DNA of 64,000 bases from Pelagimonas sp. (lineage in GTDB: Bacteria; Pseudomonadota; Alphaproteobacteria; Rhodobacterales; Rhodobacteraceae): the NCBI GenBank assembly GCA_025210265.1, contig JAOASD010000009.1, forward strand, positions 24,967-88,966, read 5' to 3'. The position numbers and the translations under genes were made by a program. Position 1 is the stretch's first letter. Every line of letters begins with the position of its first letter. Of this stretch, positions 1 to 64,000 are shown piece by piece. The notes below the pieces were generated by a model, which saw nothing but the letters and a program-made list of their open reading frames with translations, was not told the DNA's origin and did no database searches.

Positions 1-1
1 C

Positions 2-742
2 AGCGTGTTTTTCCATATGCCCAAATGCGGCGGCACCTCTTTGTCCGAGGCGATGTATGCCACCGTGCCGTTCAACCATCGGATCGCGGTGCTGGACGCG
101 GTTTCGACCCGGCGCGCGGCGGCAATGCTGTATCATGATCGGGATGAGACCTTTCTGTGTCACGAAGATCTGGACACCGGCCAGGAGGTGTTTGACCTGC
201 GCGAAGCCATGATGCTGCAGCACATGGCCTGGGACAGCTGGCTGATTCACGGGCATGTGCTGTGGTCGGAAAAAGCGCATCGGTTCTTTGGTGATCGCTA
301 CAAATATGTGACCTTGCTGCGCGATCCCGTGGCCCGGACGATTTCGAATTTCCGTATGGGGCAGCGCAGCGGGCTGGTGCAGGGCGATCTGGATAGCTAT
401 CTGGACAGCGATGTGGCGCGCCGTCATGCGCGGGTTTATCTGCGGTATCTGTTTGGCAAAAACGACATCGCCGAAGACCAGCTGGACAGCGCCACCGCGC
501 TTGCCTGTCAGCGCCTGCAGGATCATTTTGCACTGGTCGGGTTTCTGGACCAGTTTGACACCTTTGCTGACCGTTACCGTGAGATGTTCGGTGTCCGCCT
601 GTCCATGGCGCGGCTGAACGCGGCCCCGTCCAAACAACCCGATTATACGGATGAACAAATGGCGCGGATTCGCGCGCTTTGTGCGCCGGATCTGGCGATC
701 TTTGACCATGCAAAGGGCCTGAGCCAGGCCGCCACTGCCTGA
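2..742 (+). CDS. Sulfotransferase family protein (5' end outside window)
   Basis: The protein probably transfers a sulfuryl group from PAPS to a sugar. The reading frame is open to the left edge and the first in-window residues (HMPKCGGTSL) already form the 5'-phosphosulfate-binding loop, so the true start lies just upstream. A second typical element, LLRDPVARTISNF, matches the 3'-phosphate-binding region (RDPxxRxxSxF) near residue 105. The length of about 245 residues is near that of small carbohydrate sulfotransferases. It is followed 3 bases later by an EPS polymerase gene on the same strand, which suggests one transcript and a role in sulfating an exported polysaccharide. Substrate unknown. 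Confidence 0.75.
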   Translation, partial: SVFFHMPKCGGTSLSEAMYATVPFNHRIAVLDAVSTRRAAAMLYHDRDETFLCHEDLDTGQEVFDLREAMMLQHMAWDSWLIHGHVLWSEKAHRFFGDRYKYVTLLRDPVARTISNFRMGQRSGLVQGDLDSYLDSDVARRHARVYLRYLFGKNDIAEDQLDSATALACQRLQDHFALVGFLDQFDTFADRYREMFGVRLSMARLNAAPSKQPDYTDEQMARIRALCAPDLAIFDHAKGLSQAATA

Positions 743-745
743 CCC

Positions 746-2014
746 ATGGACGCCAGCGCACAGATCCCCAGCAGACCGGCCAACCCCGAAAGCGCCTTTT
801 GGGGGCTGTTCGATTTTGGGCTATGTGTGCTGATCGTCATGGTGGCGGCAGATATGCTGACGCAGCTGGGGGCGATTCAGTCCCTTGTCTGGCTGATCTG
901 CTATGCGGGCGTTTTGCTGCGCATTGGCCTGTCCTGGCCGTATTTCTTTGACCTGATGTCCCGCAATGTCGTGGTTCTGGCCTATCCTTTGGTTTGTCTG
1001 GCCTCGGTTTTGTGGTCACGCGACCCCAGCGGGTCTTTGGCCGGGGCGATCCAGCTGACCATGACCGCGTTGATCGCCATGTTTCTGGGCTGGCGCTATT
1101 CCCTGACAGTGCTTCTAAAGCTGCTGTTCTTTGCCTTGATGGCCGGGGTGCTTTTGTCGCTGTTGCATTGGGCCACCGGGATTTTCCCCTGGCGGGTGTA
1201 CGGCGATGCCGGTGGTTTGCTGGGGATTTTCCGTCAGAAGAACATGCTGGGACAAAAGGCCGTGTATGGTGTGGTGGCTGCGATTGCGATTATCCTGCTG
1301 CCAGCGGCACGGGCATCGGCCCGGTTGAAACTGATTGCGCTGGTCAGCCTGCCCATCATCGTCTTTGCGATTGTGCTGTCAAAATCCATGACCTCTGTGG
1401 TTCTGATCCCACCGGCGGCGGGCCTGCTGCTGCTGCTTTGCCTGCATCGCATCCCCAAACGCGTGGCCTTTGGCGCGCTGTCCGTGCTGATCGTGCTGAC
1501 GGCGCTGGGGCCACTTGGGTTGGCTTTTGCCGGGACGGATCCGCTGTCTTTGGTGCTGGATGCCACGGGCAAGGACATCACCCTGACAGGGCGGACATTG
1601 ATTTGGCAGGTGGGCGGATCCATCGTCGCAGAGCACCCGATCCTTGGCGTCGGGTATCTGGCCTTTTGGAACACGCCCGAATTTGCCGCCGCGCAAATGG
1701 TGGTGCATCACGCCGGGGCCACGACCACACCTTCCTTCCACAATTTTGTGCTAGAGATCCTGGTCGGCTGTGGCGTCCCTGGATTGCTGGCCATGTTCAG
1801 CCTGCTTGGTCTGACTGCGCGGCGTTTGTTTCAGGTATACGGCGCGGACGGATCCGTATCAGCGGCGGCCGGGCTATCTATGCTGTCGGTTGTGATTGTG
1901 ATGTCCCTTTTGGGGGCCAGCCTGTTTCGTCAGCATGAAATGATGATCCTGCTGACCATGGCCCTTTGCACCAGCGCCGGAGAGGACATCCATCGCGCGC
2001 GCGCCAAATCCTAG
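746..2014 (+). CDS. O-antigen ligase/ExoQ-like polysaccharide polymerase
   Basis: A 422-residue protein dominated by hydrophobic segments, about ten to eleven predicted membrane helices. A larger loop around residues 275-335 carries the Wzy_C-type pattern GRTLIWQVGGSI followed by HPILGVGYLAFW. ExoQ and WaaL family members have this layout and join lipid-linked repeat units in the periplasmic face of the inner membrane. The gene begins 3 bases after the upstream sulfotransferase. Its neighbours (ExoP-, ExoZ-, ExoA- and ExoM-like) support polymerisation of a succinoglycan-type repeat unit rather than O-antigen ligation, but the two cannot be told apart by sequence alone. Confidence 0.8.
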   Translation: MDASAQIPSRPANPESAFWGLFDFGLCVLIVMVAADMLTQLGAIQSLVWLICYAGVLLRIGLSWPYFFDLMSRNVVVLAYPLVCLASVLWSRDPSGSLAGAIQLTMTALIAMFLGWRYSLTVLLKLLFFALMAGVLLSLLHWATGIFPWRVYGDAGGLLGIFRQKNMLGQKAVYGVVAAIAIILLPAARASARLKLIALVSLPIIVFAIVLSKSMTSVVLIPPAAGLLLLLCLHRIPKRVAFGALSVLIVLTALGPLGLAFAGTDPLSLVLDATGKDITLTGRTLIWQVGGSIVAEHPILGVGYLAFWNTPEFAAAQMVVHHAGATTTPSFHNFVLEILVGCGVPGLLAMFSLLGLTARRLFQVYGADGSVSAAAGLSMLSVVIVMSLLGASLFRQHEMMILLTMALCTSAGEDIHRARAKS

Positions 2015-2017
2015 GCG

Positions 2018-2872
2018 TTAGCTGTCGGCAAACCGTGCCCAGGGGGCGGGCTGCCCGATCATGGTCTGCAGAGTCTCGACTTCGGGCGCATAAAAATCAC
2101 GCAGCCGGGTTTTGGTCTCTGCCGTCATGGGTGCGATCACGCTGCGCAGTTCTTCGCGGTTGGCATCGCGCATCTGGCGGATGCCCGGCGCGGCCTTGAC
2201 GCCTTCGACCACTTTCCCCAACCCTTTCTTGCGGGCAAAAGAGCCAACTTTGTACAGGGTCTCGCCCACCAGAGGGTTGCGATAGCGCACGCTTTCATTG
2301 GCCCGCTGATCCAGAAAATCCTCTAGCCGGGGCAGGCCCATCAGATCGGCCAGACGGTCGGCCATGGCCTTGCGGTCCTGATGGATGTCCTCCTGGAAAA
2401 TCACATGAACGCGCTCTGCCGGGAAATGGTCCAGCCAGCGGGCCAGATGGGTCGCATAGCGCCCCTGCTCAAGATAGAGCGGATTGTTTTCCAGCGCGGT
2501 TTCAAACACCAGATTGTCGCCGCTGATATGACCTTTGCGCACCTCGTGCAGATGGTTCGAATAGGCGCGCGCCACCGGATCGCGCAGCGTCACCAGCACA
2601 TGCAGATCCGGGTTATAGGCCGCGGCCCGCGCGGGCGCGTCGCTGTCGATGAAATATGAAGGAGAGATTTCGCCGCGATGCATCACCGGGGTCTGCGATG
2701 CAAAATGACGTTCATACCATTCATAGCCGCGATCAAAATAATAGCTGAAGAAGTCCACCTCCTTCACATCGCTGACCTGCACCTGCGGCATCTGCTGAAA
2801 CACACCATATGCCCAGGTCGAGGCACATTTCTGCGCACCAATGCCAATGAATGTTGCCTGAAACGGTCGCAT
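2018..2872 (-). CDS. Sulfotransferase domain protein
   Basis: A 284-residue protein. Near the N terminus FIGIGAQKCASTWAY is the PAPS 5'-phosphosulfate loop, and TLRDPVARAYSNHLHEV is the 3'-phosphate-binding motif around residue 100. The ATG at 2872 is preferred over an upstream in-frame start because a GAGAGGG ribosome site lies about 8 bases upstream and the protein then begins directly with the domain (MRPFQATFIG). It converges on the polymerase gene, with only 3 bases between the stop codons. The distal part carries many basic residues. Together with the other sulfotransferases it points to a sulfated exopolysaccharide. Acceptor sugar unknown. Confidence 0.78.
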   Translation of the reverse strand: MRPFQATFIGIGAQKCASTWAYGVFQQMPQVQVSDVKEVDFFSYYFDRGYEWYERHFASQTPVMHRGEISPSYFIDSDAPARAAAYNPDLHVLVTLRDPVARAYSNHLHEVRKGHISGDNLVFETALENNPLYLEQGRYATHLARWLDHFPAERVHVIFQEDIHQDRKAMADRLADLMGLPRLEDFLDQRANESVRYRNPLVGETLYKVGSFARKKGLGKVVEGVKAAPGIRQMRDANREELRSVIAPMTAETKTRLRDFYAPEVETLQTMIGQPAPWARFADS

Positions 2873-2978
2873 GTCAAAATCCCTCTCATGCCTGCGTTGC
2901 CTATGCCGGAAATAAAGGCGCGATGGAAGGCCGGGTTTCCGCCCAAGCCCCAGCACACAGGATTTACAACAGCGACGC

Positions 2979-4973
2979 CTAGGGCCTAGGCAACAACGGG
3001 CGCAGCGTGGCTTCGTCCAGCCCGATAAACAGCAGCGACTGATCTGGCGAAAGCTGCAGGCGCACCCCTTCGGGATCGCGTATGTATTGCCACTGCGCCG
3101 CCCTTTCCATCATCTCCTGCGACAGTGCAAGGCGGTTGCCAGGGCCAAACCCCTGCACAACGTCATGCCCATCCCCAACACCAATCGCGAGCGTCGCCGT
3201 GGCCTTTGGCGCAATCACATACAGATCGTCCCCAGCAACCCCCCGCAGCAGGATCCGCCGGGCACGGGCCTCAAGCCGGTCATCCCCGGCGGTGCCCGTC
3301 AGGCTGCGCCCCTGGGTCACAACCACCCCATGTTCAACATGGCGCGGCAGATCATAGGTGACATGCGAAATCAGCTGATCCAACCCGCCCTGCGGGCTTT
3401 CCTGCACCTGCGTCTCGCGATGGGCGACAAAATAAACATCCGGTCCGGCACCGCCCAGCATGACGATAGGAGCACCCCCATCGCTGAGCCGGCTGCCCAC
3501 ATCCTGCCCCACCAGCCGCCCTGTGCCCGCGTCATCGCGCACGCGCTTTGCGCTGAGGGTCGCATCGCTGGACCAGATGTCCAACGCCAAAGGCCAGCGG
3601 GTCAGAAATTGCCCGGCATTGAAATCCGCGATCTGCGCATCGCGAAACACGATGGTCTGCGGATTGCCCGGATCCGCCCCAGAGGCCAGCCAGACATCCG
3701 GCCCGACCTGCGTCAGCCGTGACAGAATATCGGCGGTATCTTCAAACGGATAGCCGCGCAGCTCTAGCAGATCATCGGCACCAAACCCGGAAATGATCTT
3801 ATTGCCGATCCCGCGCGTCAGCCGCAGATGATCCCGCCCGCTGCTCAGCCGGATCAGATCCAACCCTGCACCCGGCACAATCAGATCATCACCCTGCGTA
3901 TCCGTAATCACACTGTCCCGAGGATCCAGCCCCGCCCCGCCAGCCGCAAGATCCAGATGCACACTCGGCTCAAGCGCCAGCATCCGAATGCGCCGGATGA
4001 CAAACGCATTCTGCGGGTCCAGCACCTGCGCCAAAGCCGCCTCTTCTGCGGGCCACCAACCGCCCCGCGCAGTGAACTGATCATTGGCGATCAGATACAT
4101 CGGGGCCTGCGCATTGGGCGGCGTCGGCGCGCGATAGATCAGCCGCAGCGACTGGCGATCCGGGCCGAAATAAAACGACACATGCTGCGGCGTCCACAAC
4201 GCGGCATACACGTGGAACTGGTCATAAATGCTGGTCTCGGGGTGGTGGCTGTCACGAAACTGGTAAATCGGCCCGTCCGGCCGCGACCGGGTATGCGACA
4301 GCGCCCCGCCGTCATAGGGATTGGCCATCGGCCCACCGCGAAAGAACAGCGCCGTGTTGAATTGACCGTCCCTGTCCGTGGGGGCCGAGATCCCCGCCCC
4401 ATAGGCCTCGAACACGTCAATTTCGGGCGGCCAACCCAAACCGGCAAAGGTCAGCCAAAAGGCAGGCCAGCGGCCCTTTCCCCGCGGAATCCGGGCTTCG
4501 ATTTCGAAATAGCCATATTGCTGGGCCCAGGTTTCGGCGGTGGTGATCATCCCGGTGGCATATTTGACCTGAGGCGCCTGCGCGCCCTGCCCGCTTTGGC
4601 GCATATAATCGTGCAGCGCGCGTTTAGGGCCATCGGGCATCTCAACCGTGCGCAGCGCCAGACCTTCGGGGACCGGCAGGATGGTCGCAGGCCAGCCCTG
4701 CGCATCTGCATCCGGCAACAGACCCTGATCCAGAAAAACCGTTTCCTGTGCATTGGTCATCAACCGTTTGCGGCGCGGCACAGTCGTCCAGACCCCCTGC
4801 CGCCCATCGAACCGCTGCAACCCCGTGCTGAAATCATCGTCCAAAACCGGCACGGTGCCATTTAGATCCGGGCCAGTCTGCGCGGCCAAAGGCACAGCCC
4901 CCCCCATCAGCCCCAGGCACAGCCCGATAAAAATGCAAAAACCCAGCGGGAAACAGCGTTTGAAATAAGTCAT
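2979..4973 (-). CDS. Secreted GH16 endo-glycanase with C-terminal RTX-like region
   Basis: A predicted secreted endo-beta-glycanase. The ATG at 4973 has GAGGCG 4 bases upstream and opens a signal peptide (MTYFKRCF, hydrophobic core, cleavage near VPLAAQ at residue 32). The GH16 catalytic motif EIDVFE is at residues 184-189 (nucleophile E184, acid/base E189), preceded by GYFEIEARIP and followed by a typical beta-jelly-roll. After about residue 350 come degenerate glycine-aspartate segments (GDDLIVPGAGLDLI, GGAGPDVYFV, GTAGDDRL, GVAGDDLYVI) resembling hemolysin-type calcium-binding repeats, which often mark type I secretion. ExoK and ExsH of Sinorhizobium are family members that trim succinoglycan; location beside exo-like genes suggests the same role. 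The usual consensus GGxGxDxLx repeats are few, so calcium binding is uncertain. Confidence 0.8.
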   Translation of the reverse strand: MTYFKRCFPLGFCIFIGLCLGLMGGAVPLAAQTGPDLNGTVPVLDDDFSTGLQRFDGRQGVWTTVPRRKRLMTNAQETVFLDQGLLPDADAQGWPATILPVPEGLALRTVEMPDGPKRALHDYMRQSGQGAQAPQVKYATGMITTAETWAQQYGYFEIEARIPRGKGRWPAFWLTFAGLGWPPEIDVFEAYGAGISAPTDRDGQFNTALFFRGGPMANPYDGGALSHTRSRPDGPIYQFRDSHHPETSIYDQFHVYAALWTPQHVSFYFGPDRQSLRLIYRAPTPPNAQAPMYLIANDQFTARGGWWPAEEAALAQVLDPQNAFVIRRIRMLALEPSVHLDLAAGGAGLDPRDSVITDTQGDDLIVPGAGLDLIRLSSGRDHLRLTRGIGNKIISGFGADDLLELRGYPFEDTADILSRLTQVGPDVWLASGADPGNPQTIVFRDAQIADFNAGQFLTRWPLALDIWSSDATLSAKRVRDDAGTGRLVGQDVGSRLSDGGAPIVMLGGAGPDVYFVAHRETQVQESPQGGLDQLISHVTYDLPRHVEHGVVVTQGRSLTGTAGDDRLEARARRILLRGVAGDDLYVIAPKATATLAIGVGDGHDVVQGFGPGNRLALSQEMMERAAQWQYIRDPEGVRLQLSPDQSLLFIGLDEATLRPLLPRP

Positions 4974-5178
4974 AGTCGCCTCATAGCTGAACCGCCCCCC
5001 CAACGTCACGCGTCAAAACAGGTAAACTCCGGCGCTGGCAAGGCTTTGCCGAAGCGATCACTTTACTTTGCGGGGCGGCTTGGCCATACGTTCCGGGACG
5101 GCGTGCCCCTCATTTATCCTGGTGCGTTCTCGGAATTTTACGGCGCATTTCTGCGCATTTGACAAGATTGATTGGACC

Positions 5179-7434
5179 ATGACAGACCGCGACCAACTGA
5201 TGCCGACCGTCAATTTGGGGGATGCGCTGCGAACCGCCTTTTCCGCGCTGCGGCGCAATTGGCTCATTCTGTTGCAATTCCTGATCGTGTTTGTCACGCT
5301 GGGTGTGGTCTATGCGCTGCTGGCGACCCCGGTTTATACCGCCCGTGCCGCTCTGTTGATCGACCCGCGCATCGCGCAATCCCCAGAAGGCAGTGAACTG
5401 TCCCCCGCCCTGCTGCAAAGCGACGGTCTGACCGTGGACAGCGAAGTGCACGTTCTGGCCTCGCGCGAGGCCACGAATCGCACGGCCCGCGCTTTGGGTC
5501 TGTTTGATGGCCCCCGCGATCCCTATGTGCCGGGCCTGAAAGACCGGGTCGTCAACCAATTGCGCAATTTTCTGTCCGGCGGCCCCGCTGATCCCGCGGG
5601 CCTGGCCCCCGAGGAACGCACCGCCCGCGACCAGGAATCCGTGCGCCGCGATTTTGTGCGCGGGTTGGAAGTGTCGCGCTCTGGGTCGTCTTATGTGATC
5701 CACGTGGCCTATACCTCGCCGGATCTGCAATTCGCGCCCAAAGCGGTGAACACATTGATCCGCGAATACCTGGCCCTGTCCAGCGAATCCCGTGCCTCCA
5801 GATCGCAGGGCATGACCGACTGGCTGTCCAGCCGGATCGACGAACTGGCCCGTGGCGTGCGTGAATCGGAAAATGCGGTCGCCGAATTTCGGCGCGAAAA
5901 CAACCTGTTGGAAATCTCGGGCCAGAAACTGCCGAACGAGGTCGAACTGGCTGCCGCGACCGAAGCCCTGATCAAATATCGGGGCGATTTGCTGAGCGCA
6001 GAGGTCCAGATCAACCAGCTGCGCGAACAGATCGCCGCCGGCGATATCGAGGCCGTGAACCTGCCCGACCGCCAGCGCACCCGCGCGCTGGACGAATTTG
6101 AGGCACGCTATACCGATCTGCTGCAGAACGAACAGGAAGTCCTGCTGTCGCGCGGCGCGGACTCCCCTCTGGCGCTGAATATCCGCCAACAAAAAGCGCA
6201 GATCCGCGATTTGATCATCACCGAATATCAGCAGATTCTGGAACGCCAGGAAACGTCTTATGATGCGCTGCAGCGCCGGGTCTCTGCCACCGAAGAGCTG
6301 CTGGCCGGGCTGCGCGAACGCGCCTCGGAAGATGCGCGCAAATCCATCGTTCTACGCGGTCTGGAGCGCGAAGCAGAGGCCAAGCGCCAGCTATATGAAC
6401 GCCTGCTTGAGGAATTTAACGCCACCGCGCAGCTGCCCAGCTTTGAATCCAACGCCGCGCGGGTGATTGCCTGGGCTGTGGTTCCCGATCGCAAATCTGC
6501 GCCCAATTCGAAACTGATTGTGGTGCTGTCGGTTTTTGCCGCGCTGGTTCTGGGATCCTCGGTCGTTTTCCTGCGCGAGGCGCTGGACAACACGTTCCGC
6601 CGCCCGGACGATCTGCGCGACCGGTTGGATCTGGGCTATCTTGGCATGGTGCCGACCTTCCGCAGCGATCGCAGCTCGGCCGCGCCGCGCACGGATAAAT
6701 CCAAGGATCTGCCGCGCAAAACCCGCACCCTGCGCTTTGCCGTGGACAATCCTCGCTCGGTGACGGCGGAAACACTGCGCGCGGCACAGATCCAGCTGGC
6801 CTGGCAGGACCGCCAGGGGGACGGGCGCACGGGGGTGCCTACCGATGGCAAAGGCCGGGTTCTGGGCTTTACCTCTTCGCTGAAAGACGAGGGCAAGACC
6901 ACAACCGCCACCAATTACGCCGCGCTGCTGGCCAGCCAGGGCGAAAAGGTGGTTCTGGTGGATCTTGATCTGGTCTCCTGCGGGCTCAGCCGCCACACCG
7001 CCCCGCTGCTGCCGCCGGAAAACCAGCTGTCCCACGCCTTGGCTGGACATGCGCTGGAGGCCAAACCCCAAGAGGCGTTTGACGGGCTGACCATCATTGC
7101 CAATTCCGGCGCGGAACCCATCCATGCCTCGAACCCGCGGGATGCGGCCCGCCTGGGGGACATGCTGCGCAAGCTGGGCGAAAAATTCGATTATGTGGTG
7201 GTGGATCTGCCGCCCATGCAGGGCCTGGCCGAGGCCCGCGCGCTGGCAGATCTGTGCGATCATCTGGTGCTGATGCTGCGTTGGGGCGCCACCAGCGAGG
7301 CCGAAGCCCGCACCGCCACCGCCCATCTGCGCAAGCTCAAGGATCGCGTGGCCGGGGTCATCTATACCCGCGCACCCATGCGCCGGTTCCTGTCCTACAA
7401 TCGCCATGCTCTGAAGACATATTACTATTCGTAA
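5179..7434 (+). CDS. Wzz/BY-kinase, ExoP-like chain-length and polymerisation regulator
   Basis: A 751-residue inner-membrane protein that should control EPS chain length and export. An N-terminal membrane helix (LILLQFLIVFVTLGVVYALLA) precedes a Wzz domain, a long periplasmic coiled-coil region (about residues 200-430), a GNVR-type segment and a second helix (LIVVLSVFAALVLGSSVVFL). The cytoplasmic kinase domain has a Walker A motif SLKDEGKTTT, Walker A' VVLVDLDL and Walker B YVVVDLPPM. The C terminus ends in a short tyrosine cluster, KTYYYS, as expected for bacterial tyrosine kinases. The ATG at 5179 is chosen because upstream in-frame codons lack protein-like sequence; its ribosome site is weak. 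It heads a run of five same-strand genes ending at 11571. Walker A' lacks the usual DxDxR arginine. Confidence 0.85.
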   Translation: MTDRDQLMPTVNLGDALRTAFSALRRNWLILLQFLIVFVTLGVVYALLATPVYTARAALLIDPRIAQSPEGSELSPALLQSDGLTVDSEVHVLASREATNRTARALGLFDGPRDPYVPGLKDRVVNQLRNFLSGGPADPAGLAPEERTARDQESVRRDFVRGLEVSRSGSSYVIHVAYTSPDLQFAPKAVNTLIREYLALSSESRASRSQGMTDWLSSRIDELARGVRESENAVAEFRRENNLLEISGQKLPNEVELAAATEALIKYRGDLLSAEVQINQLREQIAAGDIEAVNLPDRQRTRALDEFEARYTDLLQNEQEVLLSRGADSPLALNIRQQKAQIRDLIITEYQQILERQETSYDALQRRVSATEELLAGLRERASEDARKSIVLRGLEREAEAKRQLYERLLEEFNATAQLPSFESNAARVIAWAVVPDRKSAPNSKLIVVLSVFAALVLGSSVVFLREALDNTFRRPDDLRDRLDLGYLGMVPTFRSDRSSAAPRTDKSKDLPRKTRTLRFAVDNPRSVTAETLRAAQIQLAWQDRQGDGRTGVPTDGKGRVLGFTSSLKDEGKTTTATNYAALLASQGEKVVLVDLDLVSCGLSRHTAPLLPPENQLSHALAGHALEAKPQEAFDGLTIIANSGAEPIHASNPRDAARLGDMLRKLGEKFDYVVVDLPPMQGLAEARALADLCDHLVLMLRWGATSEAEARTATAHLRKLKDRVAGVIYTRAPMRRFLSYNRHALKTYYYS

Positions 7435-7456
7435 CGATCCACCGGGGCAAAAGCCG

Positions 7457-8518
7457 ATGAAAACATTGGTATCCTTGCAGTATATCAGGGCGCTCGCGGT
7501 GCTTTTGATTCTGGTGCTTCATGCCTCTTTGCGCACTGGGGATGCCTTGTTCCACTGGGGCCGCGCGCATGTGGATCTGCTGAATGTTGGCGTCGACATG
7601 TTCTTTGTCGTGTCGGGGTTCATCATGTGGGTGATCGGCAGTCGCGCCGGAGAATCCCCCGGCCTGTTCCTGCTGCGCCGGGCCATCCGCATCCTGCCCC
7701 TGTTCTGGATCGCCATCCTAAGCTGGGCCTTTCTGATTCAGATTGGCCTGCTGGGGTGGATCACGCTGACGGCGGAAAATCTGGCGAAATCGCTGTTCTT
7801 TGTCCCGCATTTTCACCTGGACCAACCGGGCAAGATCTGGCCGATCATGATTCCTGGCTGGACCCTGACCTATGAGGCGTTTTTCTACGTCTTTTTCACC
7901 GCGATCCTGTTTGTGCCACTGCGCCTGCGACTGCCTGCGCTGGTCCTGTCCATGGGCCTGCTGGTCGCGCTTGGGTTTACCCTGAAACCAGAAGCCGCCC
8001 TGCCCTACACCTACACATCGCCCCTGCTGCTGGAATTTCTGGGCGGCTGTCTGGTTGGCGCGCTGTGGCAGGCCGCGCCGGGGGGGCTGGCGCGCAATGT
8101 GACTCTGCTGGTGCTGGCCATCGCGCTGTTTGTCTGGCTGGGGCCGCAGATCAGCTCGGCCGATTATGCGGACCGCGCGCTGGCCTTTGGTCTGCCTGCG
8201 GTGCTGTTCGTATCAGCCATTGTCGGGCTGGAACCTTATCTACCCCAGATGCGCCCGCTAGAGAAAATCGGCGATGCGTCTTATTCCATCTATCTGTTCC
8301 ATCTATTTTTGCTGGATCCCATGCTGATGGTCTGGGTGCGCGTTCCTGCGCTGCACACACCCGCCACAGCGATTGTGTTTGTGCTGATTGGCGCGGTGCT
8401 GGCCACCCTGATGGGGCTGTTGATCGCCCGCCATATTGAATACCCGTTGCTTGGTTTCCTGAAACGTCATTTGATCACGGGCCGCCGTCGCCCGGTGGAG
8501 GTACAGCAAAATGGCTGA
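7457..8518 (+). CDS. Acyltransferase 3 family protein, ExoZ-like
   Basis: A 353-residue integral membrane acyltransferase with about ten helices. The family signatures are present: LQYIRALAVLLILVLHASL near the N terminus with the conserved histidine, GVDMFFVVSGFIM, and LRRAIRILPLFWI. ExoZ-type enzymes transfer acetyl groups to sugars of the lipid-linked repeat at the inner membrane. It starts 22 bases after the ExoP-like gene and overlaps the next gene by 8 bases, so it is translated as part of the same operon. Acetylation is the most likely modification; another acyl group cannot be excluded. Confidence 0.85.
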   Translation: MKTLVSLQYIRALAVLLILVLHASLRTGDALFHWGRAHVDLLNVGVDMFFVVSGFIMWVIGSRAGESPGLFLLRRAIRILPLFWIAILSWAFLIQIGLLGWITLTAENLAKSLFFVPHFHLDQPGKIWPIMIPGWTLTYEAFFYVFFTAILFVPLRLRLPALVLSMGLLVALGFTLKPEAALPYTYTSPLLLEFLGGCLVGALWQAAPGGLARNVTLLVLAIALFVWLGPQISSADYADRALAFGLPAVLFVSAIVGLEPYLPQMRPLEKIGDASYSIYLFHLFLLDPMLMVWVRVPALHTPATAIVFVLIGAVLATLMGLLIARHIEYPLLGFLKRHLITGRRRPVEVQQNG

Positions 8519-9680
8519 TCAGGCCCGCAAACTGGTGGTGTTCGGCTTTGACCTGGCCGAAAATTCCCAGATCCGCCGGATCCGCGCCATGCGCGCGCTG
8601 GGGCATGAGGTGCATAGTTTCACCATGCGCCGTTCGGACATGAACGAAGGCTTTACGCCGGAATGGCCCAACACCCATCTGTTCCGCACCGAACATGAAA
8701 ACCTGCCCAAACGCGCGGCTGTGGTGGCCGCCTCGATTGTGAAAATGCTGCCGCATCGGCAAAAGCTGCGCCAGGCGGATGTGATCTTTGCCCGCAATCT
8801 GGACATGCTGGCCATCGCCTGGGCCGCGCGCAAGCTGGCCGGGGCAACCCATGTGCCGCTGGTCTATGAATGCCTTGATATCAACGGCACTTTGGCACGC
8901 GAGGATAGCAAAGGCAAAGCCATGCGCGCGGCGGAAAAGGCGCTGCTGAACCGGTTGCAGATGCTGGTTGTCAGCTCGCCCGGTTTTATCCGCAATTATT
9001 TTGACCCGATGCAGGACTATACCGGCCCCTGGGCTTTGTGGGAAAACAAGCTCGCCGCCGGAGGCCCCCTGCCCCAGCGCCCGACCACCCGCAATGCGGT
9101 GGCCAGTGATGGTCCGATCCGGCTGGGCTGGGTCGGGACGATCCGCTGCGCGCCCTCGCTGAAACTGCTGACCGATCTGGCGCAGCGCATGGGGGCAGAT
9201 GTGCAGGTGGATATTCACGGGGTGGTGCATCGCCACGCCCTACCCGATTTTGATCAGGTGATGCAGGCCAATCCGAACATGACCTGGCATGGTCCCTATG
9301 ATTATCCCGGCGATCTGGCGCGGGTCTATCAAAGCTGTGACATGGTCTGGGCGCAGGATCTTTGGCAGCGCGGCAACAATTCCGACTGGCTGCTGCCCAA
9401 CCGCATTTACGAGGCGAGCTGGGGCGGTTGCCCGTCGATTGCGCTTGGCGATACGGAAACCGGGCGGCGGGTGGCCTCGGATGGGCTGGGTTGGACCATC
9501 GACAGCCCCGACGCTGCCACGCTTGAGGCACTGCTGCGCAGCCTCTCTTCGGCGGACATTCAGGCGCGCGGGCAGGCGCTGCTGGACCGTGATGACGGGG
9601 ATTTTGTGCAAACCGGTCGTGAAATCCAGCAGGTGATTGACCAGCTGACCGGGGCGCAGACCCTGGAGGATGCCGCATGA
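8511..9680 (+). CDS. Glycosyltransferase, family 4-like fold (EPS)
   Basis: A 389-residue protein without membrane helices, of GT-B type. The N-terminal domain opens with a beta-strand pattern (LVVFGFDLAENSQIRRIRAM) seen in GT4 enzymes. The C-terminal domain has IRLGWVGTIRCAPSL, then a stretch around GPYDYPGDLARVYQSCDMVWAQD and a late acidic position (NRIYEASWGGCPSIAL) in place of the classic EX7E motif. It overlaps the acyltransferase gene by 8 bases and the next glycosyltransferase by 4, consistent with translational coupling. It probably adds one sugar of the EPS repeat unit on the cytoplasmic face. Donor and acceptor unknown. Confidence 0.75.
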   Translation: MADQARKLVVFGFDLAENSQIRRIRAMRALGHEVHSFTMRRSDMNEGFTPEWPNTHLFRTEHENLPKRAAVVAASIVKMLPHRQKLRQADVIFARNLDMLAIAWAARKLAGATHVPLVYECLDINGTLAREDSKGKAMRAAEKALLNRLQMLVVSSPGFIRNYFDPMQDYTGPWALWENKLAAGGPLPQRPTTRNAVASDGPIRLGWVGTIRCAPSLKLLTDLAQRMGADVQVDIHGVVHRHALPDFDQVMQANPNMTWHGPYDYPGDLARVYQSCDMVWAQDLWQRGNNSDWLLPNRIYEASWGGCPSIALGDTETGRRVASDGLGWTIDSPDAATLEALLRSLSSADIQARGQALLDRDDGDFVQTGREIQQVIDQLTGAQTLEDAA

Positions 9681-10687
9681 ACGCGCCCACCCCGATCAAG
9701 GCCGATCCCGCCAGCGTTCTGGTGGCCATCCCCACCCTGAATGAAGCCGCACATATCGAGGCCACCCTGACCGCGCTGATGCAGGATAACCCTGACATGG
9801 CGCAGGTTCAGATCGTCGTCGCAGATGGTGGCAGCACCGATGCCACCCGCGAGATCGTGCAAAGCTGCAGCGCCCGCTGGCCCAACATCACCCTGATCGA
9901 CAACCCCGACAAGTTGCAGGCAGCGGCGGTCAACCGCGTTGTGCGCAACCATGCCGGCCCGGATCACCGCATTCTGGTGCGGGTCGATGCCCATGCGGCC
10001 TATCCCGCGCGCTATGTTCTGGACGTGGCCGATGCGCTGCTGACCCGCGATGTGGCCGGGCTGGCCACGGTGATGGACAGCCAGGGCGAGAACTGCTTTC
10101 AGCGCGGGGCCGCCATGGCGATGGAGACAAAGCTGGGCTCTGGCGGGTCGGGCCATCGCGGCGGCACGGTGTCGGGCTATGTGGATCACGGCCATCACGC
10201 CGGGTTCCTGCTGGCGGCGTTCAATGCGGCGGGCGGTTATGACACCGGCTTTGTCGCCAATGAAGACGCCGAACTGGATTACCGCATCCGGTTGGCGGGC
10301 GGGCGCATCTGGCTCGATGCGGGGATCCGGCTGGGCTATGTGATGCGCGCGGCGCCTATGGGGCTGGCCCGGCAATATTGGCGCTATGGGCGTGGGCGGG
10401 CGCAGACCGTGTTCCGCCATGGCATCCGCCCCAAGCTGCGCCAGATGGTGCCGCCGGTGGCGGTGGTGGTGAACCTTGTGTCGCTGATCCTGTCCCCTGC
10501 CCTGCCGCTTTTGCTGGTCTTTCCATTGGCTTACCTGATGCTGTGCCTTGCGACCTCGCTGGCGCTGGCCGCCCGGCATAGCAGCCTCTGCGCGCTCTGG
10601 GCTGGCCCGGCGCTGGCGATCATGCACCATGCCTGGGGCGCGGGTTTCCTGATCCAGGCCCTGACAAAGCGAGGCCGCCCCGCATGA
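9677..10687 (+). CDS. GT2 glycosyltransferase, ExoA-like
   Basis: A 336-residue family 2 glycosyltransferase. The N-terminal GT-A domain shows VLVAIPTLNEAAHIEATL, the nucleotide-binding VVADGGSTDATREIV, the DxD equivalent LVRVDAHAAYP and a later acceptor-binding element GYDTGFVANEDAELDYRIR. The C-terminal third has two to three hydrophobic segments (about residues 255-320), as in ExoA of Sinorhizobium, a succinoglycan beta-1,3-glucosyltransferase. The start ATG overlaps the previous stop as ATGA. Together with an ExoM-like enzyme directly downstream, the order resembles part of a succinoglycan gene set. The exact linkage made here is not known. Confidence 0.82.
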   Translation: MNAPTPIKADPASVLVAIPTLNEAAHIEATLTALMQDNPDMAQVQIVVADGGSTDATREIVQSCSARWPNITLIDNPDKLQAAAVNRVVRNHAGPDHRILVRVDAHAAYPARYVLDVADALLTRDVAGLATVMDSQGENCFQRGAAMAMETKLGSGGSGHRGGTVSGYVDHGHHAGFLLAAFNAAGGYDTGFVANEDAELDYRIRLAGGRIWLDAGIRLGYVMRAAPMGLARQYWRYGRGRAQTVFRHGIRPKLRQMVPPVAVVVNLVSLILSPALPLLLVFPLAYLMLCLATSLALAARHSSLCALWAGPALAIMHHAWGAGFLIQALTKRGRPA

Positions 10688-11571
10688 GGATCGACCTGCT
10701 GATCTGCACCTACCGCCGGGCCTCTATCGCCGACACACTGCGGTCCATTGCGATGGCTGAGATCCCCGATCCTGTCTCGCTGCGCATCGTTGTGGTGGAT
10801 AATGACGACACCCCCTCTGCGCATGATCTGGTGACCCAAACCGCCGAGGAACTGGGGCTGAAACTCGACTATGTCCATGCCCCCGGCGCGAATATTTCCA
10901 TCGCCCGCAACGCTGCGCTTGAGGCTGCCTGCGCCCCTTGGATTGCCTTCCTCGACGATGACGAAGAGGTCACGTCTGGCTGGCTGCCCGCCCTGATGGC
11001 GCGGCAAAAAGACAGCGGCGCGGATGGGGTGTTTGGCCCCTCCCACGCGATCTATCCAGATCACGCGCCCGATTGGATGGTCCAGGGCGATTTCCACAGT
11101 CAGGCCGTGGTGAAACGCGGCGGCGTGGTGCAGACCGGCCATACCTGCAACGCGCTGCTGCGCTGGGGCGACGCGCCCTGGTCCTCTGAACGGTTTGACC
11201 TGAAGCGCGGCAAATCCGGTGGCGAGGATACGGAATTCTTTTTCCGCCTGCACAGGATGGGTGCCAAATTCGCCATTGCCGAACAGGCCATCGTGACCGA
11301 ACCCGTCCCCCAAAACCGCCTGTCGCTGGACTGGCTGCTGCAACGCCGCTACCGCATCGGGCAAAGCTATGCTGCATCGGCCAGCAGCCTGCTCGCGCGG
11401 ATCCGACTGTTTGCCCTGGCCGGGATCAAAACAACCTATTGCCACCTGCGCGCGCTGCAAAAACGCGGGGATGCCGGGGGGCGCGCCTATTGGCTGATGC
11501 GCGGGCGGATGCATCTGGGCGTCTGCGCCGGATGCCTGAATGCCAGACAGGCGGATTTATACGGGGGCTAG
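10684..11571 (+). CDS. GT2 glycosyltransferase, ExoM-like
   Basis: A 295-residue family 2 glycosyltransferase. Key elements are IDLLICTYRRASIADTLRSI at the N terminus, IVVVDNDDTPSAHD, SIARNAALEAA, the metal-binding FLDDDEEVTSGWL and, near residue 180, GGEDTEFFFRLHRMG, the typical ED acceptor-base region. The motif order closely follows ExoM-type enzymes, which add glucose to the growing succinoglycan repeat. It overlaps the ExoA-like gene by 4 bases (ATGA) and is the last gene of the operon, followed 24 bases later by a strong hairpin terminator. A single weakly hydrophobic stretch near residue 240 may attach it to the membrane. Confidence 0.82.
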   Translation: MRIDLLICTYRRASIADTLRSIAMAEIPDPVSLRIVVVDNDDTPSAHDLVTQTAEELGLKLDYVHAPGANISIARNAALEAACAPWIAFLDDDEEVTSGWLPALMARQKDSGADGVFGPSHAIYPDHAPDWMVQGDFHSQAVVKRGGVVQTGHTCNALLRWGDAPWSSERFDLKRGKSGGEDTEFFFRLHRMGAKFAIAEQAIVTEPVPQNRLSLDWLLQRRYRIGQSYAASASSLLARIRLFALAGIKTTYCHLRALQKRGDAGGRAYWLMRGRMHLGVCAGCLNARQADLYGG

Positions 11572-11595
11572 GCCAAAACCCTGCAGAGAACACAA

Positions 11596-11630
11596 AAAGC
11601 GCACCCATATCAGGGTGCGCTTTGTCTTTT
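11596..11630. terminator. Bidirectional rho-independent terminator
   Basis: A perfect 11-bp stem (AAAGCGCACCC, 11596-11606, and GGGTGCGCTTT, 11613-11623) encloses a 6-base loop and is followed by TGTCTTTT. The complementary strand also ends in a run of T, so the element can stop both the plus-strand EPS operon ending at 11571 and the minus-strand export gene whose stop lies at 11652. Confidence 0.9.
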
Positions 11631-11651
11631 ATACCAATGATTTGGCCTGTC

Positions 11652-13010
11652 TTATTGCGCCACCCGCGCGGCGGTGGTCAGCAGCGACGGGGTGATCTGA
11701 CGGATCACCCGACCCCAGCGCGTCACCGGCTGTTCCGCGACAAAAATCACGTCATTCGGGCGCAGTTCAAACCGCGTTGCCAGCATGAAATTGGTCGCAT
11801 CACGCCCATCCAGCTGCCAGGCCGTCACCGCCCCAAATTCCCGCGGATCAGACGAGCCGCGCAGCACATAGATTTCACGCACATTGCCCGTTTCCGTCGG
11901 CACACCGCCATTGGAATAGAGCGCATCCGCGAGCGACGCGGTCTTGCCAAATGGCAGCGGATAGCGCGCCTGTTTGCTGACCTCGCCGGTCAGGTAGACA
12001 TAGTCGCGCTCGACCGAATCCAGCTCCAGCCGGGTCAGATAGTTTTCGCGCGCTTCGTTCAAATTTCCCCGGCGGATCGCCACCTCGGCATTCAGCTCGT
12101 TCAGGGCCTGAACGCGGGCGCGCTGGCGGAAATCCTGAATGCGGATCTGTTGTTCGAAATAGGCCTGCGCCTGGTCCAGCTCATATTCGCTGTCGACAAA
12201 GACACTGTCCCCGTCCTGCAGCAAAATGCGGCTCAGCCCGCGGCGCGAATACAGCTCGCGCAGGGGCACCTGATACAGCGTACCATCGCGGTAGATCCGC
12301 ACACTGGCGTAATCCTGATCGGCCACCTGCACGCCGCCAGCACTGGCCAGCGCCTCGTCCAGATACAGCGGGGTCAGCGTGATCGGGGCCACACCGGGAT
12401 TGCCGACAGACCCACCAATGCTGACCTTCTTGGAATTGAACTCTGCGACCTCAAGGCTAAAGGTCGGGTCGATCTGGTTTTCCACCAGACGCTGGAACAG
12501 TTCGGCCTCGGCCTCGTCCATGGTCATGCCACCGACATTCACGCGGCCCACATTGGGGATCGCAATCGCGCCGTCATCCTGCACCGTATAGCCCTGACGC
12601 GCATTTTGCGCGGCCAGCAGGCCGGACAGCTGTTCCACCGTGTTGCCACCGCGTGGCGTGGCCAGCAGCAGAACATCCCCGGTGCCAATGCGATAGGCGG
12701 CAGGCTGGGTTTTCGGCGGCAGGCGGGTTTCCAGCGCAACGGGCTTGCGTTCCGGGTCAAACACCGCCTCGGGCCCTGCCCCGGCCCCGCGCAGACCACT
12801 GCCGCTGCCAGCCGTCTGAAAGAACACACCGGGCAGCGTTTTCGGCCGATACGCATCCTGATTGGCCGCAAGCACAGTTTGCGGTGTCAGGCCCACAACC
12901 CGCACCTTTGTATCGCCGCCCCGCAGCGGGTTCACATCTGGCGATTGATACGCCACGCCACAGGCGCTGAGCATGGTCAAAAGCCCGGCAATTGCAGTCA
13001 GTCGGATCAT
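11652..13010 (-). CDS. Outer-membrane polysaccharide export lipoprotein, Wza/ExoF family
   Basis: A 452-residue lipoprotein. The signal peptide MIRLTAIAGLLTMLSAC ends in a lipobox with the acylated cysteine at residue 17. The Poly_export domain follows (YRIGTGDVLLLAT, around residue 110), then SLBB-type beta-grasp repeats (ISIGGSVGNPGVAPI-like region near residue 190 and VYLTGEVSKQARYPLPFG near residue 335). Wza-type proteins form the outer-membrane exit channel for EPS. It is longer than E. coli Wza because of a charged helical insert at about residues 255-330. It lies convergent to the ExoM-like operon and is probably co-regulated with the priming transferase gene upstream on the same strand. 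Confidence 0.85.
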   Translation of the reverse strand: MIRLTAIAGLLTMLSACGVAYQSPDVNPLRGGDTKVRVVGLTPQTVLAANQDAYRPKTLPGVFFQTAGSGSGLRGAGAGPEAVFDPERKPVALETRLPPKTQPAAYRIGTGDVLLLATPRGGNTVEQLSGLLAAQNARQGYTVQDDGAIAIPNVGRVNVGGMTMDEAEAELFQRLVENQIDPTFSLEVAEFNSKKVSIGGSVGNPGVAPITLTPLYLDEALASAGGVQVADQDYASVRIYRDGTLYQVPLRELYSRRGLSRILLQDGDSVFVDSEYELDQAQAYFEQQIRIQDFRQRARVQALNELNAEVAIRRGNLNEARENYLTRLELDSVERDYVYLTGEVSKQARYPLPFGKTASLADALYSNGGVPTETGNVREIYVLRGSSDPREFGAVTAWQLDGRDATNFMLATRFELRPNDVIFVAEQPVTRWGRVIRQITPSLLTTAARVAQ

Positions 13011-13199
13011 AAATCGTGCCCCCTCGCGCGCCCGCGCCGTTGCGCGTGTTGATTATCGCCACCCTAAAGCCGCGCAGCCCGTGCCGCCACTGTTTTGCCC
13101 GGTCATTTGAGGAAAAATGCGAAAATATGATGCATCCAGGCCGCAGCACCGAACGCATCACACAGATCTGTCAGCGGTGGGGCCACAGCCCCAGCCAGT

Positions 13200-13895
13200 T
13201 TATTTTCCAGTGCGGTCCAGCACGGCACCGGCGGTTTTGGCAATGATGCCAAGATCGCCCGTCATGGACATGCTGTCGGCATAGGTCAGGTCCATGGCGA
13301 TGCGTTCGTCATAGCTCACATCATTGCGACCAGAGACTTGCCACAGCCCGGTCACGCCCGGTTTCATCGCCAGATAGGCCGCGCGCGCCGTGCCGTATTT
13401 GTGCAGCTCGCTGCGTACGATAGGGCGCGGGCCGACCAGGCTCATCTCGCCCTTGATCACGTTCCACAGCTGCGGCAGCTCGTCCAGACTGCTGCGGCGC
13501 AGAAAATTGCCCAGCTTGGTGATGCGCGGGTCGTTTTCCAGTTTGTGATCACGGGCCCATTCGGCGGCGGCCTCGGGGTTTTCGCGCAGATAGGCCAGCA
13601 GGCGACGCTCTGCGTTGGGGACCATCGTGCGGATTTTCCAGCATTTAAAGACCTTGCCGTTGCGACCGATCCGGCGATGTCCGAACAGCGCGTCGCCCCC
13701 GTCGCGGCGCACCAGCAGCGCAAGCACCAGGACAACGGGCGCAAGCACCGGCACCAGCAAAAGCGCCAGCGTCAGATCAAGCGCGCGCTTGCCAAAGCGG
13801 GTGTACAAGGTTGCTTTGTCGAACTTGGTCGAAAGCAGGTCATATTCACTCGCCTGGGCCGTCTTGATACCGTTGCGGATCCCAATGTCGGTCAT
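13200..13895 (-). CDS. Priming sugar-phosphate transferase, ExoY-like
   Basis: This enzyme should start each EPS repeat unit by moving a sugar-1-phosphate, often galactose, onto undecaprenyl phosphate. The 231-residue protein has one N-terminal membrane segment ([20 protein letters not shown]) and the conserved bacterial sugar transferase core: [41 protein letters not shown], and the late [14 protein letters not shown]. The ATG at 13895 is preferred because GGAG lies 9 bases upstream; an in-frame TTG at 13910 would overlap that ribosome site. It lies 189 bases upstream of the export gene on the same strand. Sugar specificity cannot be read from sequence. Confidence 0.9.
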
Positions 13896-14256
13896 GGAAC
13901 AATTCTCCAAATCAAATCCCGTAAGGGCTGGGCAGGGAACGAAAAACTATCTCAACAAATTTACCCAAATTTCATCCTTCGTATAGGTCAGCCTATCCGT
14001 TCTGTGAAGTAATTCCTGCCTTGGTAACCCCCGCGAAATACCCTCAAATACCCGGAATAAGCGAAATTTCTCCGACCGCCCTTATGGTCTGCCGCGCCGA
14101 TCCGCACCGCAGACAAACCGTGCAATCAGGGCAATACCCTGAAAATTATAACCAAATCGCTGATTTTCTTCCTTTGGTGCGGCGCAGACGCGGCCCGTGG
14201 CCCTGCGCGCTTTCACCCAAAAGGAGAGTTCCGTTCAAAATGCATCATGGTTAAAA

Positions 14257-14276
14257 AATCAGCGGCGCTGCTGATT
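14257..14276. repeat. Inverted repeat upstream of repA
   Basis: AATCAGC-ggcgct-GCTGATT is a 20-base inverted repeat with 7-bp arms, preceded by a run of A. It could be a protein-binding site or a transcript hairpin. Its function is unknown. Confidence 0.45.
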
Positions 14277-14455
14277 CCTACGCCGCTTTTGATGCTGCAT
14301 CGCAGCGATTCGCACAGGTTCGCACGGGGCAGCAGCGCAGCCCACCGCCCAAAAGGACATATCGACATCAAATCCGGCTTGGTCATAGTGTCCCTGGGCA
14401 TCTCATCCACAAGATCCTGTGGAAAAACACTTGCCAGAATCTCTGAAACGCGGCA

Positions 14456-14477
14456 TTCACTTACGGTATAAAGTGAA
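14456..14477 (+). promoter_or_regulatory. Candidate repA operator/promoter
   Basis: TTCACTT-acggtata-AAGTGAA has 7-bp arms separated by 8 bases. The spacer and right arm contain TATAAA-like sequence that could act as a -10 element for repA, 130 bases downstream. In repABC systems RepA with RepB represses its own promoter, and an operator overlapping the -10 would fit. This is inference from position and symmetry. Confidence 0.4.
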
Positions 14478-14606
14478 AATAACGCCCCCAAGCGTAACTT
14501 ACGCCAGCACAGGCACCGGGAGAGGCACCCGGAAGATCGCGCAACAGGGCAATCAGAGCGGATCGGCAGGCCCCCGGCCCCGTCCGTTAACAAAGTAGAG
14601 GGCAGG

Positions 14607-15782
14607 ATGCGCAACAATTCCCGCATCGACAAGCTGGTCGGCACCCATGCCGCGCGGCTATCCGAACGGTTGCAAGCTCATCGCGAACAGCTGTTCCCCC
14701 CCCATGCGCGCAAGGCGCTGCGTCGGTTCACCTCGGGCGAGGCGGCCACGCTTTTGGGTGTGAAAGATGCCTATCTGCGCAAGCTCTCGCTTGAGGATAA
14801 AGGCCCCAAACCCCAGACCGGTCCCGGCGGGCGGCGGCTTTATACCGCCGAAGATCTGCTGGCCCTGCGCCATTATCTGGAACAGGGGGCCAAGACCCCC
14901 GGCACCTATCTGCCCGGTCGGCGCGAGGGTGATCACCTGCAGGTCATCACTGTGATCAATTTCAAGGGCGGGTCCGGCAAAACCACGACCTCGGCCCATC
15001 TGGCGCAAAAGGCTGCGTTGGATGGCTATCGCGTTCTGGCGGTGGATCTGGACCCGCAGGCCAGCCTGTCGGCCCTGCACGGGTTTCAACCGGAATTTGA
15101 TCTGCTGGATGGCGGCACGCTCTATGATGCGATCCGCTATGACGATCCGGTGCCGATCCGCGATGTGATCCAGCGCAGCTATTTCCCGTCGCTCGACATC
15201 GTGCCGGGCAATCTGGATCTGATGGAATTTGAACATGACACCCCCCGCGCCCTGCGCGATCAAAGCGGCACCATGTTCTTTACCCGCATCGACGAGGTGC
15301 TGTCTCAAGTCGCCGATGATTATGACGTGGTGGTAATCGACTGCCCGCCGCAGCTGGGCTTTCTCACCATGTCGGCGCTGTCCGCCGCCACCGCCGTTCT
15401 GGTCACGGTGCATCCGCAGATGCTGGACGTCATGTCCATGTGCCAGTTTCTGCTGATGACGTCGAACCTACTAGAGGTCGTGGCCGAGGCCGGGGGCGAT
15501 ATGTCCTATGACTGGCTGCGCTACGTCGTCACCCGCTACGAACCGGGCGACGGGCCGCAGAACCAGATGGTCAGTTTCATGCGCAATATGTTTGGCGAAC
15601 ATGTTCTGAATCATCCGGTGCTGAAATCCACCGCGATCTCTGATGCTGGCATCACCAAACAGACCTTGTACGAGGTCGAGCGCAGCCAGTTCACCCGCGC
15701 CACCTATGACCGTGCGATGGACAGTCTGAACGCGGTGAATGGCGAAATCATGGATCTGATCCAACAGGCTTGGGGGCGCTGA
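14607..15782 (+). CDS. repA: Plasmid partitioning ATPase RepA (ParA family)
   Basis: A 391-residue ParA-type ATPase that positions the replicon at cell division and represses the repABC promoter. The N-terminal 110 residues hold a winged/MerR-like DNA-binding segment (FTSGEAATLLGVKDAYLRKL, then RRLYTAEDLLALR). The ATPase domain shows Walker A INFKGGSGKTTT (about residues 116-127), Walker A' LAVDLDPQASLS and Walker B VVVIDCPPQLGF. Size and domain order match RepA of alphaproteobacterial repABC plasmids. The ATG is preceded by AGAGGGCAGG. It is followed 2 bases later by repB. Confidence 0.95.
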   Translation: MRNNSRIDKLVGTHAARLSERLQAHREQLFPPHARKALRRFTSGEAATLLGVKDAYLRKLSLEDKGPKPQTGPGGRRLYTAEDLLALRHYLEQGAKTPGTYLPGRREGDHLQVITVINFKGGSGKTTTSAHLAQKAALDGYRVLAVDLDPQASLSALHGFQPEFDLLDGGTLYDAIRYDDPVPIRDVIQRSYFPSLDIVPGNLDLMEFEHDTPRALRDQSGTMFFTRIDEVLSQVADDYDVVVIDCPPQLGFLTMSALSAATAVLVTVHPQMLDVMSMCQFLLMTSNLLEVVAEAGGDMSYDWLRYVVTRYEPGDGPQNQMVSFMRNMFGEHVLNHPVLKSTAISDAGITKQTLYEVERSQFTRATYDRAMDSLNAVNGEIMDLIQQAWGR

Positions 15783-15784
15783 TC

Positions 15785-16789
15785 ATGGCACGCAAGAATC
15801 TGCTCAAAGGTCTGATGGACGAGGCCCAGGGCAAAGCGCCCGAAACCGTGCCGGAAGAAATTCCCGAAACAGAGAAAACACCGCCCCGCACCGGGCGCTA
15901 TACCAAAGGCGCGATTGGCGCGGTGTCGCAGTCCATTGCCGATCTCAAGGCGCGCTCGGTGATCGAAATCGACCCGTTCAAGATCCGCGGCGGCGGGCTG
16001 AAGGACCGGTTGGAATTTGACGAGGCCGATCACACACGGCTGATGGAATCGCTGCGCGCCTATGGTCAGCAGGTGCCGGTGCTGGTGCGTCCGCATCCTG
16101 AAAACCCAGATGAATATGTCATCGTTTATGGGCGGCGGCGGGTGCTGGCGCTGCAGGATCTGAAACAGCCGGTCAAGGCGCTGGTGCGTGATCTGGACGA
16201 TGCCGAGGCCATCATGGCCCAGGGGCAAGAGAACTCTGCCCGCCGGGATCTCAGCTTTATTGAAAAGGCAAACTTTGCCCGGCAGATGGCCGAGGCGGGC
16301 TATGACCGCAAGGCGATCGCCGATGCGCTGAACACCGACAAGACCCTGCTTTCGAGACTACTCAGCATTACAGAGACTGTTCCCGTCGAAGTGATCGAGA
16401 TGATCGGCGCCGCGCCGGGCATTGGTCGGGACCGCTGGGCGCGCTTTGCTCAGCTGTGGTCTCAAAGCGGATATGAGGCCGCAGATCTGCAGGCTTTCCT
16501 GTCCGTCCTACACCCAAGCGACGCGGATGACCGGTTTGAACAATTGCTGATCCGGCTGGAGAAAAAGACCGGGGAACGCCCTTTCACCGAGCCAAAGAAA
16601 GAAAGGCGCCCAGCACAAAAGCGCGATCTTTTGTCCGGTGACGGTGTGCGGCTGGGCCAGATGGTGGCCCGGCCCAAAGGTGTGAATATCGAATTGTCAG
16701 GCAAAGCCGCGCCGGGATTTGGCGAATGGCTGGCCGACAATCTGGAGGGGATTCACCGTGACTGGCTGAAAAAGCAGCGCGGAGAATGA
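15785..16789 (+). CDS. repB: Plasmid partitioning protein RepB (ParB family)
   Basis: A 334-residue ParB-type protein that binds parS and cooperates with RepA. The start MARKNLLKGLMDEAQGK is typical of alphaproteobacterial RepB. The ParB nuclease-like core includes YGQQVPVLVRPHPENPDEY, YGRRRVLALQDL and AQGQENSARRDLSFIEKANFA (about residues 95-170), followed by the HTH region (YDRKAIADALNTDKTLLSRLL). The ATG at 15785 lies 3 bases after the repA stop; an in-frame TTG further upstream lies within repA and is less likely. Its likely targets are the GTTGAC-AGCT-GTCAAC palindromes found on both sides of repC. Confidence 0.95.
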   Translation: MARKNLLKGLMDEAQGKAPETVPEEIPETEKTPPRTGRYTKGAIGAVSQSIADLKARSVIEIDPFKIRGGGLKDRLEFDEADHTRLMESLRAYGQQVPVLVRPHPENPDEYVIVYGRRRVLALQDLKQPVKALVRDLDDAEAIMAQGQENSARRDLSFIEKANFARQMAEAGYDRKAIADALNTDKTLLSRLLSITETVPVEVIEMIGAAPGIGRDRWARFAQLWSQSGYEAADLQAFLSVLHPSDADDRFEQLLIRLEKKTGERPFTEPKKERRPAQKRDLLSGDGVRLGQMVARPKGVNIELSGKAAPGFGEWLADNLEGIHRDWLKKQRGE

Positions 16790-16858
16790 CGCGGGCCTGA
16801 GGCCCAGCGTGAACAAGAGCAGAGCAAGAAACAGGAGGCACAGAACGGCAAGGTACAG

Positions 16859-16912
16859 AAAAAAGAAAAGCCCCCCGAAACGCATTTCAGAAGGCTTCCC
16901 TAGGTATGTAGC
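16859..16912 (-). ncRNA. Counter-transcribed RNA (ctRNA) of the repABC module
   Basis: In repABC replicons a small antisense RNA from the repB-repC gap limits RepC synthesis and determines incompatibility. On the minus strand here a 13-bp hairpin with a TGCG loop (16868-16897) is followed by TTTTCTTTTTT. Three of its pairs are G-U wobbles that exist only in the minus-strand RNA; on the plus strand they would be C-A mismatches, so the terminator belongs to a minus-strand transcript. A promoter lies just upstream. The predicted transcript is about 54 nt, the size known for this RNA class. Both ends are estimates. Confidence 0.85.
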
Positions 16913-16918
16913 AATTCC

Positions 16919-16948
16919 AAGGTAGCCGCGAAAGTTGACAACTGTCAA
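16919..16948 (-). promoter_or_regulatory. Promoter of the antisense ctRNA
   Basis: Read on the minus strand, a perfect -35 box TTGACA (16948-16943) is followed after 18 bases by TACCTT (16924-16919). The predicted start is near 16912. The -35 box is inside the parS-like palindrome at 16934-16949, so RepB binding could interfere with ctRNA transcription. Confidence 0.7.
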
Positions 16949-16949
16949 C
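16934..16949. other. parS-like palindrome in the repB-repC gap
   Basis: GTTGACAACTGTCAAC differs by one central base from the perfect palindrome GTTGACAGCTGTCAAC found twice near the end of repC. The repABC parS pattern is GTTNNCNGCNGNNAAC. The mismatch makes it a weaker or secondary site, but its overlap with the ctRNA -35 box suggests a regulatory role. Confidence 0.7.
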
Positions 16950-17009
16950 TCACAACCGATTCGGTTGGCAATATTTCTTTGCCTGATTTTCCTCGCCCGG
17001 TGAAAATTC

Positions 17010-18191
17010 ATGGAACGACTGACAATGACGCCCTTTGGGCGGCAAATGGTGTCGGCTGGCCAAATCGCAGCACAGATCGCACCGCGCCCGACCGCCCTGC
17101 CCGCCTTTCCCAAATGGGAGCTTTTTCGCAACCTGACCGCCGCCCGCAAAACCTTTGGTCTTAGCGACCGGGATCTGGCGGTGCTGAACGGGTTGCTGAC
17201 ATTCTACCCAAAGGACGAACTGACCGCCGATGCCGGTCTGATTGTTTTTCCCTCGAATGCCAGCCTGTCCGAGCGCGTGCATGGCATGGCCGAAAGCACC
17301 CTGCGGCGGCATCTGGCCGCGCTGGTGAAATCCGGCATGATCCAACGCCATGACAGCCCCAACGGCAAACGCTATGCCCGCCGCGACAGCGATGGCAGCA
17401 TCGCGCGCGCCTTTGGGTTTGACCTGTCTCCGTTGCTGCACCGCGCCCATGACATCACAGAGGCCGCCCGCACCGCCCGCGCGGCGTTGGAACAGCTGAA
17501 GCGGCTGCGCGAGGACTGCGTCTTGTTGGCGCGCGATGGGGTGAAGCTGCTGCTTTGGCTGCGCGAAACGCAAGGACTCGCGCTGGACGCACAGGATGAC
17601 CTTTTGCGACTTGCTCAACGGACATTGCGGCGCAAACCCCGCCTTGACGATCTGACAGAACTCCGCGGTGCATTACAGTCCTGCCTGGAAAGCCTACAGG
17701 CCCATCTACAGCCGGTGGAAGCAGCTGAAACCAAAGCGGCAGATCGTGCCGAAACAGAAGAACTGAGCGGCAAAGACGCTGAAAATGAGCGGCACCATCA
17801 GAAATCAAATACAGAGTCTTTTGATCTTGAAAGCACAGAAAAGCAGATACAAAACCGCCTTGCCCTACCGCTCCCCTTGGTGCTGAAAGCCTGCCCGGAT
17901 CTGAACACCTACCGACCAGATCCGATTTCCAATTGGTTGGAGCTGGTGGAAACTGCGGATTTTGTCAAAGGCATGTTGGGCATCACAACCGATGCCTGGC
18001 AGCAAGCGGTCAGCGTGATGGGCGCCACCGAAGCATCAATCGCCCTTGCCTGTATCTTGCAACGCGCTGATACGATCAAAAGCCCAGGTGGTTATCTGCG
18101 ATGCCTGACCAGAAAAGCCCAAGATGGAAAGTTCAGCGCAGCCACAATGGTTTTGTCCCAGTTGACAGCTGTCAACACACGAGCGGCGTGA
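17010..18191 (+). CDS. repC: Replication initiator RepC
   Basis: A 393-residue repABC initiator. The N-terminal domain has the family hallmarks TPFGRQMVSAGQIA, KWELFRNLTAARKTFGLSDRDLAVLNGLLTFYP and SLSERVHGMAESTLRRHLAALV, a winged-helix segment that binds the origin. After a variable middle part the C-terminal domain runs from about residue 300 (YRPDPISNWLELVETADFV; SPGGYLRCLTRKAQDG). An AT-rich stretch inside the gene (about 17800-17860) is where repABC origins are usually placed. GGTGAAA lies about 7 bases upstream of the ATG. The last codons contain a parS site. Translation should be limited by the ctRNA encoded just upstream on the opposite strand. Confidence 0.95.
   Translation: MERLTMTPFGRQMVSAGQIAAQIAPRPTALPAFPKWELFRNLTAARKTFGLSDRDLAVLNGLLTFYPKDELTADAGLIVFPSNASLSERVHGMAESTLRRHLAALVKSGMIQRHDSPNGKRYARRDSDGSIARAFGFDLSPLLHRAHDITEAARTARAALEQLKRLREDCVLLARDGVKLLLWLRETQGLALDAQDDLLRLAQRTLRRKPRLDDLTELRGALQSCLESLQAHLQPVEAAETKAADRAETEELSGKDAENERHHQKSNTESFDLESTEKQIQNRLALPLPLVLKACPDLNTYRPDPISNWLELVETADFVKGMLGITTDAWQQAVSVMGATEASIALACILQRADTIKSPGGYLRCLTRKAQDGKFSAATMVLSQLTAVNTRAA
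18161..18176. other. parS site inside the 3' end of repC
   Basis: GTTGACAGCTGTCAAC is a perfect 16-bp palindrome and matches the repABC centromere pattern GTTNNCNGCNGNNAAC at every fixed base. It is read by the RepC codons for Leu-Thr-Ala-Val-Asn close to the C terminus, so coding and centromere functions share the same DNA. RepB is the expected binder. Confidence 0.9.
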
Positions 18192-18216
18192 CTTTGGGTG
18201 CCGGGGAATTAGGCAA

Positions 18217-18232
18217 GTTGACAGCTGTCAAC
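18217..18232. other. parS site downstream of repC
   Basis: A second perfect copy of GTTGACAGCTGTCAAC starts 56 bases after the first, just beyond the repC stop. The spacing is about five helical turns, so both copies face the same side of the DNA. A promoter function for the downstream ExoP-like gene cannot be excluded, since TTGACA is contained in the site. Confidence 0.9.
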
Positions 18233-18356
18233 GCCTATAGAACCGGACAGTATAGGACAAAGGAAAGGACGCGGCAGCAAAAGGCGTGACACGCCCCTGT
18301 GCGCCCTGTATCTCCGGGGCAAGAACAAAATAGAACCCGCGCGAAAAAGGCATTCC

Positions 18357-20513
18357 ATGAACAAGGCAGATTATACCGCGCTGCAAGGCAATCCCCAAAC
18401 ACCGGGGCGTGGCCTGTTGGACGAGCGTGACGAGGACGTGCTTGATCTCGCCGGGCTCCTGGGCAGCCTGTGGCGCGGGAAATGGATCATTTCGGCGGTG
18501 ATGGCGCTGGCTGTGCTGGCCGGGGGGTATTACGCCTATTTCGTGGCGGTCCCGACCTTTAGCTCAACCGCTGTTGTGATGTTGAACAACCGCGAAGAAC
18601 AGGTTGTGGATCTCAACAGTGTGATCGGCGGGCTGTCCTCGGATTCTTCGGTTGTGAATACCGAGGTCGAAGTCCTGAAAAGCCGCAGCCTGATGGGCAA
18701 GGTGGTGGACCAGCTAAAGCTGATTGAAGATCCAGAGTTCAACACCTTCCTGCGCGAAGATACATTTGTTGAGCGCGTGAAAACCACGGTCAAACGACAG
18801 ATCGGAATCCTGCCGCCCGAACCTGTTCAGGCTGTGCCCCAGGTGGAACAAAACCGGGCGCGGCAACGGACGATTGACCAGCTGATCGCCTCTTTGCGGG
18901 TGCGCAATGTACCGCAGAGCCTGGTGTTCCAGGTGACGGTCGAGACCACGGATGGAACAAAATCTGCGATGATCGCGGACACGCTGGTAGAGCTGTACAT
19001 CCTGAACCAGCTGGAGGTGAAATATCTGGCCACCGAACAAGCGACCGGATGGTTGTCTGAGCGTGTGACAGAGTTGCAAGTCTCGCTTGAGGCGGCGGAG
19101 GCCGAGGTCAAAGCCTTTCGTGCCGAGACAGACCTGATCGGTCCCGAAAGCCTGGCCGCGCTGGAAATCCAGCTGAAAGAACTGCGTGAGCGGGTCACCG
19201 ACACGGATATGACGCGGGAGGTCGCCGAGAAACGACTGCAGGCCCTGAGCCGAGCCAACACACCGCAAGCTCAGGCTGCTGCGAGCGGGGATTCACAGCT
19301 GGCCCGCTTGCTGCCCCGGATTGATCAGCCCAGCATCGCTCAGGCGTTTGAAACACGGTTGGTGCAAGTGCAGCAGCGCGCGCAGTTGGACCGGGATCGG
19401 GCGGGCACACAGCTTGCTGCGTTGATCCAGTCACAGGCCGCACTGGAAGAGCAAATCAAAGACCAAAGTGCCGATTTGATCACGCTGCAACAATTGACCC
19501 GCGAAGCCGAAGCCAGTCGGCTGCTATACGAATATTTCCTTGGCCGTTTGAAAGAGACATCGGTGCAGCAAGGGGTCCAACAGGCTGACAGCCGGGTGTT
19601 GTCCAATGCGGTGGTGCCCGTGCGCCCCGCCGCGCCACGCAAATCTTTGATCCTGGCGATGAGCGCGTTTTTCGGTGCGTTGCTGGGCGGGTTGTTGGTT
19701 GTGCTGAGGGAAATGCGCAACGATGCGTTCCGCACTGGCGACGATCTTGAACGCACGACGCATTATCCGGTGATGGGGCTGATGCCGTCGCTGCCATCGC
19801 GTCGACGTAAGGATGTGATCGCCTATCTGTCTGACAAACCGACATCTGCTGCGGCAGAGGCGGTGCGCAATCTGCGGACCTCTGTCCTGCTGTCAAATGT
19901 GGACAACCCGCCGCAGGTTGTGATGACCAGTTCGTCGCTGCCGGGCGAGGGCAAAACCACGGTGGCCTTTGCGCTGGCACATAACCTGGTTGGTATGGGC
20001 AAGCGGGTGCTGTTGATCGAGGGGGATGTGCGCCGGCGCGTGTTCCGCCAATATGTGGAAACCCCGCAAGAGGATGGTCTGGTGGCGGTGCTGACGGGCG
20101 CTGCGCGGTTGGACGATGTTGTGTTGCAGGATCCACGGATCGGGGCGGATGTTCTGCTGGGGGAAAAAACCTCGGCCAATGCGGCGGATCTGTTCAGCTC
20201 GGACCGTTTTGCCGAGGTGCTGGCAGAGGCCCGTCAGCTATATGATATGGTTGTGATCGACACGCCGCCTGTGCTGGTTGTGCCCGATGCCCGGATTATT
20301 GCGCAGCAGGTAGATACCCTGTTGTTTGTGGTGAAGTGGGATCAGACCCAAAAGGGTCAAGTCATTGATTCACTTAAACTTTTTGAAAGTGTCGGACGCC
20401 CTGTAAACGGGTTGGTGCTGAACCAGATCAACACCAATGGCATGAAGCGTTATGGCTATGGTGGGCGCTATGGTGCCTATGCGGCCTATGGGTCGAAATA
20501 CTATACCAACTGA
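18357..20513 (+). CDS. Wzz/BY-kinase, ExoP/Wzc-like (second copy)
   Basis: A 718-residue membrane protein that should couple EPS polymerisation to export. One helix at about residues 43-65 (IISAVMALAVLAGGYYAYFV), a Wzz domain with the NTEVEVLKSRSL signature, a coiled-coil periplasmic region (about residues 220-400), a GNVR segment and a second helix near residue 430 (LILAMSAFFGALLGGLLVVL). The kinase domain has Walker A SSLPGEGKTTVAFA, Walker A' LLIEGDVRRRVF and Walker B MVVIDTPPVLVV. The C terminus ends in a tyrosine-rich tail (YGYGGRYGAYAAYGSKYYTN) that should be the autophosphorylated cluster. Unlike the copy at 5179 it has intact kinase motifs. It sits between repC and the second EPS block. 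Confidence 0.88.
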   Translation: MNKADYTALQGNPQTPGRGLLDERDEDVLDLAGLLGSLWRGKWIISAVMALAVLAGGYYAYFVAVPTFSSTAVVMLNNREEQVVDLNSVIGGLSSDSSVVNTEVEVLKSRSLMGKVVDQLKLIEDPEFNTFLREDTFVERVKTTVKRQIGILPPEPVQAVPQVEQNRARQRTIDQLIASLRVRNVPQSLVFQVTVETTDGTKSAMIADTLVELYILNQLEVKYLATEQATGWLSERVTELQVSLEAAEAEVKAFRAETDLIGPESLAALEIQLKELRERVTDTDMTREVAEKRLQALSRANTPQAQAAASGDSQLARLLPRIDQPSIAQAFETRLVQVQQRAQLDRDRAGTQLAALIQSQAALEEQIKDQSADLITLQQLTREAEASRLLYEYFLGRLKETSVQQGVQQADSRVLSNAVVPVRPAAPRKSLILAMSAFFGALLGGLLVVLREMRNDAFRTGDDLERTTHYPVMGLMPSLPSRRRKDVIAYLSDKPTSAAAEAVRNLRTSVLLSNVDNPPQVVMTSSSLPGEGKTTVAFALAHNLVGMGKRVLLIEGDVRRRVFRQYVETPQEDGLVAVLTGAARLDDVVLQDPRIGADVLLGEKTSANAADLFSSDRFAEVLAEARQLYDMVVIDTPPVLVVPDARIIAQQVDTLLFVVKWDQTQKGQVIDSLKLFESVGRPVNGLVLNQINTNGMKRYGYGGRYGAYAAYGSKYYTN

Positions 20514-20659
20514 TCTGCGTGACGCGGCAGGGCGGGCTGTTGCGCCTGCCCCGCGCGCTGGCTTTACCCTCTGATACCTGATTTAGCGAATGCTCTCTCG
20601 CGCATCGTCGTGTGGGTCGTCTGGCCCGCGCTGCCAAACCCGTATGCGAGGAGATCAGG

Positions 20660-23167
20660 ATGGGCCTTCTGGACATCAACAATACCCGGCAGGTGCCGGA
20701 AAACTCGGGGCTGTCGATCCCCTATGGTCAGCTTTATGTCTATGTGGATGATACAGAGACATTGGCGCCGCTTTATTCGGACAATTCTCTGACATTCACC
20801 CGTGAAAACCCGATGGAGGCCGATCCGTCCGGGTCTTTTCCGACCTGCTATCTGGCGGATGGCGTGTATCGTCTGGAATTTCACAACCAGTTTGACCAGC
20901 TGGTGCTGAGCCTGCCCGGTGTCGTGGTGAATGACAGTCTGGATGAAACCGCCGGGGCGGGATTCCCGGATTTCCCGACTGTGACCGACCTGTTGAACAA
21001 CGACAATCTACAGCAAAATTCCGCGTCCGAGCCAAACTATATCGAGCCCGGCTCGCTGCTGAATGTGACCACCGGGGACATCAGTTACCGCGTGACGCCC
21101 AGCGGTGCAGGGGACGAGCATCTGGCCACGGATGGTGGGCTGAAGCTGTATGTGAACCTGAACCGCTACGAGCTGAAGGCCGAAGCGTTTGGCGTGAAGT
21201 TCAGCGGCGATCCGCTGGATGCGGCAAACAATGCGCAGGCGGTGCAGGAGGCATTGGACTGGCTGCATGGGGAAGGGCAGGGCGGTCGTCTTAGCCTGGC
21301 CTCCGAAGGGCATATGGTTGTGAATGCGCCGATCGCCATGCGCTCGGGTCTGCATCTGGATGGGGCCGGGTCGCTGGTGGAAAACGTGCTGACCGCGGCG
21401 GACGGGCAGGGGCATCTGTCCCAGACCTGTCTGGTGCTGGGCAGCTGGGCCACGCAGGATGACAATGATTACACCTGGCGCCGTCTGAAATCAGTGGATG
21501 AGGGCGATATTTATATCGAGGCCGCCAATAACGGCACGGCCTGGACACAGGTTGGGCACGAGCTGGTGTTTGTGAATGCCACGGCGAATAATGTGCCCAC
21601 CAGTTCCTTTGGGGATGGTGTGGATGGCCAGGGCGGTGGCAATGGTGATTACGACAGCCTGCAGACCCGTGTTGTCACCCGGATCGAAGGCAGCCGGATC
21701 TATCTGGACCTGCCCGTGACCGAAGGCATGGCGGCCGGTTCGGGTACGCTGGCGGATGTGAATGATCCGGCCACGGGTGGCTGGGTTGTCGATGCCAGCT
21801 GGGACAGCGTGGACAACACCCGCCGCAATGGTCTGATTGATCGTGGTGCGCGCCATGTGATCAGCCGCTTTACCGTCAGCGATCTGCATCTGAAGGCGCA
21901 GTCTGGCGTGGTGATGCAGCGCGGCGGGATGCATCGTGGTCAGATCGAACGCATTTCCGTGCGCCCTGCGGACACGGTGCATCAGGAATATGGCTTTGTC
22001 GCCAACCTGATGAGCTGGACCAAGCTGCGCGACTGGGAATCGCCCTTCTGGACCCGCGCGGTCGAGATCGCCGGTGGCTCCAGCTATTCGGACCTGTCGG
22101 GGCTGCGCATTTTCCAGCACCAGCCGCCAGGTGTCAGCCTGCCGACGCAGGAACATCTGATCCGTATCTGTGGCGAAAATTCGCGCCATATCACCGTACA
22201 TGATTCACAGTTTGAACTGGGGATCCTGCAGGACAGCGTGTCCATGCTGCGGTTCAGCGGCGGGGCGCAATCGGTGTTCCGCAACAACAGTGTCACGGGG
22301 CAGGGGGCCAGCGCGGCCATCACCTTTGACGAAGGCGATTGGGGGCATTTTGTGCTTAACAACCGCTTCCGTGGCACGGCTGTGACCGGGATTGATCTGC
22401 GAGGGCAGGACAACCGCGTTGCGGGCAATGTGATGGAGGTCACCACCACCGGCAAAAACCTGCGGGTGAATGCCGAGGCGGATGGCTGTCAGGCGTCTGG
22501 CAATGATCTGCGCGACGGGATCATGCGGGTTGATGCGGATCCGGCACCGGGCAACCGGGCGTCTGTGCTGCGCAACAACCGCGGTGTTGTGTCGATTGAA
22601 CGCTCGGGCCGGGCCGTGATTGCGGGCAACAGCAGTTCCAACTGGGAAGAGCTGGGGGCCCTGATCGACGCATGGGATGATGGCGCGACCAATTTTACCA
22701 GTTCCTCCACGCTTGGAATGCTGCATGATGCGCTGGTGATCCCGGCGGGGATGCTGGAACCCGGCACGCGGCTGAATTTCGACTTCGAGGGCGAGAAGGT
22801 CGGCACAAATGGTTTTGCCACGCTGCGCCTGGTCATGGCGATTGATGATGACGAAGATGATGTCGACATTGATGGTGATGACAGCGTCGTGACCCTGTTC
22901 AATTGGAGCTTTGGCAACAATGCGAATTTGGATGTGGCCGGTGGGGTCAATGTCACGATGCAGAACAGCACGTCGATCGAGTTCGGTGCCTGGGGTCTGA
23001 CATCGGGGCCAAGCTATGCCAACAGCGCCGCGCCGGGCGGGCTGAATCTGACGGGCAAGCCGCTGCGGTTTGAATGGCGGGGCAGCACCTCTTCGGGGGC
23101 GGAACTGCGCCTGCATCGCATCCGGCTGAAGGCCGAGCGGCGTGGCTATGTCAGCGTCGGTGGCTAA
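20660..23167 (+). CDS. Large parallel beta-helix-like protein, possible EPS-binding or depolymerising protein
   Basis: An 835-residue protein, function not recognised. GAGGAG lies 6 bases upstream of the ATG. The first 90 residues form a compact beta-rich domain (VPENSGLSIPYGQLYVYVDD). From residue 175 a pectate-lyase-like N-cap (YELKAEAFGVKFSGDPLDAA, AVQEALDWL) leads into many short repeats of the kind seen in right-handed beta-helices (GVVMQRGGMHRGQIERI, VFRNNSVTGQGASAAI, LRGQDNRVAGNVMEV, VLRNNRGVVSI). The last 170 residues look like a jelly-roll (LNFDFEGEKVGTNGFATLRL) and include an acidic run DDDEDDVDIDGDD, perhaps calcium-binding. The architecture resembles phage tailspikes and secreted polysaccharide lyases. 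No Sec signal is visible. Its place after the ExoP-like gene suggests it acts on or organises the polymer. Confidence 0.55.
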   Translation: MGLLDINNTRQVPENSGLSIPYGQLYVYVDDTETLAPLYSDNSLTFTRENPMEADPSGSFPTCYLADGVYRLEFHNQFDQLVLSLPGVVVNDSLDETAGAGFPDFPTVTDLLNNDNLQQNSASEPNYIEPGSLLNVTTGDISYRVTPSGAGDEHLATDGGLKLYVNLNRYELKAEAFGVKFSGDPLDAANNAQAVQEALDWLHGEGQGGRLSLASEGHMVVNAPIAMRSGLHLDGAGSLVENVLTAADGQGHLSQTCLVLGSWATQDDNDYTWRRLKSVDEGDIYIEAANNGTAWTQVGHELVFVNATANNVPTSSFGDGVDGQGGGNGDYDSLQTRVVTRIEGSRIYLDLPVTEGMAAGSGTLADVNDPATGGWVVDASWDSVDNTRRNGLIDRGARHVISRFTVSDLHLKAQSGVVMQRGGMHRGQIERISVRPADTVHQEYGFVANLMSWTKLRDWESPFWTRAVEIAGGSSYSDLSGLRIFQHQPPGVSLPTQEHLIRICGENSRHITVHDSQFELGILQDSVSMLRFSGGAQSVFRNNSVTGQGASAAITFDEGDWGHFVLNNRFRGTAVTGIDLRGQDNRVAGNVMEVTTTGKNLRVNAEADGCQASGNDLRDGIMRVDADPAPGNRASVLRNNRGVVSIERSGRAVIAGNSSSNWEELGALIDAWDDGATNFTSSSTLGMLHDALVIPAGMLEPGTRLNFDFEGEKVGTNGFATLRLVMAIDDDEDDVDIDGDDSVVTLFNWSFGNNANLDVAGGVNVTMQNSTSIEFGAWGLTSGPSYANSAAPGGLNLTGKPLRFEWRGSTSSGAELRLHRIRLKAERRGYVSVGG

Positions 23168-23173
23168 GATCCC

Positions 23174-24637
23174 TCACTTGGGCGCATGACCTGACGGGGC
23201 GGGCAGCGGAGCATATCCGCTGCCCCTCTGTCGTTTGCGGGCAAAGCTGTGCTGGATCAGCAGGTAACACAGCCAGATCAGCACCAGATTGGTCAGGATC
23301 CGCACCACGCCCTGCGAAAAGGCGGCATTGGACAGGTTGGCCAGATCCAGCGCAAAGGTGAAATACAAAGGCGCGGCAAAGGCGCTGGTTTTCAGCACCG
23401 GATTCAGACTGTTGGGCACAAGCCGCAGCACATAGCCAAAGGCCAGCGCGGCCAGCAACATGCCGGGCAGGCCGAAATTGATCCAGCCTTCGTTGATGAT
23501 GCTGGGCGGGCGCCCAGTGCGGATCACGCGGGCCTGCATGACCTCACCTTTGATCCGTTTGCCAAGGGACACATCCGGTTTTCCGGGCCAGACGGATCGC
23601 GGAATAGGCGCGGTGATCCATGTCAGATAGGTGCTGCCCAGCTGGTATTTCATCCGGTCTGGCACATGGGTCACGATATGGGCGGTGCCGAACAGGGACA
23701 GACCGTTGCCGCTTTCGGCGAGGGCCAGGAACGGGTTGGCAAAACTTTCGGCATCGCCCCGTTGCGCGGCACTGCGCAGGGCGGACATGGTGCCAAAGAT
23801 CACCAGAACGGCCAGCGACGTGGCGATCAGGGTGCTGCGGCTCAGCCGGTTATGCACCGACAGCACGATCATCAGCCCCAGAATGGTGAACACCACAGAC
23901 GAGCGCGCCGAGGCGATAAAAGGCAGGGCAAAGCTGATGGCGCAAAGCAGCCAGATCTGCCAGCGGATCCAGCGCGGCAGCACCTTGAACCGCCCCAGAT
24001 AATAGCTCAGCACAATCAACATAAGCGGCACGCTGAGGCTGCCGATCATGCGCAGATACCCGGCCGAGGCATAGGTGACTTCGCCATTCGATACGATCTG
24101 CACGGCGCGTTTGCGCGAAATATCGGCGATGGAACTGGCCAGCCCGCCGGTGCGCTCGACAAACAGGGCCAGCGCGCCCAGTCCCAGCACCAGCCCCACG
24201 ATGATGGCAAACTGAAAGCCGCGCGCGGACAGGCGATCCTCGCGCGGCAGGATGCGTTCCACCGGCAGGCGGGTCTTGCAGGCGGCATAGCCAAAGCCGA
24301 CCAGCAGCATGGTCACCGCATAAAGCAGCGTGATCGGGATAAAATCCGCCTGGCTCAGGTCGCCCATCAGGATCTGAATGCGCCGGGTCTGGTCAAAGGT
24401 GATGAAATAGCTGGGCGCGGTGCAGCCGATCACCACAAACAGCGCCACCAGGTTCAGCGGGTCATATGGGGCCATGGGCCGATAGGCGAGCACAGGAAAG
24501 AAATACAGCGCGGCCAGCGACAGATGCCCCAGCGCGATCAGCTGCAACCCTTGGGTTTGGCTTAACAGGGCCAGTAAAAACCAGCCCAAAGCCAGGCCAA
24601 AATTGACCAGAAGAAAGACAAAAAGCACAGCGCGCAT
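23174..24637 (-). CDS. wzy: Oligosaccharide repeat-unit polymerase, Wzy-like
   Basis: A 487-residue integral membrane protein with about eleven to twelve hydrophobic segments. The region after residue 320 holds a larger loop with the pattern YLTWITAPIPRSVWPGKPDVSLG, followed by INEGWINFGLPGMLLAALAFGY, both typical of WzyE/O-antigen polymerase relatives. The ATG at 24637 is chosen because the protein then begins with a membrane segment (MRAVLFVFLLVNFG); an upstream in-frame ATG at 24673 is possible. It is the second polymerase-type gene in the window, beside Wzx and sulfotransferases, and should polymerise the repeat flipped by Wzx. It has its own transcription unit, since a terminator lies just upstream. 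Confidence 0.78.
   Translation of the reverse strand: MRAVLFVFLLVNFGLALGWFLLALLSQTQGLQLIALGHLSLAALYFFPVLAYRPMAPYDPLNLVALFVVIGCTAPSYFITFDQTRRIQILMGDLSQADFIPITLLYAVTMLLVGFGYAACKTRLPVERILPREDRLSARGFQFAIIVGLVLGLGALALFVERTGGLASSIADISRKRAVQIVSNGEVTYASAGYLRMIGSLSVPLMLIVLSYYLGRFKVLPRWIRWQIWLLCAISFALPFIASARSSVVFTILGLMIVLSVHNRLSRSTLIATSLAVLVIFGTMSALRSAAQRGDAESFANPFLALAESGNGLSLFGTAHIVTHVPDRMKYQLGSTYLTWITAPIPRSVWPGKPDVSLGKRIKGEVMQARVIRTGRPPSIINEGWINFGLPGMLLAALAFGYVLRLVPNSLNPVLKTSAFAAPLYFTFALDLANLSNAAFSQGVVRILTNLVLIWLCYLLIQHSFARKRQRGSGYAPLPAPSGHAPK
23201..23225 (+). terminator. Hairpin downstream of the beta-helix gene
   Basis: GGGCAGCGGA-gcata-TCCGCTGCCC is a perfect 10-bp stem 33 bases after the stop codon at 23167. 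There is no clear U-tract (CTCTGTCGTTT follows) and the hairpin lies inside the 3' coding end of the convergent wzy-like gene, so termination is possible but not certain. Confidence 0.4.
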
Positions 24638-24699
24638 AGGCAGGGTGTAGCCGCGCCGCGCCCATGTGTCCAACTCAAAGCCCGTTCAACGCTGAGAAC

Positions 24700-24724
24700 A
24701 AAAAAACCTGCCTGAAACACAGGC
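24700..24724 (-). terminator. Rho-independent terminator after the sulfotransferase operon
   Basis: On the minus strand GCCTG-tgttt-CAGGC is followed by AGG and seven T. It lies 21 bases beyond the stop of the sulfotransferase gene at 24745 and should end the minus-strand EPS operon that begins near 31.9 kb. Confidence 0.75.
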
Positions 24725-24744
24725 GCATATTCAGGGGATCCGGT

Positions 24745-25551
24745 TTATTTCTGCGATAGGCGATCGGTCAGGGTTTTCACAGTCTCAGGGTGTAATGTGT
24801 CCTGCATCTTGCGCGCTTTGGGCAGCAGCAGCGCCTTGATCCGATCGCGCAGCCCTGTCGGCATCAGCGGTTTGATCCGGTACAGGTAGACATCAGACGC
24901 AGCGATCCGGGCCAGAACCGATCCGCGCGGGATCACCCTTTTCCCGTCGGATGCGTTGCGATGGCTGTCTGCAACGCTCGCAGGCGCATCCACCCCCAGA
25001 AAAGCGCAGATCTGCGTCAGCGCGGCGGGGCGGTCGGCCAGATACTCCTCAAACGCCATGACCAAGACCTGCGCCTCGTCAAAATTCGCCCGCCAGGGGG
25101 CCAGCTGCCGCGCATATTGGCTGTAGGCGACATAGGTTTCGTCCTCCAGCACGGCGCGGTTCATCGGGCGCTGTTCGATCCCCAACCCCCACAAATGATG
25201 ATACTGCGAGCGGATCCGCCGGATCGGGTCGCGGGTCAGGTAGATCAGCTTGACCTCTGGGCCCAGCACCCGCAGCGCGCGTTCTGCCACCCCGCTATGG
25301 GTTGGCAGTTTGGTATAGGCGGTGGAGGCCTCGCCACAAAGTGCCCCCTTGGGCGCGCCCGCGAATTTTGCCGCATAGGCGGCGCGGCCGGCATCGGTTT
25401 CGACCTCTGGATGGATCAGATCCTCGGGTTCTTTTTCCGGCGGCAGGTACAGGCCCGGCACGCGGGTCAGGTCTTCGTAAAGGGTTGTGGTCCCGGCCTT
25501 CATCGCCCCGATGATCAGGAAATGGGGCAGGGTCTGTTGTGCCGCGCTCAT
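24745..25551 (-). CDS. Sulfotransferase domain protein (EPS)
   Basis: A 268-residue sulfotransferase. FLIIGAMKAGTTTLYEDL at the N terminus is a textbook PAPS loop (KxGTT), and IYLTRDPIRRIRSQYHHL near residue 100 is the 3'-phosphate-binding motif. The family includes heparan-sulfate-type and rhizobial nodulation sulfotransferases. It overlaps the wzx gene by 4 bases and is the last gene before a terminator. It probably sulfates a sugar of the EPS repeat, using PAPS in the cytoplasm. The acceptor is unknown. Confidence 0.85.
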   Translation of the reverse strand: MSAAQQTLPHFLIIGAMKAGTTTLYEDLTRVPGLYLPPEKEPEDLIHPEVETDAGRAAYAAKFAGAPKGALCGEASTAYTKLPTHSGVAERALRVLGPEVKLIYLTRDPIRRIRSQYHHLWGLGIEQRPMNRAVLEDETYVAYSQYARQLAPWRANFDEAQVLVMAFEEYLADRPAALTQICAFLGVDAPASVADSHRNASDGKRVIPRGSVLARIAASDVYLYRIKPLMPTGLRDRIKALLLPKARKMQDTLHPETVKTLTDRLSQK

Positions 25552-26843
25552 GTGGTTTCCTCGCTATATCGGCCCGAGCGGATGATCCCCCGGCAGGTCC
25601 AGAGCTGCGCCGCTACCAGCAGCCAGATCGACAGCGCCGTGCCCAAGGCCGCGCCAAGCGCGCCGAATGACGGGATCAGCGCCAGATTGGCCAACAGGTT
25701 CACCACCAGCGCCGCGGTGGTCATCTGGCCAAAGGCCTTTTGCCGCCCGGACATCAGGATAAAATTCGTTGTCGCCATGTTCAGCGCCGCACCCAGCTGC
25801 GCCAGCGCCAGAACCGCCAGAACCGGCCCGCCAGGTGCGTAATCTGCGCCAAACAGCCAGCTCATGACCGGGGCGGCGAACAACACCAGCGCGACGGCCA
25901 TCGGTGCCGCATATAGCGTCGCAAAGCCAAGCGCGCCGAACAGCAGGCGTTTGGCCTGTTGGATTTTGCCCTGTGCGATGGCGGTGGAGATCCGCGCCGT
26001 CAGCACCGTGGACAGCACCGTCATGGGCGCGGTCAGCAGATAGGTCACGCGCAGCGCCGCGCCGTATAGCCCGACCTCGGATAGCACGGCCAGCGGTGCG
26101 AGCATCAGAACATCTGTCTTGTTCATCAACAGTTTGGATGACATGCCGACCAGTGCGGGCAGGGCGGTTTTCATCCAATGGCGCAGGCGGTAGCGCGGGG
26201 TTTGGCCTGCGGTTTCCGGCGGGATGTGGCGGCGCACCCAGAGGAACCCGGCCAGCACCGCCAGCACGCTGCCGCCTGTATAGATCAGCATTGCCGCCGC
26301 TGGGGTCAGCCCTCCACCCCAGAGCAGTGCAAGCCCGGCGCACATGATCACCGGGGGGATCATCTCGTCCAGCAGGATGCCGTTTTGCGGGCGGTGCAGC
26401 GCGGCCAGCATATTGCGCAGCAGCGCGCGAAACCCCATGGCGGGCAGCACCAGCGCGCCCAGCAAAAGCCCGTCATACAGCTTGTGATCGCTGCCCAGCC
26501 CCAGTGCCAGCAGCGCCAGCAGCGCCGCGCTGATCAGCGTGGCGATACCGACAATGCCCTGCGCCGCGCGCCACAGCCCGGCCAGATGGGCCCAGTCCTC
26601 ATCCACGCGGTAGCGCGGGACAAAGCGTTGCAGCAGGGTCGGCCAGCCAAGCCCGCCGAGACGCCCGCCGATCAGCCCGACCCCCAGCGCAAAAGTAAAC
26701 GCGCCAAACCCTTCGGGGGCCAGCACCCGCGCGGCCATCACCGTCATGCCCAGCTGCGCAAACCGCGCGGCCAGCGAGATGGCAAAAGACGGCACTGCCG
26801 CTTTGCCCGTGTCGGACCGGATCAGGCGCTTGAACAGGGTCAT
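25548..26843 (-). CDS. wzx: Polysaccharide flippase, Wzx family
   Basis: A 431-residue membrane protein with about twelve helices, of the MATE/polysaccharide transporter type. Typical stretches are FAISLAARFAQLGMTVMAAR with VLAPEGFGAFTFALGV at the N terminus and the matching pattern in the second half. Wzx moves the lipid-linked repeat unit to the periplasmic face, where the neighbouring Wzy polymerises it. It overlaps the upstream sulfotransferase-like gene and the downstream sulfotransferase by 4 bases each, so the three are translated together. Confidence 0.85.
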   Translation of the reverse strand: MTLFKRLIRSDTGKAAVPSFAISLAARFAQLGMTVMAARVLAPEGFGAFTFALGVGLIGGRLGGLGWPTLLQRFVPRYRVDEDWAHLAGLWRAAQGIVGIATLISAALLALLALGLGSDHKLYDGLLLGALVLPAMGFRALLRNMLAALHRPQNGILLDEMIPPVIMCAGLALLWGGGLTPAAAMLIYTGGSVLAVLAGFLWVRRHIPPETAGQTPRYRLRHWMKTALPALVGMSSKLLMNKTDVLMLAPLAVLSEVGLYGAALRVTYLLTAPMTVLSTVLTARISTAIAQGKIQQAKRLLFGALGFATLYAAPMAVALVLFAAPVMSWLFGADYAPGGPVLAVLALAQLGAALNMATTNFILMSGRQKAFGQMTTAALVVNLLANLALIPSFGALGAALGTALSIWLLVAAQLWTCRGIIRSGRYSEETT

Positions 26844-27532
26844 GACTGCTCCAGCGAAGATGTCAGGCGCTGATAGATCGCCTGGGCTTTGGCACGGGCG
26901 GCTTGTGCTTCGGGAGCCTGCACAGCCGCGGCAGCGCGGGCCTCGGCAGCCTGTTTTGCAGCACCCGTGATGTCAGGGCGCGAGGTGTCGCTGACCGCGC
27001 GCATCACCCGGTCGCGCGCATCCGGCGCGTCCAGACCGTCAACCGACAGGCCAAGGTCAAACCGGGCGTTCAGCGCGGCAATCACATCGCGCGGGCGGCG
27101 GGTCACATCCTCAAAACTGAACCAGACAAGGCCGGGCCCGGTCAGGGGCAGGGCGGTGCGATAAAAGGTGACAAATTCCAGATAGGCGGCGCGGGCGTCG
27201 ATCTGATTGCCCGAATAGGTGAGGTAGCTGCGCACCGCGTCATCGGGATCGCGATACAGTACCATGGCAGGCACGCCCAGCCGCAGAGCCTGTTTCACAT
27301 GGGCGGCGGCGTGGCTGTGATGGGCCAGCGCGATGTCACCGGGGGCGGCATGGCGCACCAGCGCCTCGGTCCAGGTGTTGGCGCAGCGGGGGAAACCTTC
27401 GATCAGCAGCCTTGTGTCGACGGTCACAACCGTATGCGGTTTGCGCGCCTTGCGGATCGGCAGGTACAGTGTCGGATGTTTGGAAATCCAGCGGCGCAGG
27501 GCGCGCGCGGGCGATGAGCTGCGGCGGATCAT
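26840..27532 (-). CDS. Sulfotransferase-like protein (EPS)
   Basis: A 230-residue protein. LIEGFPRCANTWTEALVRH is a diverged PAPS-binding loop in which the usual KxGTT is RCANT, and VLYRDPDDAVRSYLTY fits the 3'-phosphate-binding motif RDPxxxxxSxx. The C terminus is an alanine-rich helical tail (about residues 185-230). The ATG at 27532 forms an ATGA overlap with the upstream glycosyltransferase and is preferred over a longer upstream frame that reads through that gene. Function as a sulfotransferase is likely but less sure than for the 24745 neighbour. Confidence 0.65.
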   Translation of the reverse strand: MIRRSSSPARALRRWISKHPTLYLPIRKARKPHTVVTVDTRLLIEGFPRCANTWTEALVRHAAPGDIALAHHSHAAAHVKQALRLGVPAMVLYRDPDDAVRSYLTYSGNQIDARAAYLEFVTFYRTALPLTGPGLVWFSFEDVTRRPRDVIAALNARFDLGLSVDGLDAPDARDRVMRAVSDTSRPDITGAAKQAAEARAAAAVQAPEAQAARAKAQAIYQRLTSSLEQS

Positions 27533-28593
27533 GTGGTCATTTCCTCGATCAGGTGCTGCAGTGCGGTCAGGTCGCGGGCGCGATGCGTGGCGCTGACCTC
27601 CAGCGCCGATTGTGAGGCTGCGTCCAGTACGCCCTTTGCCCAATCCGTTAGGATCGGCGTGGCGGCCTGCGCATAGCCCTGTTCAGGCAGCAGCCATTCG
27701 GCGGGCAGTTGATCGGGGATCGCGCCGCGTGGCGTGGCTAGAACCGGAGTGCCGTGTGCCAATGCCTCGTAAATTGTGACGGGCAGGGCCTCGTTTTTAT
27801 AAAGCGTCGGGAACAGCAGCACGTCGCAGCGGTTTAGAAAGGCGGTTTTGTCCTCGCCATGCACGGGGCCAAGCCAGTGGCGATTGGGTTGCTGACAAAA
27901 GGTTTCGACGCGCGCGCGCAGCGTGGGGTCACTGATGGGACCGGCAATTTCGCAGCGCAGATCGGGGTTTGCGGCCTGCGCCTGTTCTACGGTCTCAAAA
28001 AAGGGCTCTATCCCTTTGGAAAGCGTGATATTCCCCAGAAAGCCAATGGTTTTCAGATGCTTGCGCGGTGAAATGTCAGCGGGGCAGGGGGCAAAGCCGC
28101 TATTGCCCAGCACGTGGATTTTCTCCGCCCCGTAAAGATCGCGCAGCCTCTTTGCCATGCCGTCAGAGAGCGCAATGTGATGGGCGCGGGTGCCAAGTGT
28201 CCGGCAGATCATCGCCATCAGCGGATCACGCTGATTGATGTAGGAATAGACATGGTGATGCAGCCAGACCTTGCGAAAGCCCAGCCGCAGGATCACCGCC
28301 TGCACCGCGTTAAAGGCCAGGCCCTTGCCCGCATCCGGGACAAAATAGGCGCTGCGTCGGCCCCGGCTGTGCAATGCGGCGCGCAGGCTGGCGGCGATCA
28401 GACCGGCCTGTTTGGTGGCAGACCAGCGCGCCCCGGAAAACCCGTGCAGATTGCGCACCGGCCACAGGCGAAACCCGGCGCGGACCGACAGCGCATCGGT
28501 CATGGCGGCGCTGACCACGGTCTGCCCCGTGACCGGCGGCGCCAGCACGACAATGGCGTCAAGGCCAGCGGTTACAGGTGTTCCTTCAGCCAT
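27529..28593 (-). CDS. GT4-type glycosyltransferase (EPS)
   Basis: A 354-residue GT-B glycosyltransferase. The C-terminal domain is clear: KTIGFLGNITLSKGIEPFF for the donor-domain start, RCEIAGPISDPTLRARVE, HWLGPVHGEDKTAFLNRCDV and the EX7E region PTLYKNEALPVTIYEALAHG with two glutamates eight apart. The N-terminal domain carries the acceptor-side strands. It overlaps the pyruvyltransferase gene by 22 bases and the next gene by 4. It should add one sugar to the repeat unit in the cytoplasm. Confidence 0.82.
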   Translation of the reverse strand: MAEGTPVTAGLDAIVVLAPPVTGQTVVSAAMTDALSVRAGFRLWPVRNLHGFSGARWSATKQAGLIAASLRAALHSRGRRSAYFVPDAGKGLAFNAVQAVILRLGFRKVWLHHHVYSYINQRDPLMAMICRTLGTRAHHIALSDGMAKRLRDLYGAEKIHVLGNSGFAPCPADISPRKHLKTIGFLGNITLSKGIEPFFETVEQAQAANPDLRCEIAGPISDPTLRARVETFCQQPNRHWLGPVHGEDKTAFLNRCDVLLFPTLYKNEALPVTIYEALAHGTPVLATPRGAIPDQLPAEWLLPEQGYAQAATPILTDWAKGVLDAASQSALEVSATHRARDLTALQHLIEEMTT

Positions 28594-29660
28594 GTGATCT
28601 CGGCTTCCTGTTCTTCCTGCAGCCGGTCCAGATCCAGCGTCACCATGCGATCGCGGATATCGCCAATCCCGACGCGGCCAAACAGGGCCGAGCGCGGGGA
28701 GGGCGTGAACAGCATCGCGGGATTGCCAAAGGCCAGTGTCGCCACGCAGGCATGGACCCGGTCCGACAGGGTGAAATCCGCATTGGCGTAGATGTTGATA
28801 TAGGTCCAGGGCTCGTCCGAGGCGGTGGCGTTGGGCTGGCGATAGATCTTATGCGTCACATGCGGGAAAAACCGGTGTTCCGGGCGCACGACCATGCGGC
28901 CGTCAAACTCAGCGGGCAGTTTGCGGCGGTCAAAAAGATCGGCGAAATAGGCTTTGATCTTGCCCTTATGTGACGCCTCGTCCAGCCGCTTGGGCACGGC
29001 CAGATGCCAGTCGCGCCCCTCGATTTCCACCACGCGCGTGTTGAATTTCGGGCCGGGATCCTGTGCCAGAATTTCCGGTTCGGGATAGCGGTCAAAGTTC
29101 TTGGCGATGTAATTCACATCGGCGCGCTTGGCAAAGGGACGGGCGCAGCGGTTCAGGAACCAGCCGCTGTCGATCCCGTCATATTTTGGCACGCCGGGCA
29201 GCCAGTCCTTGAGAATGCCATAAGACCGGTCATCGCGGGTGGAGATCAGCGCGGGCGGGTATTCCTCAAGAAAGGATTTCACCGCCGCGATTTCGCGATC
29301 ATGGAATTTGAAAAAGGCCGAGGACAAGAACACGACCTTGATGCCGCGCTGCTGGAAGGTCTTGAATAGCTTTTCCCAGCTTTGCCGGATCCAGCCATTC
29401 AGCACCGGCCCTTGCAGAACAAAGGTGTCGATATCCAGATATTGCAGGAAATCGACATAAGTGTCGGGGTTGCCTTTGAATTTATTGTGCAGCGTGCGGT
29501 AGTTGGGCTGATCCTGGAAAAAGCCGACCTGATCTTCGCCATAGATCCGTTTCAGCACATATTCGCCGCCGAGGTTGAAAAAGGCGTTGCCGACATTCTG
29601 CGCCCATTGACCGCCGACAAGGCCGACGCGGGGGGCGGGGGGATCCATCATCACTGGCAT
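28572..29660 (-). CDS. Polysaccharide pyruvyl transferase family protein
   Basis: A 362-residue protein of the pyruvyltransferase family, which transfers pyruvate from PEP to sugars as a ketal (also CsaB, WcaK). It begins with VGLVGGQWAQNVGNAFFNLG, the N-terminal glycine-rich motif, and near residue 295 has ADFTLSDRVHACVATLAFGNPAMLF, the family's conserved SxRxHxxxxAxxxxxP region. The middle part includes FVLQGPVLNGWIRQSWEKL. It starts within the end of the upstream glycosyltransferase (10-base overlap). A negatively charged polymer is therefore likely, through pyruvate as well as sulfate. Confidence 0.8.
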   Translation of the reverse strand: MPVMMDPPAPRVGLVGGQWAQNVGNAFFNLGGEYVLKRIYGEDQVGFFQDQPNYRTLHNKFKGNPDTYVDFLQYLDIDTFVLQGPVLNGWIRQSWEKLFKTFQQRGIKVVFLSSAFFKFHDREIAAVKSFLEEYPPALISTRDDRSYGILKDWLPGVPKYDGIDSGWFLNRCARPFAKRADVNYIAKNFDRYPEPEILAQDPGPKFNTRVVEIEGRDWHLAVPKRLDEASHKGKIKAYFADLFDRRKLPAEFDGRMVVRPEHRFFPHVTHKIYRQPNATASDEPWTYINIYANADFTLSDRVHACVATLAFGNPAMLFTPSPRSALFGRVGIGDIRDRMVTLDLDRLQEEQEAEITWLKEHL

Positions 29661-30841
29661 GAAAGGGCCTCGGTAAATAGGGTTTCGAAACGATCTGCCA
29701 CGTTGGACAGGATGAAATTTTCTTCGGCATAGGCGCGACCGGCCTGACCGGCGCGCGCTGCGGCGTCGGGGTTGTCGCGATAGGCCAGCGCGGCTTTGGT
29801 AAAGCCTGCGATGTCTTCGGGTTCGACCACGGTGCCGGCGCCGGTGTCGCGCAGGATCTGTGCGGCCAGGTTGTCGCGCGGCGCGGCCAGCACGATGGGG
29901 CGGCCCGCACAGAGGTAAGACAGGATTTTTGAGGGCACAGAGAACGTGCCTGCTTCGCGCTCAATCACCGCCAGCAGCACGTCACCCGATGCCAGCACTT
30001 CGGCAAAGCGGTCAAAGGGCTGCAAGGGCAGGGGGCGCAGGCGTGGCAGGCTGGCGGCGCGTTCTTGCAGATGATCCGCGCCAACCCCGGCAGAGACGAG
30101 AACCAGCTCTTCGTCCGAGGACAAATCCCCGGCCAGTCCGGCCAGCAGGGCCGGGTTGTGTTTCATCGCCAGCGTGCCGGAATAGAGGAACCGGGTGCCA
30201 TCGGACAGGCCTTGTTCGTGCGCCCAGCCCGTGTCGCGCGCCATCACGTCGATTTCGTCAATTGCGCCCCAATTTGGGATCACGGCAACCCGGTCAGACG
30301 GGATGCCCCAGCGGTCGGTCTGCGGGCGGAAGGCCTCGGTAATGTGCAGCACGCGGGCGGCGCGGCGCATCTGGCGGCGTTCCAGAAACCGGTAATAGGC
30401 ACCGATGCCATGGCCAATGCCGGGCAGCTTGCGGGCCAGCAGGCGCGAGGCGGCGATGGAATAGAAATCCTGACACCAGTAGATGAACGGCACGTTCGAC
30501 GCGGCGCAGGCGGCGACAAGCCCTTCTTGGGCTTCGGTCGGGGTATTGCCGGATATCACGATATCGGGGCGGTTCTGCGCCACCCATGCGCCCAATTCCT
30601 TGCCATAGGCAATGTCGCCGGCGCGGCGCTGGCGGAAATTGGTCTTGGAATAGGTCAGCCCCGCGCCCAGCGGCAGAAAGCCAAGCCCGTCGGGGTCGCC
30701 CGCGACCACAGCCATGCGGCCCTTGGGCCCGGTATCCCCGGCAAACCACGCATGGGTCACGCGATGACCGCGGCGGGCCAGTTCGCGCGACAGCTCGGCC
30801 TGGAACGGGTGGCCGGCAAAATCATGCAGCAGGATGTTCAT
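29651..30841 (-). CDS. GT4-type glycosyltransferase (EPS)
   Basis: A 396-residue GT-B glycosyltransferase resembling WbuB/colanic acid type enzymes. The N-terminal domain starts MNILLHDFAGHPFQAELSREL; the C-terminal domain shows FLYSGTLAMKHNPALLAGLA, the acceptor-proximal LPLQPFDRFAEVLASGDVLLA and the family end pattern AGTFSVPSKILSYLCAGRPIV, where the glutamate and SK residues bind the nucleotide sugar. The ATG at 30841 is preferred; an in-frame start further upstream adds 44 residues of unlikely composition. It follows the epimerase gene after 85 bases. Confidence 0.8.
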   Translation of the reverse strand: MNILLHDFAGHPFQAELSRELARRGHRVTHAWFAGDTGPKGRMAVVAGDPDGLGFLPLGAGLTYSKTNFRQRRAGDIAYGKELGAWVAQNRPDIVISGNTPTEAQEGLVAACAASNVPFIYWCQDFYSIAASRLLARKLPGIGHGIGAYYRFLERRQMRRAARVLHITEAFRPQTDRWGIPSDRVAVIPNWGAIDEIDVMARDTGWAHEQGLSDGTRFLYSGTLAMKHNPALLAGLAGDLSSDEELVLVSAGVGADHLQERAASLPRLRPLPLQPFDRFAEVLASGDVLLAVIEREAGTFSVPSKILSYLCAGRPIVLAAPRDNLAAQILRDTGAGTVVEPEDIAGFTKAALAYRDNPDAAARAGQAGRAYAEENFILSNVADRFETLFTEALSCQ

Positions 30842-30926
30842 GCGCCGAGACTCTCTGATTTCGGACCCGTTGCAAGCGGAAAGCGCGGTCAGGTCGACCT
30901 GGGCCAGCCCCATGGCCACCCCTGCC

Positions 30927-31901
30927 TCAGCCCTGATTGTGCTGGCGCGCCAGTTCCGACGCGATCCAGGCATAGGTTTTTTCCATGCCCGCGCGCAGGG
31001 TTTCCGACGGCTCCCATCCCAGCTTTTCCGCGATCAGGCGGTTGTCGGAATTGCGTCCGCGCACGCCTTCGGGGCCGGGAATGTTGTGGATCTTGATGTC
31101 TTTGCCAGAGATGTCGGCAACCATTCGGGCCAGATCGTTGATCGAAATCATCTCTTCGGAGCCGATATTCACCGGGCCCTCAAAATCGGAACGCAGCAGG
31201 CGCGTGGTGCCCTCAAGGCATTCATCGACATAGAGGAAAGAGCGGGTCTGCAGCCCGTCGCCCCAGACCTCGATTGTGCCGCCATCGGGGCAGGCCGCAA
31301 CCTTGCGGCACAGCGCGGCGGGGGCTTTTTCCTTGCCGCCATCCCAGGTGCCTTCGATGCCGAAAATATTGTGATAGCGCGCGACCCGGCATTCCATGCC
31401 AAAGTTGCGGTTATAGGCCAGATACAGCCGTTCCGAGAACAGTTTTTCCCAGCCATATTCGCTGTCGGGATTGGCGGGATAGGCGCTGTCCTCGGCACAG
31501 TTGGGGTTGTCGGGGTCCAGCTGGTTATGTTCGGGATACATGCAGGCGGACGAGCTGTAGAACACGCGCTTGATGTTGCGCTTGTGGCAGGCGTCCAGCA
31601 CGTTCAGGTTGATCGTGGCCGAGTTATGCATGATGTCGGCGTCGTTTTCGCCTGTGAACACATAGCCCGCACCGCCCATATCGGCGGCCAGCTGATACAC
31701 CTCGTCAAAACGACGATCGACCACGGCGCGCACCACCGATTGTTCGCGCAGATCGCCGATGACAAAATCATCCGCTTCGGTTTCGGCATGTTCGTTGAAT
31801 TTCAGGTCAACGCCGCGCACCCAGAACCCTTCGCGCTTAAGCCGTTTTACAAGATGTCCGCCGATAAACCCGCCGGCGCCAAGAACAAGTGCGGTTTTCA
31901 T
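30927..31901 (-). CDS. GDP-mannose 3,5-epimerase-like NAD-dependent epimerase
   Basis: A 324-residue extended short-chain dehydrogenase. ALVLGAGGFIGGHLVKRL is the NAD-binding GxxGxxG. The catalytic pair is in YGWEKLFSE (YxxxK), with FYSSSACMYPEHNQL upstream. MGGAGYVFTGENDADIMHN, VARYHNIFGIEGTWDGGKEK and WGDGLQTRSFLYVDECLEG are close matches in order and wording to plant and bacterial GDP-mannose 3,5-epimerases, which make GDP-L-galactose. That would supply an unusual sugar for the EPS. The ATG at 31901 is used because it begins directly with the Rossmann fold. It is the first gene of the minus-strand EPS operon. UDP-sugar epimerase activity remains possible. Confidence 0.75.
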   Translation of the reverse strand: MKTALVLGAGGFIGGHLVKRLKREGFWVRGVDLKFNEHAETEADDFVIGDLREQSVVRAVVDRRFDEVYQLAADMGGAGYVFTGENDADIMHNSATINLNVLDACHKRNIKRVFYSSSACMYPEHNQLDPDNPNCAEDSAYPANPDSEYGWEKLFSERLYLAYNRNFGMECRVARYHNIFGIEGTWDGGKEKAPAALCRKVAACPDGGTIEVWGDGLQTRSFLYVDECLEGTTRLLRSDFEGPVNIGSEEMISINDLARMVADISGKDIKIHNIPGPEGVRGRNSDNRLIAEKLGWEPSETLRAGMEKTYAWIASELARQHNQG

Positions 31902-32213
31902 GAAAAGAACCCTGTTTGGTAAGATCGTGTTATGGTCGAATGACATCCCCCAACCCAAACGATTTCAAGCGGATCAGGGGCGCTGGTGCTTATCTCGGCG
32001 TATAGCCAAGGGGGGGGATCTTGGCCAGCCCTTCCCGGCAGCTCGACCCTTGGGAAAGGAGACAATTTGTGCCAGCTGCGTGAGAACAGGGCGGGGCGCG
32101 TAAAAAATTAACGCTATTTTAAAGGCTGGCTGTCGCGGCAGAGCCCTTTGCCACGGAAACAGCCTGAATTGGTCTTGACCGGCCTGCTGCGGGCGCGTCA
32201 TGCAAAGCGGGTT
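31902..32213. other. Divergent intergenic region, EPS operon / PPTase
   Basis: About 310 bases between the epimerase (minus) and the phosphopantetheinyl transferase (plus). It should hold promoters for both, but no strong -35/-10 pair or inverted repeat stands out. An AT-rich patch (TAAAAAATTAACGCTATTTTAAA) at about 32101-32123 is the most promoter-like part. No gene was recognised here. Confidence 0.5.
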
Positions 32214-32939
32214 ATGACGCTTTCAGATCTGCTTTCCTTGCCGGACCTGTCCGATGGGTTTTTGCTGCCGGTCCAGCTGCACCGGCTGGGGACGGGTGTT
32301 ATGGTGCAGGGGGGCTTTGATCCTGGGCGCTTTGCTCCGCAATTGTTCGATCAGCTGGGCGTGAATCGTCCCGACAGCCTGTCACGGGCGATTGACAAAC
32401 GGCTGGCCGAATTTCTGGCGGGGCGGTGCATGGCGCAGATTGCGCAGGCCGGTCTGGGACATACCCCGCGCCCCGTCCTGATCGGAGCGGATCGCGCGCC
32501 GATCTGGCCCAACGGGATTGCGGGGGCGATCACCCATGCGCGCGGGCGCTGTGCCTGTTTTGCCGTGCCTGCGGGGCAGGGCGCGCCGGGGCTTGATACC
32601 GAACGGATCGCCACAGGATCGGCGCTGGATGCGATTTTGCGCATGACCCTGTCCGCCGACGAAGCCGACCTGATCCGCCAGGCGCAGGATGTGGCGCAAA
32701 CCGCGACCTTGTGCTTTTCCGCCAAAGAAACACTGTTCAAGGCGCTTTACCCCACAGTGCGCCGCCATTTCGGGTTTTCCTGTGCAGAGCTGAAAAACCT
32801 GCCGGGCGACACGCAATTGCAGCTGGTCCTGGCCGAAGATCTGCACAACAGCCTGCCCGCAGGGGCGGTCTTTGACATTCAGTATCATCTGGCGGACGGG
32901 TATGTGACGACCTGGATGTTGCACCGACCCTGCGCCTAG
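32214..32939 (+). CDS. 4'-phosphopantetheinyl transferase, EntD-like
   Basis: This enzyme should activate the cluster's carrier protein by adding 4'-phosphopantetheine from CoA to its serine. The 241-residue protein has the EntD-subfamily motifs in order: PVLIGADRAPIWPNGIAGAITHA (the GRAPxWP and GSxxH regions), GLDTERI (metal-binding acidic pair, here D and E), and LCFSAKETLFKALYP (the SAKE motif with catalytic glutamate and lysine). The ATG at 32214 is preferred over an upstream TTG. It is convergent with the luxI-linked unknown gene, the two stop codons sharing four bases, CTAG. A PPTase beside a lone carrier protein and adenylation enzyme supports a nonribosomal-type pathway in this window. 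Confidence 0.88.
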   Translation: MTLSDLLSLPDLSDGFLLPVQLHRLGTGVMVQGGFDPGRFAPQLFDQLGVNRPDSLSRAIDKRLAEFLAGRCMAQIAQAGLGHTPRPVLIGADRAPIWPNGIAGAITHARGRCACFAVPAGQGAPGLDTERIATGSALDAILRMTLSADEADLIRQAQDVAQTATLCFSAKETLFKALYPTVRRHFGFSCAELKNLPGDTQLQLVLAEDLHNSLPAGAVFDIQYHLADGYVTTWMLHRPCA

Positions 32940-33457
32940 GCCGCGCGGGTGCTCCAGCATTCAAACAGGGCGGCGGCATGTTCCGGGTCACGGTTTGACA
33001 CCACCCGAAAATGTGTTTCCGACAGCGCGGCATCGCCGATGGATTGCGCGCCGCTGGCCAGCAGGATACGGCACCAATCCGCGCACCACGTGGCCAGACC
33101 TGTATGCCCCATGTCGCTGGTTTCAAAGGCCTGGGTGGCTTTGGTCAGCATAGCCCCATCCGACGCGGTGGCCGCATAGGCGCAGCCTGCAAGATACTGC
33201 AGCAGATGTGCTTCGTGTGAAGACGCGCCCTGGGCGGCCTGCAGCGCGGCCTTCAGCATCTCATGCCCGGTGCGCCTGTAAGGAATGCGCTGCTGCTGCG
33301 ATGTAAACCCTGTGCTGCCCAGCAACAGAAAGCTGCCTTTGGCCCCAACCCCGTACCAGGATCCGCCCGAGCTGCTGATATGGGATTCAGCAGCGGCCAG
33401 CGCGCGGGCAAACGCATCCGTGCGGTTTTCCAACAGGTCTTTTAGCAATGGCAACAT
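32936..33457 (-). CDS. Protein of unknown function, downstream of luxI
   Basis: A 173-residue soluble protein that I do not recognise. It is largely helical, alanine-rich, with conserved-looking stretches SSSGGSWYGVGAKGSFLLLG near residue 30 and LATWCADWCRILLASGAQS near residue 120. It contains five cysteines. AGGA lies 8 bases upstream of the ATG. It starts 30 bases after the luxI stop on the same strand, so it is likely co-transcribed with luxI and under quorum control. The role could be in the biosynthetic pathway or in modulating the signal; nothing in the sequence decides this. Confidence 0.55.
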   Translation of the reverse strand: MLPLLKDLLENRTDAFARALAAAESHISSSGGSWYGVGAKGSFLLLGSTGFTSQQQRIPYRRTGHEMLKAALQAAQGASSHEAHLLQYLAGCAYAATASDGAMLTKATQAFETSDMGHTGLATWCADWCRILLASGAQSIGDAALSETHFRVVSNRDPEHAAALFECWSTRAA

Positions 33458-33487
33458 CACATGGTCCTTGACAGGTCTGAGTGTAAG

Positions 33488-34165
33488 TTAGGCCGCCAGG
33501 TGCATCGCGGCCAGTGCGGCAGGCGGGATCGACACAGCGGGCAGGGCACTTTCTGCCAGCAGAGGGCCATGCAGATCGTGACGGTGACGCAGCCCGGTCA
33601 GAATATCCTGGCTGACCTCAAAGGACGCGCAATAGACCGGGCGTCGCCCATATTCATGTGCGGATCCGTGCATATCGAAATCCAGCCCGGCACGGCGGTA
33701 GACACGGGACATGCAGGCTTCGAAATTTGACACCAACCGGGTCACGCCCAGATCGACCGCCATTTCACACAGGGCCACAAAAAGCAGGTTAAAGGCTTTG
33801 GCGGCATCGACCCCGTCCAGATCACGCAGGATCGCGGTTTCATCCACGCACATCCGGGTGCCTTCCCAGACATCGGGGCGGATCAGATCCTGATTGCGGC
33901 CATGGGTGGCGTGAAACACATCATGCAAAAGCGTCGGCCCCGAGGTCGGCAGCAGGCGCAGCCCGCCGTAAATGACCTGCTGATCTTCGCTGCACCAGAT
34001 CAGATAAGTGGCGTCCATTTCATCATATTCATCTTTTTCAATTTCGCCTTTTACGGGTACGTCCCATTCCAGCTGATCAAAGAACACGCGTTTGCGAAGG
34101 CCGAAAAACCCGGTCAGAAGGGTTTGGTATTCCTGGTGTTGATGAGGCTGGATCGAAACAAACAT
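33488..34165 (-). CDS. luxI: Acyl-homoserine-lactone synthase, LuxI family
   Basis: Makes an N-acyl-homoserine lactone signal from S-adenosylmethionine and acyl-ACP. The 225-residue protein has the conserved LuxI residues: R24, F28 and W34 (FGLRKRVFFDQLEWDV), D48 and D51 (EYDEMDATYL), R70 (GGLRLLPT), F84, E101 and R104 (WEGTRMCVDE). The C terminus is slightly extended and alanine-rich. It is divergent from luxR, with 273 bases between the two starts, and is followed by an unknown gene on the same strand. The acyl chain cannot be predicted safely. Confidence 0.92.
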   Translation of the reverse strand: MFVSIQPHQHQEYQTLLTGFFGLRKRVFFDQLEWDVPVKGEIEKDEYDEMDATYLIWCSEDQQVIYGGLRLLPTSGPTLLHDVFHATHGRNQDLIRPDVWEGTRMCVDETAILRDLDGVDAAKAFNLLFVALCEMAVDLGVTRLVSNFEACMSRVYRRAGLDFDMHGSAHEYGRRPVYCASFEVSQDILTGLRHRHDLHGPLLAESALPAVSIPPAALAAMHLAA

Positions 34166-34214
34166 CTTAGGCTCCTGCTGTTGGTGCCTTGACGCTATGC
34201 TTCTGTAATTGTTT

Positions 34215-34225
34215 GGAAAATTTCC
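34215..34225. promoter_or_regulatory. Small palindrome upstream of luxI
   Basis: GGAAAATTTCC is a symmetrical 11-base element centred 55 bases upstream of the luxI start. It sits where a promoter or operator would be expected, but it is short and AT-rich and may be chance. Confidence 0.3.
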
Positions 34226-34248
34226 CCGGATGGGCCCCTCAATCCGAT

Positions 34249-34265
34249 CCCGTACAATTGTGGGG
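34249..34265. promoter_or_regulatory. Candidate lux box in the luxI-luxR gap
   Basis: CCCGTACAATTGTGGGG is an imperfect inverted repeat around a perfect ACAATTGT core, in the 273-base gap between the divergent luxI and luxR genes. LuxR-type dimers bind 18-20 bp inverted repeats. The outer CCC/GGG arms and CAATTG centre recall the palindrome at 50218. Assignment is by position and symmetry only. Confidence 0.35.
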
Positions 34266-34438
34266 TTTCGGAAATTCTGGCTTTGTCTTAGGGTCTCGCG
34301 CCGCGCGCGGGGCGGGGGTGTCTCCTGTTTGCTGGGGCCTTAGGGGCGATGTGGGAAAGGTGTATCTGCAACCGAAAGAATATTGACTTGCGCCGGGATA
34401 TGGTCATTCGTGCTGCTGCGAACAGGGTAGGGGGCAGC

Positions 34439-35155
34439 ATGGTAAAAGGTGAAGATCTCATGGATTTGAGAAGCGACATCATTCTTGCGGGTTCGGTGCA
34501 GGAATCGATCGAACTTCTGACCGATTTTTTCAAAGTCGATTATTTTACGCTGCATCTGTTTCGCGGGGGCACCGATGTGGGCATTATCCCCTATGTGCGC
34601 ACCAATTACCCGGCGGGGTGGGTGTCGCATTATCTGCTGAATGATTACGTGCGGATTGACCCGGTTCTGAAACATGCCGAATCCCATTTCGACCCGTTTT
34701 GCTGGTCGGACATCACGCTGGATGGGCCGCAATTGCAGATGATGCAAAATGCCATTGCAGCGGGGGTGGGGCAGACCGGGTTCAGCATTTCTCATGTTGA
34801 TCCGTTCAGCCGCCGCAGCGTTTTGTCGTTTAACGCGCAGGAGGCCCCGGATGGCGACAGCTGGAAACCCTTTCTGGCAGAGAATGGCGATAAGCTGGGC
34901 GGCCTTGCCGCGGATTTGCATCTGAAGGCGCTGGCGGAAATCAATATCGAAGACGCCGATCTGCCACAGCTGTCGCCCCGCGAAAGCGAGTGTTTGAAAT
35001 GGACTGCCGAGGGCAAGGCGCATACGGAAATAGCCATCATCCTGGGTCTGTCTGAACATACCGTGCGCAGCTATCTCAAGGTCGCGCGGATCAAACTGGA
35101 CAGCGTGTCTTTGGCCCAGGCCGTGGCCAAGGCGTCTTCGATGGGGCTGATCTGA
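34439..35155 (+). CDS. luxR: LuxR-type quorum-sensing regulator
   Basis: A 238-residue transcription factor expected to bind the signal made by the neighbouring LuxI. The autoinducer domain has W61, Y65, D74 and W89 with exactly the spacing of W57, Y61, D70 and W85 in TraR. The C-terminal HTH begins at LSPRESECLKWTAEGKAHTE (about residue 177) and continues SEHTVRSYLKVARIKL. The ATG at 34439 has AGGGTAGGGGG upstream; ATG at 34460 is an alternative. The gene is convergent with the end of the large biosynthetic operon, 13 bases apart. It likely controls luxI and that operon. Confidence 0.9.
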   Translation: MVKGEDLMDLRSDIILAGSVQESIELLTDFFKVDYFTLHLFRGGTDVGIIPYVRTNYPAGWVSHYLLNDYVRIDPVLKHAESHFDPFCWSDITLDGPQLQMMQNAIAAGVGQTGFSISHVDPFSRRSVLSFNAQEAPDGDSWKPFLAENGDKLGGLAADLHLKALAEINIEDADLPQLSPRESECLKWTAEGKAHTEIAIILGLSEHTVRSYLKVARIKLDSVSLAQAVAKASSMGLI

Positions 35156-35168
35156 AACCCGTGTGATG

Positions 35169-36044
35169 TCAGGCATCTGTCAGGGCTCTGTCTAGGCTGC
35201 GGGCGATGGATGTCACAGCCCGAGCCGCGGCATCGCTGCTGCCGGAATACAGACAGAAATCATGCGGCAGATCCTCATGGTCTTCCAGCTGCATCAGCCG
35301 CCCGGCGCGGTGCAGCGCGGCCCCGAACCTGCGGGCTTGAGGGGCCAGAATATCCGCCCCCGCCACATGCAGCCCGACCGGGGGCAGGGCGCGCAGCTGC
35401 GTGCTCCACATCTGGCAGGGCACGGGCTGACCGGCGCAGAGCGGACGGATGAAGCCGTAGAACCATTCCATCATGTCGCTGTCCAGAAAATGGCCCTGCC
35501 CATGGGGATCATTGGCAGCCACCTGCAGATCCGTCACCGGATAGATCAGCTGCAGCGCGGTGATCTGCGGGCTTTGCATCCGCGCGGCCAGTTGCACCGC
35601 CAGCAGGCCACCCACACTGTCCCCCATCAGGGTAAAGTCCCAGTCGGGATACCTGGCAAGCTGATCGCGCAGGCGGTGTTCCAGCTGGTGCAGGATCGCG
35701 GGGCCAGGGGTGCCCGGCGCTTTGTCATAGTCCAGCGCCAGCACGGTCAGCCCGGTTTGATCGGCCAGCTGGCCCAGAAAGGGCGCAAAGACCTGAGGCG
35801 TATAGAACACCAGCCCGCCGCCATGCAGATAGATCACGCCACGGCGCGGGGCGGGGTTGGATGGCACGAGGCGCAGCCCGGCCTGATCCGGCAGGTCCGA
35901 TACCGTGACAGTGTCGGGCAAAGCCGGCGCGTGGCGCGCCACCCAGGTCGCGGCGGCGCTGCGGCCAAAGTCGGCGGATTGGCGTGGATCGCCCTGCATC
36001 ATAAAGCGGCGCAGGGTGGCAAGCCGTTTGAAATCCGGGTGCAT
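35169..36044 (-). CDS. Alpha/beta hydrolase, hormone-sensitive lipase family
   Basis: A 291-residue esterase-like protein, last gene of the biosynthetic operon. IYLHGGGLVFY is the oxyanion-hole HGGG motif and LMGDSVGGLLAVQLA holds the nucleophile serine in GDSxGG, both signatures of the HSL family. The aspartate and histidine of the triad are likely in VAGADILAPQARRFG and LEDHEDLPHDF near the C terminus. The ATG at 36044 has GAAAGGA upstream; a longer open frame extends into the preceding gene and is rejected. It may cleave an ester or amide protecting group, or release product. Substrate unknown. Confidence 0.8.
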   Translation of the reverse strand: MHPDFKRLATLRRFMMQGDPRQSADFGRSAAATWVARHAPALPDTVTVSDLPDQAGLRLVPSNPAPRRGVIYLHGGGLVFYTPQVFAPFLGQLADQTGLTVLALDYDKAPGTPGPAILHQLEHRLRDQLARYPDWDFTLMGDSVGGLLAVQLAARMQSPQITALQLIYPVTDLQVAANDPHGQGHFLDSDMMEWFYGFIRPLCAGQPVPCQMWSTQLRALPPVGLHVAGADILAPQARRFGAALHRAGRLMQLEDHEDLPHDFCLYSGSSDAAARAVTSIARSLDRALTDA

Positions 36045-36057
36045 GGGGTGTCCTTTC

Positions 36058-36930
36058 TCAGGCGGCGACATGGGTTTCGTGGGGCTGCACCCGTTGCAGG
36101 GCAAAGCTGTGCGGGCGGGCTTCGCCGCTTGTGTCAAAGGTGATCGGCCCCAGAACCGTATCATGGGGATGATGCGGCCCGGCAAAGCGCGCGGCGACTT
36201 GCAGGGCGGCGATGGTTTCCCAGAAATAGGCTCCGGTTTGGGGCTGAATGCGCTGGATCCTGTGTGCGACCGGGCCCATGGGTTTGGGACGCAGCGCGCC
36301 CAGAACCACTTTGGTCTGGGTGAAATCAACCCCGGCGCGCACCAGATCCCCGGCCAGGTCCGGGCAATCCGCATCATCGGTCAGGATCAGGCGGTGCGCT
36401 TTGGTCGCGCCAGCCAGCGCCAGCAACGGCCTGTACAGACCAGAGATCAGCACCGTGCCCGTCGCGGCGCGCGGGACAAACCGGTTGCTCGCGCGCACCT
36501 GTTCAACCACGCTGTTGCCATGGGCGGATCCATCCGACAGGGCCGCATGGATTGGCCCTTTTACCGCATCGCACAGCCACGCCACATAATCGCGATCCGT
36601 GTCGCAGACCCGGAATACGCCTTGATGGCGGGTCAGGTCGCTGCGGGTGGCGGCGGGCAGGATCAGTGGCAGCCCAGCCTGCGCATAAAGCGGCGCAGCG
36701 GCCATGGCGGCAGAAGAGGCAAAATGCCCGACCACAATATCCGGTTTTGCGGCGATGATCTGGGCCGCCGCCTTGGCCCCGCCTTCGGCACAGGCGCGGT
36801 CATTATACAGCGTGACAGTGACATCCGCCCCCAACGCGACCTGGCGGGCGGTCTCTACCGCGCGCAGAAATCCCGGTGTGTGGACGCTGATATTTAGGTC
36901 CAGACAGGCAACGCAGGCGATGGAAATCAT
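36058..36930 (-). CDS. Periplasmic-binding-fold protein without signal peptide
   Basis: A 290-residue protein with the two-lobed fold of branched-chain amino acid/amide receptors (AmiC, LivJ). Features include VTVTLYNDRACAEGGAKAAAQIIAAKPDIVVGHFASSAAMAAAPLY and AGLPLILPAATRSDLTRHQGVFRVCDTDRDY, the typical ligand-cleft strand order. The ATG at 36930 forms an ATGA overlap with the upstream oxidase gene. From that start (MISIACVACLDLNIS) there is no signal peptide and no transporter genes lie nearby, so it may act in the cytoplasm as a ligand sensor or a recruited catalyst, as AmiC does in amidase control. Its presence in a biosynthetic operon is odd. Confidence 0.65.
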   Translation of the reverse strand: MISIACVACLDLNISVHTPGFLRAVETARQVALGADVTVTLYNDRACAEGGAKAAAQIIAAKPDIVVGHFASSAAMAAAPLYAQAGLPLILPAATRSDLTRHQGVFRVCDTDRDYVAWLCDAVKGPIHAALSDGSAHGNSVVEQVRASNRFVPRAATGTVLISGLYRPLLALAGATKAHRLILTDDADCPDLAGDLVRAGVDFTQTKVVLGALRPKPMGPVAHRIQRIQPQTGAYFWETIAALQVAARFAGPHHPHDTVLGPITFDTSGEARPHSFALQRVQPHETHVAA

Positions 36931-37982
36931 AGCGCGCCCCGCTCCATCCAGCCTGACACCATCTGCTGCGCCAGCGCCGGGATATATTTGGCACCCCGCC
37001 CGGAAAATCCGCAAAACGCCCCTGCTGCGCTGTCTGACGGGGTGCGCAGGATAGGCAGGAAGTCCTCGGTATAGCCGTCATGCCCGACATGGACCGAGAT
37101 CGGATCATAGGCGTCGCTGCCCAGCAGGGTTTTGCGAAACCCGGTATTCTGGCGCATGGCCTGATCGGGATCGACGGCCAGGTCTTCGGGGGTGGCGCTT
37201 TCGGCGGGTTTTGCGCCGCCCACATAGAAATGCCCGGTCTGGCCGGGGCGCAGATAACAGCCCTGCGCTTCGTCGATCAGGCACAGATTGGGGTGATCAG
37301 CCGATTTCGACGAAAAGCTGCTGAGCACGATGGACCGGGTGCGCACGGCCTCGGGCTGGTCCAGAAGATGCGGTGCAGCGCCTGTGGCAACGATCACGCG
37401 GCGCGCGCGGATCCCGCCAAAACCGGTTTCGACGCGCAGGTGATCGCTCTGCTGCCGAATGCGTCGGACGCGCACGCCCTCGATTGCGCTGGCCCCCAGA
37501 GACTGCGCCCGGTCGGTCAGCGCCCTTGCAGCAATGCGGGGGTTGATATGTCCGGCCTGCGGCTCCCAGATCGCCATACGCCCATCACGGGTATAATCCG
37601 GGTGCAGCGCGGGGCAGCGGTCGGCAATCTCGGCAGCGGGGACCAGGCGCATCCCGTGATCGGCATTGTCCTGCCGTTCCACAAACCTGCGCGCCTGTTC
37701 GATATTTTCGGGCGCAAGGAAATAGGCCAGCCCGATCGGGGTATATAATTCCGGGTGATCTGCGCCGAAATCGCGCCAGAACCGCAGCCCCGCGCTGGCG
37801 TAGTCTGCCAGTTCCGGCTGGGGATCATACACCCGCACCATGCCGCGCGAATGGGCCGTGGCACCGCCGCCGCCGACCACGTTGTCTTCGACCATCAGGG
37901 CGGACAGGCCCTGCTGCTGGCAGGCAAACAGCAGCGACGCCCCTGACAGCCCGCCTCCGATGATGATGACGTCTTCCATCAC
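36927..37982 (-). CDS. FAD-dependent amine oxidase (DAO/glycine-oxidase family), hydrazine pathway candidate
   Basis: A 351-residue flavoprotein. IIIGGGLSGASLLFACQQQG is the FAD-binding GxGxxG, VVATGAAPHLL and the late GFSGRGAKYIPALAQ are typical of the DAO family. Related oxidases stand next to the hydrazine synthetase in the s56-p1 and triacsin clusters (Spb39, Tri27 types), where they are thought to cleave the N-N linked lysine adduct oxidatively and free a hydrazino acid. It overlaps the cupin gene by 4 bases, so both are made together. Amino acid oxidase or imine-forming roles on another amine remain possible. Confidence 0.72.
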   Translation of the reverse strand: MMEDVIIIGGGLSGASLLFACQQQGLSALMVEDNVVGGGGATAHSRGMVRVYDPQPELADYASAGLRFWRDFGADHPELYTPIGLAYFLAPENIEQARRFVERQDNADHGMRLVPAAEIADRCPALHPDYTRDGRMAIWEPQAGHINPRIAARALTDRAQSLGASAIEGVRVRRIRQQSDHLRVETGFGGIRARRVIVATGAAPHLLDQPEAVRTRSIVLSSFSSKSADHPNLCLIDEAQGCYLRPGQTGHFYVGGAKPAESATPEDLAVDPDQAMRQNTGFRKTLLGSDAYDPISVHVGHDGYTEDFLPILRTPSDSAAGAFCGFSGRGAKYIPALAQQMVSGWMERGAL

Positions 37983-38398
37983 CGAGCCACCAGTTCAGGA
38001 AGCACCAGGTCCGGGGCTGCGCTGCGCGCCTGCGCTTCGGCGGCTTGATATTTGGCCACGTCTTCGCTGCTCCACCAGATTGTGTAGAAATGGAACGGCG
38101 CGTCTGAGCTGTTGCGCACAAAATGATCCATGCCGCGTGGGATCATCACCACATCCCCCTGCGAAATCGCATGGGATACACCATCCAGAATGACCTCGGC
38201 CTGGCCCTGCACGGCGATGAACATTTCGTCTTCGTCGCTGGGGGAATTGACATGGGCCAGGGTGTCATCGCCGGGGCGCACGATGCAATAGCCCCCGCCA
38301 AAAGGCGGCGTCACGCCGGGCCAGGGAAAGGTGCGGATTCCGTCCAGCCCATATTCAGTGTGCAGTTTGTCGGTCGAAAATTTACGGATCAGGTCCAT
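37979..38398 (-). CDS. Single-domain cupin, candidate N-N bond forming subunit
   Basis: A 139-residue cupin. Motif 2 fits fully: G81-x5-P87-x-G89-x2-H92-x3-N96. In motif 1 H49 and E58 (with G65) are kept, but the second histidine is N51, so the metal site is His/Glu/His with one ligand changed. In characterised hydrazine synthetases (Spb40, Tri28 and relatives) a cupin domain fused to a MetRS-like domain rearranges an O-aminoacyl N-hydroxylamine ester to the N-N product. Here the cupin is a separate protein in the same operon as a MetRS-like protein. It overlaps the oxidase gene by 4 bases and follows the carrier-protein gene by 3. Confidence 0.72.
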   Translation of the reverse strand: MDLIRKFSTDKLHTEYGLDGIRTFPWPGVTPPFGGGYCIVRPGDDTLAHVNSPSDEDEMFIAVQGQAEVILDGVSHAISQGDVVMIPRGMDHFVRNSSDAPFHFYTIWWSSEDVAKYQAAEAQARSAAPDLVLPELVAR

Positions 38399-38401
38399 GG
38401 G

Positions 38402-38659
38402 TCAGGCTGCCTTTTGAAAGCTGGAAAGAAGAGAGACAAAATTGTCGATGCTGCGCGGCGGGGTGACGCCCTCCAGCGCGGTTTCAAGATCCGCGTCAAA
38501 GCGGTCCGCAAAGAGCATGATCAGATCGACCACCATCAGGCTGTCGATCCCCAGATCCGCCAGCACAGCCGCAGGGTCGCGCAGCGCATCCGGGGTAATG
38601 TCGGGGCGACGGGTCTGGATTTCGGCGCATAGGGAATGGTGCAGAATGTCATTGGGCAT
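38402..38659 (-). CDS. Acyl/peptidyl carrier protein
   Basis: An 85-residue free-standing carrier protein. The phosphopantetheine site is the serine of LGIDSLMVVDL (residue 40), the canonical DSL motif, flanked by the helix LADLG and the acidic helix after it. It is expected to hold an amino acid, possibly a hydrazino acid, as a thioester loaded by the adjacent adenylation enzyme; the EntD-like transferase at 32214 should activate it. It overlaps the adenylation gene by 11 bases. Confidence 0.9.
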   Translation of the reverse strand: MPNDILHHSLCAEIQTRRPDITPDALRDPAAVLADLGIDSLMVVDLIMLFADRFDADLETALEGVTPPRSIDNFVSLLSSFQKAA

Positions 38660-40235
38660 GGCTCAGGGTTCCTGTTTCGGCGAACGTGCCGTCCGGGCGG
38701 ATGTCGAATTGCGTGGCTTGGGAGTGTGTGGCGGCGCTGCGCAGGCGGGCCAGCAGGGTCTTTTCATCGGTTTTGCCACTGGCGCTGAGGGTAATGTCCT
38801 GCCCCTGCGCCCAGAGTGTCGGGCGCATATAGGCGGGCAGCTGCAGGGCCAGATAGCTGCGCAGGCGGGACAGGGCCTCGGGGTCGTTGGAAAACACGAT
38901 CATCCCGATCTCTGGCCCGGCGGCGCGCGCAACCAGGCCAACCGCGACGCGTTCGATCCCCGGCAAAGACAGGCTCAGCTGGCGGATTTCGCCCAGATGG
39001 ATGCGCTTGCCTTTCAGTTTGACCTCGTCATCGCGGCGGCCAATGAACTGGAGCGTGCCATCCCCAAGTCGCCGGCAGATGTCGCCAGAGCGGTAATAGC
39101 GCGTGCCATCGCGTTCAAAGATCACCTCGGCGGTCAGATCGGGCCGTTCGAAATAGCCGCGCATGACCAAAGGCCCACCGATGCACAATTCGCCCTGCGC
39201 GGCCTCCTGCCCATCCTCGTCCAGCAGCAAAAGCGTGACATCGCGCAGCGCCCGCCCGATGGGAAAGGCTTCGGCGCGTGTGTGATCGCTGTGCGTGATG
39301 TGGTGGCACAGGCAGACAATCGTGGCCTCGGTCGGGCCATAGGCGTTGATCACGCGGGCGTCGGGCAGGGCCTCGACCCAGTGATTGATGATCTTGGGGT
39401 CGCAGACCTCGGCCCCGGTCATGATCATGCGCAGATCCGGGAAGCTGGCGCTGCCAATGCTGGCCAGCGGGGTCGAGATCAGCGTCAGAATGGTCGAAAC
39501 CGCGATCATATGGGTGATGCGCTGGCTGGACATGACCTTGCGGATCACCGCCCCGATATACATGCCGCGATACTGGTAGGAAAACGCCCCCAGAGACAGC
39601 GGCAGCAGGGTGTCTTCGATCGAGACATCAAAATGGAACGGCGCAAAGCTGAGCACCCGCGACTGCGGCGTGAACCGCAGCACCTCGTTATGGGCAACAA
39701 AATAGCGCGACAGGTTTTCATGCGTGATTTCAACACCTTTTGGCGTGCCGGTCGAACCAGAGGTAAAGATGATATAGGCCAGATCATCGCCTGCGCGCGC
39801 CGGGATGTCCCAGCGCGGGGGCAAAGCGGTGCTGCGGCGCAGGTTGTCAATGTCATCGGGTTGCAGGCTGGGATAGCCTGTGGCGGGATAGGTGCGCTCC
39901 AGCGCGATCACGTGGCTGGGGGCCACGCGGGCAATCAGCGTATCCAGCCGTGCAGCCGGGGCGTCCTGATCCAGCGGCACATAGACCGCGCCGCATTTCC
40001 AGATCGCAATCGCCACAGCGGGCATCAGCGCCGATTTGGCCGCCACCACGGCCACGCGGTCGCCGGGCCGGGTGCCACCGGCGCGCAGCCGGGCCGCGAT
40101 GCGCCAGGCCAGATCATCCAGCTGGCGAAAGCTGAGCGTGACCTGCCCGTCGCTGATGGCCTCGCGGTCGGGGGTCTGCGCCAGCCCATAGGCCAGCAGA
40201 TCCCCCAGCGGAAAAAGAGATGTCTGCTGGGTCAT
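38649..40235 (-). CDS. Stand-alone amino acid adenylation enzyme
   Basis: A 528-residue AMP-forming ligase. Core motifs are present: A3 FTSGSTGTPKG, A5 NAYGPTEAT, A7 YRSGDICRR, A8 GRRDDEVKLKGKRIHLGEI and the A10 lysine in SGKTDEK. In the A4 region (PFHFDVSIEDTLL) the aspartate that binds an alpha-amino group in NRPS A domains is kept, so the substrate is probably an amino acid or hydrazino acid rather than a fatty acid. It lacks condensation and carrier domains. It overlaps the GNAT gene by 4 bases and the carrier gene by 11, which makes loading of that carrier the obvious role. Confidence 0.88.
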   Translation of the reverse strand: MTQQTSLFPLGDLLAYGLAQTPDREAISDGQVTLSFRQLDDLAWRIAARLRAGGTRPGDRVAVVAAKSALMPAVAIAIWKCGAVYVPLDQDAPAARLDTLIARVAPSHVIALERTYPATGYPSLQPDDIDNLRRSTALPPRWDIPARAGDDLAYIIFTSGSTGTPKGVEITHENLSRYFVAHNEVLRFTPQSRVLSFAPFHFDVSIEDTLLPLSLGAFSYQYRGMYIGAVIRKVMSSQRITHMIAVSTILTLISTPLASIGSASFPDLRMIMTGAEVCDPKIINHWVEALPDARVINAYGPTEATIVCLCHHITHSDHTRAEAFPIGRALRDVTLLLLDEDGQEAAQGELCIGGPLVMRGYFERPDLTAEVIFERDGTRYYRSGDICRRLGDGTLQFIGRRDDEVKLKGKRIHLGEIRQLSLSLPGIERVAVGLVARAAGPEIGMIVFSNDPEALSRLRSYLALQLPAYMRPTLWAQGQDITLSASGKTDEKTLLARLRSAATHSQATQFDIRPDGTFAETGTLSHAQ

Positions 40236-40720
40236 GCTGCTGCTCCGATCGGGGGCGTCGTCAGCGCCGGACGCTGGGAAACGGGCCAGGTGAACCGTTG
40301 TTTGGGCAGCTCTCTGGCGCCCAGATGGCGGTAGAATCCCAGGCCCATTTCATTGTCCGGCGGGGTCTGCCACTGGATCGCGGGAATGCCGCGCTCTGCG
40401 GCGAAACTTTCCAGCGTTTCCATCATCTTCTGCCCCAGGCCCAAGCCCCGCGCAGGCGGGCTGAGATACAGGCAATCCAGATAGACAAACGACGCGGCAT
40501 CCCATGTGGAATAGTCGATTGTGGCGCTCATATAGCCGGTCAGCGTGTCGTCGACCTCCAGCACCCAGACCAGCAGGCGAGTGGCGCTGCCAAAGGCCAG
40601 GCGTTTGAGCGCCTCGGCCCGCTCGAACCCTTTTTCAAACGGAAAGCCTTCATAGGCGGCGTGGTCTTCGATCAGCCGGGTCAGCTGGTCCATATCGGTC
40701 GGTTTTGCCGGGCGGATCAT
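40232..40720 (-). CDS. GNAT N-acyltransferase
   Basis: A 162-residue acetyl-CoA-binding protein of the GNAT family. CLYLSPPARGLGLGQKMMETL holds the R-x-x-G-x-G/A pyrophosphate loop (near residue 90), and GLGFYRHLGAREL is the usual C-terminal beta-alpha element. In the triacsin pathway a GNAT enzyme (Tri31) acylates the hydrazino acid as protection before carrier loading; the same logic would fit here. It overlaps its upstream and downstream genes by 1 and 4 bases. Confidence 0.82.
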   Translation of the reverse strand: MIRPAKPTDMDQLTRLIEDHAAYEGFPFEKGFERAEALKRLAFGSATRLLVWVLEVDDTLTGYMSATIDYSTWDAASFVYLDCLYLSPPARGLGLGQKMMETLESFAAERGIPAIQWQTPPDNEMGLGFYRHLGARELPKQRFTWPVSQRPALTTPPIGAAA

Positions 40721-41202
40721 CAGACATACCCCTCAAAGCCAAGGGCCAGATAATCGGCCAGAACCTCATCTGTGAGGGTGTCGGGCTTTTGCTCCAGCAC
40801 CGAACGCACCCACAGGTCGCGTTCATATTTAAAGATCTCCAGTTCCCAGACGCAGGTGATCACGTTCAGATGATCCAGCGAGTCCATGCGCGGCGTGTCG
40901 CTGTCGAACTGATCCACCAGAAACGCCTTCATGCGCAGCATATTGGCGTCGTACCAGCTGTTCGTCAGGGTATAGAGCCCATCGCCCGCCCAGTGCAGGA
41001 TGCCAAATCCGACCTTGTGATCGGTGTCCAGTTTGGGGTCGGGCAGACCGGGGGCCAGCAGGCTTTCGATCTTTTCCGGGCTGGGCATCGGCGGGGTGCC
41101 GTAATCCGGGGCCACCAGCGAATAGATCTTTAGCATGTGATCCCCGACCTTCTGAGTGCCAAGGAAGGAAACGCGGCGGGGGCTGTATTCAAACGCATTC
41201 AT
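40720..41202 (-). CDS. Protein of unknown function in the hydrazine-type operon
   Basis: A 160-residue soluble protein, not recognised. It is acidic, with short conserved-looking blocks: VSFLGTQKVGDHMLKIYSLV at residues 11-30, VGFGILHWAGDGLYTLTNSW near residue 65 and LNVITCVWELEIFKYERDLW near residue 112, alternating beta strands and helices. The start overlaps the MetRS-like gene by 14 bases and the stop shares a base with the GNAT start. That degree of coupling suggests a partner or chaperone of the MetRS-like protein, or a dedicated enzyme of the pathway. Confidence 0.6.
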   Translation of the reverse strand: MNAFEYSPRRVSFLGTQKVGDHMLKIYSLVAPDYGTPPMPSPEKIESLLAPGLPDPKLDTDHKVGFGILHWAGDGLYTLTNSWYDANMLRMKAFLVDQFDSDTPRMDSLDHLNVITCVWELEIFKYERDLWVRSVLEQKPDTLTDEVLADYLALGFEGYV

Positions 41203-42619
41203 GGGTTTTGCTTTCTGTCAAAAGAGCGCCCAGAACGGGCATGAGAGGGGCGGCCATTTCGGCCAGCAGCCGATAGCCAGAGGCATGGGTGTCAGAGGGG
41301 GCGGTCTGGATCTGGGCAAACAGATCCATCACCGCGCGGGCCATGGCCTGCATGGAAAACGCATCCAGCCGGGTGGCGGCGCGATAGGCGATGGCCGGGG
41401 CGCTGTTTTGCCAGTCGGCCCGGTTGTCCCGGTTGTCCTGCGCGGCGGATGTCAGCGCCTGCGACACTGCCTTGCGCAGCGGGGTATAGCTGCTGTCGAT
41501 CCAGTCCCGGAACGCCGCGAGCGAGAAATTCTCGGCCTGGGTTTCCGGTGCGTGCAGCGCGGTGAACAGGCGGATCGCATCCAGCGGATACAGGCCGGTC
41601 ACATCCTTGATCCAGACCGCGTTGCCCCGGCTGGTGGAAAAATCATCACCATCCAGTTTCAGGAACCGGTTGGTGACAAAGCGCCCTACATCCGGCCCGT
41701 CGGGGTCACAGATCTGCTGCACCCCATAGGCCACCGCGTGGCTGTAGGAACAGTCAAAGCCAAGGAAATGCACCAGCTGGGTGTCCGGGCTCCACCAATC
41801 GGCAAAGCGGCCATGTTGGGGGGCATCCTCCAGATGGGCTTTGATCGCCGCGCGATAGCCCGCCAGCCCCATGAACCAGGTATGCACCGGATCGCCGCCA
41901 AATCGCGCAACGGGCAGACCGGCATCGCCGGGGCGGGTGATCGGCCAGCTGTCGTCCTGTTTGGCCAGGGCCTCGGCCAGATAGGCGCGCAGATCGTCGC
42001 GCATCCCGCGTTTGGCATGACGCGCGGCCAGCGCGTCAAACCGTTTGCCCAGATGCCAGACCTCGGCCCGCTGCGTGGTCAGCTGCATCGGTGTGCCACA
42101 GTTGATGCAGGTCATGTCGGTCATCAGGTAGGGCGTGGGCTTGGCCGCACAGCCTTCGCATTGCGATGCATCCGAGCTTTCGCCACAGACATTGCAATTG
42201 CCCCGGCCCCAGGCCTCGTGGCCCCATTTGGAACAGCTGGGACAGCGATGGACCTGCACCGTTTCGGTGGCCAGATCGTCGCTGATGCAGTCGAGATAGT
42301 GATTGACGCTTTCGGCAAACCACGGATTGTCCTGCGTGGTCGGGAAGGCATCAAATTCCACCCCGGCCAGTTCGGCGGACAGGGTGATCGCGCGCTGCAT
42401 CTGGTGGCTGTATTCTGCCGGATCACGCCCCAGGGCCTCGGCCTTGCGGGGCAGATAGCTTTGGTAATCATCCGAATAGCAGACCATCAGAACGTCATGG
42501 CCCTGGGCGATCAGCTGGCGGCGCATGACATCGGCGGCCAGAAACGGCCCCGAAAGATGGCCCATATGCAGATCGCCATTGGGCGTTGGCGGGGTGACTG
42601 TCAGGATATAACGCGACAT
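41189..42619 (-). CDS. Methionyl-tRNA-synthetase-like protein, candidate hydrazine synthetase subunit
   Basis: A 476-residue class I synthetase-like protein. The HIGH motif is HMGH at residues 18-21 after TPPTPNGDL, as in MetRS. Four Cys-x-x-Cys knuckles (126/129, 142/145, 154/157, 171/174) fit the two-zinc connective peptide. The KMSKS loop is changed to DFSTSRGN (326-333), losing its first lysine. The anticodon region is short and ends at residue 476. In hydrazine synthetases of the Spb40/Tri28 type a MetRS-like domain activates an amino acid and esterifies it to an N-hydroxy diamine, and the fused cupin then forms the N-N bond. Here no cupin is fused; one is encoded 2.8 kb downstream. The gene lies 1 base after the reductase gene. 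A true MetRS is very unlikely in this context. Confidence 0.82.
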   Translation of the reverse strand: MSRYILTVTPPTPNGDLHMGHLSGPFLAADVMRRQLIAQGHDVLMVCYSDDYQSYLPRKAEALGRDPAEYSHQMQRAITLSAELAGVEFDAFPTTQDNPWFAESVNHYLDCISDDLATETVQVHRCPSCSKWGHEAWGRGNCNVCGESSDASQCEGCAAKPTPYLMTDMTCINCGTPMQLTTQRAEVWHLGKRFDALAARHAKRGMRDDLRAYLAEALAKQDDSWPITRPGDAGLPVARFGGDPVHTWFMGLAGYRAAIKAHLEDAPQHGRFADWWSPDTQLVHFLGFDCSYSHAVAYGVQQICDPDGPDVGRFVTNRFLKLDGDDFSTSRGNAVWIKDVTGLYPLDAIRLFTALHAPETQAENFSLAAFRDWIDSSYTPLRKAVSQALTSAAQDNRDNRADWQNSAPAIAYRAATRLDAFSMQAMARAVMDLFAQIQTAPSDTHASGYRLLAEMAAPLMPVLGALLTESKTHECV

Positions 42620-42620
42620 C

Positions 42621-44624
42621 TCAGGCTACCTTTTTGATCGCAGGGGTCAGGTCCGACGCGCCGGTCACAAAACCGCAGATCTCTGAGATGAAATCCGGGT
42701 CGGAATACAGCGCCAGATGGGTGGCATCGCCGGCAGAATGCAGCCGCGCGCCGCGGATCACGCCCGCGGCGTCATAGCTGCCTTGCGGATGGGCGGTGAT
42801 GTCGCCCGTGCCCGTGAACAGAGCCGTGGGGCTGGTGATGTCCGGCAGCCAGCGCATCGGATCCTCTTTGACAAAGGCGCGGATCAGCCGGGCATAGCGG
42901 AACACTTGATCGGGGCTGCTGGTCAGCATCTGCACCAGATGGCGTTCTTGCGGCAGGGTCACGCTCATGGCTTCTTCGGCCTTGTTGGCGATGTCGCGCG
43001 TCACCAGCCGAACCATGGCGGATCGGTCCTCTTTAAAGACCGAATTGAACAGAACCCGTGCAATGGATTGTGACACGGCGACCTTGGGCATGATGGATTT
43101 CAGATTTTTCTGGAACGGGGTCAGCATGGCTTTGCGATGCATGAAACTGCCATTGATCAGCGACAGGTTGCGAATGCGGCGCGGAGCCTGATGGGCGATA
43201 TAGCTGGCCACGACAGCGCCGGTGGACCAGCCCAGCAGATGCATGTCGCGCAGGCCCAGCACGGCGCAGATCAGTTCCCAGTCGTCGAAATGATCCTGCA
43301 TCGCCACACCAAAATCCTGCGCCAGATCAAAGCCCCTGTCCGGCAGGCCCCGGCAATCCCAGGTCACGGTGTTCAACCCGGCACTGCGCAACTGAGTGAT
43401 CAGCGGGTGCAGCACGGTGCAGGGCATTCCGTAGGCATTCACGATCACGGCGGTTTGCGCCGCCGGATCAAAATCGCGGTTCACATAGGCCACAACCGGC
43501 CCGCCGGATGCGCGCTGCAGCCGCATCATCCGCATGTCATCCATCAGCGGCCCCTGTCGTGCTTCGTTGCAGGCCGCCTCGATCAGGTTGAGAATGTCGA
43601 TCTCATAGATCTTGTCGGCTTCCTCCAGTGCGGCCCCGTCAAAGACCTTGCGGTTTTCGGCCAGGGTGTAGGGGGCGAAAAAGGCCAGAGCGCGGTTCAG
43701 GGCGCGGTCCTGTTCGGGGATCTGGGCCGGGTCGCTGACACAGGTGATTTTCAGCCCCAGCCGGTCGCGCAGCGCGGCCAGCACGGTCGCCACCGGCACG
43801 TTTGACCCGCCGATAAACCGCGCGCGGGTTTCGCCCGCAGGGCAGGGCGCGGCGTGATCGGCCAGCATCGCATCCACCACGCGATCAACGTAAACCAGGT
43901 TCAGATCGCCGGTTCCGCAGAACAGCGTGACGGTCTTGCCGGGGCGGCTGTGCGCTTGCTTCATCAGCAGATGCAACACGCCATACAGCCCACTGCTGGA
44001 CCCCGCGGGCAGTTTGCTGTCGCGGGCGCCGACAATGATGGTTGGGCGCAGGATCGACAGGCCCCAGCCATGAACCTGCCCGGCATCGGTCAGGATCTGT
44101 TCGGCGGCGCGTTTGCTTTTTTCATATGCATTGTTAAAGCCGCTTGGTACGGGCGCGGTGTCGGTCTCTGTGCAACGCGTTTCCCCCGCGCCGGTCACAT
44201 AAGCCGTCGACACATGCCGGACCGATCGTACCCCCAGCCGTGCGGCCAGATTGGCCACCACATGTGCGGCTCCGATATTGTCCTGATGGCCTGCAGGTGA
44301 CAGATCCGCCGCCACATGCCAGATTTCCTGGATCCCTGCGGTGGCCAGCTGCTCTAGCGTGGGCTGGTCCAGACCGGCCATATCCTGTGACAAGTCTCCG
44401 GGGACAATCGTGACGCGGTCGGCCAGGGCCTGCGGTGTGCTGTCAGAGCGGTTGATCGCGTGCATCGCTCGGGCCAGCGCCTGTTCCAACCGCACGGCCG
44501 GGGCGGTGTCGCCATCGCGCAGCAGGGCAAAGACCTGGCGGTCCCCCTGCGCGTCACTGCCCAGCAGGCGGGCCAGGAAAGCAGAGCCCACAAAACCGGT
44601 TGCTCCTGTGATCAAAATCGACAT
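42621..44624 (-). CDS. Thioester-reductase-like SDR fused to alpha/beta hydrolase
   Basis: A 667-residue fusion. Residues 1 to about 350 resemble thioester/fatty-acyl reductases: SILITGATGFVGSAFLARLL (NADPH site), IWHVAADL, VRHVSTAYVTG and the catalytic Y-x-x-x-K in NNAYEKSKRAAEQ. Residues 370-667 are an alpha/beta hydrolase with the nucleophile in LLGWSTGAVVASYIAHQ and a late GTGDITAHPQ/HLALYSDP region for the acid and histidine. A carrier-bound acyl group could be released as an aldehyde or alcohol by the first half and processed by the second. This domain order is not one I know from characterised pathways. It starts 13 bases after the next upstream gene. Confidence 0.75.
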   Translation of the reverse strand: MSILITGATGFVGSAFLARLLGSDAQGDRQVFALLRDGDTAPAVRLEQALARAMHAINRSDSTPQALADRVTIVPGDLSQDMAGLDQPTLEQLATAGIQEIWHVAADLSPAGHQDNIGAAHVVANLAARLGVRSVRHVSTAYVTGAGETRCTETDTAPVPSGFNNAYEKSKRAAEQILTDAGQVHGWGLSILRPTIIVGARDSKLPAGSSSGLYGVLHLLMKQAHSRPGKTVTLFCGTGDLNLVYVDRVVDAMLADHAAPCPAGETRARFIGGSNVPVATVLAALRDRLGLKITCVSDPAQIPEQDRALNRALAFFAPYTLAENRKVFDGAALEEADKIYEIDILNLIEAACNEARQGPLMDDMRMMRLQRASGGPVVAYVNRDFDPAAQTAVIVNAYGMPCTVLHPLITQLRSAGLNTVTWDCRGLPDRGFDLAQDFGVAMQDHFDDWELICAVLGLRDMHLLGWSTGAVVASYIAHQAPRRIRNLSLINGSFMHRKAMLTPFQKNLKSIMPKVAVSQSIARVLFNSVFKEDRSAMVRLVTRDIANKAEEAMSVTLPQERHLVQMLTSSPDQVFRYARLIRAFVKEDPMRWLPDITSPTALFTGTGDITAHPQGSYDAAGVIRGARLHSAGDATHLALYSDPDFISEICGFVTGASDLTPAIKKVA

Positions 44625-44637
44625 GTTAACTTCCTTT

Positions 44638-45612
44638 TCAGTGGGTTAGGTGATGTGCGCAGGGCGTAGAGACCGCCTGTGCAGGTGTCGTGGTCAGCCA
44701 ATCTGCAACCAGATCGGCAAAGCGTTCAGGGGCAAGCTCTTCGGGCAGGTTATGGCCGGTTCCCGGCAGCGAGATATGCGTGACAGCAGGCAGGGCCTGT
44801 TCGAAATCGCGTCCCAGCGCAGGCGGCAGCCAGATGTCTTCCTGCCCCCACAGCAGCAGCACGGGCTGGTGTAGACAGGGCAGGTCTTTGACACGGGCAA
44901 AGCTGACGGCCTGCATCCGCGCAAACAGCGCATCGCGCGCGCCTTCGCGCAGCAACAGATCGTGATACCGGATGACCTGCGCCTCGGTGATGGTGCTGTC
45001 GTCAAACACAGCGTCCCGCAGGTTCTGGCGCACCACGATTTGCGGCGTCACGTTTTTCAGCATCGGCCCCAGCACCGGCAAAGCGGCGATTTGCCAGGCC
45101 AGCGGGCTGGGGGTGGGCTGGCCGGTCGGGGCCAGCAGGATCAGGCGCGGGGCCAGATCGGGTGCATCCAGCGCAAAGGTCCAGGCAATCTGGCCACCGG
45201 TGGAGTGACCCAGCAGGGCGGCGGGCTGCAGGTCCAGCGCGGTCAGAAAGGCCCCTAGCAGTGCCGTATTGTCGGGAATGGTGAACCCCGTGTCCGGCCC
45301 CGCCTGAGACAAGCCGCTGCCCGGCAGATCCAGCGCGATCACGCGATACCCACGCTGCGCCAGCAGGTGGGCGGGGGCGGTGAAAACCCCCTGATCCGCA
45401 CCCGACCCATGCAGCATCACGACCACCGGGCCGCTGCCCTGATCGGTGTAATGCAGCCGCGCACCCTGAACGTCGATCCAGCGGGACGTGGCGGTTTCAT
45501 AGGTCGCGCGCACCTGATCATAGGGCAGGTCTGCCCGGTACCCGGCGGCTCCAAGCGCCAGCACAGACAGCAGCGCCGCGCCGGCCAGTTTCAGCGGATT
45601 AGCCGCGCGCAT
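44638..45612 (-). CDS. Membrane-anchored alpha/beta hydrolase
   Basis: A 324-residue hydrolase with an N-terminal hydrophobic anchor (LKLAGAALLSVLALGAAGY, residues 7-25). The fold is clear from VVVMLHGSGADQGVF (oxyanion loop), RVIALDLPGSGLSQ, the nucleophile motif ALLGHSTGGQIAW, LLLWGQEDIWLPP (acid) and SLPGTGHNLPEELAP (histidine). Such proteins hydrolyse esters, lactones or epoxides. The start overlaps the flavin monooxygenase gene by 14 bases. The N-terminal anchor suggests action at or outside the inner membrane, for instance unmasking a product on export. Confidence 0.78.
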   Translation of the reverse strand: MRAANPLKLAGAALLSVLALGAAGYRADLPYDQVRATYETATSRWIDVQGARLHYTDQGSGPVVVMLHGSGADQGVFTAPAHLLAQRGYRVIALDLPGSGLSQAGPDTGFTIPDNTALLGAFLTALDLQPAALLGHSTGGQIAWTFALDAPDLAPRLILLAPTGQPTPSPLAWQIAALPVLGPMLKNVTPQIVVRQNLRDAVFDDSTITEAQVIRYHDLLLREGARDALFARMQAVSFARVKDLPCLHQPVLLLWGQEDIWLPPALGRDFEQALPAVTHISLPGTGHNLPEELAPERFADLVADWLTTTPAQAVSTPCAHHLTH

Positions 45613-46867
45613 GGCTTAGCCCTCCATGCGCTTTGGCACTGGGTTTCAGATTGGCTCGGGCGATCCGCGCCAAAGTGCCCAGGCTCAGCAACTGGTGCCA
45701 TTTCAACACCCGTCCAAGGAACAGATGCAGACGATGAGCAACCACAGGATCGCGGGCCGCCGCGCGCGAAATCAGCGTTTCCAGCAGGTTCGGAGCCCGA
45801 CCGCGCGACGCATCGCGGATGAAATATTCATGCCCGCCCAACTGCGATTTGTGCTGTTTGGCATAGGATTCCAGCGCCTGCGCCAAGCCCCTGTCCGACC
45901 CGATGGCGGGGCCGACGCGTTCGGCCATCCAATCCGCCGCCTGCAGCGCAAAGCCACAGCCAACGCCGGACATGGGGTCACAGGACATGCAGGCATCGCC
46001 CACCAGCGCCAGCCCGCGATAGCTGGCCGGGCGCCAGTAATCGTTCAGCTTGCGCATTCCGCGCATGTCCGAAGCCACCTTTGCGCCGCTTTGATCCGGG
46101 GCATTGGGCAGATCCTTGAAAAACGCCTCAAGCGCGGCGCGCCGGTCCTTGCCCCAATCAGCAAAGCCCTCTTCGGGGACAAAGCTGCACAGCATGGTCA
46201 GATCGCCATCAAACGGATAGGCAAAGCCCATGGTGCGCCCGACCTGCCAGAATTGCGCGGTCTTGCCAGTCTTGAGCGGCATGTTTTCGTAATAAGAAAA
46301 ATACACGAACCGATTGTTTTCGCGCATCTTTGTCGGCACATCCGCCAGCCGCGCGCCGGGGCTGTTGCGGCCATCGGCCAGCACCACCAGGCGGGCTGTG
46401 CTGATCTGGGGCTGACCGTCGCTGTCCCGCCATTCGATGCCGCGATAGGTGCCGCGGTCGTCTGCGATCAGCCCGGTCAGCGTGGCCCCAAGGGCAAGGG
46501 TGATGTTGGGTTCGTCGCGCATCAGGTCGATCAACAGCGGGTCCAGCACCTTGCGCCGCACGGAATAGCCATGGGCAGTGGCCGGGTCGCCTTTGATCTG
46601 GTCCTTGATCCAGCCATGTTCGGTCCAGATTTCGGCGCTGTTCTGTATCGCGCCGGCGGCGTCCAGACGGTCTTTCAGGCCCAGTTTCTGCAGCACGGGC
46701 AGGGCGGATCGCTGGATAAAAGTGGTGCAGACCTTTTTGTAATCCGCATCGCTGCGTTTGCGGTCGATGGCCAGAACCCGCAGGCCCTGGCGCGCCAGCA
46801 GAACGGCGCTGGCTGCGCCGCCGACACTGGCCCCGACAACCACGACATCATAGGGTTGATCAGACAT
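45599..46867 (-). CDS. FAD-dependent monooxygenase (group A type)
   Basis: A 422-residue flavoprotein related to PHBH-type monooxygenases and geranylgeranyl reductases. The N-terminal FAD site is VVVVGASVGGAASAVLLARQG, and LALVGDACMSCDPMSGVGCGFALQAADW holds the second FAD motif (GDA...P..G.G). The tryptophan-halogenase motif GWxWxIP is absent, so a halogenase is unlikely. It could hydroxylate, epoxidise or oxidise the N-N product, for example to a hydrazone or azo form. It overlaps the N-hydroxylase gene by 8 bases. Confidence 0.75.
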   Translation of the reverse strand: MSDQPYDVVVVGASVGGAASAVLLARQGLRVLAIDRKRSDADYKKVCTTFIQRSALPVLQKLGLKDRLDAAGAIQNSAEIWTEHGWIKDQIKGDPATAHGYSVRRKVLDPLLIDLMRDEPNITLALGATLTGLIADDRGTYRGIEWRDSDGQPQISTARLVVLADGRNSPGARLADVPTKMRENNRFVYFSYYENMPLKTGKTAQFWQVGRTMGFAYPFDGDLTMLCSFVPEEGFADWGKDRRAALEAFFKDLPNAPDQSGAKVASDMRGMRKLNDYWRPASYRGLALVGDACMSCDPMSGVGCGFALQAADWMAERVGPAIGSDRGLAQALESYAKQHKSQLGGHEYFIRDASRGRAPNLLETLISRAAARDPVVAHRLHLFLGRVLKWHQLLSLGTLARIARANLKPSAKAHGGLSHARG

Positions 46868-48215
46868 TGGTCAGTTCCTTTTCTGCGGTCAAAGTTACAG
46901 GGATCACGGGCGCAGGCCCCGCCAGCCCATCGGTGATCACCTTGGAGCGCAGCCAGAGCAGGCTGAACGACCCGGCATCGCCGAACCCATGGGTGGCTTC
47001 GCACAGCCCGTTCAGGAACACTTTGGGCGCGTCCGAACTGTCCGCCTGATCGGCAAAGCGCAGGCTGTAATCGCGGGCCACATCCACGCCGCCATCACTG
47101 CGATAGGCGCAGATCGGGGCGAGGTCGCGCATCAGCGGGTGATAGGCTTCGCGGGCATCGCCGCTGCCGAAATTGCGGAAACCGGTGGCAATCACGATGG
47201 CATCGGTGACATGGGCGCTGGGGGCGTCGGAATAGGTGTCGCGGGCGGTGATGCGCATCCGGCCTTCGGCGGTGCGGGCGACGGTTTCGATCTGGGTATT
47301 TGCGTTCAGCGTCAGCCGGGCATTGCCGGTGACTTTCTGTTCATACAGCACCAGATCCAGCGCCTGGATCACATCGGGATCTGCCGCGCCATAGTTTGAC
47401 CGCCACAGCTCGGCCGTCATCTTTTGCTGCTTTTCGATCGGAGCGTCGTAGAAATAATCCACGAACTCAGGCAGATAGATCTGTTCGGTGAAAGGGCTTA
47501 GATCCTTTTGCTTGAACCCAAAGCTGCGGGCGATGTTGGTGATCTCCAGCTTGGGGTCGCGGCCCAGCAGGTCGAGGATGATCTCAGCCGCGCTTTGGCT
47601 GCTGCCGACTACGGTGACGTGGCGCACCCCTTCGGACATCCAGTCACGCGCATGGGTCAGGTAATCGGTCAGATGCACCACGCGATGCCCCAGATGCGGG
47701 GCCAGTTCCGGCGGAATGTTCGGGCTGCGACCGGTGCCGATGCTGACATTGCGGGTCAGGTAGGATTGACCGTCACAGGTGACGCGCAGCAGATCCGCGC
47801 CATCCACGGTTTCGCGACAGATCGAGGTCACGGGGCTGGCATAGGACACCACATGATCGAACTGCCTAGCGACCCATTTCACATAGGCCTGATATTCGCT
47901 GCGCGGCGGGTAATGCGCGTCCAGATTCAGGAAATCCAGTAGGCGGTTCTGGGCCTTCAGATAGCTGAGAAAGCCATAGGGGCTTTGCGGATTGCGCGGG
48001 GTGACGAAATCGCGCAGCGGGTTGTGTTGGATGTCGGTGCCTTCCAGCGCCATATCCGGGTGCCAGGTTGCGGTGTCCTGCGCCTCAAGGAACAGCGCGC
48101 CTGGCAGTTTGCCCTCTTCTTCCAGCGCGATGGCCAGGGCGATGTTGGAGGGGCCAAAGCCCACACCGATCACGTCATAGATCCGGTCGCCGATCGGGGA
48201 AAATGTGCCGTCCAT
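46860..48215 (-). CDS. L-lysine/L-ornithine-type N-hydroxylase (SidA/IucD family)
   Basis: A 451-residue N-hydroxylating monooxygenase that should convert the side-chain amine of a diamino acid to a hydroxylamine with NADPH and O2. FAD site VIGVGFGPSNIALAIAL (residues 15-31), NADPH site VTVVGSSQSAAEIILDLL (near residue 210) and the late ATGFRNF are typical, as are HNPLRDFVTPRNPQSPYGFL and the substrate region. The ATG at 48215 overlaps the aminotransferase stop as TGATG and has GAGG 7 bases upstream. In hydrazine pathways its product, usually N6-hydroxylysine, feeds the cupin/MetRS system. Hydroxamate siderophore synthesis is the other common role. Confidence 0.88.
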   Translation of the reverse strand: MDGTFSPIGDRIYDVIGVGFGPSNIALAIALEEEGKLPGALFLEAQDTATWHPDMALEGTDIQHNPLRDFVTPRNPQSPYGFLSYLKAQNRLLDFLNLDAHYPPRSEYQAYVKWVARQFDHVVSYASPVTSICRETVDGADLLRVTCDGQSYLTRNVSIGTGRSPNIPPELAPHLGHRVVHLTDYLTHARDWMSEGVRHVTVVGSSQSAAEIILDLLGRDPKLEITNIARSFGFKQKDLSPFTEQIYLPEFVDYFYDAPIEKQQKMTAELWRSNYGAADPDVIQALDLVLYEQKVTGNARLTLNANTQIETVARTAEGRMRITARDTYSDAPSAHVTDAIVIATGFRNFGSGDAREAYHPLMRDLAPICAYRSDGGVDVARDYSLRFADQADSSDAPKVFLNGLCEATHGFGDAGSFSLLWLRSKVITDGLAGPAPVIPVTLTAEKELTNV

Positions 48216-49468
48216 CACGCCACCTCGTTCAGTTGGGGGCGCAGAACCGACTGCACTGCGGTTTCGATGATGTCGCAGGCCAGGGTCAGCTGCGCGCGGG
48301 TTGCGGTCAGCGGGGGCAGCAGTTTCAGCACCTCATCGCGGGGACCGCAGCATTCCACGATCAACCCCTGCGCGTAGCATTGCGCGCGGGTGGCCAACGC
48401 GTCCTTGGGATCGTCAAAGCGCAGCCCCTGCATCATGCCGCGCCCTTTGCGCTGCAGCCCGTTGCGCAGGGCGATACGGTCCAGCTGGGCGGTCAGCTGG
48501 ATGATCTTGCCGGACAGATCCTCGGCAAAATGGCTGTCGCTCCAGAAATGTTCTAGCGCGGCGGTGGCGGTGACAAACCCATGGCAGTTGCCGCGGAATG
48601 TGCCGTTATGTTCGCCCGGCGACAGGGTGTCGACCGACGGGGTCAGCAGCAGCATGGACATGGGCAGGCCAAACCCGGAAAGCGCCTTGGCCAGCAGGAT
48701 GATGTCGGGCTGTACGCTCATGGTTTCAAAAGAAAAGAACGTGCCAGAGCGGCCACATCCGGCCTGAATGTCGTCGACAATCAGCAGGGCACCATGGGCG
48801 CGGGCAATCGACTGGATCTTGCGCAGCCAGGGGCCTGAGGCCGTGTTCAGGCCGCCTTCGCCCTGGATGGCTTCCAGGATGATCGCGGCGGGGGCATCCA
48901 CCCCGCTGGAGGGGTCGGACAGCAATTTGTCCAGGTAGTCTGCGGTATCGACGCCCTCGCCCAGATAGCCGTCATAGGGCAGGCGCGTGACGCCATCGCC
49001 GATCGGGTTGGTGTTGCCCCGGTGGCTGCTGGATCCGGTCAGCGCCAGCGCCCCCAGCGAACAGCCGTGAAAGGCGTTGGTAAAGCTGATCACATTGCGC
49101 CGGCCTGTGGTTTTGCGGGCGATTTTGATCGCGGCTTCGACGGCGTTGGTGCCGGTGGGGCCGGTGAACATGAATTTGTAATCCATGTCGCGCGGCAGCA
49201 GGATATGTTTGCGGAAGGTGGTGCAGAACCGTTCCTTGGCATCGGTGTGCAGATCCAGGCTCATGGCGATGCCGTCGCCGCGGATGTAATCGACCAGGCG
49301 ATCCTGCAGGCGCGGTTCATTATGGCCATAGTTCAACGACCCGCAGCCGCTGAGAAAATCAAGATATTCACGCCCTTCGCCATCAATCAGGGTGCTGCCC
49401 CTGGCATGGGTGAAATTGGCGGGGAAGGCCCGGCAATACGTGGCGACTGAACTTTCGAAATGGTACAT
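48215..49468 (-). CDS. Diaminobutyrate-2-oxoglutarate aminotransferase (EctB-like)
   Basis: A 417-residue class III PLP aminotransferase. The fold marks are FTGPTGTNAVEAAIKIARKTTGRRNV, the AFHG motif in FTNAFHGCSLGALALTG, the PLP-binding aspartate in LIVDDIQAGCGRSGTFFSFE and the Schiff-base lysine in ILLAKALSGFGLPMS. The pattern is that of EctB/DABA aminotransferases, which make L-2,4-diaminobutyrate from aspartate semialdehyde. The ATG at 49468 has AAAGGGG upstream; a longer frame to 49519 is less likely. It is the first gene of the operon. DABA as a substrate of the N-hydroxylase would differ from the lysine used in known systems. Confidence 0.85.
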   Translation of the reverse strand: MYHFESSVATYCRAFPANFTHARGSTLIDGEGREYLDFLSGCGSLNYGHNEPRLQDRLVDYIRGDGIAMSLDLHTDAKERFCTTFRKHILLPRDMDYKFMFTGPTGTNAVEAAIKIARKTTGRRNVISFTNAFHGCSLGALALTGSSSHRGNTNPIGDGVTRLPYDGYLGEGVDTADYLDKLLSDPSSGVDAPAAIILEAIQGEGGLNTASGPWLRKIQSIARAHGALLIVDDIQAGCGRSGTFFSFETMSVQPDIILLAKALSGFGLPMSMLLLTPSVDTLSPGEHNGTFRGNCHGFVTATAALEHFWSDSHFAEDLSGKIIQLTAQLDRIALRNGLQRKGRGMMQGLRFDDPKDALATRAQCYAQGLIVECCGPRDEVLKLLPPLTATRAQLTLACDIIETAVQSVLRPQLNEVA

Positions 49469-49533
49469 GGCGGTCCCCTTTGGACTGGTGAAGAGAGGCA
49501 ATAGGCAGGTGGCGGGCATAGCGATGCCGGGCC

Positions 49534-49551
49534 TTCGAACCGGAGTTCGAA
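49534..49551 (-). promoter_or_regulatory. Candidate lux box upstream of the biosynthetic operon
   Basis: TTCGAAC-cgga-GTTCGAA is a perfect 7-bp inverted repeat with a 4-bp spacer, 18 bp in all, the size of LuxR-family binding sites. Its centre is 75 bases upstream of the first operon gene (start 49468), a suitable distance for overlap with a -35 element. The same arms were not found near luxI, so assignment to the neighbouring LuxR is inference. Confidence 0.5.
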
Positions 49552-49686
49552 AGTGAGAAAAGGAAGACTCTGTCAGAAGGTGAGAGGATCGGCCCGGCCA
49601 GACAGGTCACGCAGAGGCGTGGTCAGGCTCCAGACTTGGCCCCAGATCTGTCCTCAGATCCGGGGTGCGGGCCGATCAGGGCGCGA

Positions 49687-50115
49687 TCAGCAGCCGCAGA
49701 CGACTTCGGTGCCGGGCCGCGCTTCGGCACCCTGGGTGGCATACCCATCGCGGATCCACCAATCGAGCCCGCCCATCAATTCGCGCACCTGAAACCCAAG
49801 GGTCATCAGTTTCAGCGCGGTTTTGGTCGATGCGTTGCAGCCGATCCCGTCGCAATAGCAGACATAGATCTTGGATTTATCCAGATGCGCCGTGCTTTGC
49901 TGGCTGATCTCGCGATGGGGCAGGTTGATTGCGCCGGGAATGGCCTCTTTGGCATAGGCGGCAGCGGACCGGCCATCGACGACCACAAGCGTGGTGTCCG
50001 GGGACTGCAGCGCCTCGTAGGTGTCCCATGAATCATATTCATAGGCCAGTTTCTTTTGATAATGCAGGAGTTGATCCATATCCATTTTGGTCTGTCCTTC
50101 GTCTGTGTCTGTCAT
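49687..50115 (-). CDS. Rhodanese-domain protein
   Basis: A 142-residue single-domain rhodanese. VVVDGRSAAAYAKEAIPGAINLPH is the CH2A-type entry region, and YVCYCDGIGCNASTKTALKL carries the active-site loop; the cysteine of CDGIGCN at the loop end or start would carry the persulfide. It ends in CGC, giving additional thiols. The start may be ATG 50115 or, with a better ribosome site (GAAGG), ATG 50085. It is the same strand as the biosynthetic operon, 218 bases upstream, so it may be separate or co-expressed. Sulfur supply or a general redox role are both possible. Confidence 0.75.
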   Translation of the reverse strand: MTDTDEGQTKMDMDQLLHYQKKLAYEYDSWDTYEALQSPDTTLVVVDGRSAAAYAKEAIPGAINLPHREISQQSTAHLDKSKIYVCYCDGIGCNASTKTALKLMTLGFQVRELMGGLDWWIRDGYATQGAEARPGTEVVCGC

Positions 50116-50217
50116 TCATTCATCCGGCGCAGAGCATGTGCTGTCGCCACCTGGAGCAAAAGCTAGGGGATTCTGCGTCCTGTGTATATTCCACCGAAGC
50201 GGGGGTATTTTCGTAGT

Positions 50218-50231
50218 CCCTCAATTGAGGG
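50218..50231. promoter_or_regulatory. Perfect palindrome between rhodanese and cysE genes
   Basis: CCCTCAATTGAGGG is a 14-bp perfect palindrome in the 245-base divergent gap, 103 bases before the rhodanese start and 130 before cysE. It is a strong operator candidate for a dimeric regulator. The CAATTG centre with C/G-rich arms is reminiscent of the symmetrical element in the luxI-luxR gap. Confidence 0.5.
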
Positions 50232-50360
50232 GGTGGTGGGGCAGAGGTGCGGGGTTAGGGTGATCCTCGCGCGCATAATCCTGTAAGTTCATGTAAATGC
50301 TTTATATTTTCTGAGGTGTGTGGCGCGCTATGTTGACGCCAATAAAAGGAGCCCGTCGAA

Positions 50361-51173
50361 ATGAGCCTTCGATTGCCCGAAATGCCACATGGTTTTCCAC
50401 CGCCGATTCCGAATTGGGCGCTTTTGCAAAAAGAGGCAGAACTGCTGGGCGGTGCAGAACCTGTATTACAGGCGCCGTTGCGGGCGTTATTTCCAGAAAA
50501 CGGGGCATTGGGGCAGGCGCTTGCTTTGCGCCTGGCCGAAACCTTGCAAAGCGATGATCTGCCCAAGGCCGCATTGCAGCGGCTGTTTGCCGAGGAGCTG
50601 GAAGAGGCGCCGGATCTGGAATCCGCGCTCTGTGCCGATCTGCTGGCCACACGCCGCCGGGATCCTGCCTGCGAATCCTATCTGCATGTGTTTCTGAACC
50701 TAAAAGGTTTTCTGGCGCTGCAGGCTCATCGCATCGCGCATCATCTGTGGCAGCAGGGGCGGGCGGCGCTGGCCTGTTATCTGTCCAATCGTGTGTCGTT
50801 GAAAATTGGCGTCGATATTCACCCGGCGGCCCGGATCGGGACCGGGGTGATGCTGGATCATGCGTCCGGTCTGGTGATCGGCGAAACTGCGGTTGTCGGG
50901 GATGACGTGTCTATTCTGCAGAATGTGACGTTGGGTGGAACCGGCAAGACCGGTGGGGATCGCCATCCCAAAGTCCAGCAGGGTGTCATGATCGGTGCCG
51001 GAGCCAAGATCATCGGCAATATTCAGATCGGTGCAAAAAGCAAAGTCGCGGCGGGCAGTGTGGTGTTGAAAGACGTCCCGCCCAATTGCACGGTGGCGGG
51101 GATTCCTGCCCAGATCATGCGCATTCACACCACGCGCCCTGCGCCTGCGGAAACGATGGATCAATCCCTGTGA
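50361..51173 (+). CDS. cysE: Serine O-acetyltransferase
   Basis: Makes O-acetyl-L-serine for cysteine synthesis. The 270-residue protein has an N-terminal helical domain (about residues 1-150, ending in FLALQAHRIAHHLWQQGR with the catalytic histidine region) and the left-handed beta-helix of hexapeptide repeats: VDIHPAARIGTGVMLDHASG, VIGETAVVGDDVSILQNVTLGG, HPKVQQGVMIGAGAKIIGNI, IGAKSKVAAGSVVLKDVPPN. AAAGGAG lies about 10 bases before the ATG. It may be a second, plasmid-borne copy. Its rhodanese neighbour hints at sulfur metabolism around the cluster. Confidence 0.92.
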   Translation: MSLRLPEMPHGFPPPIPNWALLQKEAELLGGAEPVLQAPLRALFPENGALGQALALRLAETLQSDDLPKAALQRLFAEELEEAPDLESALCADLLATRRRDPACESYLHVFLNLKGFLALQAHRIAHHLWQQGRAALACYLSNRVSLKIGVDIHPAARIGTGVMLDHASGLVIGETAVVGDDVSILQNVTLGGTGKTGGDRHPKVQQGVMIGAGAKIIGNIQIGAKSKVAAGSVVLKDVPPNCTVAGIPAQIMRIHTTRPAPAETMDQSL

Positions 51174-51200
51174 TGGGCGTCGTTGGCGTGGGTTTAATGT

Positions 51201-51233
51201 GAAAGGCGGCGCTGGTTTTGCGCGCCGCCTTTC
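51201..51233. terminator. Bidirectional terminator between cysE and the cysteine hydrolase gene
   Basis: A perfect 12-bp stem (GAAAGGCGGCGC, 51201-51212, with GCGCCGCCTTTC, 51222-51233) with a 9-base loop. It lies between the cysE stop at 51173 and the minus-strand gene stop at 51245, so it serves both. T-tracts are short on both sides. Confidence 0.8.
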
Positions 51234-51244
51234 GTTTCAATGTC

Positions 51245-52081
51245 TTACATTGCGGCTTTGATCTGTTTTACCGCTTCTTCTGTGCTCCAGACCGCATTCG
51301 CCATGTAGCGGAAATTGATCAGCGCGGCGAGATAGCCATCGCCTTCGGGCAGTTGTGCCGCGGCGGTGGCGTCCTTGACCACGGCGACCTCGAACCCGTC
51401 TTCCAGCAGCTCACGCAGATGGCTTTCGGTACACAGGTTGGCAGACATACCCGCAAGGATCACCTGATCGACCCCGGCCTTGCGCAGCTGCAGCGACAGG
51501 TCGTTTGTGTCGTTACCATAGACTTTGTGCGGCGAGGTGACGATGGTTTTGCCATCTTCGATGTATTTTTTGTATTGCGGCATCCAATCCGCGCCCGAGC
51601 CTTCGAACCCGTCCAGATTCAGGGGGCCTTTGCGATCGAACATGCCGATCTTGTGCATCAGCTTTTCCAGCGCGCCTTCGAATTTCCAGCCGTGATCGGT
51701 GGGGTAATAGTAATGCGGCGACACGGCGACGGTGATGTCTGCGCCCTTGGCGGTTTTGAACAGGGTTTCGATGTTCTCGACGGTGTTGTGTTCCTGAACA
51801 CTGGCGCCGATCACGCCCCAGGTCACACCTTCGGGATGCAAAAAGTCGACCTGCGGGTCGGTCACAACCAGCGCCGCGCGGCTGAGATCCAGTTTCATGT
51901 CAGAGGGCGGCAGCGCGGGCTCTGCCGGGTCGGCATATGGGTTGTCGGATTTCATCGCCTCGGCAGGGGCCGCGCCCACCACCGCAGCGGCACCCGCAGC
52001 CGATGCCAGCAATCCCCCGCGCAGGGCGGCACGGCGTGACAGGCCATTTTTCTTTGGGTCTTGATCGTGACAATCACACAT
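51245..52081 (-). CDS. Tat-exported isochorismatase-family cysteine hydrolase
   Basis: A 278-residue predicted periplasmic hydrolase. A twin-arginine signal (LSRRAALRGG followed by an alanine-rich core, ending PAEA near residue 42) precedes the isochorismatase fold: AALVVTDPQVDFLHPEG with the catalytic aspartate, and ILAGMSANLCTESHLRELL with the nucleophile cysteine and the preceding cis-peptide region. DATAAA follows. AAGGATG lies just before the ATG at 52081. Family members cut amides and ureas (nicotinamidase, N-carbamoylsarcosine amidase). It is divergent from an AraC regulator that likely controls it. Confidence 0.8.
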   Translation of the reverse strand: MCDCHDQDPKKNGLSRRAALRGGLLASAAGAAAVVGAAPAEAMKSDNPYADPAEPALPPSDMKLDLSRAALVVTDPQVDFLHPEGVTWGVIGASVQEHNTVENIETLFKTAKGADITVAVSPHYYYPTDHGWKFEGALEKLMHKIGMFDRKGPLNLDGFEGSGADWMPQYKKYIEDGKTIVTSPHKVYGNDTNDLSLQLRKAGVDQVILAGMSANLCTESHLRELLEDGFEVAVVKDATAAAQLPEGDGYLAALINFRYMANAVWSTEEAVKQIKAAM

Positions 52082-52132
52082 GGGTTCATCCTTCCTCGTG
52101 GTTGTGATGAAAGGAATATGGATGGGTCGATG

Positions 52133-52188
52133 TATCAGTTTGTCTTGATGGTGTATCTTTTGGTCAAAATAGGTATCAATTCGTCCTG
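52133..52188. promoter_or_regulatory. Direct repeats in the hydrolase/AraC divergent promoter
   Basis: TATCAGTTTGTCTTG (52133-52147) and TATCAATTCGTCCTG (52174-52188) match at 12 of 15 positions and start 41 bases apart, about four helical turns. Direct repeats of this size are typical AraC-family sites. They lie between the divergent hydrolase and AraC genes. Confidence 0.6.
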
Positions 52189-52207
52189 TTTCTGATATGC
52201 CGTGGGC

Positions 52208-53128
52208 ATGAGCTATGAACATGTGTTTGACCAGCTGGAGATCGCGCCCGACCCGTTTGCCGTTTGCGAACTGAAAGGGCGCTGCGATCTGGGTCTGGGG
52301 CAGGATGCCACGGCGACGTTGCATTATATCCTGCGTGGAACAGGCAGCCTGCATGTGCGCGGCGCGCCGGATATTCCTGTTGGGCCGGGGTGCCTTATCC
52401 TTGTGCCGGCGTTGCAACGTCATAGCCTGCGCAGCACCGGGGGGCACAGCACTCCGGTGCCGGACTGCAAACCGGCGGAATTGAATTTGCGCCATCTGCT
52501 AAAGGACGATGCGTCGGATCAAGAGGGCCAGTTGATTGCGCTATGCGCCCATGTGCGTGTGGGGCTGCGCGGGGCCGAAGATGTGATCGACCTGATACGC
52601 AACCCGATGGTGGAACGCATCGCGCCTGACTCTCCGCTGCGCCCGGCCATGGATTTGTTGCTGCACGAATTATGCCGTCCGGGGGCTGGCAGCCGGGCGA
52701 TGATCCGCGCGGTTCTGACCCAGTGTCTGATCGAAATGCTGCGTCGCCGCCTGCAGGACGAGGATGGGGCGCTGCGCTGGATGGCGGCTTTGCGCGATCC
52801 GCAGGTCTGGGAGGCCTTGCGGGCGATGCTGGATGCGCCGGGCGATCCGCATACGGTGGACAGCCTGGCGGAACGTGTCGGGCTCAGCCGGTCTGCTTTT
52901 GCCAATCGGTTTTCTGCGGCCTATGGCAGTGGCCCCATTGACCTGTTGCGGGATCTGCGTCTGCGCAAGGCGGCGACGCTGCTGCGGGATACGAACATAC
53001 CGGTCAAACGTGTTGCGCATCTTGTCGGGTTTAGCAGCCGCACGGCGTTTAGCCGTCTGTTTGAACAGCGCACGGGGCAAAGCCCGCTGCAATTTCGCAA
53101 GGATCACGCTGTTGGGCGGGCGTCCTGA
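52208..53128 (+). CDS. AraC-family transcriptional regulator
   Basis: A 306-residue regulator. The N-terminal 180 residues are a cupin-like sensor domain (ATLHYILRGTGSLHVRGAPD, VGPGCLILVPALQRHSL). The C-terminal part has the two AraC helix-turn-helix units: SLAERVGLSRSAFANRFSAAYG and PVKRVAHLVGFSSRTAFSRLFEQRTGQSP. The ATG at 52208 is preferred over a GTG 6 bases upstream; the ribosome site is weak. It most likely activates the divergent Tat-exported hydrolase gene through the direct repeats between them. Its inducer is unknown. Confidence 0.88.
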   Translation: MSYEHVFDQLEIAPDPFAVCELKGRCDLGLGQDATATLHYILRGTGSLHVRGAPDIPVGPGCLILVPALQRHSLRSTGGHSTPVPDCKPAELNLRHLLKDDASDQEGQLIALCAHVRVGLRGAEDVIDLIRNPMVERIAPDSPLRPAMDLLLHELCRPGAGSRAMIRAVLTQCLIEMLRRRLQDEDGALRWMAALRDPQVWEALRAMLDAPGDPHTVDSLAERVGLSRSAFANRFSAAYGSGPIDLLRDLRLRKAATLLRDTNIPVKRVAHLVGFSSRTAFSRLFEQRTGQSPLQFRKDHAVGRAS

Positions 53129-53176
53129 CTAACCTTTGGGTTATCGTCCTATCCGCAATCCCTGCGAGAACCGCCT

Positions 53177-54694
53177 TTGAACGCGCCTATCGCGCGCGCA
53201 GTCGTGGCAGTTCTACACCAACGTATTGGTTGCGAGGTTGCTGTGAAAATTCGTCACGAGGCCCCCGGCGCAGAGCTGGATTGGAAGGTTCAGGCCCCCC
53301 TGACGGTGGAAACACCGTCCGGGGAACTGGTGCGGGTCGACAGCTGGTCGCTGGCTGGGCTGGAATGGCCTGCTGATGCGCCGGATTGTCCCCGTACCGG
53401 CACATTATCCGTGCCGTTTCAGGGGGTTGATATTCGCTTTCCGGTCCGTCTGAACCCGCAGCCAAACGGCTCTATCGCGCTGGAGGGGCTGAGCGGGCGG
53501 CAGCGCGAAACGCTGGCCTTGTTTTACCGCTCGCTTTTGTCCGGGCGCATGGCCAGCAATGGTGAGCTGATCACCAGCCTCGACACGCCCGTCGATCTGG
53601 TTCCCATGGAAGAAACCGAAGAAGACCGTGCGATCCGCCCGACCCCGCGCCTGCCCCGGCTGCTGCGGGCGGTGTTCAACATGGCCGTCTATCTGGCGCT
53701 GGCAGGGGCGGTGATGGCGGTTGTCGGCAACAATATTTTCACCAGCCTGGATCGGATTGATATTCAGCATGGGCGCGTCATTGCGCCTGTTTCTGATATT
53801 TCGGTGCCGCAGGCGGGGGTGGTGGGGCGTGTTCTGGTGACATCAGGGCAGGTCGTGCCTGCAGGTGCGGTTTTGTTCACCCTGCGCGATCCCGAAACCG
53901 AAGCCCGCCTGGCCGGGGCGGAGGCCGATCTGGCTTTGGCCCAGGCGGCGCAGGCGCGGTTGCAGCAGGCCGGGCGGGATCTGGATCAGGCGCGCGCAGA
54001 TCCTGATCCGGCGCGGCGCATGGCGTTGGCGGCTCAGCTGTTCCCGCGCTTTGTCCCACAGGGGGATTTTGATGCGGCGCGCCGGAACTGGCTGGTCTGG
54101 CGGGATCGCGGGCCGCAGCTGGCCGCGGCGCATGACCCGCTGACTCTGATCGCCGAGGCGCTGGAGATCGAAACCCAGCAGCTGCAGGCGCAGATCAGCG
54201 CATTGCAGACCCGCCGCGCCGGGTTGCTGGACTTGTTGCAGGCCGGGCAGATCACCGCCCCCGAGGCAGGCCAGATTGACCAGATCCTGATCCGCCCCGG
54301 TCAGATGATCACGCCCAAGACCCCGGCTTTGCGGGTCGAAGGACAAGGCGCGCGGGTCATGGTGGGCTGGGTGTCGGAACGCTTTGCCGAAACGGTTTAT
54401 ATCGGGATGCCCGCCACTGCGGGGTTCAATCTTGAGGGCGAAAAGCAGGATCTGCTGGGCACAGTCACCGATATTCAGGCTGGCGATCATCCGCAGCGCC
54501 CCGGAGAGTTCGGGATCCTGATCACCGTCACCGCGCAGGGGCTGAGCCCACAGGATAGCAGAACCCATCTGCGCATCGGTGCGCCGGTCAATCTAGAGGC
54601 CAAACGCCAATTGCTTTGGGATACGCGACAGTGGATCCGCGGCGTGGGTGCCGTGATCTGGCCGGGGCAGGGGGCGCATCATGACAGAGTATGA
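53177..54694 (+). CDS. PilZ-HlyD fusion protein, Alg44-like
   Basis: A membrane-fusion protein for glycan secretion. The N-terminal ~140 residues resemble a PilZ domain: the D-x-S-x-x-G motif is DSWSLAG, but the upstream R-x-x-x-R pair expected for cyclic-di-GMP binding is not visible. One helix follows (FNMAVYLALAGAVMAVVGNN), then a HlyD-type periplasmic part with a lipoyl-like half (VPQAGVVGRVLVTSGQVVPAG), coiled coil (residues 245-350) and the second half (TAPEAGQIDQILIRPGQMIT). The start is TTG at 53177 or GTG at 53243 (MKIRHEAPG), the latter with GAGG 5 bases upstream. Alg44 and related proteins pair with a GT2 synthase, which is the next gene (14-base overlap). Confidence 0.75.
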   Translation: MNAPIARAVVAVLHQRIGCEVAVKIRHEAPGAELDWKVQAPLTVETPSGELVRVDSWSLAGLEWPADAPDCPRTGTLSVPFQGVDIRFPVRLNPQPNGSIALEGLSGRQRETLALFYRSLLSGRMASNGELITSLDTPVDLVPMEETEEDRAIRPTPRLPRLLRAVFNMAVYLALAGAVMAVVGNNIFTSLDRIDIQHGRVIAPVSDISVPQAGVVGRVLVTSGQVVPAGAVLFTLRDPETEARLAGAEADLALAQAAQARLQQAGRDLDQARADPDPARRMALAAQLFPRFVPQGDFDAARRNWLVWRDRGPQLAAAHDPLTLIAEALEIETQQLQAQISALQTRRAGLLDLLQAGQITAPEAGQIDQILIRPGQMITPKTPALRVEGQGARVMVGWVSERFAETVYIGMPATAGFNLEGEKQDLLGTVTDIQAGDHPQRPGEFGILITVTAQGLSPQDSRTHLRIGAPVNLEAKRQLLWDTRQWIRGVGAVIWPGQGAHHDRV

Positions 54695-56279
54695 GTTCGA
54701 CAAGGATCTGACCGCCCGCCTGCGCGAGATGCAGAAACCCCTGGGCAATTACTTGACCCGCTGGTCGCTGCCCAATGCAATTGTGTTTCTGGTGGTGTTT
54801 TCCGGTCTGCTCTGGCTGCTGACCAATGTGCCCAACCGCTATTTCAACCCCAGCGTTCTGAACGTGACCGTGGTGCTGGGCACGCTGGGCCTGTGGCGCT
54901 TTGGCTGGTGGTTCACCCATGCCATGCGCGCCCAGATCTATGCCCGCACCCGCTGGCCGGGGATGCGCAAACGGGCCGATGCGATCTGGCAGGCGGGCTG
55001 GCGGCCCAAGCAGCTGCATATCCAGATGACCACCTATTACGAAGAGCCCTCGATCACCAAGCGCGTGATCGGCTCTATCCTTGGCCAGATCCGGCGCGAG
55101 CGCATCCCCACCACGCTTTATATCGGCACGGGCAGCGCCTATGACGAAATGATCATCCGGGACTTTGTCGAAACCCATGCGCAGGACATCCCGGACGAGC
55201 TGGCCACGCTGGTTTTCATCCGCCAGAACCAGCCGGGCAAGCGCATGGCCATCGGATTGATCCTGCGCGCGATCTGCCGATCCGATCCCAGCCCCGATGA
55301 TCTGGTGATTTTCATGGATGGCGACGCGCTCTACGGTCATGACGTGCTGCAGAAATGCCTGCCCATGTTTGCCGCCGATCCCGAATTGCAGGCCCTGACC
55401 ACCGACGAAGAGGTGATCTGTTACGGCCCCCAATGGATCGCCCGCTGGCTGGACATGCGGTTCGCGCAGCGCCGTCTGGCGATGCAAAGCCACGCCCTGT
55501 CCGGTCGCGTGCTGACCCTGACCGGCCGGATGAGCGTGTTTCGCGCGCGCCATATTCTGGACCACCGCTTTATCCGCACGATCGAGGCCGACCATCTGGA
55601 TCACTGGCTGTGGGGGCGGTTCCGCTTTCTGTCGGGGGATGACAAATCGACCTGGTATCACCTGCTGAGCGTCGGTGCCAAGATGACCTATGTGCCCGAC
55701 GCCACGGTCTATACAATCGAGGTGATCAAGGAAAACGGCCTGATGCGGATGGTGCAGAATTTCCGCCGCTGGTCGGGCAACATGCTGCGCAACGGGGCGC
55801 GGGCCATCGCGCTGGGGCCCACCGCCATGCCGTTTTTCATCTGGTGGTGCGTGGTGGATCAGCGCATCGCCATGTGGACCATGATGGTCAGCCCGATCAT
55901 GGCGGTGATGGGCAGCATGGTCGCGCCGGGCTATTTCTGGAACTGCCTGATCTGGGTGCTGTTTTCCCGCGTCGTGCTGTGCCTGTTCCTGTTCAATTAC
56001 AGCCGCCGCGCCGATATGAGCTGGCCTTTCATCCTGTATCTGAACCAGGTCATCAATGCCTCGGTCAAGATCTACATGATCTTTCATTTGTCGAAACAGA
56101 AATGGTCGAACCGGGGCAACCAGTCATCGGGCGATGGGGGCGGGTGGTTTGAAACCCTGCGCAGCAGCGTGGCGAAATTTCAGCTGGTCACGGCGCTGTC
56201 GGCCTTTGTCACGCTGATCATGATTTATGTCGGGCTGATGGAAAACCCGTTCGGAGAATCCTCGACCCCGGCGTTTTAG
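54681..56279 (+). CDS. GT2 membrane glycan synthase, Alg8/cellulose-synthase-like
   Basis: A 532-residue processive beta-glycosyltransferase. Two N-terminal helices (IVFLVVFSGLLWLLTNVP; VTVVLGTLGLWRFGWWF), a cytoplasmic GT-A domain, and C-terminal helices. Catalytic residues fit: the metal-binding D-G-D of VIFMDGDALYG, a TGRMSVFRA element, an acidic EADHLDHW region and Q-N-F-R-R-W for the conserved Q-x-x-R-W. Together with the preceding PilZ-HlyD protein the pair looks like the Alg44/Alg8 or BgsB/BgsA systems, which make alginate and mixed-linkage glucan. The product here is not known. Confidence 0.82.
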   Translation: MTEYEFDKDLTARLREMQKPLGNYLTRWSLPNAIVFLVVFSGLLWLLTNVPNRYFNPSVLNVTVVLGTLGLWRFGWWFTHAMRAQIYARTRWPGMRKRADAIWQAGWRPKQLHIQMTTYYEEPSITKRVIGSILGQIRRERIPTTLYIGTGSAYDEMIIRDFVETHAQDIPDELATLVFIRQNQPGKRMAIGLILRAICRSDPSPDDLVIFMDGDALYGHDVLQKCLPMFAADPELQALTTDEEVICYGPQWIARWLDMRFAQRRLAMQSHALSGRVLTLTGRMSVFRARHILDHRFIRTIEADHLDHWLWGRFRFLSGDDKSTWYHLLSVGAKMTYVPDATVYTIEVIKENGLMRMVQNFRRWSGNMLRNGARAIALGPTAMPFFIWWCVVDQRIAMWTMMVSPIMAVMGSMVAPGYFWNCLIWVLFSRVVLCLFLFNYSRRADMSWPFILYLNQVINASVKIYMIFHLSKQKWSNRGNQSSGDGGGWFETLRSSVAKFQLVTALSAFVTLIMIYVGLMENPFGESSTPAF

Positions 56280-56354
56280 GGCGCTGCTGTGGGCAAAGGC
56301 AGAGGTCAGAAAACGCTGTTGCCGATCTGTGTACCTTGTCATACTCGGCGCTAT

Positions 56355-56373
56355 CGCATGAGAAATTCATGCG
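56355..56373 (+). promoter_or_regulatory. Inverted repeat upstream of the tungstate transporter operon
   Basis: CGCATGA-gaaat-TCATGCG is a perfect 7-bp inverted repeat 39 bases before the tupB start. It may be the operator of a metal/oxyanion regulator. It does not match the ModE consensus well. Confidence 0.5.
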
Positions 56374-56411
56374 GAATCACCATGAGGTAAGCGCCTTGAT
56401 GCGAGGCCAGA

Positions 56412-57116
56412 GTGACTGATCTTTGGGAAGGGCTGGCCAGAGCCGTCTGGCTGGTCGTGCAGCTGGATGCGGATCTGATCGAGATCTCGCTGCGGTCGCT
56501 GCACGTGACCCTGACCGCGCTGGTCGTGGCGTCGGCCATTGCGCTGCCACTTGCAGCGGTGCTGGCGGTGCGCCGGTTTCGGATGCGCCGTGCGGTGATT
56601 GCCCTGCTGAATGCGCTGATGGGGCTGCCGCCGGTGGTTGTGGGGCTGGTGGTTTATGTGCTGCTGTCACGGGCCGGGCCGTTTGGTGTGCTGGGGTTGT
56701 TGTTCACGCCCACGGCGATGGTGATCGCGCAGGTGATCATCATTGTGCCGCTGATTGCGTCAATCGCGCATCAATCCCTGCGTGAACTTTGGGCCGAATA
56801 TCACGACCTGCTGATTTCAATGAACGTCACGCAGCGCCAGAAAATCGCCACCCTGCTGTGGGATGCGCGCCGGGCCTTGTTGACGGCGGCGCTGGCTGGG
56901 TTTGGCCGCGCGATTGGCGAAGTCGGCGCGATCATGATCGTGGGCGGTAATATCGACCACGCCACCCGTGTGCTGACCACAGCCATCGCGCTGGAAACCG
57001 GCAAGGGGGATTTTGCGCTGGCGCTGGCCCTTGGCTTTGTGCTGATCGCGCTGGCCATTCTGGTCAATCTGGGCATTCACTGGCTCAGCCGCACGGAACG
57101 GGAGGGCCGCTGGTGA
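56412..57116 (+). CDS. tupB: Tungstate-type ABC transporter permease
   Basis: A 234-residue permease with five to six membrane helices. The family's EAA-type loop is near RALLTAALAGFGRAIGEVGAIMIVGGN, a match to TupB/WtpB-type oxyanion permeases. ALMGLPPVVVGLVVYVLLS is the other conserved part. Start GTG 56412 has GAGG 7 bases upstream. It overlaps tupC by 4 bases. Tungstate specificity follows from the TupA-like protein of the same operon; molybdate or another oxyanion is an alternative. Confidence 0.85.
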   Translation: MTDLWEGLARAVWLVVQLDADLIEISLRSLHVTLTALVVASAIALPLAAVLAVRRFRMRRAVIALLNALMGLPPVVVGLVVYVLLSRAGPFGVLGLLFTPTAMVIAQVIIIVPLIASIAHQSLRELWAEYHDLLISMNVTQRQKIATLLWDARRALLTAALAGFGRAIGEVGAIMIVGGNIDHATRVLTTAIALETGKGDFALALALGFVLIALAILVNLGIHWLSRTEREGRW

Positions 57117-57826
57117 GCACATTGTTCCCATTGCGCGCGGTCGGTGCAGGCACCAAGCGGCGCGGTCGCGTGCTGGTCGGTCCGGTGGATCTGACATTGG
57201 ACGGGCAGGGGATCACCGCAGTGATCGGCCCGAATGGGGCGGGCAAGACGTCGCTGTTGCGGCTGCTGCACGGGGCGGCGCGGCTCAGCATGGGGCAGAT
57301 CCATTGGGCGTGTCCGACCGACGAGGCCCGCCATCATCAGGCCTTTGTGTTTCAGCGCCCCATCATGCTGCGCCGGTCCGTTCTGGCCAACCTGACCTAC
57401 CCGCTGACCATTCATGGCATGAACCGGGCCGAGGCCCGCGATCGGGCCTGTGACTGGGCACAGCGCGTCGGGCTCGCGCCGCTTTTGGATCGCTCGGCGC
57501 TGGTGCTGTCCGGGGGCGAGCAGCAAAAACTGGCCCTCGCCCGCGCCCTGATCACCCAGCCCCGGCTGGTTTTTCTGGATGAACCCTGCGCCAATCTGGA
57601 TGGCCGGGCCACCGCCGAAATCGAAGCAATCCTGCACCAGGCCGCCAGCGCCGGCACTGCGATCCTGCTGTCCACCCATGATATGGGGCAGGCGCGCAGG
57701 CTGGCGCGTGACGTGGTGTTTCTGCGTCAGGGGCAGGTGCAGGAACACAGCCCTGCTCAGCAGTTTTTCAATACCCCGCAAAGCCCGTATGCGCGGGCCT
57801 TTCTGAATGGAGACATCGTGGAATGA
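57113..57826 (+). CDS. tupC: Tungstate-type ABC transporter ATP-binding protein
   Basis: A 237-residue ABC ATPase: Walker A GPNGAGKTSLLRLLHG (near residue 40), Q-loop FVFQRPIMLRR, signature LSGGEQQKLALARAL, Walker B LVFLDEPCANLD and H-loop LLSTHDMGQARR. Short, without the C-terminal regulatory TOBE domain of ModC, as in TupC. It overlaps tupB and tupA by 4 bases each. Confidence 0.88.
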   Translation: MSTLFPLRAVGAGTKRRGRVLVGPVDLTLDGQGITAVIGPNGAGKTSLLRLLHGAARLSMGQIHWACPTDEARHHQAFVFQRPIMLRRSVLANLTYPLTIHGMNRAEARDRACDWAQRVGLAPLLDRSALVLSGGEQQKLALARALITQPRLVFLDEPCANLDGRATAEIEAILHQAASAGTAILLSTHDMGQARRLARDVVFLRQGQVQEHSPAQQFFNTPQSPYARAFLNGDIVE

Positions 57827-58629
57827 TGCGTTTTCTGTCTTTCCTGACCCTGATCCTTACCCTTTGCAGCACGGCTGCCCATGCGGCGGAGACGCTGCGC
57901 ATGGCGGTGACGACCTCGTTTCACAATTCCGGCCTGGCTGAACAGCTGCTGCCGGAAATCCGCGAGGATCTGGACCTGGAGGTGCAGCTGCTGGTGGTTG
58001 GCACCGGGCAGGCGCTGAAGCTGGGGCGCGCGGGTGATGTGGATGCCATTCTGGTCCACAGCCGCACCGCCGAAGAGGCGTTTGTCGCAGAGGGCTATGG
58101 CACCCATCGCCGTGAAATCATGTATAACGATTTTGTCCTGATTGGCCCGGCTGCCGATCCGGCGGGGATTCAGAACAGCGCCAGCGCCTCAGAGGCCTTG
58201 CAGAGCATCGCCCGCACCCGCGCGGATTTTGTCAGCCGCGGCGATGACAGCGGCACCCACAAACAAGAGCTGCGCCTGTGGGCCGCTGCAGGTCAGGATC
58301 CGGCGCAGTTTGATCGCTGGTATAAATCTGTTGGCGCGGGCATGGGGGCGGCGCTCAATACTGCCTCTGGGGTGAATGGCTATATCCTGTCGGACCGCGC
58401 GAGCTGGCTGAATTTTGGCAATAAGGGCGGTCTGGCGCTGCTGTTTGCCGGGGATCCGGTGCTGTTCAACCAATATGCCTATCTGCCGGTGAACCCGGCG
58501 CGCCATGGCCATGTCAACGCAGAGGCGGCCGCACAGCTGGAAGATTGGCTGACCTCGCCCCGCGCGCAGGCGCTGATTGACGGGTATCAGATCCAAGGAG
58601 AAACCCTGTTCACCTTTAATGCGCGCTAG
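57823..58629 (+). CDS. tupA: Tungstate-binding periplasmic protein
   Basis: A 268-residue solute-binding protein. The signal peptide ends after AAHA (residue 21). LRMAVTTSFHNSGLAEQLL is the family's oxyanion loop (TTxS...SGL), followed by VGTGQALKLGRAGDVDAILVHSRTAEEAFV and HRREIMYNDFVLIGPAADP, close to the TupA wording for tungstate. Tungstate enters enzymes such as formate dehydrogenase. The operon order here is tupB-tupC-tupA, with the receptor last. Confidence 0.88.
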   Translation: MMRFLSFLTLILTLCSTAAHAAETLRMAVTTSFHNSGLAEQLLPEIREDLDLEVQLLVVGTGQALKLGRAGDVDAILVHSRTAEEAFVAEGYGTHRREIMYNDFVLIGPAADPAGIQNSASASEALQSIARTRADFVSRGDDSGTHKQELRLWAAAGQDPAQFDRWYKSVGAGMGAALNTASGVNGYILSDRASWLNFGNKGGLALLFAGDPVLFNQYAYLPVNPARHGHVNAEAAAQLEDWLTSPRAQALIDGYQIQGETLFTFNAR

Positions 58630-58725
58630 GATCACGTTTGCGCAATTCCCCGCCCGTCGGGTCAGATAGCCATGGCAGCCCCCTGAGCGCTGATCTAAAC
58701 TGCGCAAAAGCCGGGGGGCTACGCC

Positions 58726-60522
58726 GTGCAGCAGGGTTTGCGTTACATTTTCTCCGTTCTGGCATTGGGTGTCGCCTGTGCTGTGCCGCAGGCTCCGGTC
58801 ATGGCGCTGGACAAGGTGTCCCTGCGGGTCAGCGGCGATCATGACACGCTGAAAGACGCGCTGCGGGCCAGTTCCGTTCTGATGGATCTGGAAGGGTCCG
58901 GGGACAGCGCCCCGCGCGATATTCTTGCCGCCGCGCAAAGCGACTATGCCCGTCTGGTCGAGGCGCTTTATGCGCAGGGGTTTTACGGCGCTACGGTGGG
59001 GATCACACTGGATGGGGTCGAGGCCGCCAGGATTGACCCGTTCAGCCCACCCCCCCGCATCACCAAGGCCCGGATCACGGTTGATCCCGGTCCCGCCTTT
59101 CGCTTTGGCCGGGCCGAGATCGGCCCGCTGACAACCCCGCAAACCCCTGGGTTTCGCAGCGGTGCCCTCGCGCTGGCGACCGAAGTGCGCAGCGCGGCGC
59201 GCTCCGCTGTGGAAGGTTGGCGCGCTGCTGGTCACGCCAAGGCCCAGCTGGCGGATCAGCAAGTGCTGGCGCGCCATGATCAGGCGCAGCTGGATGTGGT
59301 GATCCGGGTCGATCCGGGACCACGTCTGCGCTTTGGCACAGCAGAGGTGGTCAGCGATAGCGCCGTGCGCGCGCCCCGCATTCGTCAGATTGCCGGGCTG
59401 CCCCTGGGGCAGGTCTATGCTCCCGATGCTGTGGACCGCGCGGCAGCCCGCCTGCGCAAAACCGGCACCTTTCAATCCGTCACCCTGCGCGAAGCCGATC
59501 AGCCCAACCCGGACGGCACTTTGGATATGGAGATCGCCGTCACCGACCGCAAACCCCGGCGGATTGGCGGCGGGGCCGAGCTGTCCTCGCTGGACGGGCT
59601 GCGGCTGTCCGGCTTTTGGTTGCATCGTAATCTGCTGGGCGGGGCAGAACGGTTCCGCATTGATGCAGAGGCCCGCCAGATTGGCAGCACCGGGCAAAAC
59701 CCGGATGTGACCTTGTCGTTCCGGTTTGAAAAACCGGCGGTCTACGGGCCGGACACCCTGTTTTTCGCCCAGGCGGATCTGCGGTATCAGGATGAATCCG
59801 ATTTTCTCAACCGCGAGCTTGCGCTGCAATTCGGCGCGGCGCGGGAATTTAGCCCGACCCTGACCGGATCTTTGGGCATCACTTTGCGCGCCGCGCGGGT
59901 GACGGACCGGTTCACCACACCGGACACCACCCGCGATCTGCTGAGCTTTGGTCTGCCAAGCAGCCTGACCTGGGACCGCAGGGATGATGTGTTGAACCCC
60001 CGACAGGGCAGCTTTCTGCGCGCTGAACTAGAGCCGTTTTATGAATTTCGCGCGGCGGAACGGGGGGCGCGCTTTGTTTTTGATGCGCGGGGCTATCAGC
60101 CGTTTGGGGACCAGACCGTGCTGGCCGGGCGGTTCCAGCTGGGCGCGTTGCTGGGGCCCGAGGCGGTGGATGCCCGGCCTGAGCACCTGTTTTATTCCGG
60201 CGGAGGCGGCACCGTGCGGGGCCAGCCCTATCAGTCACTGGATGCGGATCACGATGGGCTGCGGCTGGGCGGGCGCGGCTTTGTCGGGCTCTCGGGCGAG
60301 CTGCGTCAGGGGCTGACGGACAAGCTGGGGCTGGTCGGCTTTGCTGATGCCGGGTTCATCGGAGCGGATGGGTTTGGCGTGGGGGATTGGCATTCCGGCG
60401 CTGGTCTGGGCCTGCGCTATGACACGCCGGTTGGTCCGATCCGGTTGGATCTGGCGGGGCCGGTTGGCGGCACCACGGGCAATGGGTTGCAAATTTATAT
60501 CGGGATTGGACAGGCGTTTTGA
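58726..60522 (+). CDS. tamA: Translocation and assembly module TamA (Omp85 family)
   Basis: A 598-residue outer-membrane protein with a signal peptide (cleavage after APVMA near residue 27). Three POTRA-like domains (residues 30-270, including GPAFRFGRAEIGPL and GPRLRFGTAEVVSD) precede a beta-barrel ending in RLDLAGPVGGTTGNGLQIYIGIGQAF with C-terminal phenylalanine, the Omp85 end. Start GTG 58726 has GGGGGG upstream. TamA works with TamB in inserting outer-membrane proteins and moving lipids; tamB overlaps by 4 bases. Confidence 0.92.
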   Translation: MQQGLRYIFSVLALGVACAVPQAPVMALDKVSLRVSGDHDTLKDALRASSVLMDLEGSGDSAPRDILAAAQSDYARLVEALYAQGFYGATVGITLDGVEAARIDPFSPPPRITKARITVDPGPAFRFGRAEIGPLTTPQTPGFRSGALALATEVRSAARSAVEGWRAAGHAKAQLADQQVLARHDQAQLDVVIRVDPGPRLRFGTAEVVSDSAVRAPRIRQIAGLPLGQVYAPDAVDRAAARLRKTGTFQSVTLREADQPNPDGTLDMEIAVTDRKPRRIGGGAELSSLDGLRLSGFWLHRNLLGGAERFRIDAEARQIGSTGQNPDVTLSFRFEKPAVYGPDTLFFAQADLRYQDESDFLNRELALQFGAAREFSPTLTGSLGITLRAARVTDRFTTPDTTRDLLSFGLPSSLTWDRRDDVLNPRQGSFLRAELEPFYEFRAAERGARFVFDARGYQPFGDQTVLAGRFQLGALLGPEAVDARPEHLFYSGGGGTVRGQPYQSLDADHDGLRLGGRGFVGLSGELRQGLTDKLGLVGFADAGFIGADGFGVGDWHSGAGLGLRYDTPVGPIRLDLAGPVGGTTGNGLQIYIGIGQAF

Positions 60523-63500
60523 CACGGGTTTTCTGGTCATGTCTGGTGCTGTTTTGCCTGTGCCTGCCGGGTGTGGGGCGGGCGCAAAGCAGCGCGGATG
60601 ATCGCGGGTTTCTGCAGGGCTTGCTGGAGGATGCGCTGTCCGCGCCGGGGCGCAGCGTGCAGATCTCGGGCTTTTCCGGTGCGCTCAGTTCCCGCGCCGA
60701 GGTTCAGGCGATCACAGTGACAGACCCGGAGGGGGTGTGGCTGCGGGCCGAAGACGTGGCGCTGGTCTGGAACCGCGCGGCGCTGCTGTCCGGCCGGATC
60801 GAGATCGACGAAATCAGCATTGGCCAGCTGGATTTGCCGCGCCTGCCGCTGCCCGAACCCGGCGCGGATGCGCTGCCCAGCCCCGAGGCTCAGGGCCGCT
60901 TTGCGCTGCCGGATTTGCCGGTCTCGGTCGACATCGCGCAGATGGCCATCCGCCGGGCGCAGATCGGCGCGCCCGTTCTGGGAGAGCCATTTGAGGCCGG
61001 GTTTGAGGGCGCGCTGGCGTTGGAAAGCGGTGCCGGGCGGGTGGCGTTGTCTTTGACCCGGTTGGATCGTCCCGGCGCGGTGCAACTGAACGGGGCGTTT
61101 GACAATGCAACCCGCGCGCTGGTGCTGGATCTGTCTCTGCGCGAAGCCCAGGGCGGGCTGGCGTCGACCCTGCTGAACCTGCCGGGGGCCCCTGCGCTGA
61201 CCTTGGAAGTGCAGGGCAGCGACCCGATTGATGATTTCACCGGTGCGCTGCGTCTGGCCAGTGCCGGGCAGGATCGGATCACTGGTCAGATCACGTTGAA
61301 AACCACAGCAGAGGGTCTGGGGTTTGCTGCGGATCTGGGGGGGGATCTGGCATCGCTGGTCGCGCCGGATCTTGCGCCTGTTCTGGGGCCGCGTGTGGCC
61401 CTGCGTGCGCGCGGTGTGCAGGGGGAGGGCGCGCTGCGGCTGCAGGAGATTGACCTGTCCGGGGCCGATTACGGGCTGCGCGGTGCGGTGGCGCTTTTGG
61501 AGCTTGGCAGTGATGCGGGGCCGCGGATCCTGCCGGATCTGACCCTGTCTGCACAGGATCTGACGCGCTTTGCGCCTTTGGTTGGGCTGGATCTGTCCGG
61601 TGCCGCAGATCTGACCTTGCAAGGGCAGATCGAACCGCTCAGCGGGCGCGGTGCGCTGACCCTGTCGGGGGGTACTCAGGATCTGCAAAGCGGCGTGGCC
61701 CAGCTGGATGGGCTGCTGCGGGGGCAGGGGGATCTGTCGCTGCACGTGACGCGCGATGAAACCGGGCTGCGCGCCGCCCCGCTGCGCATCGAAACGGCCA
61801 AAGCGCGGATCACCGGCAGCGCCGATCTGAAAACCGGTGCCAGCCTGGCGGATCTGACGATCCTTTTGCCGGATCTGAGCGTCGCCCTGCCAGAGCTGCC
61901 CGGCGCTGCGGAACTGCGCGCCAAGCTGCAGCAACAGGGGACGGTCTGGCAGATGACCCTGGACACCGCGCTGCCGGGCGAGGCCACCCTGCGCTGGCGT
62001 GGCAGTTTGCGTGACAATCGCCATCTTGAGGGCCAGTTGAGCGGGCGCATCGGGCGATTGGCCAGCTTTGCCCGGCTGACAGGGCAGCCCTTGTCGGGGC
62101 AAATGGATCTGACCAGCGATCTGCGCGCGGATCTTGTGGAGCAGTCGCTGGACATGCGCGCCGAGGGGGCGGGTTTCGCGCTGAAACTTGGTCTGCCGAC
62201 GCTGGACACCTATCTGCGCGGCACCACCCGCTTTTCCACTGCGCTGACGCGGTCCGGGGCCGGGGCGCTGGATATTTCGGCGCTGGATCTGACCGGGTCG
62301 GGACTGCGCGCGGCGCTGTCCGGGCGTTTGGACCTTGCCAGCCAGAGCGCGGATCTGCGCTATAGTTTGGATATCGACGATCTGGCCCGCGCTTTGCCCG
62401 AGCTACCGGGCGCGGCACGCCTGCGCGGGACGGCGCAGCAGCGGGGTGCCTTGTGGCAGCTGAGTGCCGATGCCAGCGGCCCCGGTGGGCTGGCTGCGCA
62501 GCTGGGTGGGTCGGTCAACCCGACAGGTCCGGTTCTGGATTTGGCGATCACTGGCGATGCGCCGCTTGCGCTGATCAATCGCCATCTGAACGGGCAGGCC
62601 CTAAGCGGGGATTTGCAATTTGACCTGAACGCACGTGGTGCGCCCGCGCTTGCTGCATTGAGCGGTGTGCTGCGCCTGTCCGGGGCCCGCCTGTCCGTGC
62701 CTGCACAGAATATCACGTTGGAGCGTATGTCGGGCGACATCACCCTTGGGGCCGGGCGAGCCACTCTGGATCTGCAGGGCCGGGTGGACAGCGGCGGGTC
62801 GCTGCGGCTGCGTGGTCCGGTTGCGCTGAGCGCCCCGTTCGAAAGTGCCTTGGTGTTGAAACTGCGGGATGCGACCCTGCGCGATCCCAGCCTGTTTGAA
62901 ACGGATCTGCGGGCGGATCTGACCCTGACCGGGCCGCTGCAGGGCGGCGCGCGCATCGGGGGCGACATCACGCTAGAGCGCGTGGAACTGGGCCTGCCCG
63001 CCCTAGGCCCGTCCTATTCCGCGCTAGAGGGGCTGCGCCATCTGAACCCACCGGCCAAAGTGCAGCGCACTTTGCGCTTTGCCGGGCTGGATCAACCGGC
63101 CGAGGCAGGCGCGCCCGTGCCGGATTTCCCGCTGGACCTGACGGTCAGCGCGCCGGGGCGGATTTTTGTCCGCGGGCGTGGGCTGGATGCAGAACTGGGC
63201 GGGGCGCTGCAGCTGAGCGGATCGACCAATGCGGTAGAGCCGTCGGGCCAGTTTGATCTGATCCGTGGGCGGCTGGACCTGCTGGGGCGACGGCTGACCC
63301 TGACCGAAGGCGCAGTGCAGCTGCGGGGCAGTTTCGACCCGGTGATCCGCTTTGTCGCGGCCACTCAGGTGGATGGGTTTGACTTGCAGCTGGCGATTGC
63401 GGGTTTTGCCTCGGCCCCGGAACTGACGGTCAGCGCGATCCCGGAGCTGCCACAGGACGAAGCCCTGTCGCTGTTCCTGTTCGGGCGTGACATCACACAG

Positions 63501-63818
63501 ATTTCCGGGCTGCAGGCGCTGCAACTGGCGGCGGCGGTGCGCACCCTGTCCGGTGGCGGTCGCGGCGGGCTGAGTGAAACGCTGCGGCAGGGGTTGGGTG
63601 TGGATGAATTGGATTTCGCCACGGGCGAAGATGGCGCGACGCAGGCGCGCATCGGCAAATATATCTCGGACGAGGTTTATACTGATGTGACGGTCGAAAG
63701 CGGCGGTGCGGCGCAGATCAACCTGAATATTGATCTAAGCGACAGTGTCACTTTGCGCGGTCGCGTGGACAATCAGGGCGATACCGGCATTGGTGTGTTC
63801 TTTGAGCGCGATTACTGA
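60519..63818 (+). CDS. tamB: Translocation and assembly module TamB
   Basis: A 1099-residue inner-membrane-anchored protein, the TamA partner. An N-terminal signal-anchor (VFWSCLVLFCLCLPGVGRA) is followed by a long beta-taco region of alternating hydrophobic residues and the C-terminal DUF490/TamB domain, including LDLLGRRLTLTEGAVQLRGSF, LFLFGRDITQISGLQALQLA, IGKYISDEVYTDV and the end SVTLRGRVDNQGDTGIGVFFERDY. The start is TTG at 60519 overlapping the tamA stop. Slightly shorter than E. coli TamB (about 1259 residues). Confidence 0.92.
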   Translation: MTRVFWSCLVLFCLCLPGVGRAQSSADDRGFLQGLLEDALSAPGRSVQISGFSGALSSRAEVQAITVTDPEGVWLRAEDVALVWNRAALLSGRIEIDEISIGQLDLPRLPLPEPGADALPSPEAQGRFALPDLPVSVDIAQMAIRRAQIGAPVLGEPFEAGFEGALALESGAGRVALSLTRLDRPGAVQLNGAFDNATRALVLDLSLREAQGGLASTLLNLPGAPALTLEVQGSDPIDDFTGALRLASAGQDRITGQITLKTTAEGLGFAADLGGDLASLVAPDLAPVLGPRVALRARGVQGEGALRLQEIDLSGADYGLRGAVALLELGSDAGPRILPDLTLSAQDLTRFAPLVGLDLSGAADLTLQGQIEPLSGRGALTLSGGTQDLQSGVAQLDGLLRGQGDLSLHVTRDETGLRAAPLRIETAKARITGSADLKTGASLADLTILLPDLSVALPELPGAAELRAKLQQQGTVWQMTLDTALPGEATLRWRGSLRDNRHLEGQLSGRIGRLASFARLTGQPLSGQMDLTSDLRADLVEQSLDMRAEGAGFALKLGLPTLDTYLRGTTRFSTALTRSGAGALDISALDLTGSGLRAALSGRLDLASQSADLRYSLDIDDLARALPELPGAARLRGTAQQRGALWQLSADASGPGGLAAQLGGSVNPTGPVLDLAITGDAPLALINRHLNGQALSGDLQFDLNARGAPALAALSGVLRLSGARLSVPAQNITLERMSGDITLGAGRATLDLQGRVDSGGSLRLRGPVALSAPFESALVLKLRDATLRDPSLFETDLRADLTLTGPLQGGARIGGDITLERVELGLPALGPSYSALEGLRHLNPPAKVQRTLRFAGLDQPAEAGAPVPDFPLDLTVSAPGRIFVRGRGLDAELGGALQLSGSTNAVEPSGQFDLIRGRLDLLGRRLTLTEGAVQLRGSFDPVIRFVAATQVDGFDLQLAIAGFASAPELTVSAIPELPQDEALSLFLFGRDITQISGLQALQLAAAVRTLSGGGRGGLSETLRQGLGVDELDFATGEDGATQARIGKYISDEVYTDVTVESGGAAQINLNIDLSDSVTLRGRVDNQGDTGIGVFFERDY

Positions 63819-63849
63819 ATCCGAGCACTATGGGTGGTGTTATTTTACC

Positions 63850-63863
63850 ATAACTCTGGTTAT
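63850..63863. repeat. Small inverted repeat after tamB
   Basis: ATAAC-tctg-GTTAT lies 32 bases beyond the tamB stop and is followed shortly by CCTTTTTC. It may be a weak terminator for tamB or an operator for the next gene. Confidence 0.35.
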
Positions 63864-63898
63864 CAGCCTTTTTCGACCCTAGAGAGAGGTGAAATAAA

Positions 63899-64000
63899 AT
63901 GAAACAGTTGGTTATGCGGCAGATTGCCCGTCCCTTCGTCCGTTCCATTGGGACCGTCGTGGTATCGGCGCTTGTCGCTTATGGCATTTCGGAGGAAGTG
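63899..64000 (+). CDS. Start of an unidentified protein (truncated by window end)
   Basis: A plus-strand frame opens with ATG at 63899, with GAGAGAGGTG about 9 bases upstream, and stays open for 34 codons to the window edge. The beginning is basic (MKQLVMRQIARPFVRSIG) followed by a hydrophobic stretch (TVVVSALVAYGISEEV), possibly a membrane segment. No function can be assigned from this fragment. Confidence 0.6.
   Translation, partial: MKQLVMRQIARPFVRSIGTVVVSALVAYGISEEV

What the first reader, a model, noticed from the sequence alone, without database searches (positions are those of the whole stretch)
35169..49468. Predicted hydrazine (N-N bond) biosynthetic operon in a Roseobacter-type replicon
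Seen: a minus-strand run of fourteen genes, nearly all overlapping or 1-14 bases apart, that encodes an N-hydroxylase (46860), cupin (37979), MetRS-like protein (41189), DAO-type flavin oxidase (36927), GNAT (40232), adenylation enzyme (38649) and carrier protein (38402). Known: in s56-p1 (Spb38-Spb40) and triacsin (Tri26-Tri31) pathways, an N-hydroxylase and a cupin-MetRS hydrazine synthetase make an N-N bond between a hydroxylated diamine and an amino acid, a flavin oxidase frees a hydrazino acid, and GNAT, ligase and carrier protein carry it on. Inference: this operon makes a hydrazine, hydrazone or related N-N product. Its extra genes (DABA aminotransferase, reductase-hydrolase fusion, monooxygenase, three hydrolase domains) are not in those clusters as I know them, so the product may be new.
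Basis: partly seen in the sequence, partly recalled or inferred. Interest (0 to 1): 0.95.

Follow-up and report, generated by a model that had tools for sequence, protein, structure and literature searches.

The report
Quorum-linked plasmid operon for hydrazine synthesis
A plasmid-type replicon carries a tight 14-gene operon, beside quorum-sensing genes, that is predicted to join two nitrogen atoms, likely starting from diaminobutyrate, and so would make a hydrazine-type natural product whose structure is unknown.

Summary
Fourteen minus-strand genes lie at 35169-49468; 9 of 13 junctions overlap, 4 have gaps of 1-13 bases. The order is conserved in Pacificoceanicola and Gemmobacter, and a core recurs on Xenorhabdus and Vibrio plasmids. 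The MetRS-like protein is not the housekeeping enzyme: a separate one exists and a tree splits the two sets. With the cupin and N-hydroxylase it forms the known trio of cupin/MetRS hydrazine synthetases, so N-N bond formation is the best prediction.

Three corrections. (1) GNAT and ligase are not the triacsin/azaserine ones; the ligase is an NRPS-type adenylation enzyme. (2) The cupin is derived: in 39 of 39 sequences the second metal-binding His is Asn, next to a 3-residue insertion. (3) The cluster is larger: a strongly conserved rhodanese, a second serine acetyltransferase, LuxR, LuxI and a phosphopantetheinyl transferase, on a RepABC replicon.

The EctB-type aminotransferase points to N4-hydroxy-diaminobutyrate as likely substrate, as in actinopyridazinone. 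The product is unknown. Such operons in general, some with diaminobutyrate transaminase, were described in 2010. Verdict: a new variant of a known kind.

The parts
50361..51173 (+). serine O-acetyltransferase (CysE-like), divergent; second copy in this genome
   Evidence: TIGR01172 230.7 bits over cut-off 210.65; another copy at C27, 47% identical; homologues beside the cluster in L003 (67%) and L005 (52%)
50218..50231 (.). 14-base perfect palindrome CCCTCAATTGAGGG between SAT and rhodanese; candidate operator
   Evidence: no other site with up to 2 mismatches in the window; 13 of 14 bases kept in L003 inside a longer conserved block
49687..50085 (-). rhodanese-like protein, first gene of the strand run, 218 bases before EctB
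   Evidence: PF00581 above cut-off (on ORF 49687-50115); 83/67/64% identical in L003/L005/L006; start codon and upstream AAGGACAGACC kept in L003
48215..49468 (-). diaminobutyrate-2-oxoglutarate aminotransferase (EctB type)
   Evidence: TIGR02407 561.5 bits over cut-off 552.2; the one of 10 matches in the genome over the cut-off
46860..48218 (-). flavin N-hydroxylase, predicted to act on L-DABA
   Evidence: PF13434 4e-94; closest solved chains 5cqf and 3s5w; active-site columns
45599..46867 (-). FAD-dependent monooxygenase/oxidase (FAD_binding_3, geranylgeranyl-reductase-like)
   Evidence: homologues in L003, L005, L006
44638..45612 (-). alpha/beta hydrolase with GHSTG
   Evidence: among the compared loci found in L003 and L004 (cut) only
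42621..44624 (-). NAD_binding_4 (thioester-reductase-like) fused to alpha/beta hydrolase
   Evidence: PF07993 1e-32 and PF00561; among the compared loci found in L003 and L004 only
41189..42619 (-). MetRS-like subunit of the predicted hydrazine synthetase
   Evidence: trees; motifs
40720..41202 (-). 160-aa conserved protein, no Pfam or NCBIfam match
   Evidence: 78/73/39/32% identical in L003/L004/L005/L006
40232..40720 (-). GNAT acyltransferase
   Evidence: PF00583
38649..40235 (-). stand-alone NRPS-type adenylation enzyme
   Evidence: TIGR01733 347.2 bits over cut-off 317.4; pocket stretch FDVSIED identical in 5 of 5 loci
38402..38659 (-). carrier protein
   Evidence: PF00550 over cut-off; GIDS (GVDS in L006) kept in 5 of 5 loci
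37979..38398 (-). cupin subunit with derived metal motif HxNxPxDExE
   Evidence: model pLDDT 93, nearest solved fold plu4264 4mv2
36927..37982 (-). DAO-type flavin oxidase predicted to cleave the N-N intermediate
   Evidence: PF01266 7e-44; 47 close relatives under 1e-40, itself included
36058..36930 (-). periplasmic-binding-protein-like protein; no evident signal peptide by eye
   Evidence: PF13458 30.6 bits, just under cut-off 31.7; homologues in L003-L007
35169..36044 (-). Abhydrolase_3 (HSL-type) hydrolase; start revised
34349..35155 (+). LuxR-type regulator
   Evidence: PF03472 and PF00196 over cut-off; 75% in L003, 59% in L004
33488..34165 (-). LuxI-type acyl-homoserine-lactone synthase
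   Evidence: PF00765 2e-30; 75% in L003, 64% in L004
32936..33460 (-). 174-aa conserved protein of unknown function
   Evidence: no Pfam; 48% in L003, 36% over 148 residues in L004
32148..32939 (+). 4'-phosphopantetheinyl transferase, would activate the carrier protein
   Evidence: PF17837 and PF01648; 48% in L003, there in the other orientation relative to the operon

Best explanation
This is a conserved operon, next to LuxI and LuxR genes on a RepABC replicon, that is predicted to build a hydrazine from N4-hydroxy-diaminobutyrate and a second amino acid. Steps, all inferred from families and context: EctB makes L-2,4-diaminobutyrate (DABA) from aspartate semialdehyde; the flavin N-hydroxylase makes N4-hydroxy-DABA; the MetRS-like protein adenylates an amino acid and esterifies it to the hydroxylamine; the cupin rearranges the ester to an N-N bond; the DAO-type oxidase cleaves the conjugate, most likely leaving 2-amino-4-hydrazinylbutanoate; the adenylation enzyme loads that amino acid on the carrier protein; GNAT, the second flavoenzyme, reductase and hydrolases tailor and release it, possibly as a ring such as a pyridazinone. 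LuxI/LuxR would switch the operon on at high density.
For: Trio NMO + MetRS-like + cupin. MetRS-like outside 25 housekeeping MetRS, SH-aLRT 100, and a separate MetRS in the genome, 438 bits against 137. Conserved synteny. EctB over its cut-off and directly beside the NMO in the 4 loci that reach so far (window, L003, L005, L006; split frame in L006). NMO has Arg and Glu/Asp where the Lys-type rows have Lys and Asn, while the Robbsia enzyme, next to two aminotransferase-family genes, has lost both. Adenylation enzyme has the FD Asp and an acidic residue four places on in 5 of 5, neither at the AzsP position. DABA precedent Apy9/10/11 and Por9/11. LuxR and LuxI in 3 of 3 loci of this type from Rhodobacterales or the window.
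Against: The cupin lacks the canonical second His in 39 of 39; the H65A variant of RHS1 lost zinc and activity, and the nearest solved relative, plu4264, keeps the canonical HxH. No Apy, Por, Spb or Tri sequence could be compared. The direction of DAO cleavage is unknown. 5cqf, named a lysine enzyme, shares the Arg but keeps the Asn. Rhodanese, SAT, the binding-protein-like gene and the 160-aa protein have no role in this scheme. NCBIfam NF008859 would name the MetRS-like protein methionine-tRNA ligase (555.2 over 553).
Confidence: 0.42

Rival explanations
1. Same N-N chemistry, opposite cleavage: the DAO cuts the C4-N bond, frees a 2-hydrazino acid (such as hydrazinoacetic acid) and aspartate semialdehyde, and EctB re-aminates that semialdehyde to DABA, so DABA is a recycled nitrogen carrier.
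For: Spb39-type cleavage frees hydrazinoacetic acid plus a lysine-derived semialdehyde. Azaserine and triacsin clusters carry saccharopine dehydrogenase genes, enzymes that by family knowledge can turn that semialdehyde back to lysine. EctB acts on aspartate semialdehyde (family knowledge) and is in all four loci whose sequence reaches that far.
Against: Disruption of tri23 and tri24, the saccharopine dehydrogenase genes, did not change triacsin production (as told), so recycling is not essential there. DAO and GNAT are not close to the hydrazinoacetate-type cluster L015, and no acyl-CoA dehydrogenase of the Tri22/AzsF kind is in the operon. The adenylation pocket has an acidic residue that suits a basic side chain (reading recalled).
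Confidence: 0.27
2. The MetRS-like protein forms only an ester or amide on a hydroxylated diamine and the derived cupin does something else; no N-N bond is made.
For: Second metal His replaced by Asn with a 3-residue insertion in 39 of 39.
Against: First His, Glu and distal His are kept, and the fold matches plu4264 closely. Cupin, MetRS-like and NMO genes occur together in the eight other loci compared.
Confidence: 0.14
3. The N-hydroxylase acts on ornithine, lysine or another diamine and the DABA goes elsewhere in the product.
For: Closest solved chains are named lysine and ornithine monooxygenases.
Against: Two active-site columns differ from the Lys-type rows; EctB lies directly beside the NMO in 4 of 4 loci.
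Confidence: 0.12
4. A hydroxamate siderophore operon (N-hydroxylase plus GNAT).
For: N-hydroxylase and GNAT together are a siderophore signature (family knowledge; Aravind 2010 raised a siderophore).
Against: GNAT best matches Acetyltransf_1 and no siderophore synthetase is in the operon; MetRS-like and cupin unexplained.
Confidence: 0.04

Closest known systems
Cupin/MetRS hydrazine synthetases (Spb40, Tri28, PyrN, AzaE/AzsN, RHS1 pair)
   Same: MetRS-like protein, cupin and flavin N-hydroxylase in one cluster; cupin fold
   Different: Own subclade on a long branch; cupin metal motif HxN(+3)...E instead of H/DxHxxxE; separate subunits, with four genes between the MetRS-like gene and the cupin gene
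Actinopyridazinone pathway (Apy9-Apy11) and por cluster of Pseudomonas orientalis
   Same: DABA-based N-N chemistry is predicted here too; N-hydroxylase and synthetase in both, DAO-type oxidase in Apy
   Different: Sequences not available for comparison; rhodanese, SAT, reductase-hydrolase and quorum genes not mentioned for them in what I read
Triacsin/azaserine HAA cassette (Tri26-31, AzsL-S)
   Same: Same list of activities: N-hydroxylase, oxidase, synthetase, ligase, carrier, GNAT
   Different: Compared with L015: GNAT and ligase not orthologous, ligase is NRPS type, no acyl-CoA dehydrogenase in the operon
MtRS-paralogue operons of Aravind, de Souza and Iyer 2010
   Same: General architecture, including periplasmic-binding proteins and, in some, diaminobutyrate transaminase, cysteine synthase, GNAT and carrier proteins; Dickeya, Photorhabdus and Ralstonia named
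   Different: They proposed a Met-Lys dipeptide; N-N chemistry was unknown then; no LuxI/LuxR link in the parts I read (1-4 of 6)

Membership tests
cupin/MetRS hydrazine synthetase | MetRS paralogue distinct from the housekeeping enzyme | tested here: met
   separate MetRS over cut-off; 32 HS-like against 25 housekeeping rows, one split, SH-aLRT 100; the program warns of long branches; no archaeal-type MetRS included
cupin/MetRS hydrazine synthetase | class I synthetase adenylation motifs kept | tested here: met
   HMGH and FSTSR present (sequence; FSTSR column)
cupin/MetRS hydrazine synthetase | cupin with RHS1 zinc ligands D/H-x-H-xxx-E and distal H | tested here: not met
   second His is Asn with a 3-residue insertion, 39 of 39; the other three positions are His, Glu, His; metal content not testable
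cupin/MetRS hydrazine synthetase | linked flavin N-hydroxylase | tested here: met
   28-32% to the NMOs beside MetRS-like genes in L007 and L012-L018
cupin/MetRS hydrazine synthetase | groups with an experimentally proven member | tested here: inconclusive
   R. jostii locus L018 and azaserine-type L015 lie outside the 24-row subclade; Ralstonia row inside it, link to Ral2 unproven
cupin/MetRS hydrazine synthetase | forms an N-N bond | not testable with these tools
   needs enzymes
triacsin/azaserine HAA-loading cassette | orthologous GNAT (AzsS position in L015) | tested here: not met
triacsin/azaserine HAA-loading cassette | orthologous AMP ligase (AzsP position in L015) | tested here: not met
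   better match to an NRPS adenylation domain
triacsin/azaserine HAA-loading cassette | acyl-CoA dehydrogenase (Tri22/AzsF) | tested here: not met
   none among the 14 genes
triacsin/azaserine HAA-loading cassette | orthologous DAO (AzsM position in L015) | tested here: inconclusive
   25% over 228 residues, E 1e-4 in a single comparison
DABA-type pathway (actinopyridazinone) | DABA supply gene | tested here: met
   (a feature by my reasoning, not named for the apy cluster in what I read)
DABA-type pathway (actinopyridazinone) | DABA-specific N-hydroxylase | tested here: inconclusive
   active-site columns only
DABA-type pathway (actinopyridazinone) | sequence kinship with Apy9-Apy11 | not tested
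   Apy sequences were not at hand
LuxI/LuxR quorum-sensing pair | AHL synthase plus AHL-binding regulator next to the operon | tested here: met
   kept in L003 and L004; regulation itself not testable

The most novel reading that the evidence does not exclude
The operon is a self-renewing nitrogen-shuttle cycle under quorum control: DABA carries one nitrogen into an N-N bond through a cupin with a new metal site, the oxidase returns aspartate semialdehyde, and EctB recharges it from glutamate. The conserved rhodanese and the second serine acetyltransferase would add sulfur, so the product would be a nitrogen-nitrogen-sulfur compound of a kind not yet known.
Probability: 0.1. Interest if true: 0.9.

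Novelty: new variant of a known kind. Interest (0 to 1): 0.62.

Why it matters
If right, it extends hydrazine synthetases to a quorum-linked group in Rhodobacterales and to plasmids of Xenorhabdus and Vibrio, with a cupin whose metal site departs from the one studied. That makes two open questions testable: which metal ligands N-N formation really needs, and whether the diamine is consumed or recycled. Rhodanese and SAT hint at sulfur in the product; a cysteine synthase gene is noted in some related operons (PMC2922099), but I saw no sulfur step described for a hydrazine synthetase pathway in the sections and passages read.

Tried and rejected
Tried without result: prediction of the 160-aa protein (3 sequences, pLDDT 46); solanimycin as a relative, because the adenylation enzyme hit SolG (the word cupin occurs in neither paper; passages seen); E. 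coli genomes for 3.9 kb of the Xenorhabdus core (no match); rhodanese neighbourhoods on one Serratia and one Pantoea plasmid (no biosynthetic link seen); defence families for four of the proteins (none); ectoine synthase in the genome (not found, but no control genome rang, so absence is not shown). Whole-genome sampling for the MetRS-like protein found no second holder: 0 of 393, 0 of 389 and 0 of 397 other genomes in family, order and phylum samples at E 1e-80 or 1e-70; the samples overlap, and for most listed genomes only 4 first-look candidates were scored. The first housekeeping row, was a wrong ORF; one search replaced it. In one search one of 26 housekeeping loci (L052) dropped out for lack of a BLAST hit, and 19 of 120 listed relatives were used with 13 loci. 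In one search, contig lengths of 61 of 120 synthetase hits, 47 of 53 oxidase hits and all 38 cupins were compared.

Rejected: ectoine synthesis, although EctB, a GNAT and a cupin look like EctABC: the cupin does not hit Ectoine_synth and the GNAT lists no ectoine model. The antisense ORF 34340-35176, which is LuxR read on the wrong strand. The 402-aa version of the last hydrolase.


Full report
Anatomy. Fourteen genes run on the minus strand from 49468 to 35169: EctB-type aminotransferase, flavin N-hydroxylase, FAD_binding_3 flavoenzyme, hydrolase, reductase-hydrolase fusion, MetRS-like protein, a 160-aa protein, GNAT, adenylation enzyme, carrier protein, cupin, DAO-type oxidase, periplasmic-binding-like protein and a second type of hydrolase. 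All are open frames. Nine of 13 junctions overlap and four have gaps of 1-13 bases. A rhodanese gene precedes them on the same strand after a 218-base gap, and a serine acetyltransferase (SAT) gene diverges from it. Downstream lie LuxR on the other strand, LuxI, a 174-aa protein and a phosphopantetheinyl transferase. The window also carries RepA, RepB and RepC, so the replicon is of RepABC plasmid or chromid type.

Conservation. In L003 (Pacificoceanicola onchidii) homologues of all genes in the parts list are present at 48-83% identity; only the phosphopantetheinyl transferase differs in orientation. In L004 (a Gemmobacter metagenome genome, whose contig ends inside the first hydrolase gene) the genes from there to LuxI are present. 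On the Xenorhabdus plasmid pXT29 (L005) and the Vibrio halioticoli plasmid (L006) the core is kept: MetRS-like, 160-aa, GNAT, adenylation, carrier, cupin, oxidase, binding-protein-like, hydrolase, rhodanese, N-hydroxylase, EctB and flavoenzyme. The carrier of L005 is fused to the cupin and was seen by Pfam, not by BLAST with the window carrier. The first hydrolase, the reductase-hydrolase and LuxI/LuxR were found only in window, L003 and L004. SAT is next to the cluster in window, L003 and L005, and not in the 25 kb of L006 that I had. The genome has a second SAT elsewhere. I take the rhodanese as a core member and the SAT as a likely one, although I read of no role for either in a known hydrazine pathway.

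Is the MetRS-like protein a synthetase of protein synthesis? No. The genome has a separate MetRS that scores 438 bits with TIGR00398 against 137 for this protein. In a tree of 32 MetRS-like proteins from such clusters and 25 proteobacterial housekeeping MetRS the two sets split cleanly, SH-aLRT 100 (the program warns of long branches, and no archaeal-type MetRS was included). The NCBI family NF008859 would still call it methionine-tRNA ligase, which I take as a mislabelled paralogue family. In the tree it belongs to a 24-row subclade with Dickeya, Pantoea, Cronobacter, Ralstonia and Pseudomonas proteins, apart from the azaserine-type L015 and from the R. jostii locus L018. The L018 cupin fits RHS1 by its residue numbering; overexpressed with its MetRS-like protein and N-hydroxylase it made an N-N product (PMC8664883, passages read).

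The cupin. RHS1 binds zinc with Asp63, His65, Glu69 and His103, and all four alanine variants were inactive. In the alignment the window cupin has His49, Asn51, Glu58 and His92 in these columns, with three extra residues after Asn51. The signature HxNxPxDExE is present in 38 of 38 relatives found with this cupin as query, and in the window protein. The other cupins beside MetRS-like genes have HxH (L007, L012-L016), ExH (L017) or DxH (L018), and plu4264 of Photorhabdus, the nearest solved relative, has HxH. The model (pLDDT 93) has the cupin fold, nearest to plu4264 and a Salinispora cupin. I had no coordinates, so I cannot say which residues would hold the metal. This is a defining feature tested and not met, so I do not file the pair as an ordinary member; it most likely works like one. 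Fourteen of the 38 relatives are 213-229 aa long; the three printed have an N-terminal carrier domain. That links carrier and cupin, as the azaserine synthetase does in another order. For 21 of 38 cupins the longest contig has the same length as that of a MetRS-like or oxidase hit, which suggests linkage.

Substrates. EctB passes its family cut-off and is the only protein of 10 matches over it in the genome. The N-hydroxylase has Arg and Glu/Asp at two columns where the Lys-type rows have Lys and Asn. A Robbsia N-hydroxylase, beside a DABA transaminase and a second aminotransferase-family gene (a decarboxylase by my reading), lacks both. The meaning of these columns (substrate binding in PvdA/SidA) is recalled. 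DABA as hydroxylated partner has a precedent: Apy11 hydroxylates L-DABA, Apy9 joins the product to alanine, and Por11 joins N4-hydroxy-DABA (or a second diamine) to glycine (review PMC11705231, section 15 read whole; primary papers not seen). The adenylation enzyme is NRPS-like and has the FD aspartate and an acidic residue four places on in 5 of 5 loci; the ligase at the AzsP position of L015 has neither. By recalled specificity rules this suits an alpha-amino acid with a basic end, such as 2-amino-4-hydrazinylbutanoate. A hydrazino acid is not excluded.

Difference from triacsin and azaserine. L015 has the gene content of the azaserine cluster tabulated in PMC10445470 (parts 1 and 2 of 6 read; L015). 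Against it, the window GNAT has no alignment longer than 14 residues, the ligase matches the NRPS adenylation domain (29.6%, 162 bits) better than the AzsP position (26%, 76 bits), and the oxidase matches weakly. The oxidase has 47 close relatives under 1e-40, itself included.

Prior art. Aravind and colleagues described in 2010 the MetRS paralogue with cupin and lysine N-hydroxylase, and noted GNAT, carrier proteins, periplasmic-binding proteins, diaminobutyrate transaminase and cysteine synthase in some operons (PMC2922099, parts 1-4 of 6 read). They proposed a peptide. No listed title or abstract start in my searches concerned a Rhodobacterales hydrazine cluster. They cover open-licence papers only, and searches listed 5 of 2,523, 10 of 132 and 12 of 44 papers.

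Judgement. N-N bond formation by this operon: about 0.8. DABA as hydroxylated partner: about 0.65. The 2-amino-4-hydrazinylbutanoate branch rather than hydrazino acid with DABA recycling: weakly favoured. Product structure and the roles of rhodanese, SAT, 160-aa and binding-like proteins: open.

Noticed in passing
L006 3656-11429: The Vibrio halioticoli copy of the cluster lies directly downstream of a Tn7-like set TnsA, Mu-type transposase, TniB-like ATPase, TniQ, TnsD, TnsE; it may be cargo. Its EctB frame is split (21646-21861 and 21833-22975).
   Followed up: partly
50218-50231; L003 2370-2383: Palindrome CCCTCAATTGAGGG between SAT and rhodanese, nearly kept in L003 with a longer conserved block; candidate operator.
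   Followed up: partly
P0193-P0206 (protein set): Fourteen of 38 cupin relatives are 213-229 aa long; the three printed have an N-terminal carrier domain fused to the cupin.
   Followed up: partly
41189-42619: NCBIfam NF008859 labels this paralogue group methionine-tRNA ligase (555.2 over cut-off 553), probably a misnaming.
   Followed up: no
746-20513: RepABC replication genes (14607-18191) with exopolysaccharide-type genes (Wzy_C, GH16, two Wzz proteins) on the same stretch.
   Followed up: no
L005 22052-22417; L006 19950-20300 and 24351-25295: SnoaL-like genes in both gammaproteobacterial copies and a BtrH-like gene in Vibrio, not among the window operon genes.
   Followed up: no
51245-52495: Isochorismatase-domain protein next to SAT with a long N-terminal part; no homologue found in L003-L007.
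   Followed up: no
L017 3577-9832: Robbsia andropogonis plasmid operon with DABA transaminase, a second aminotransferase-family gene, N-hydroxylase, MetRS-like and cupin: would suit a decarboxylated diamine.
   Followed up: partly
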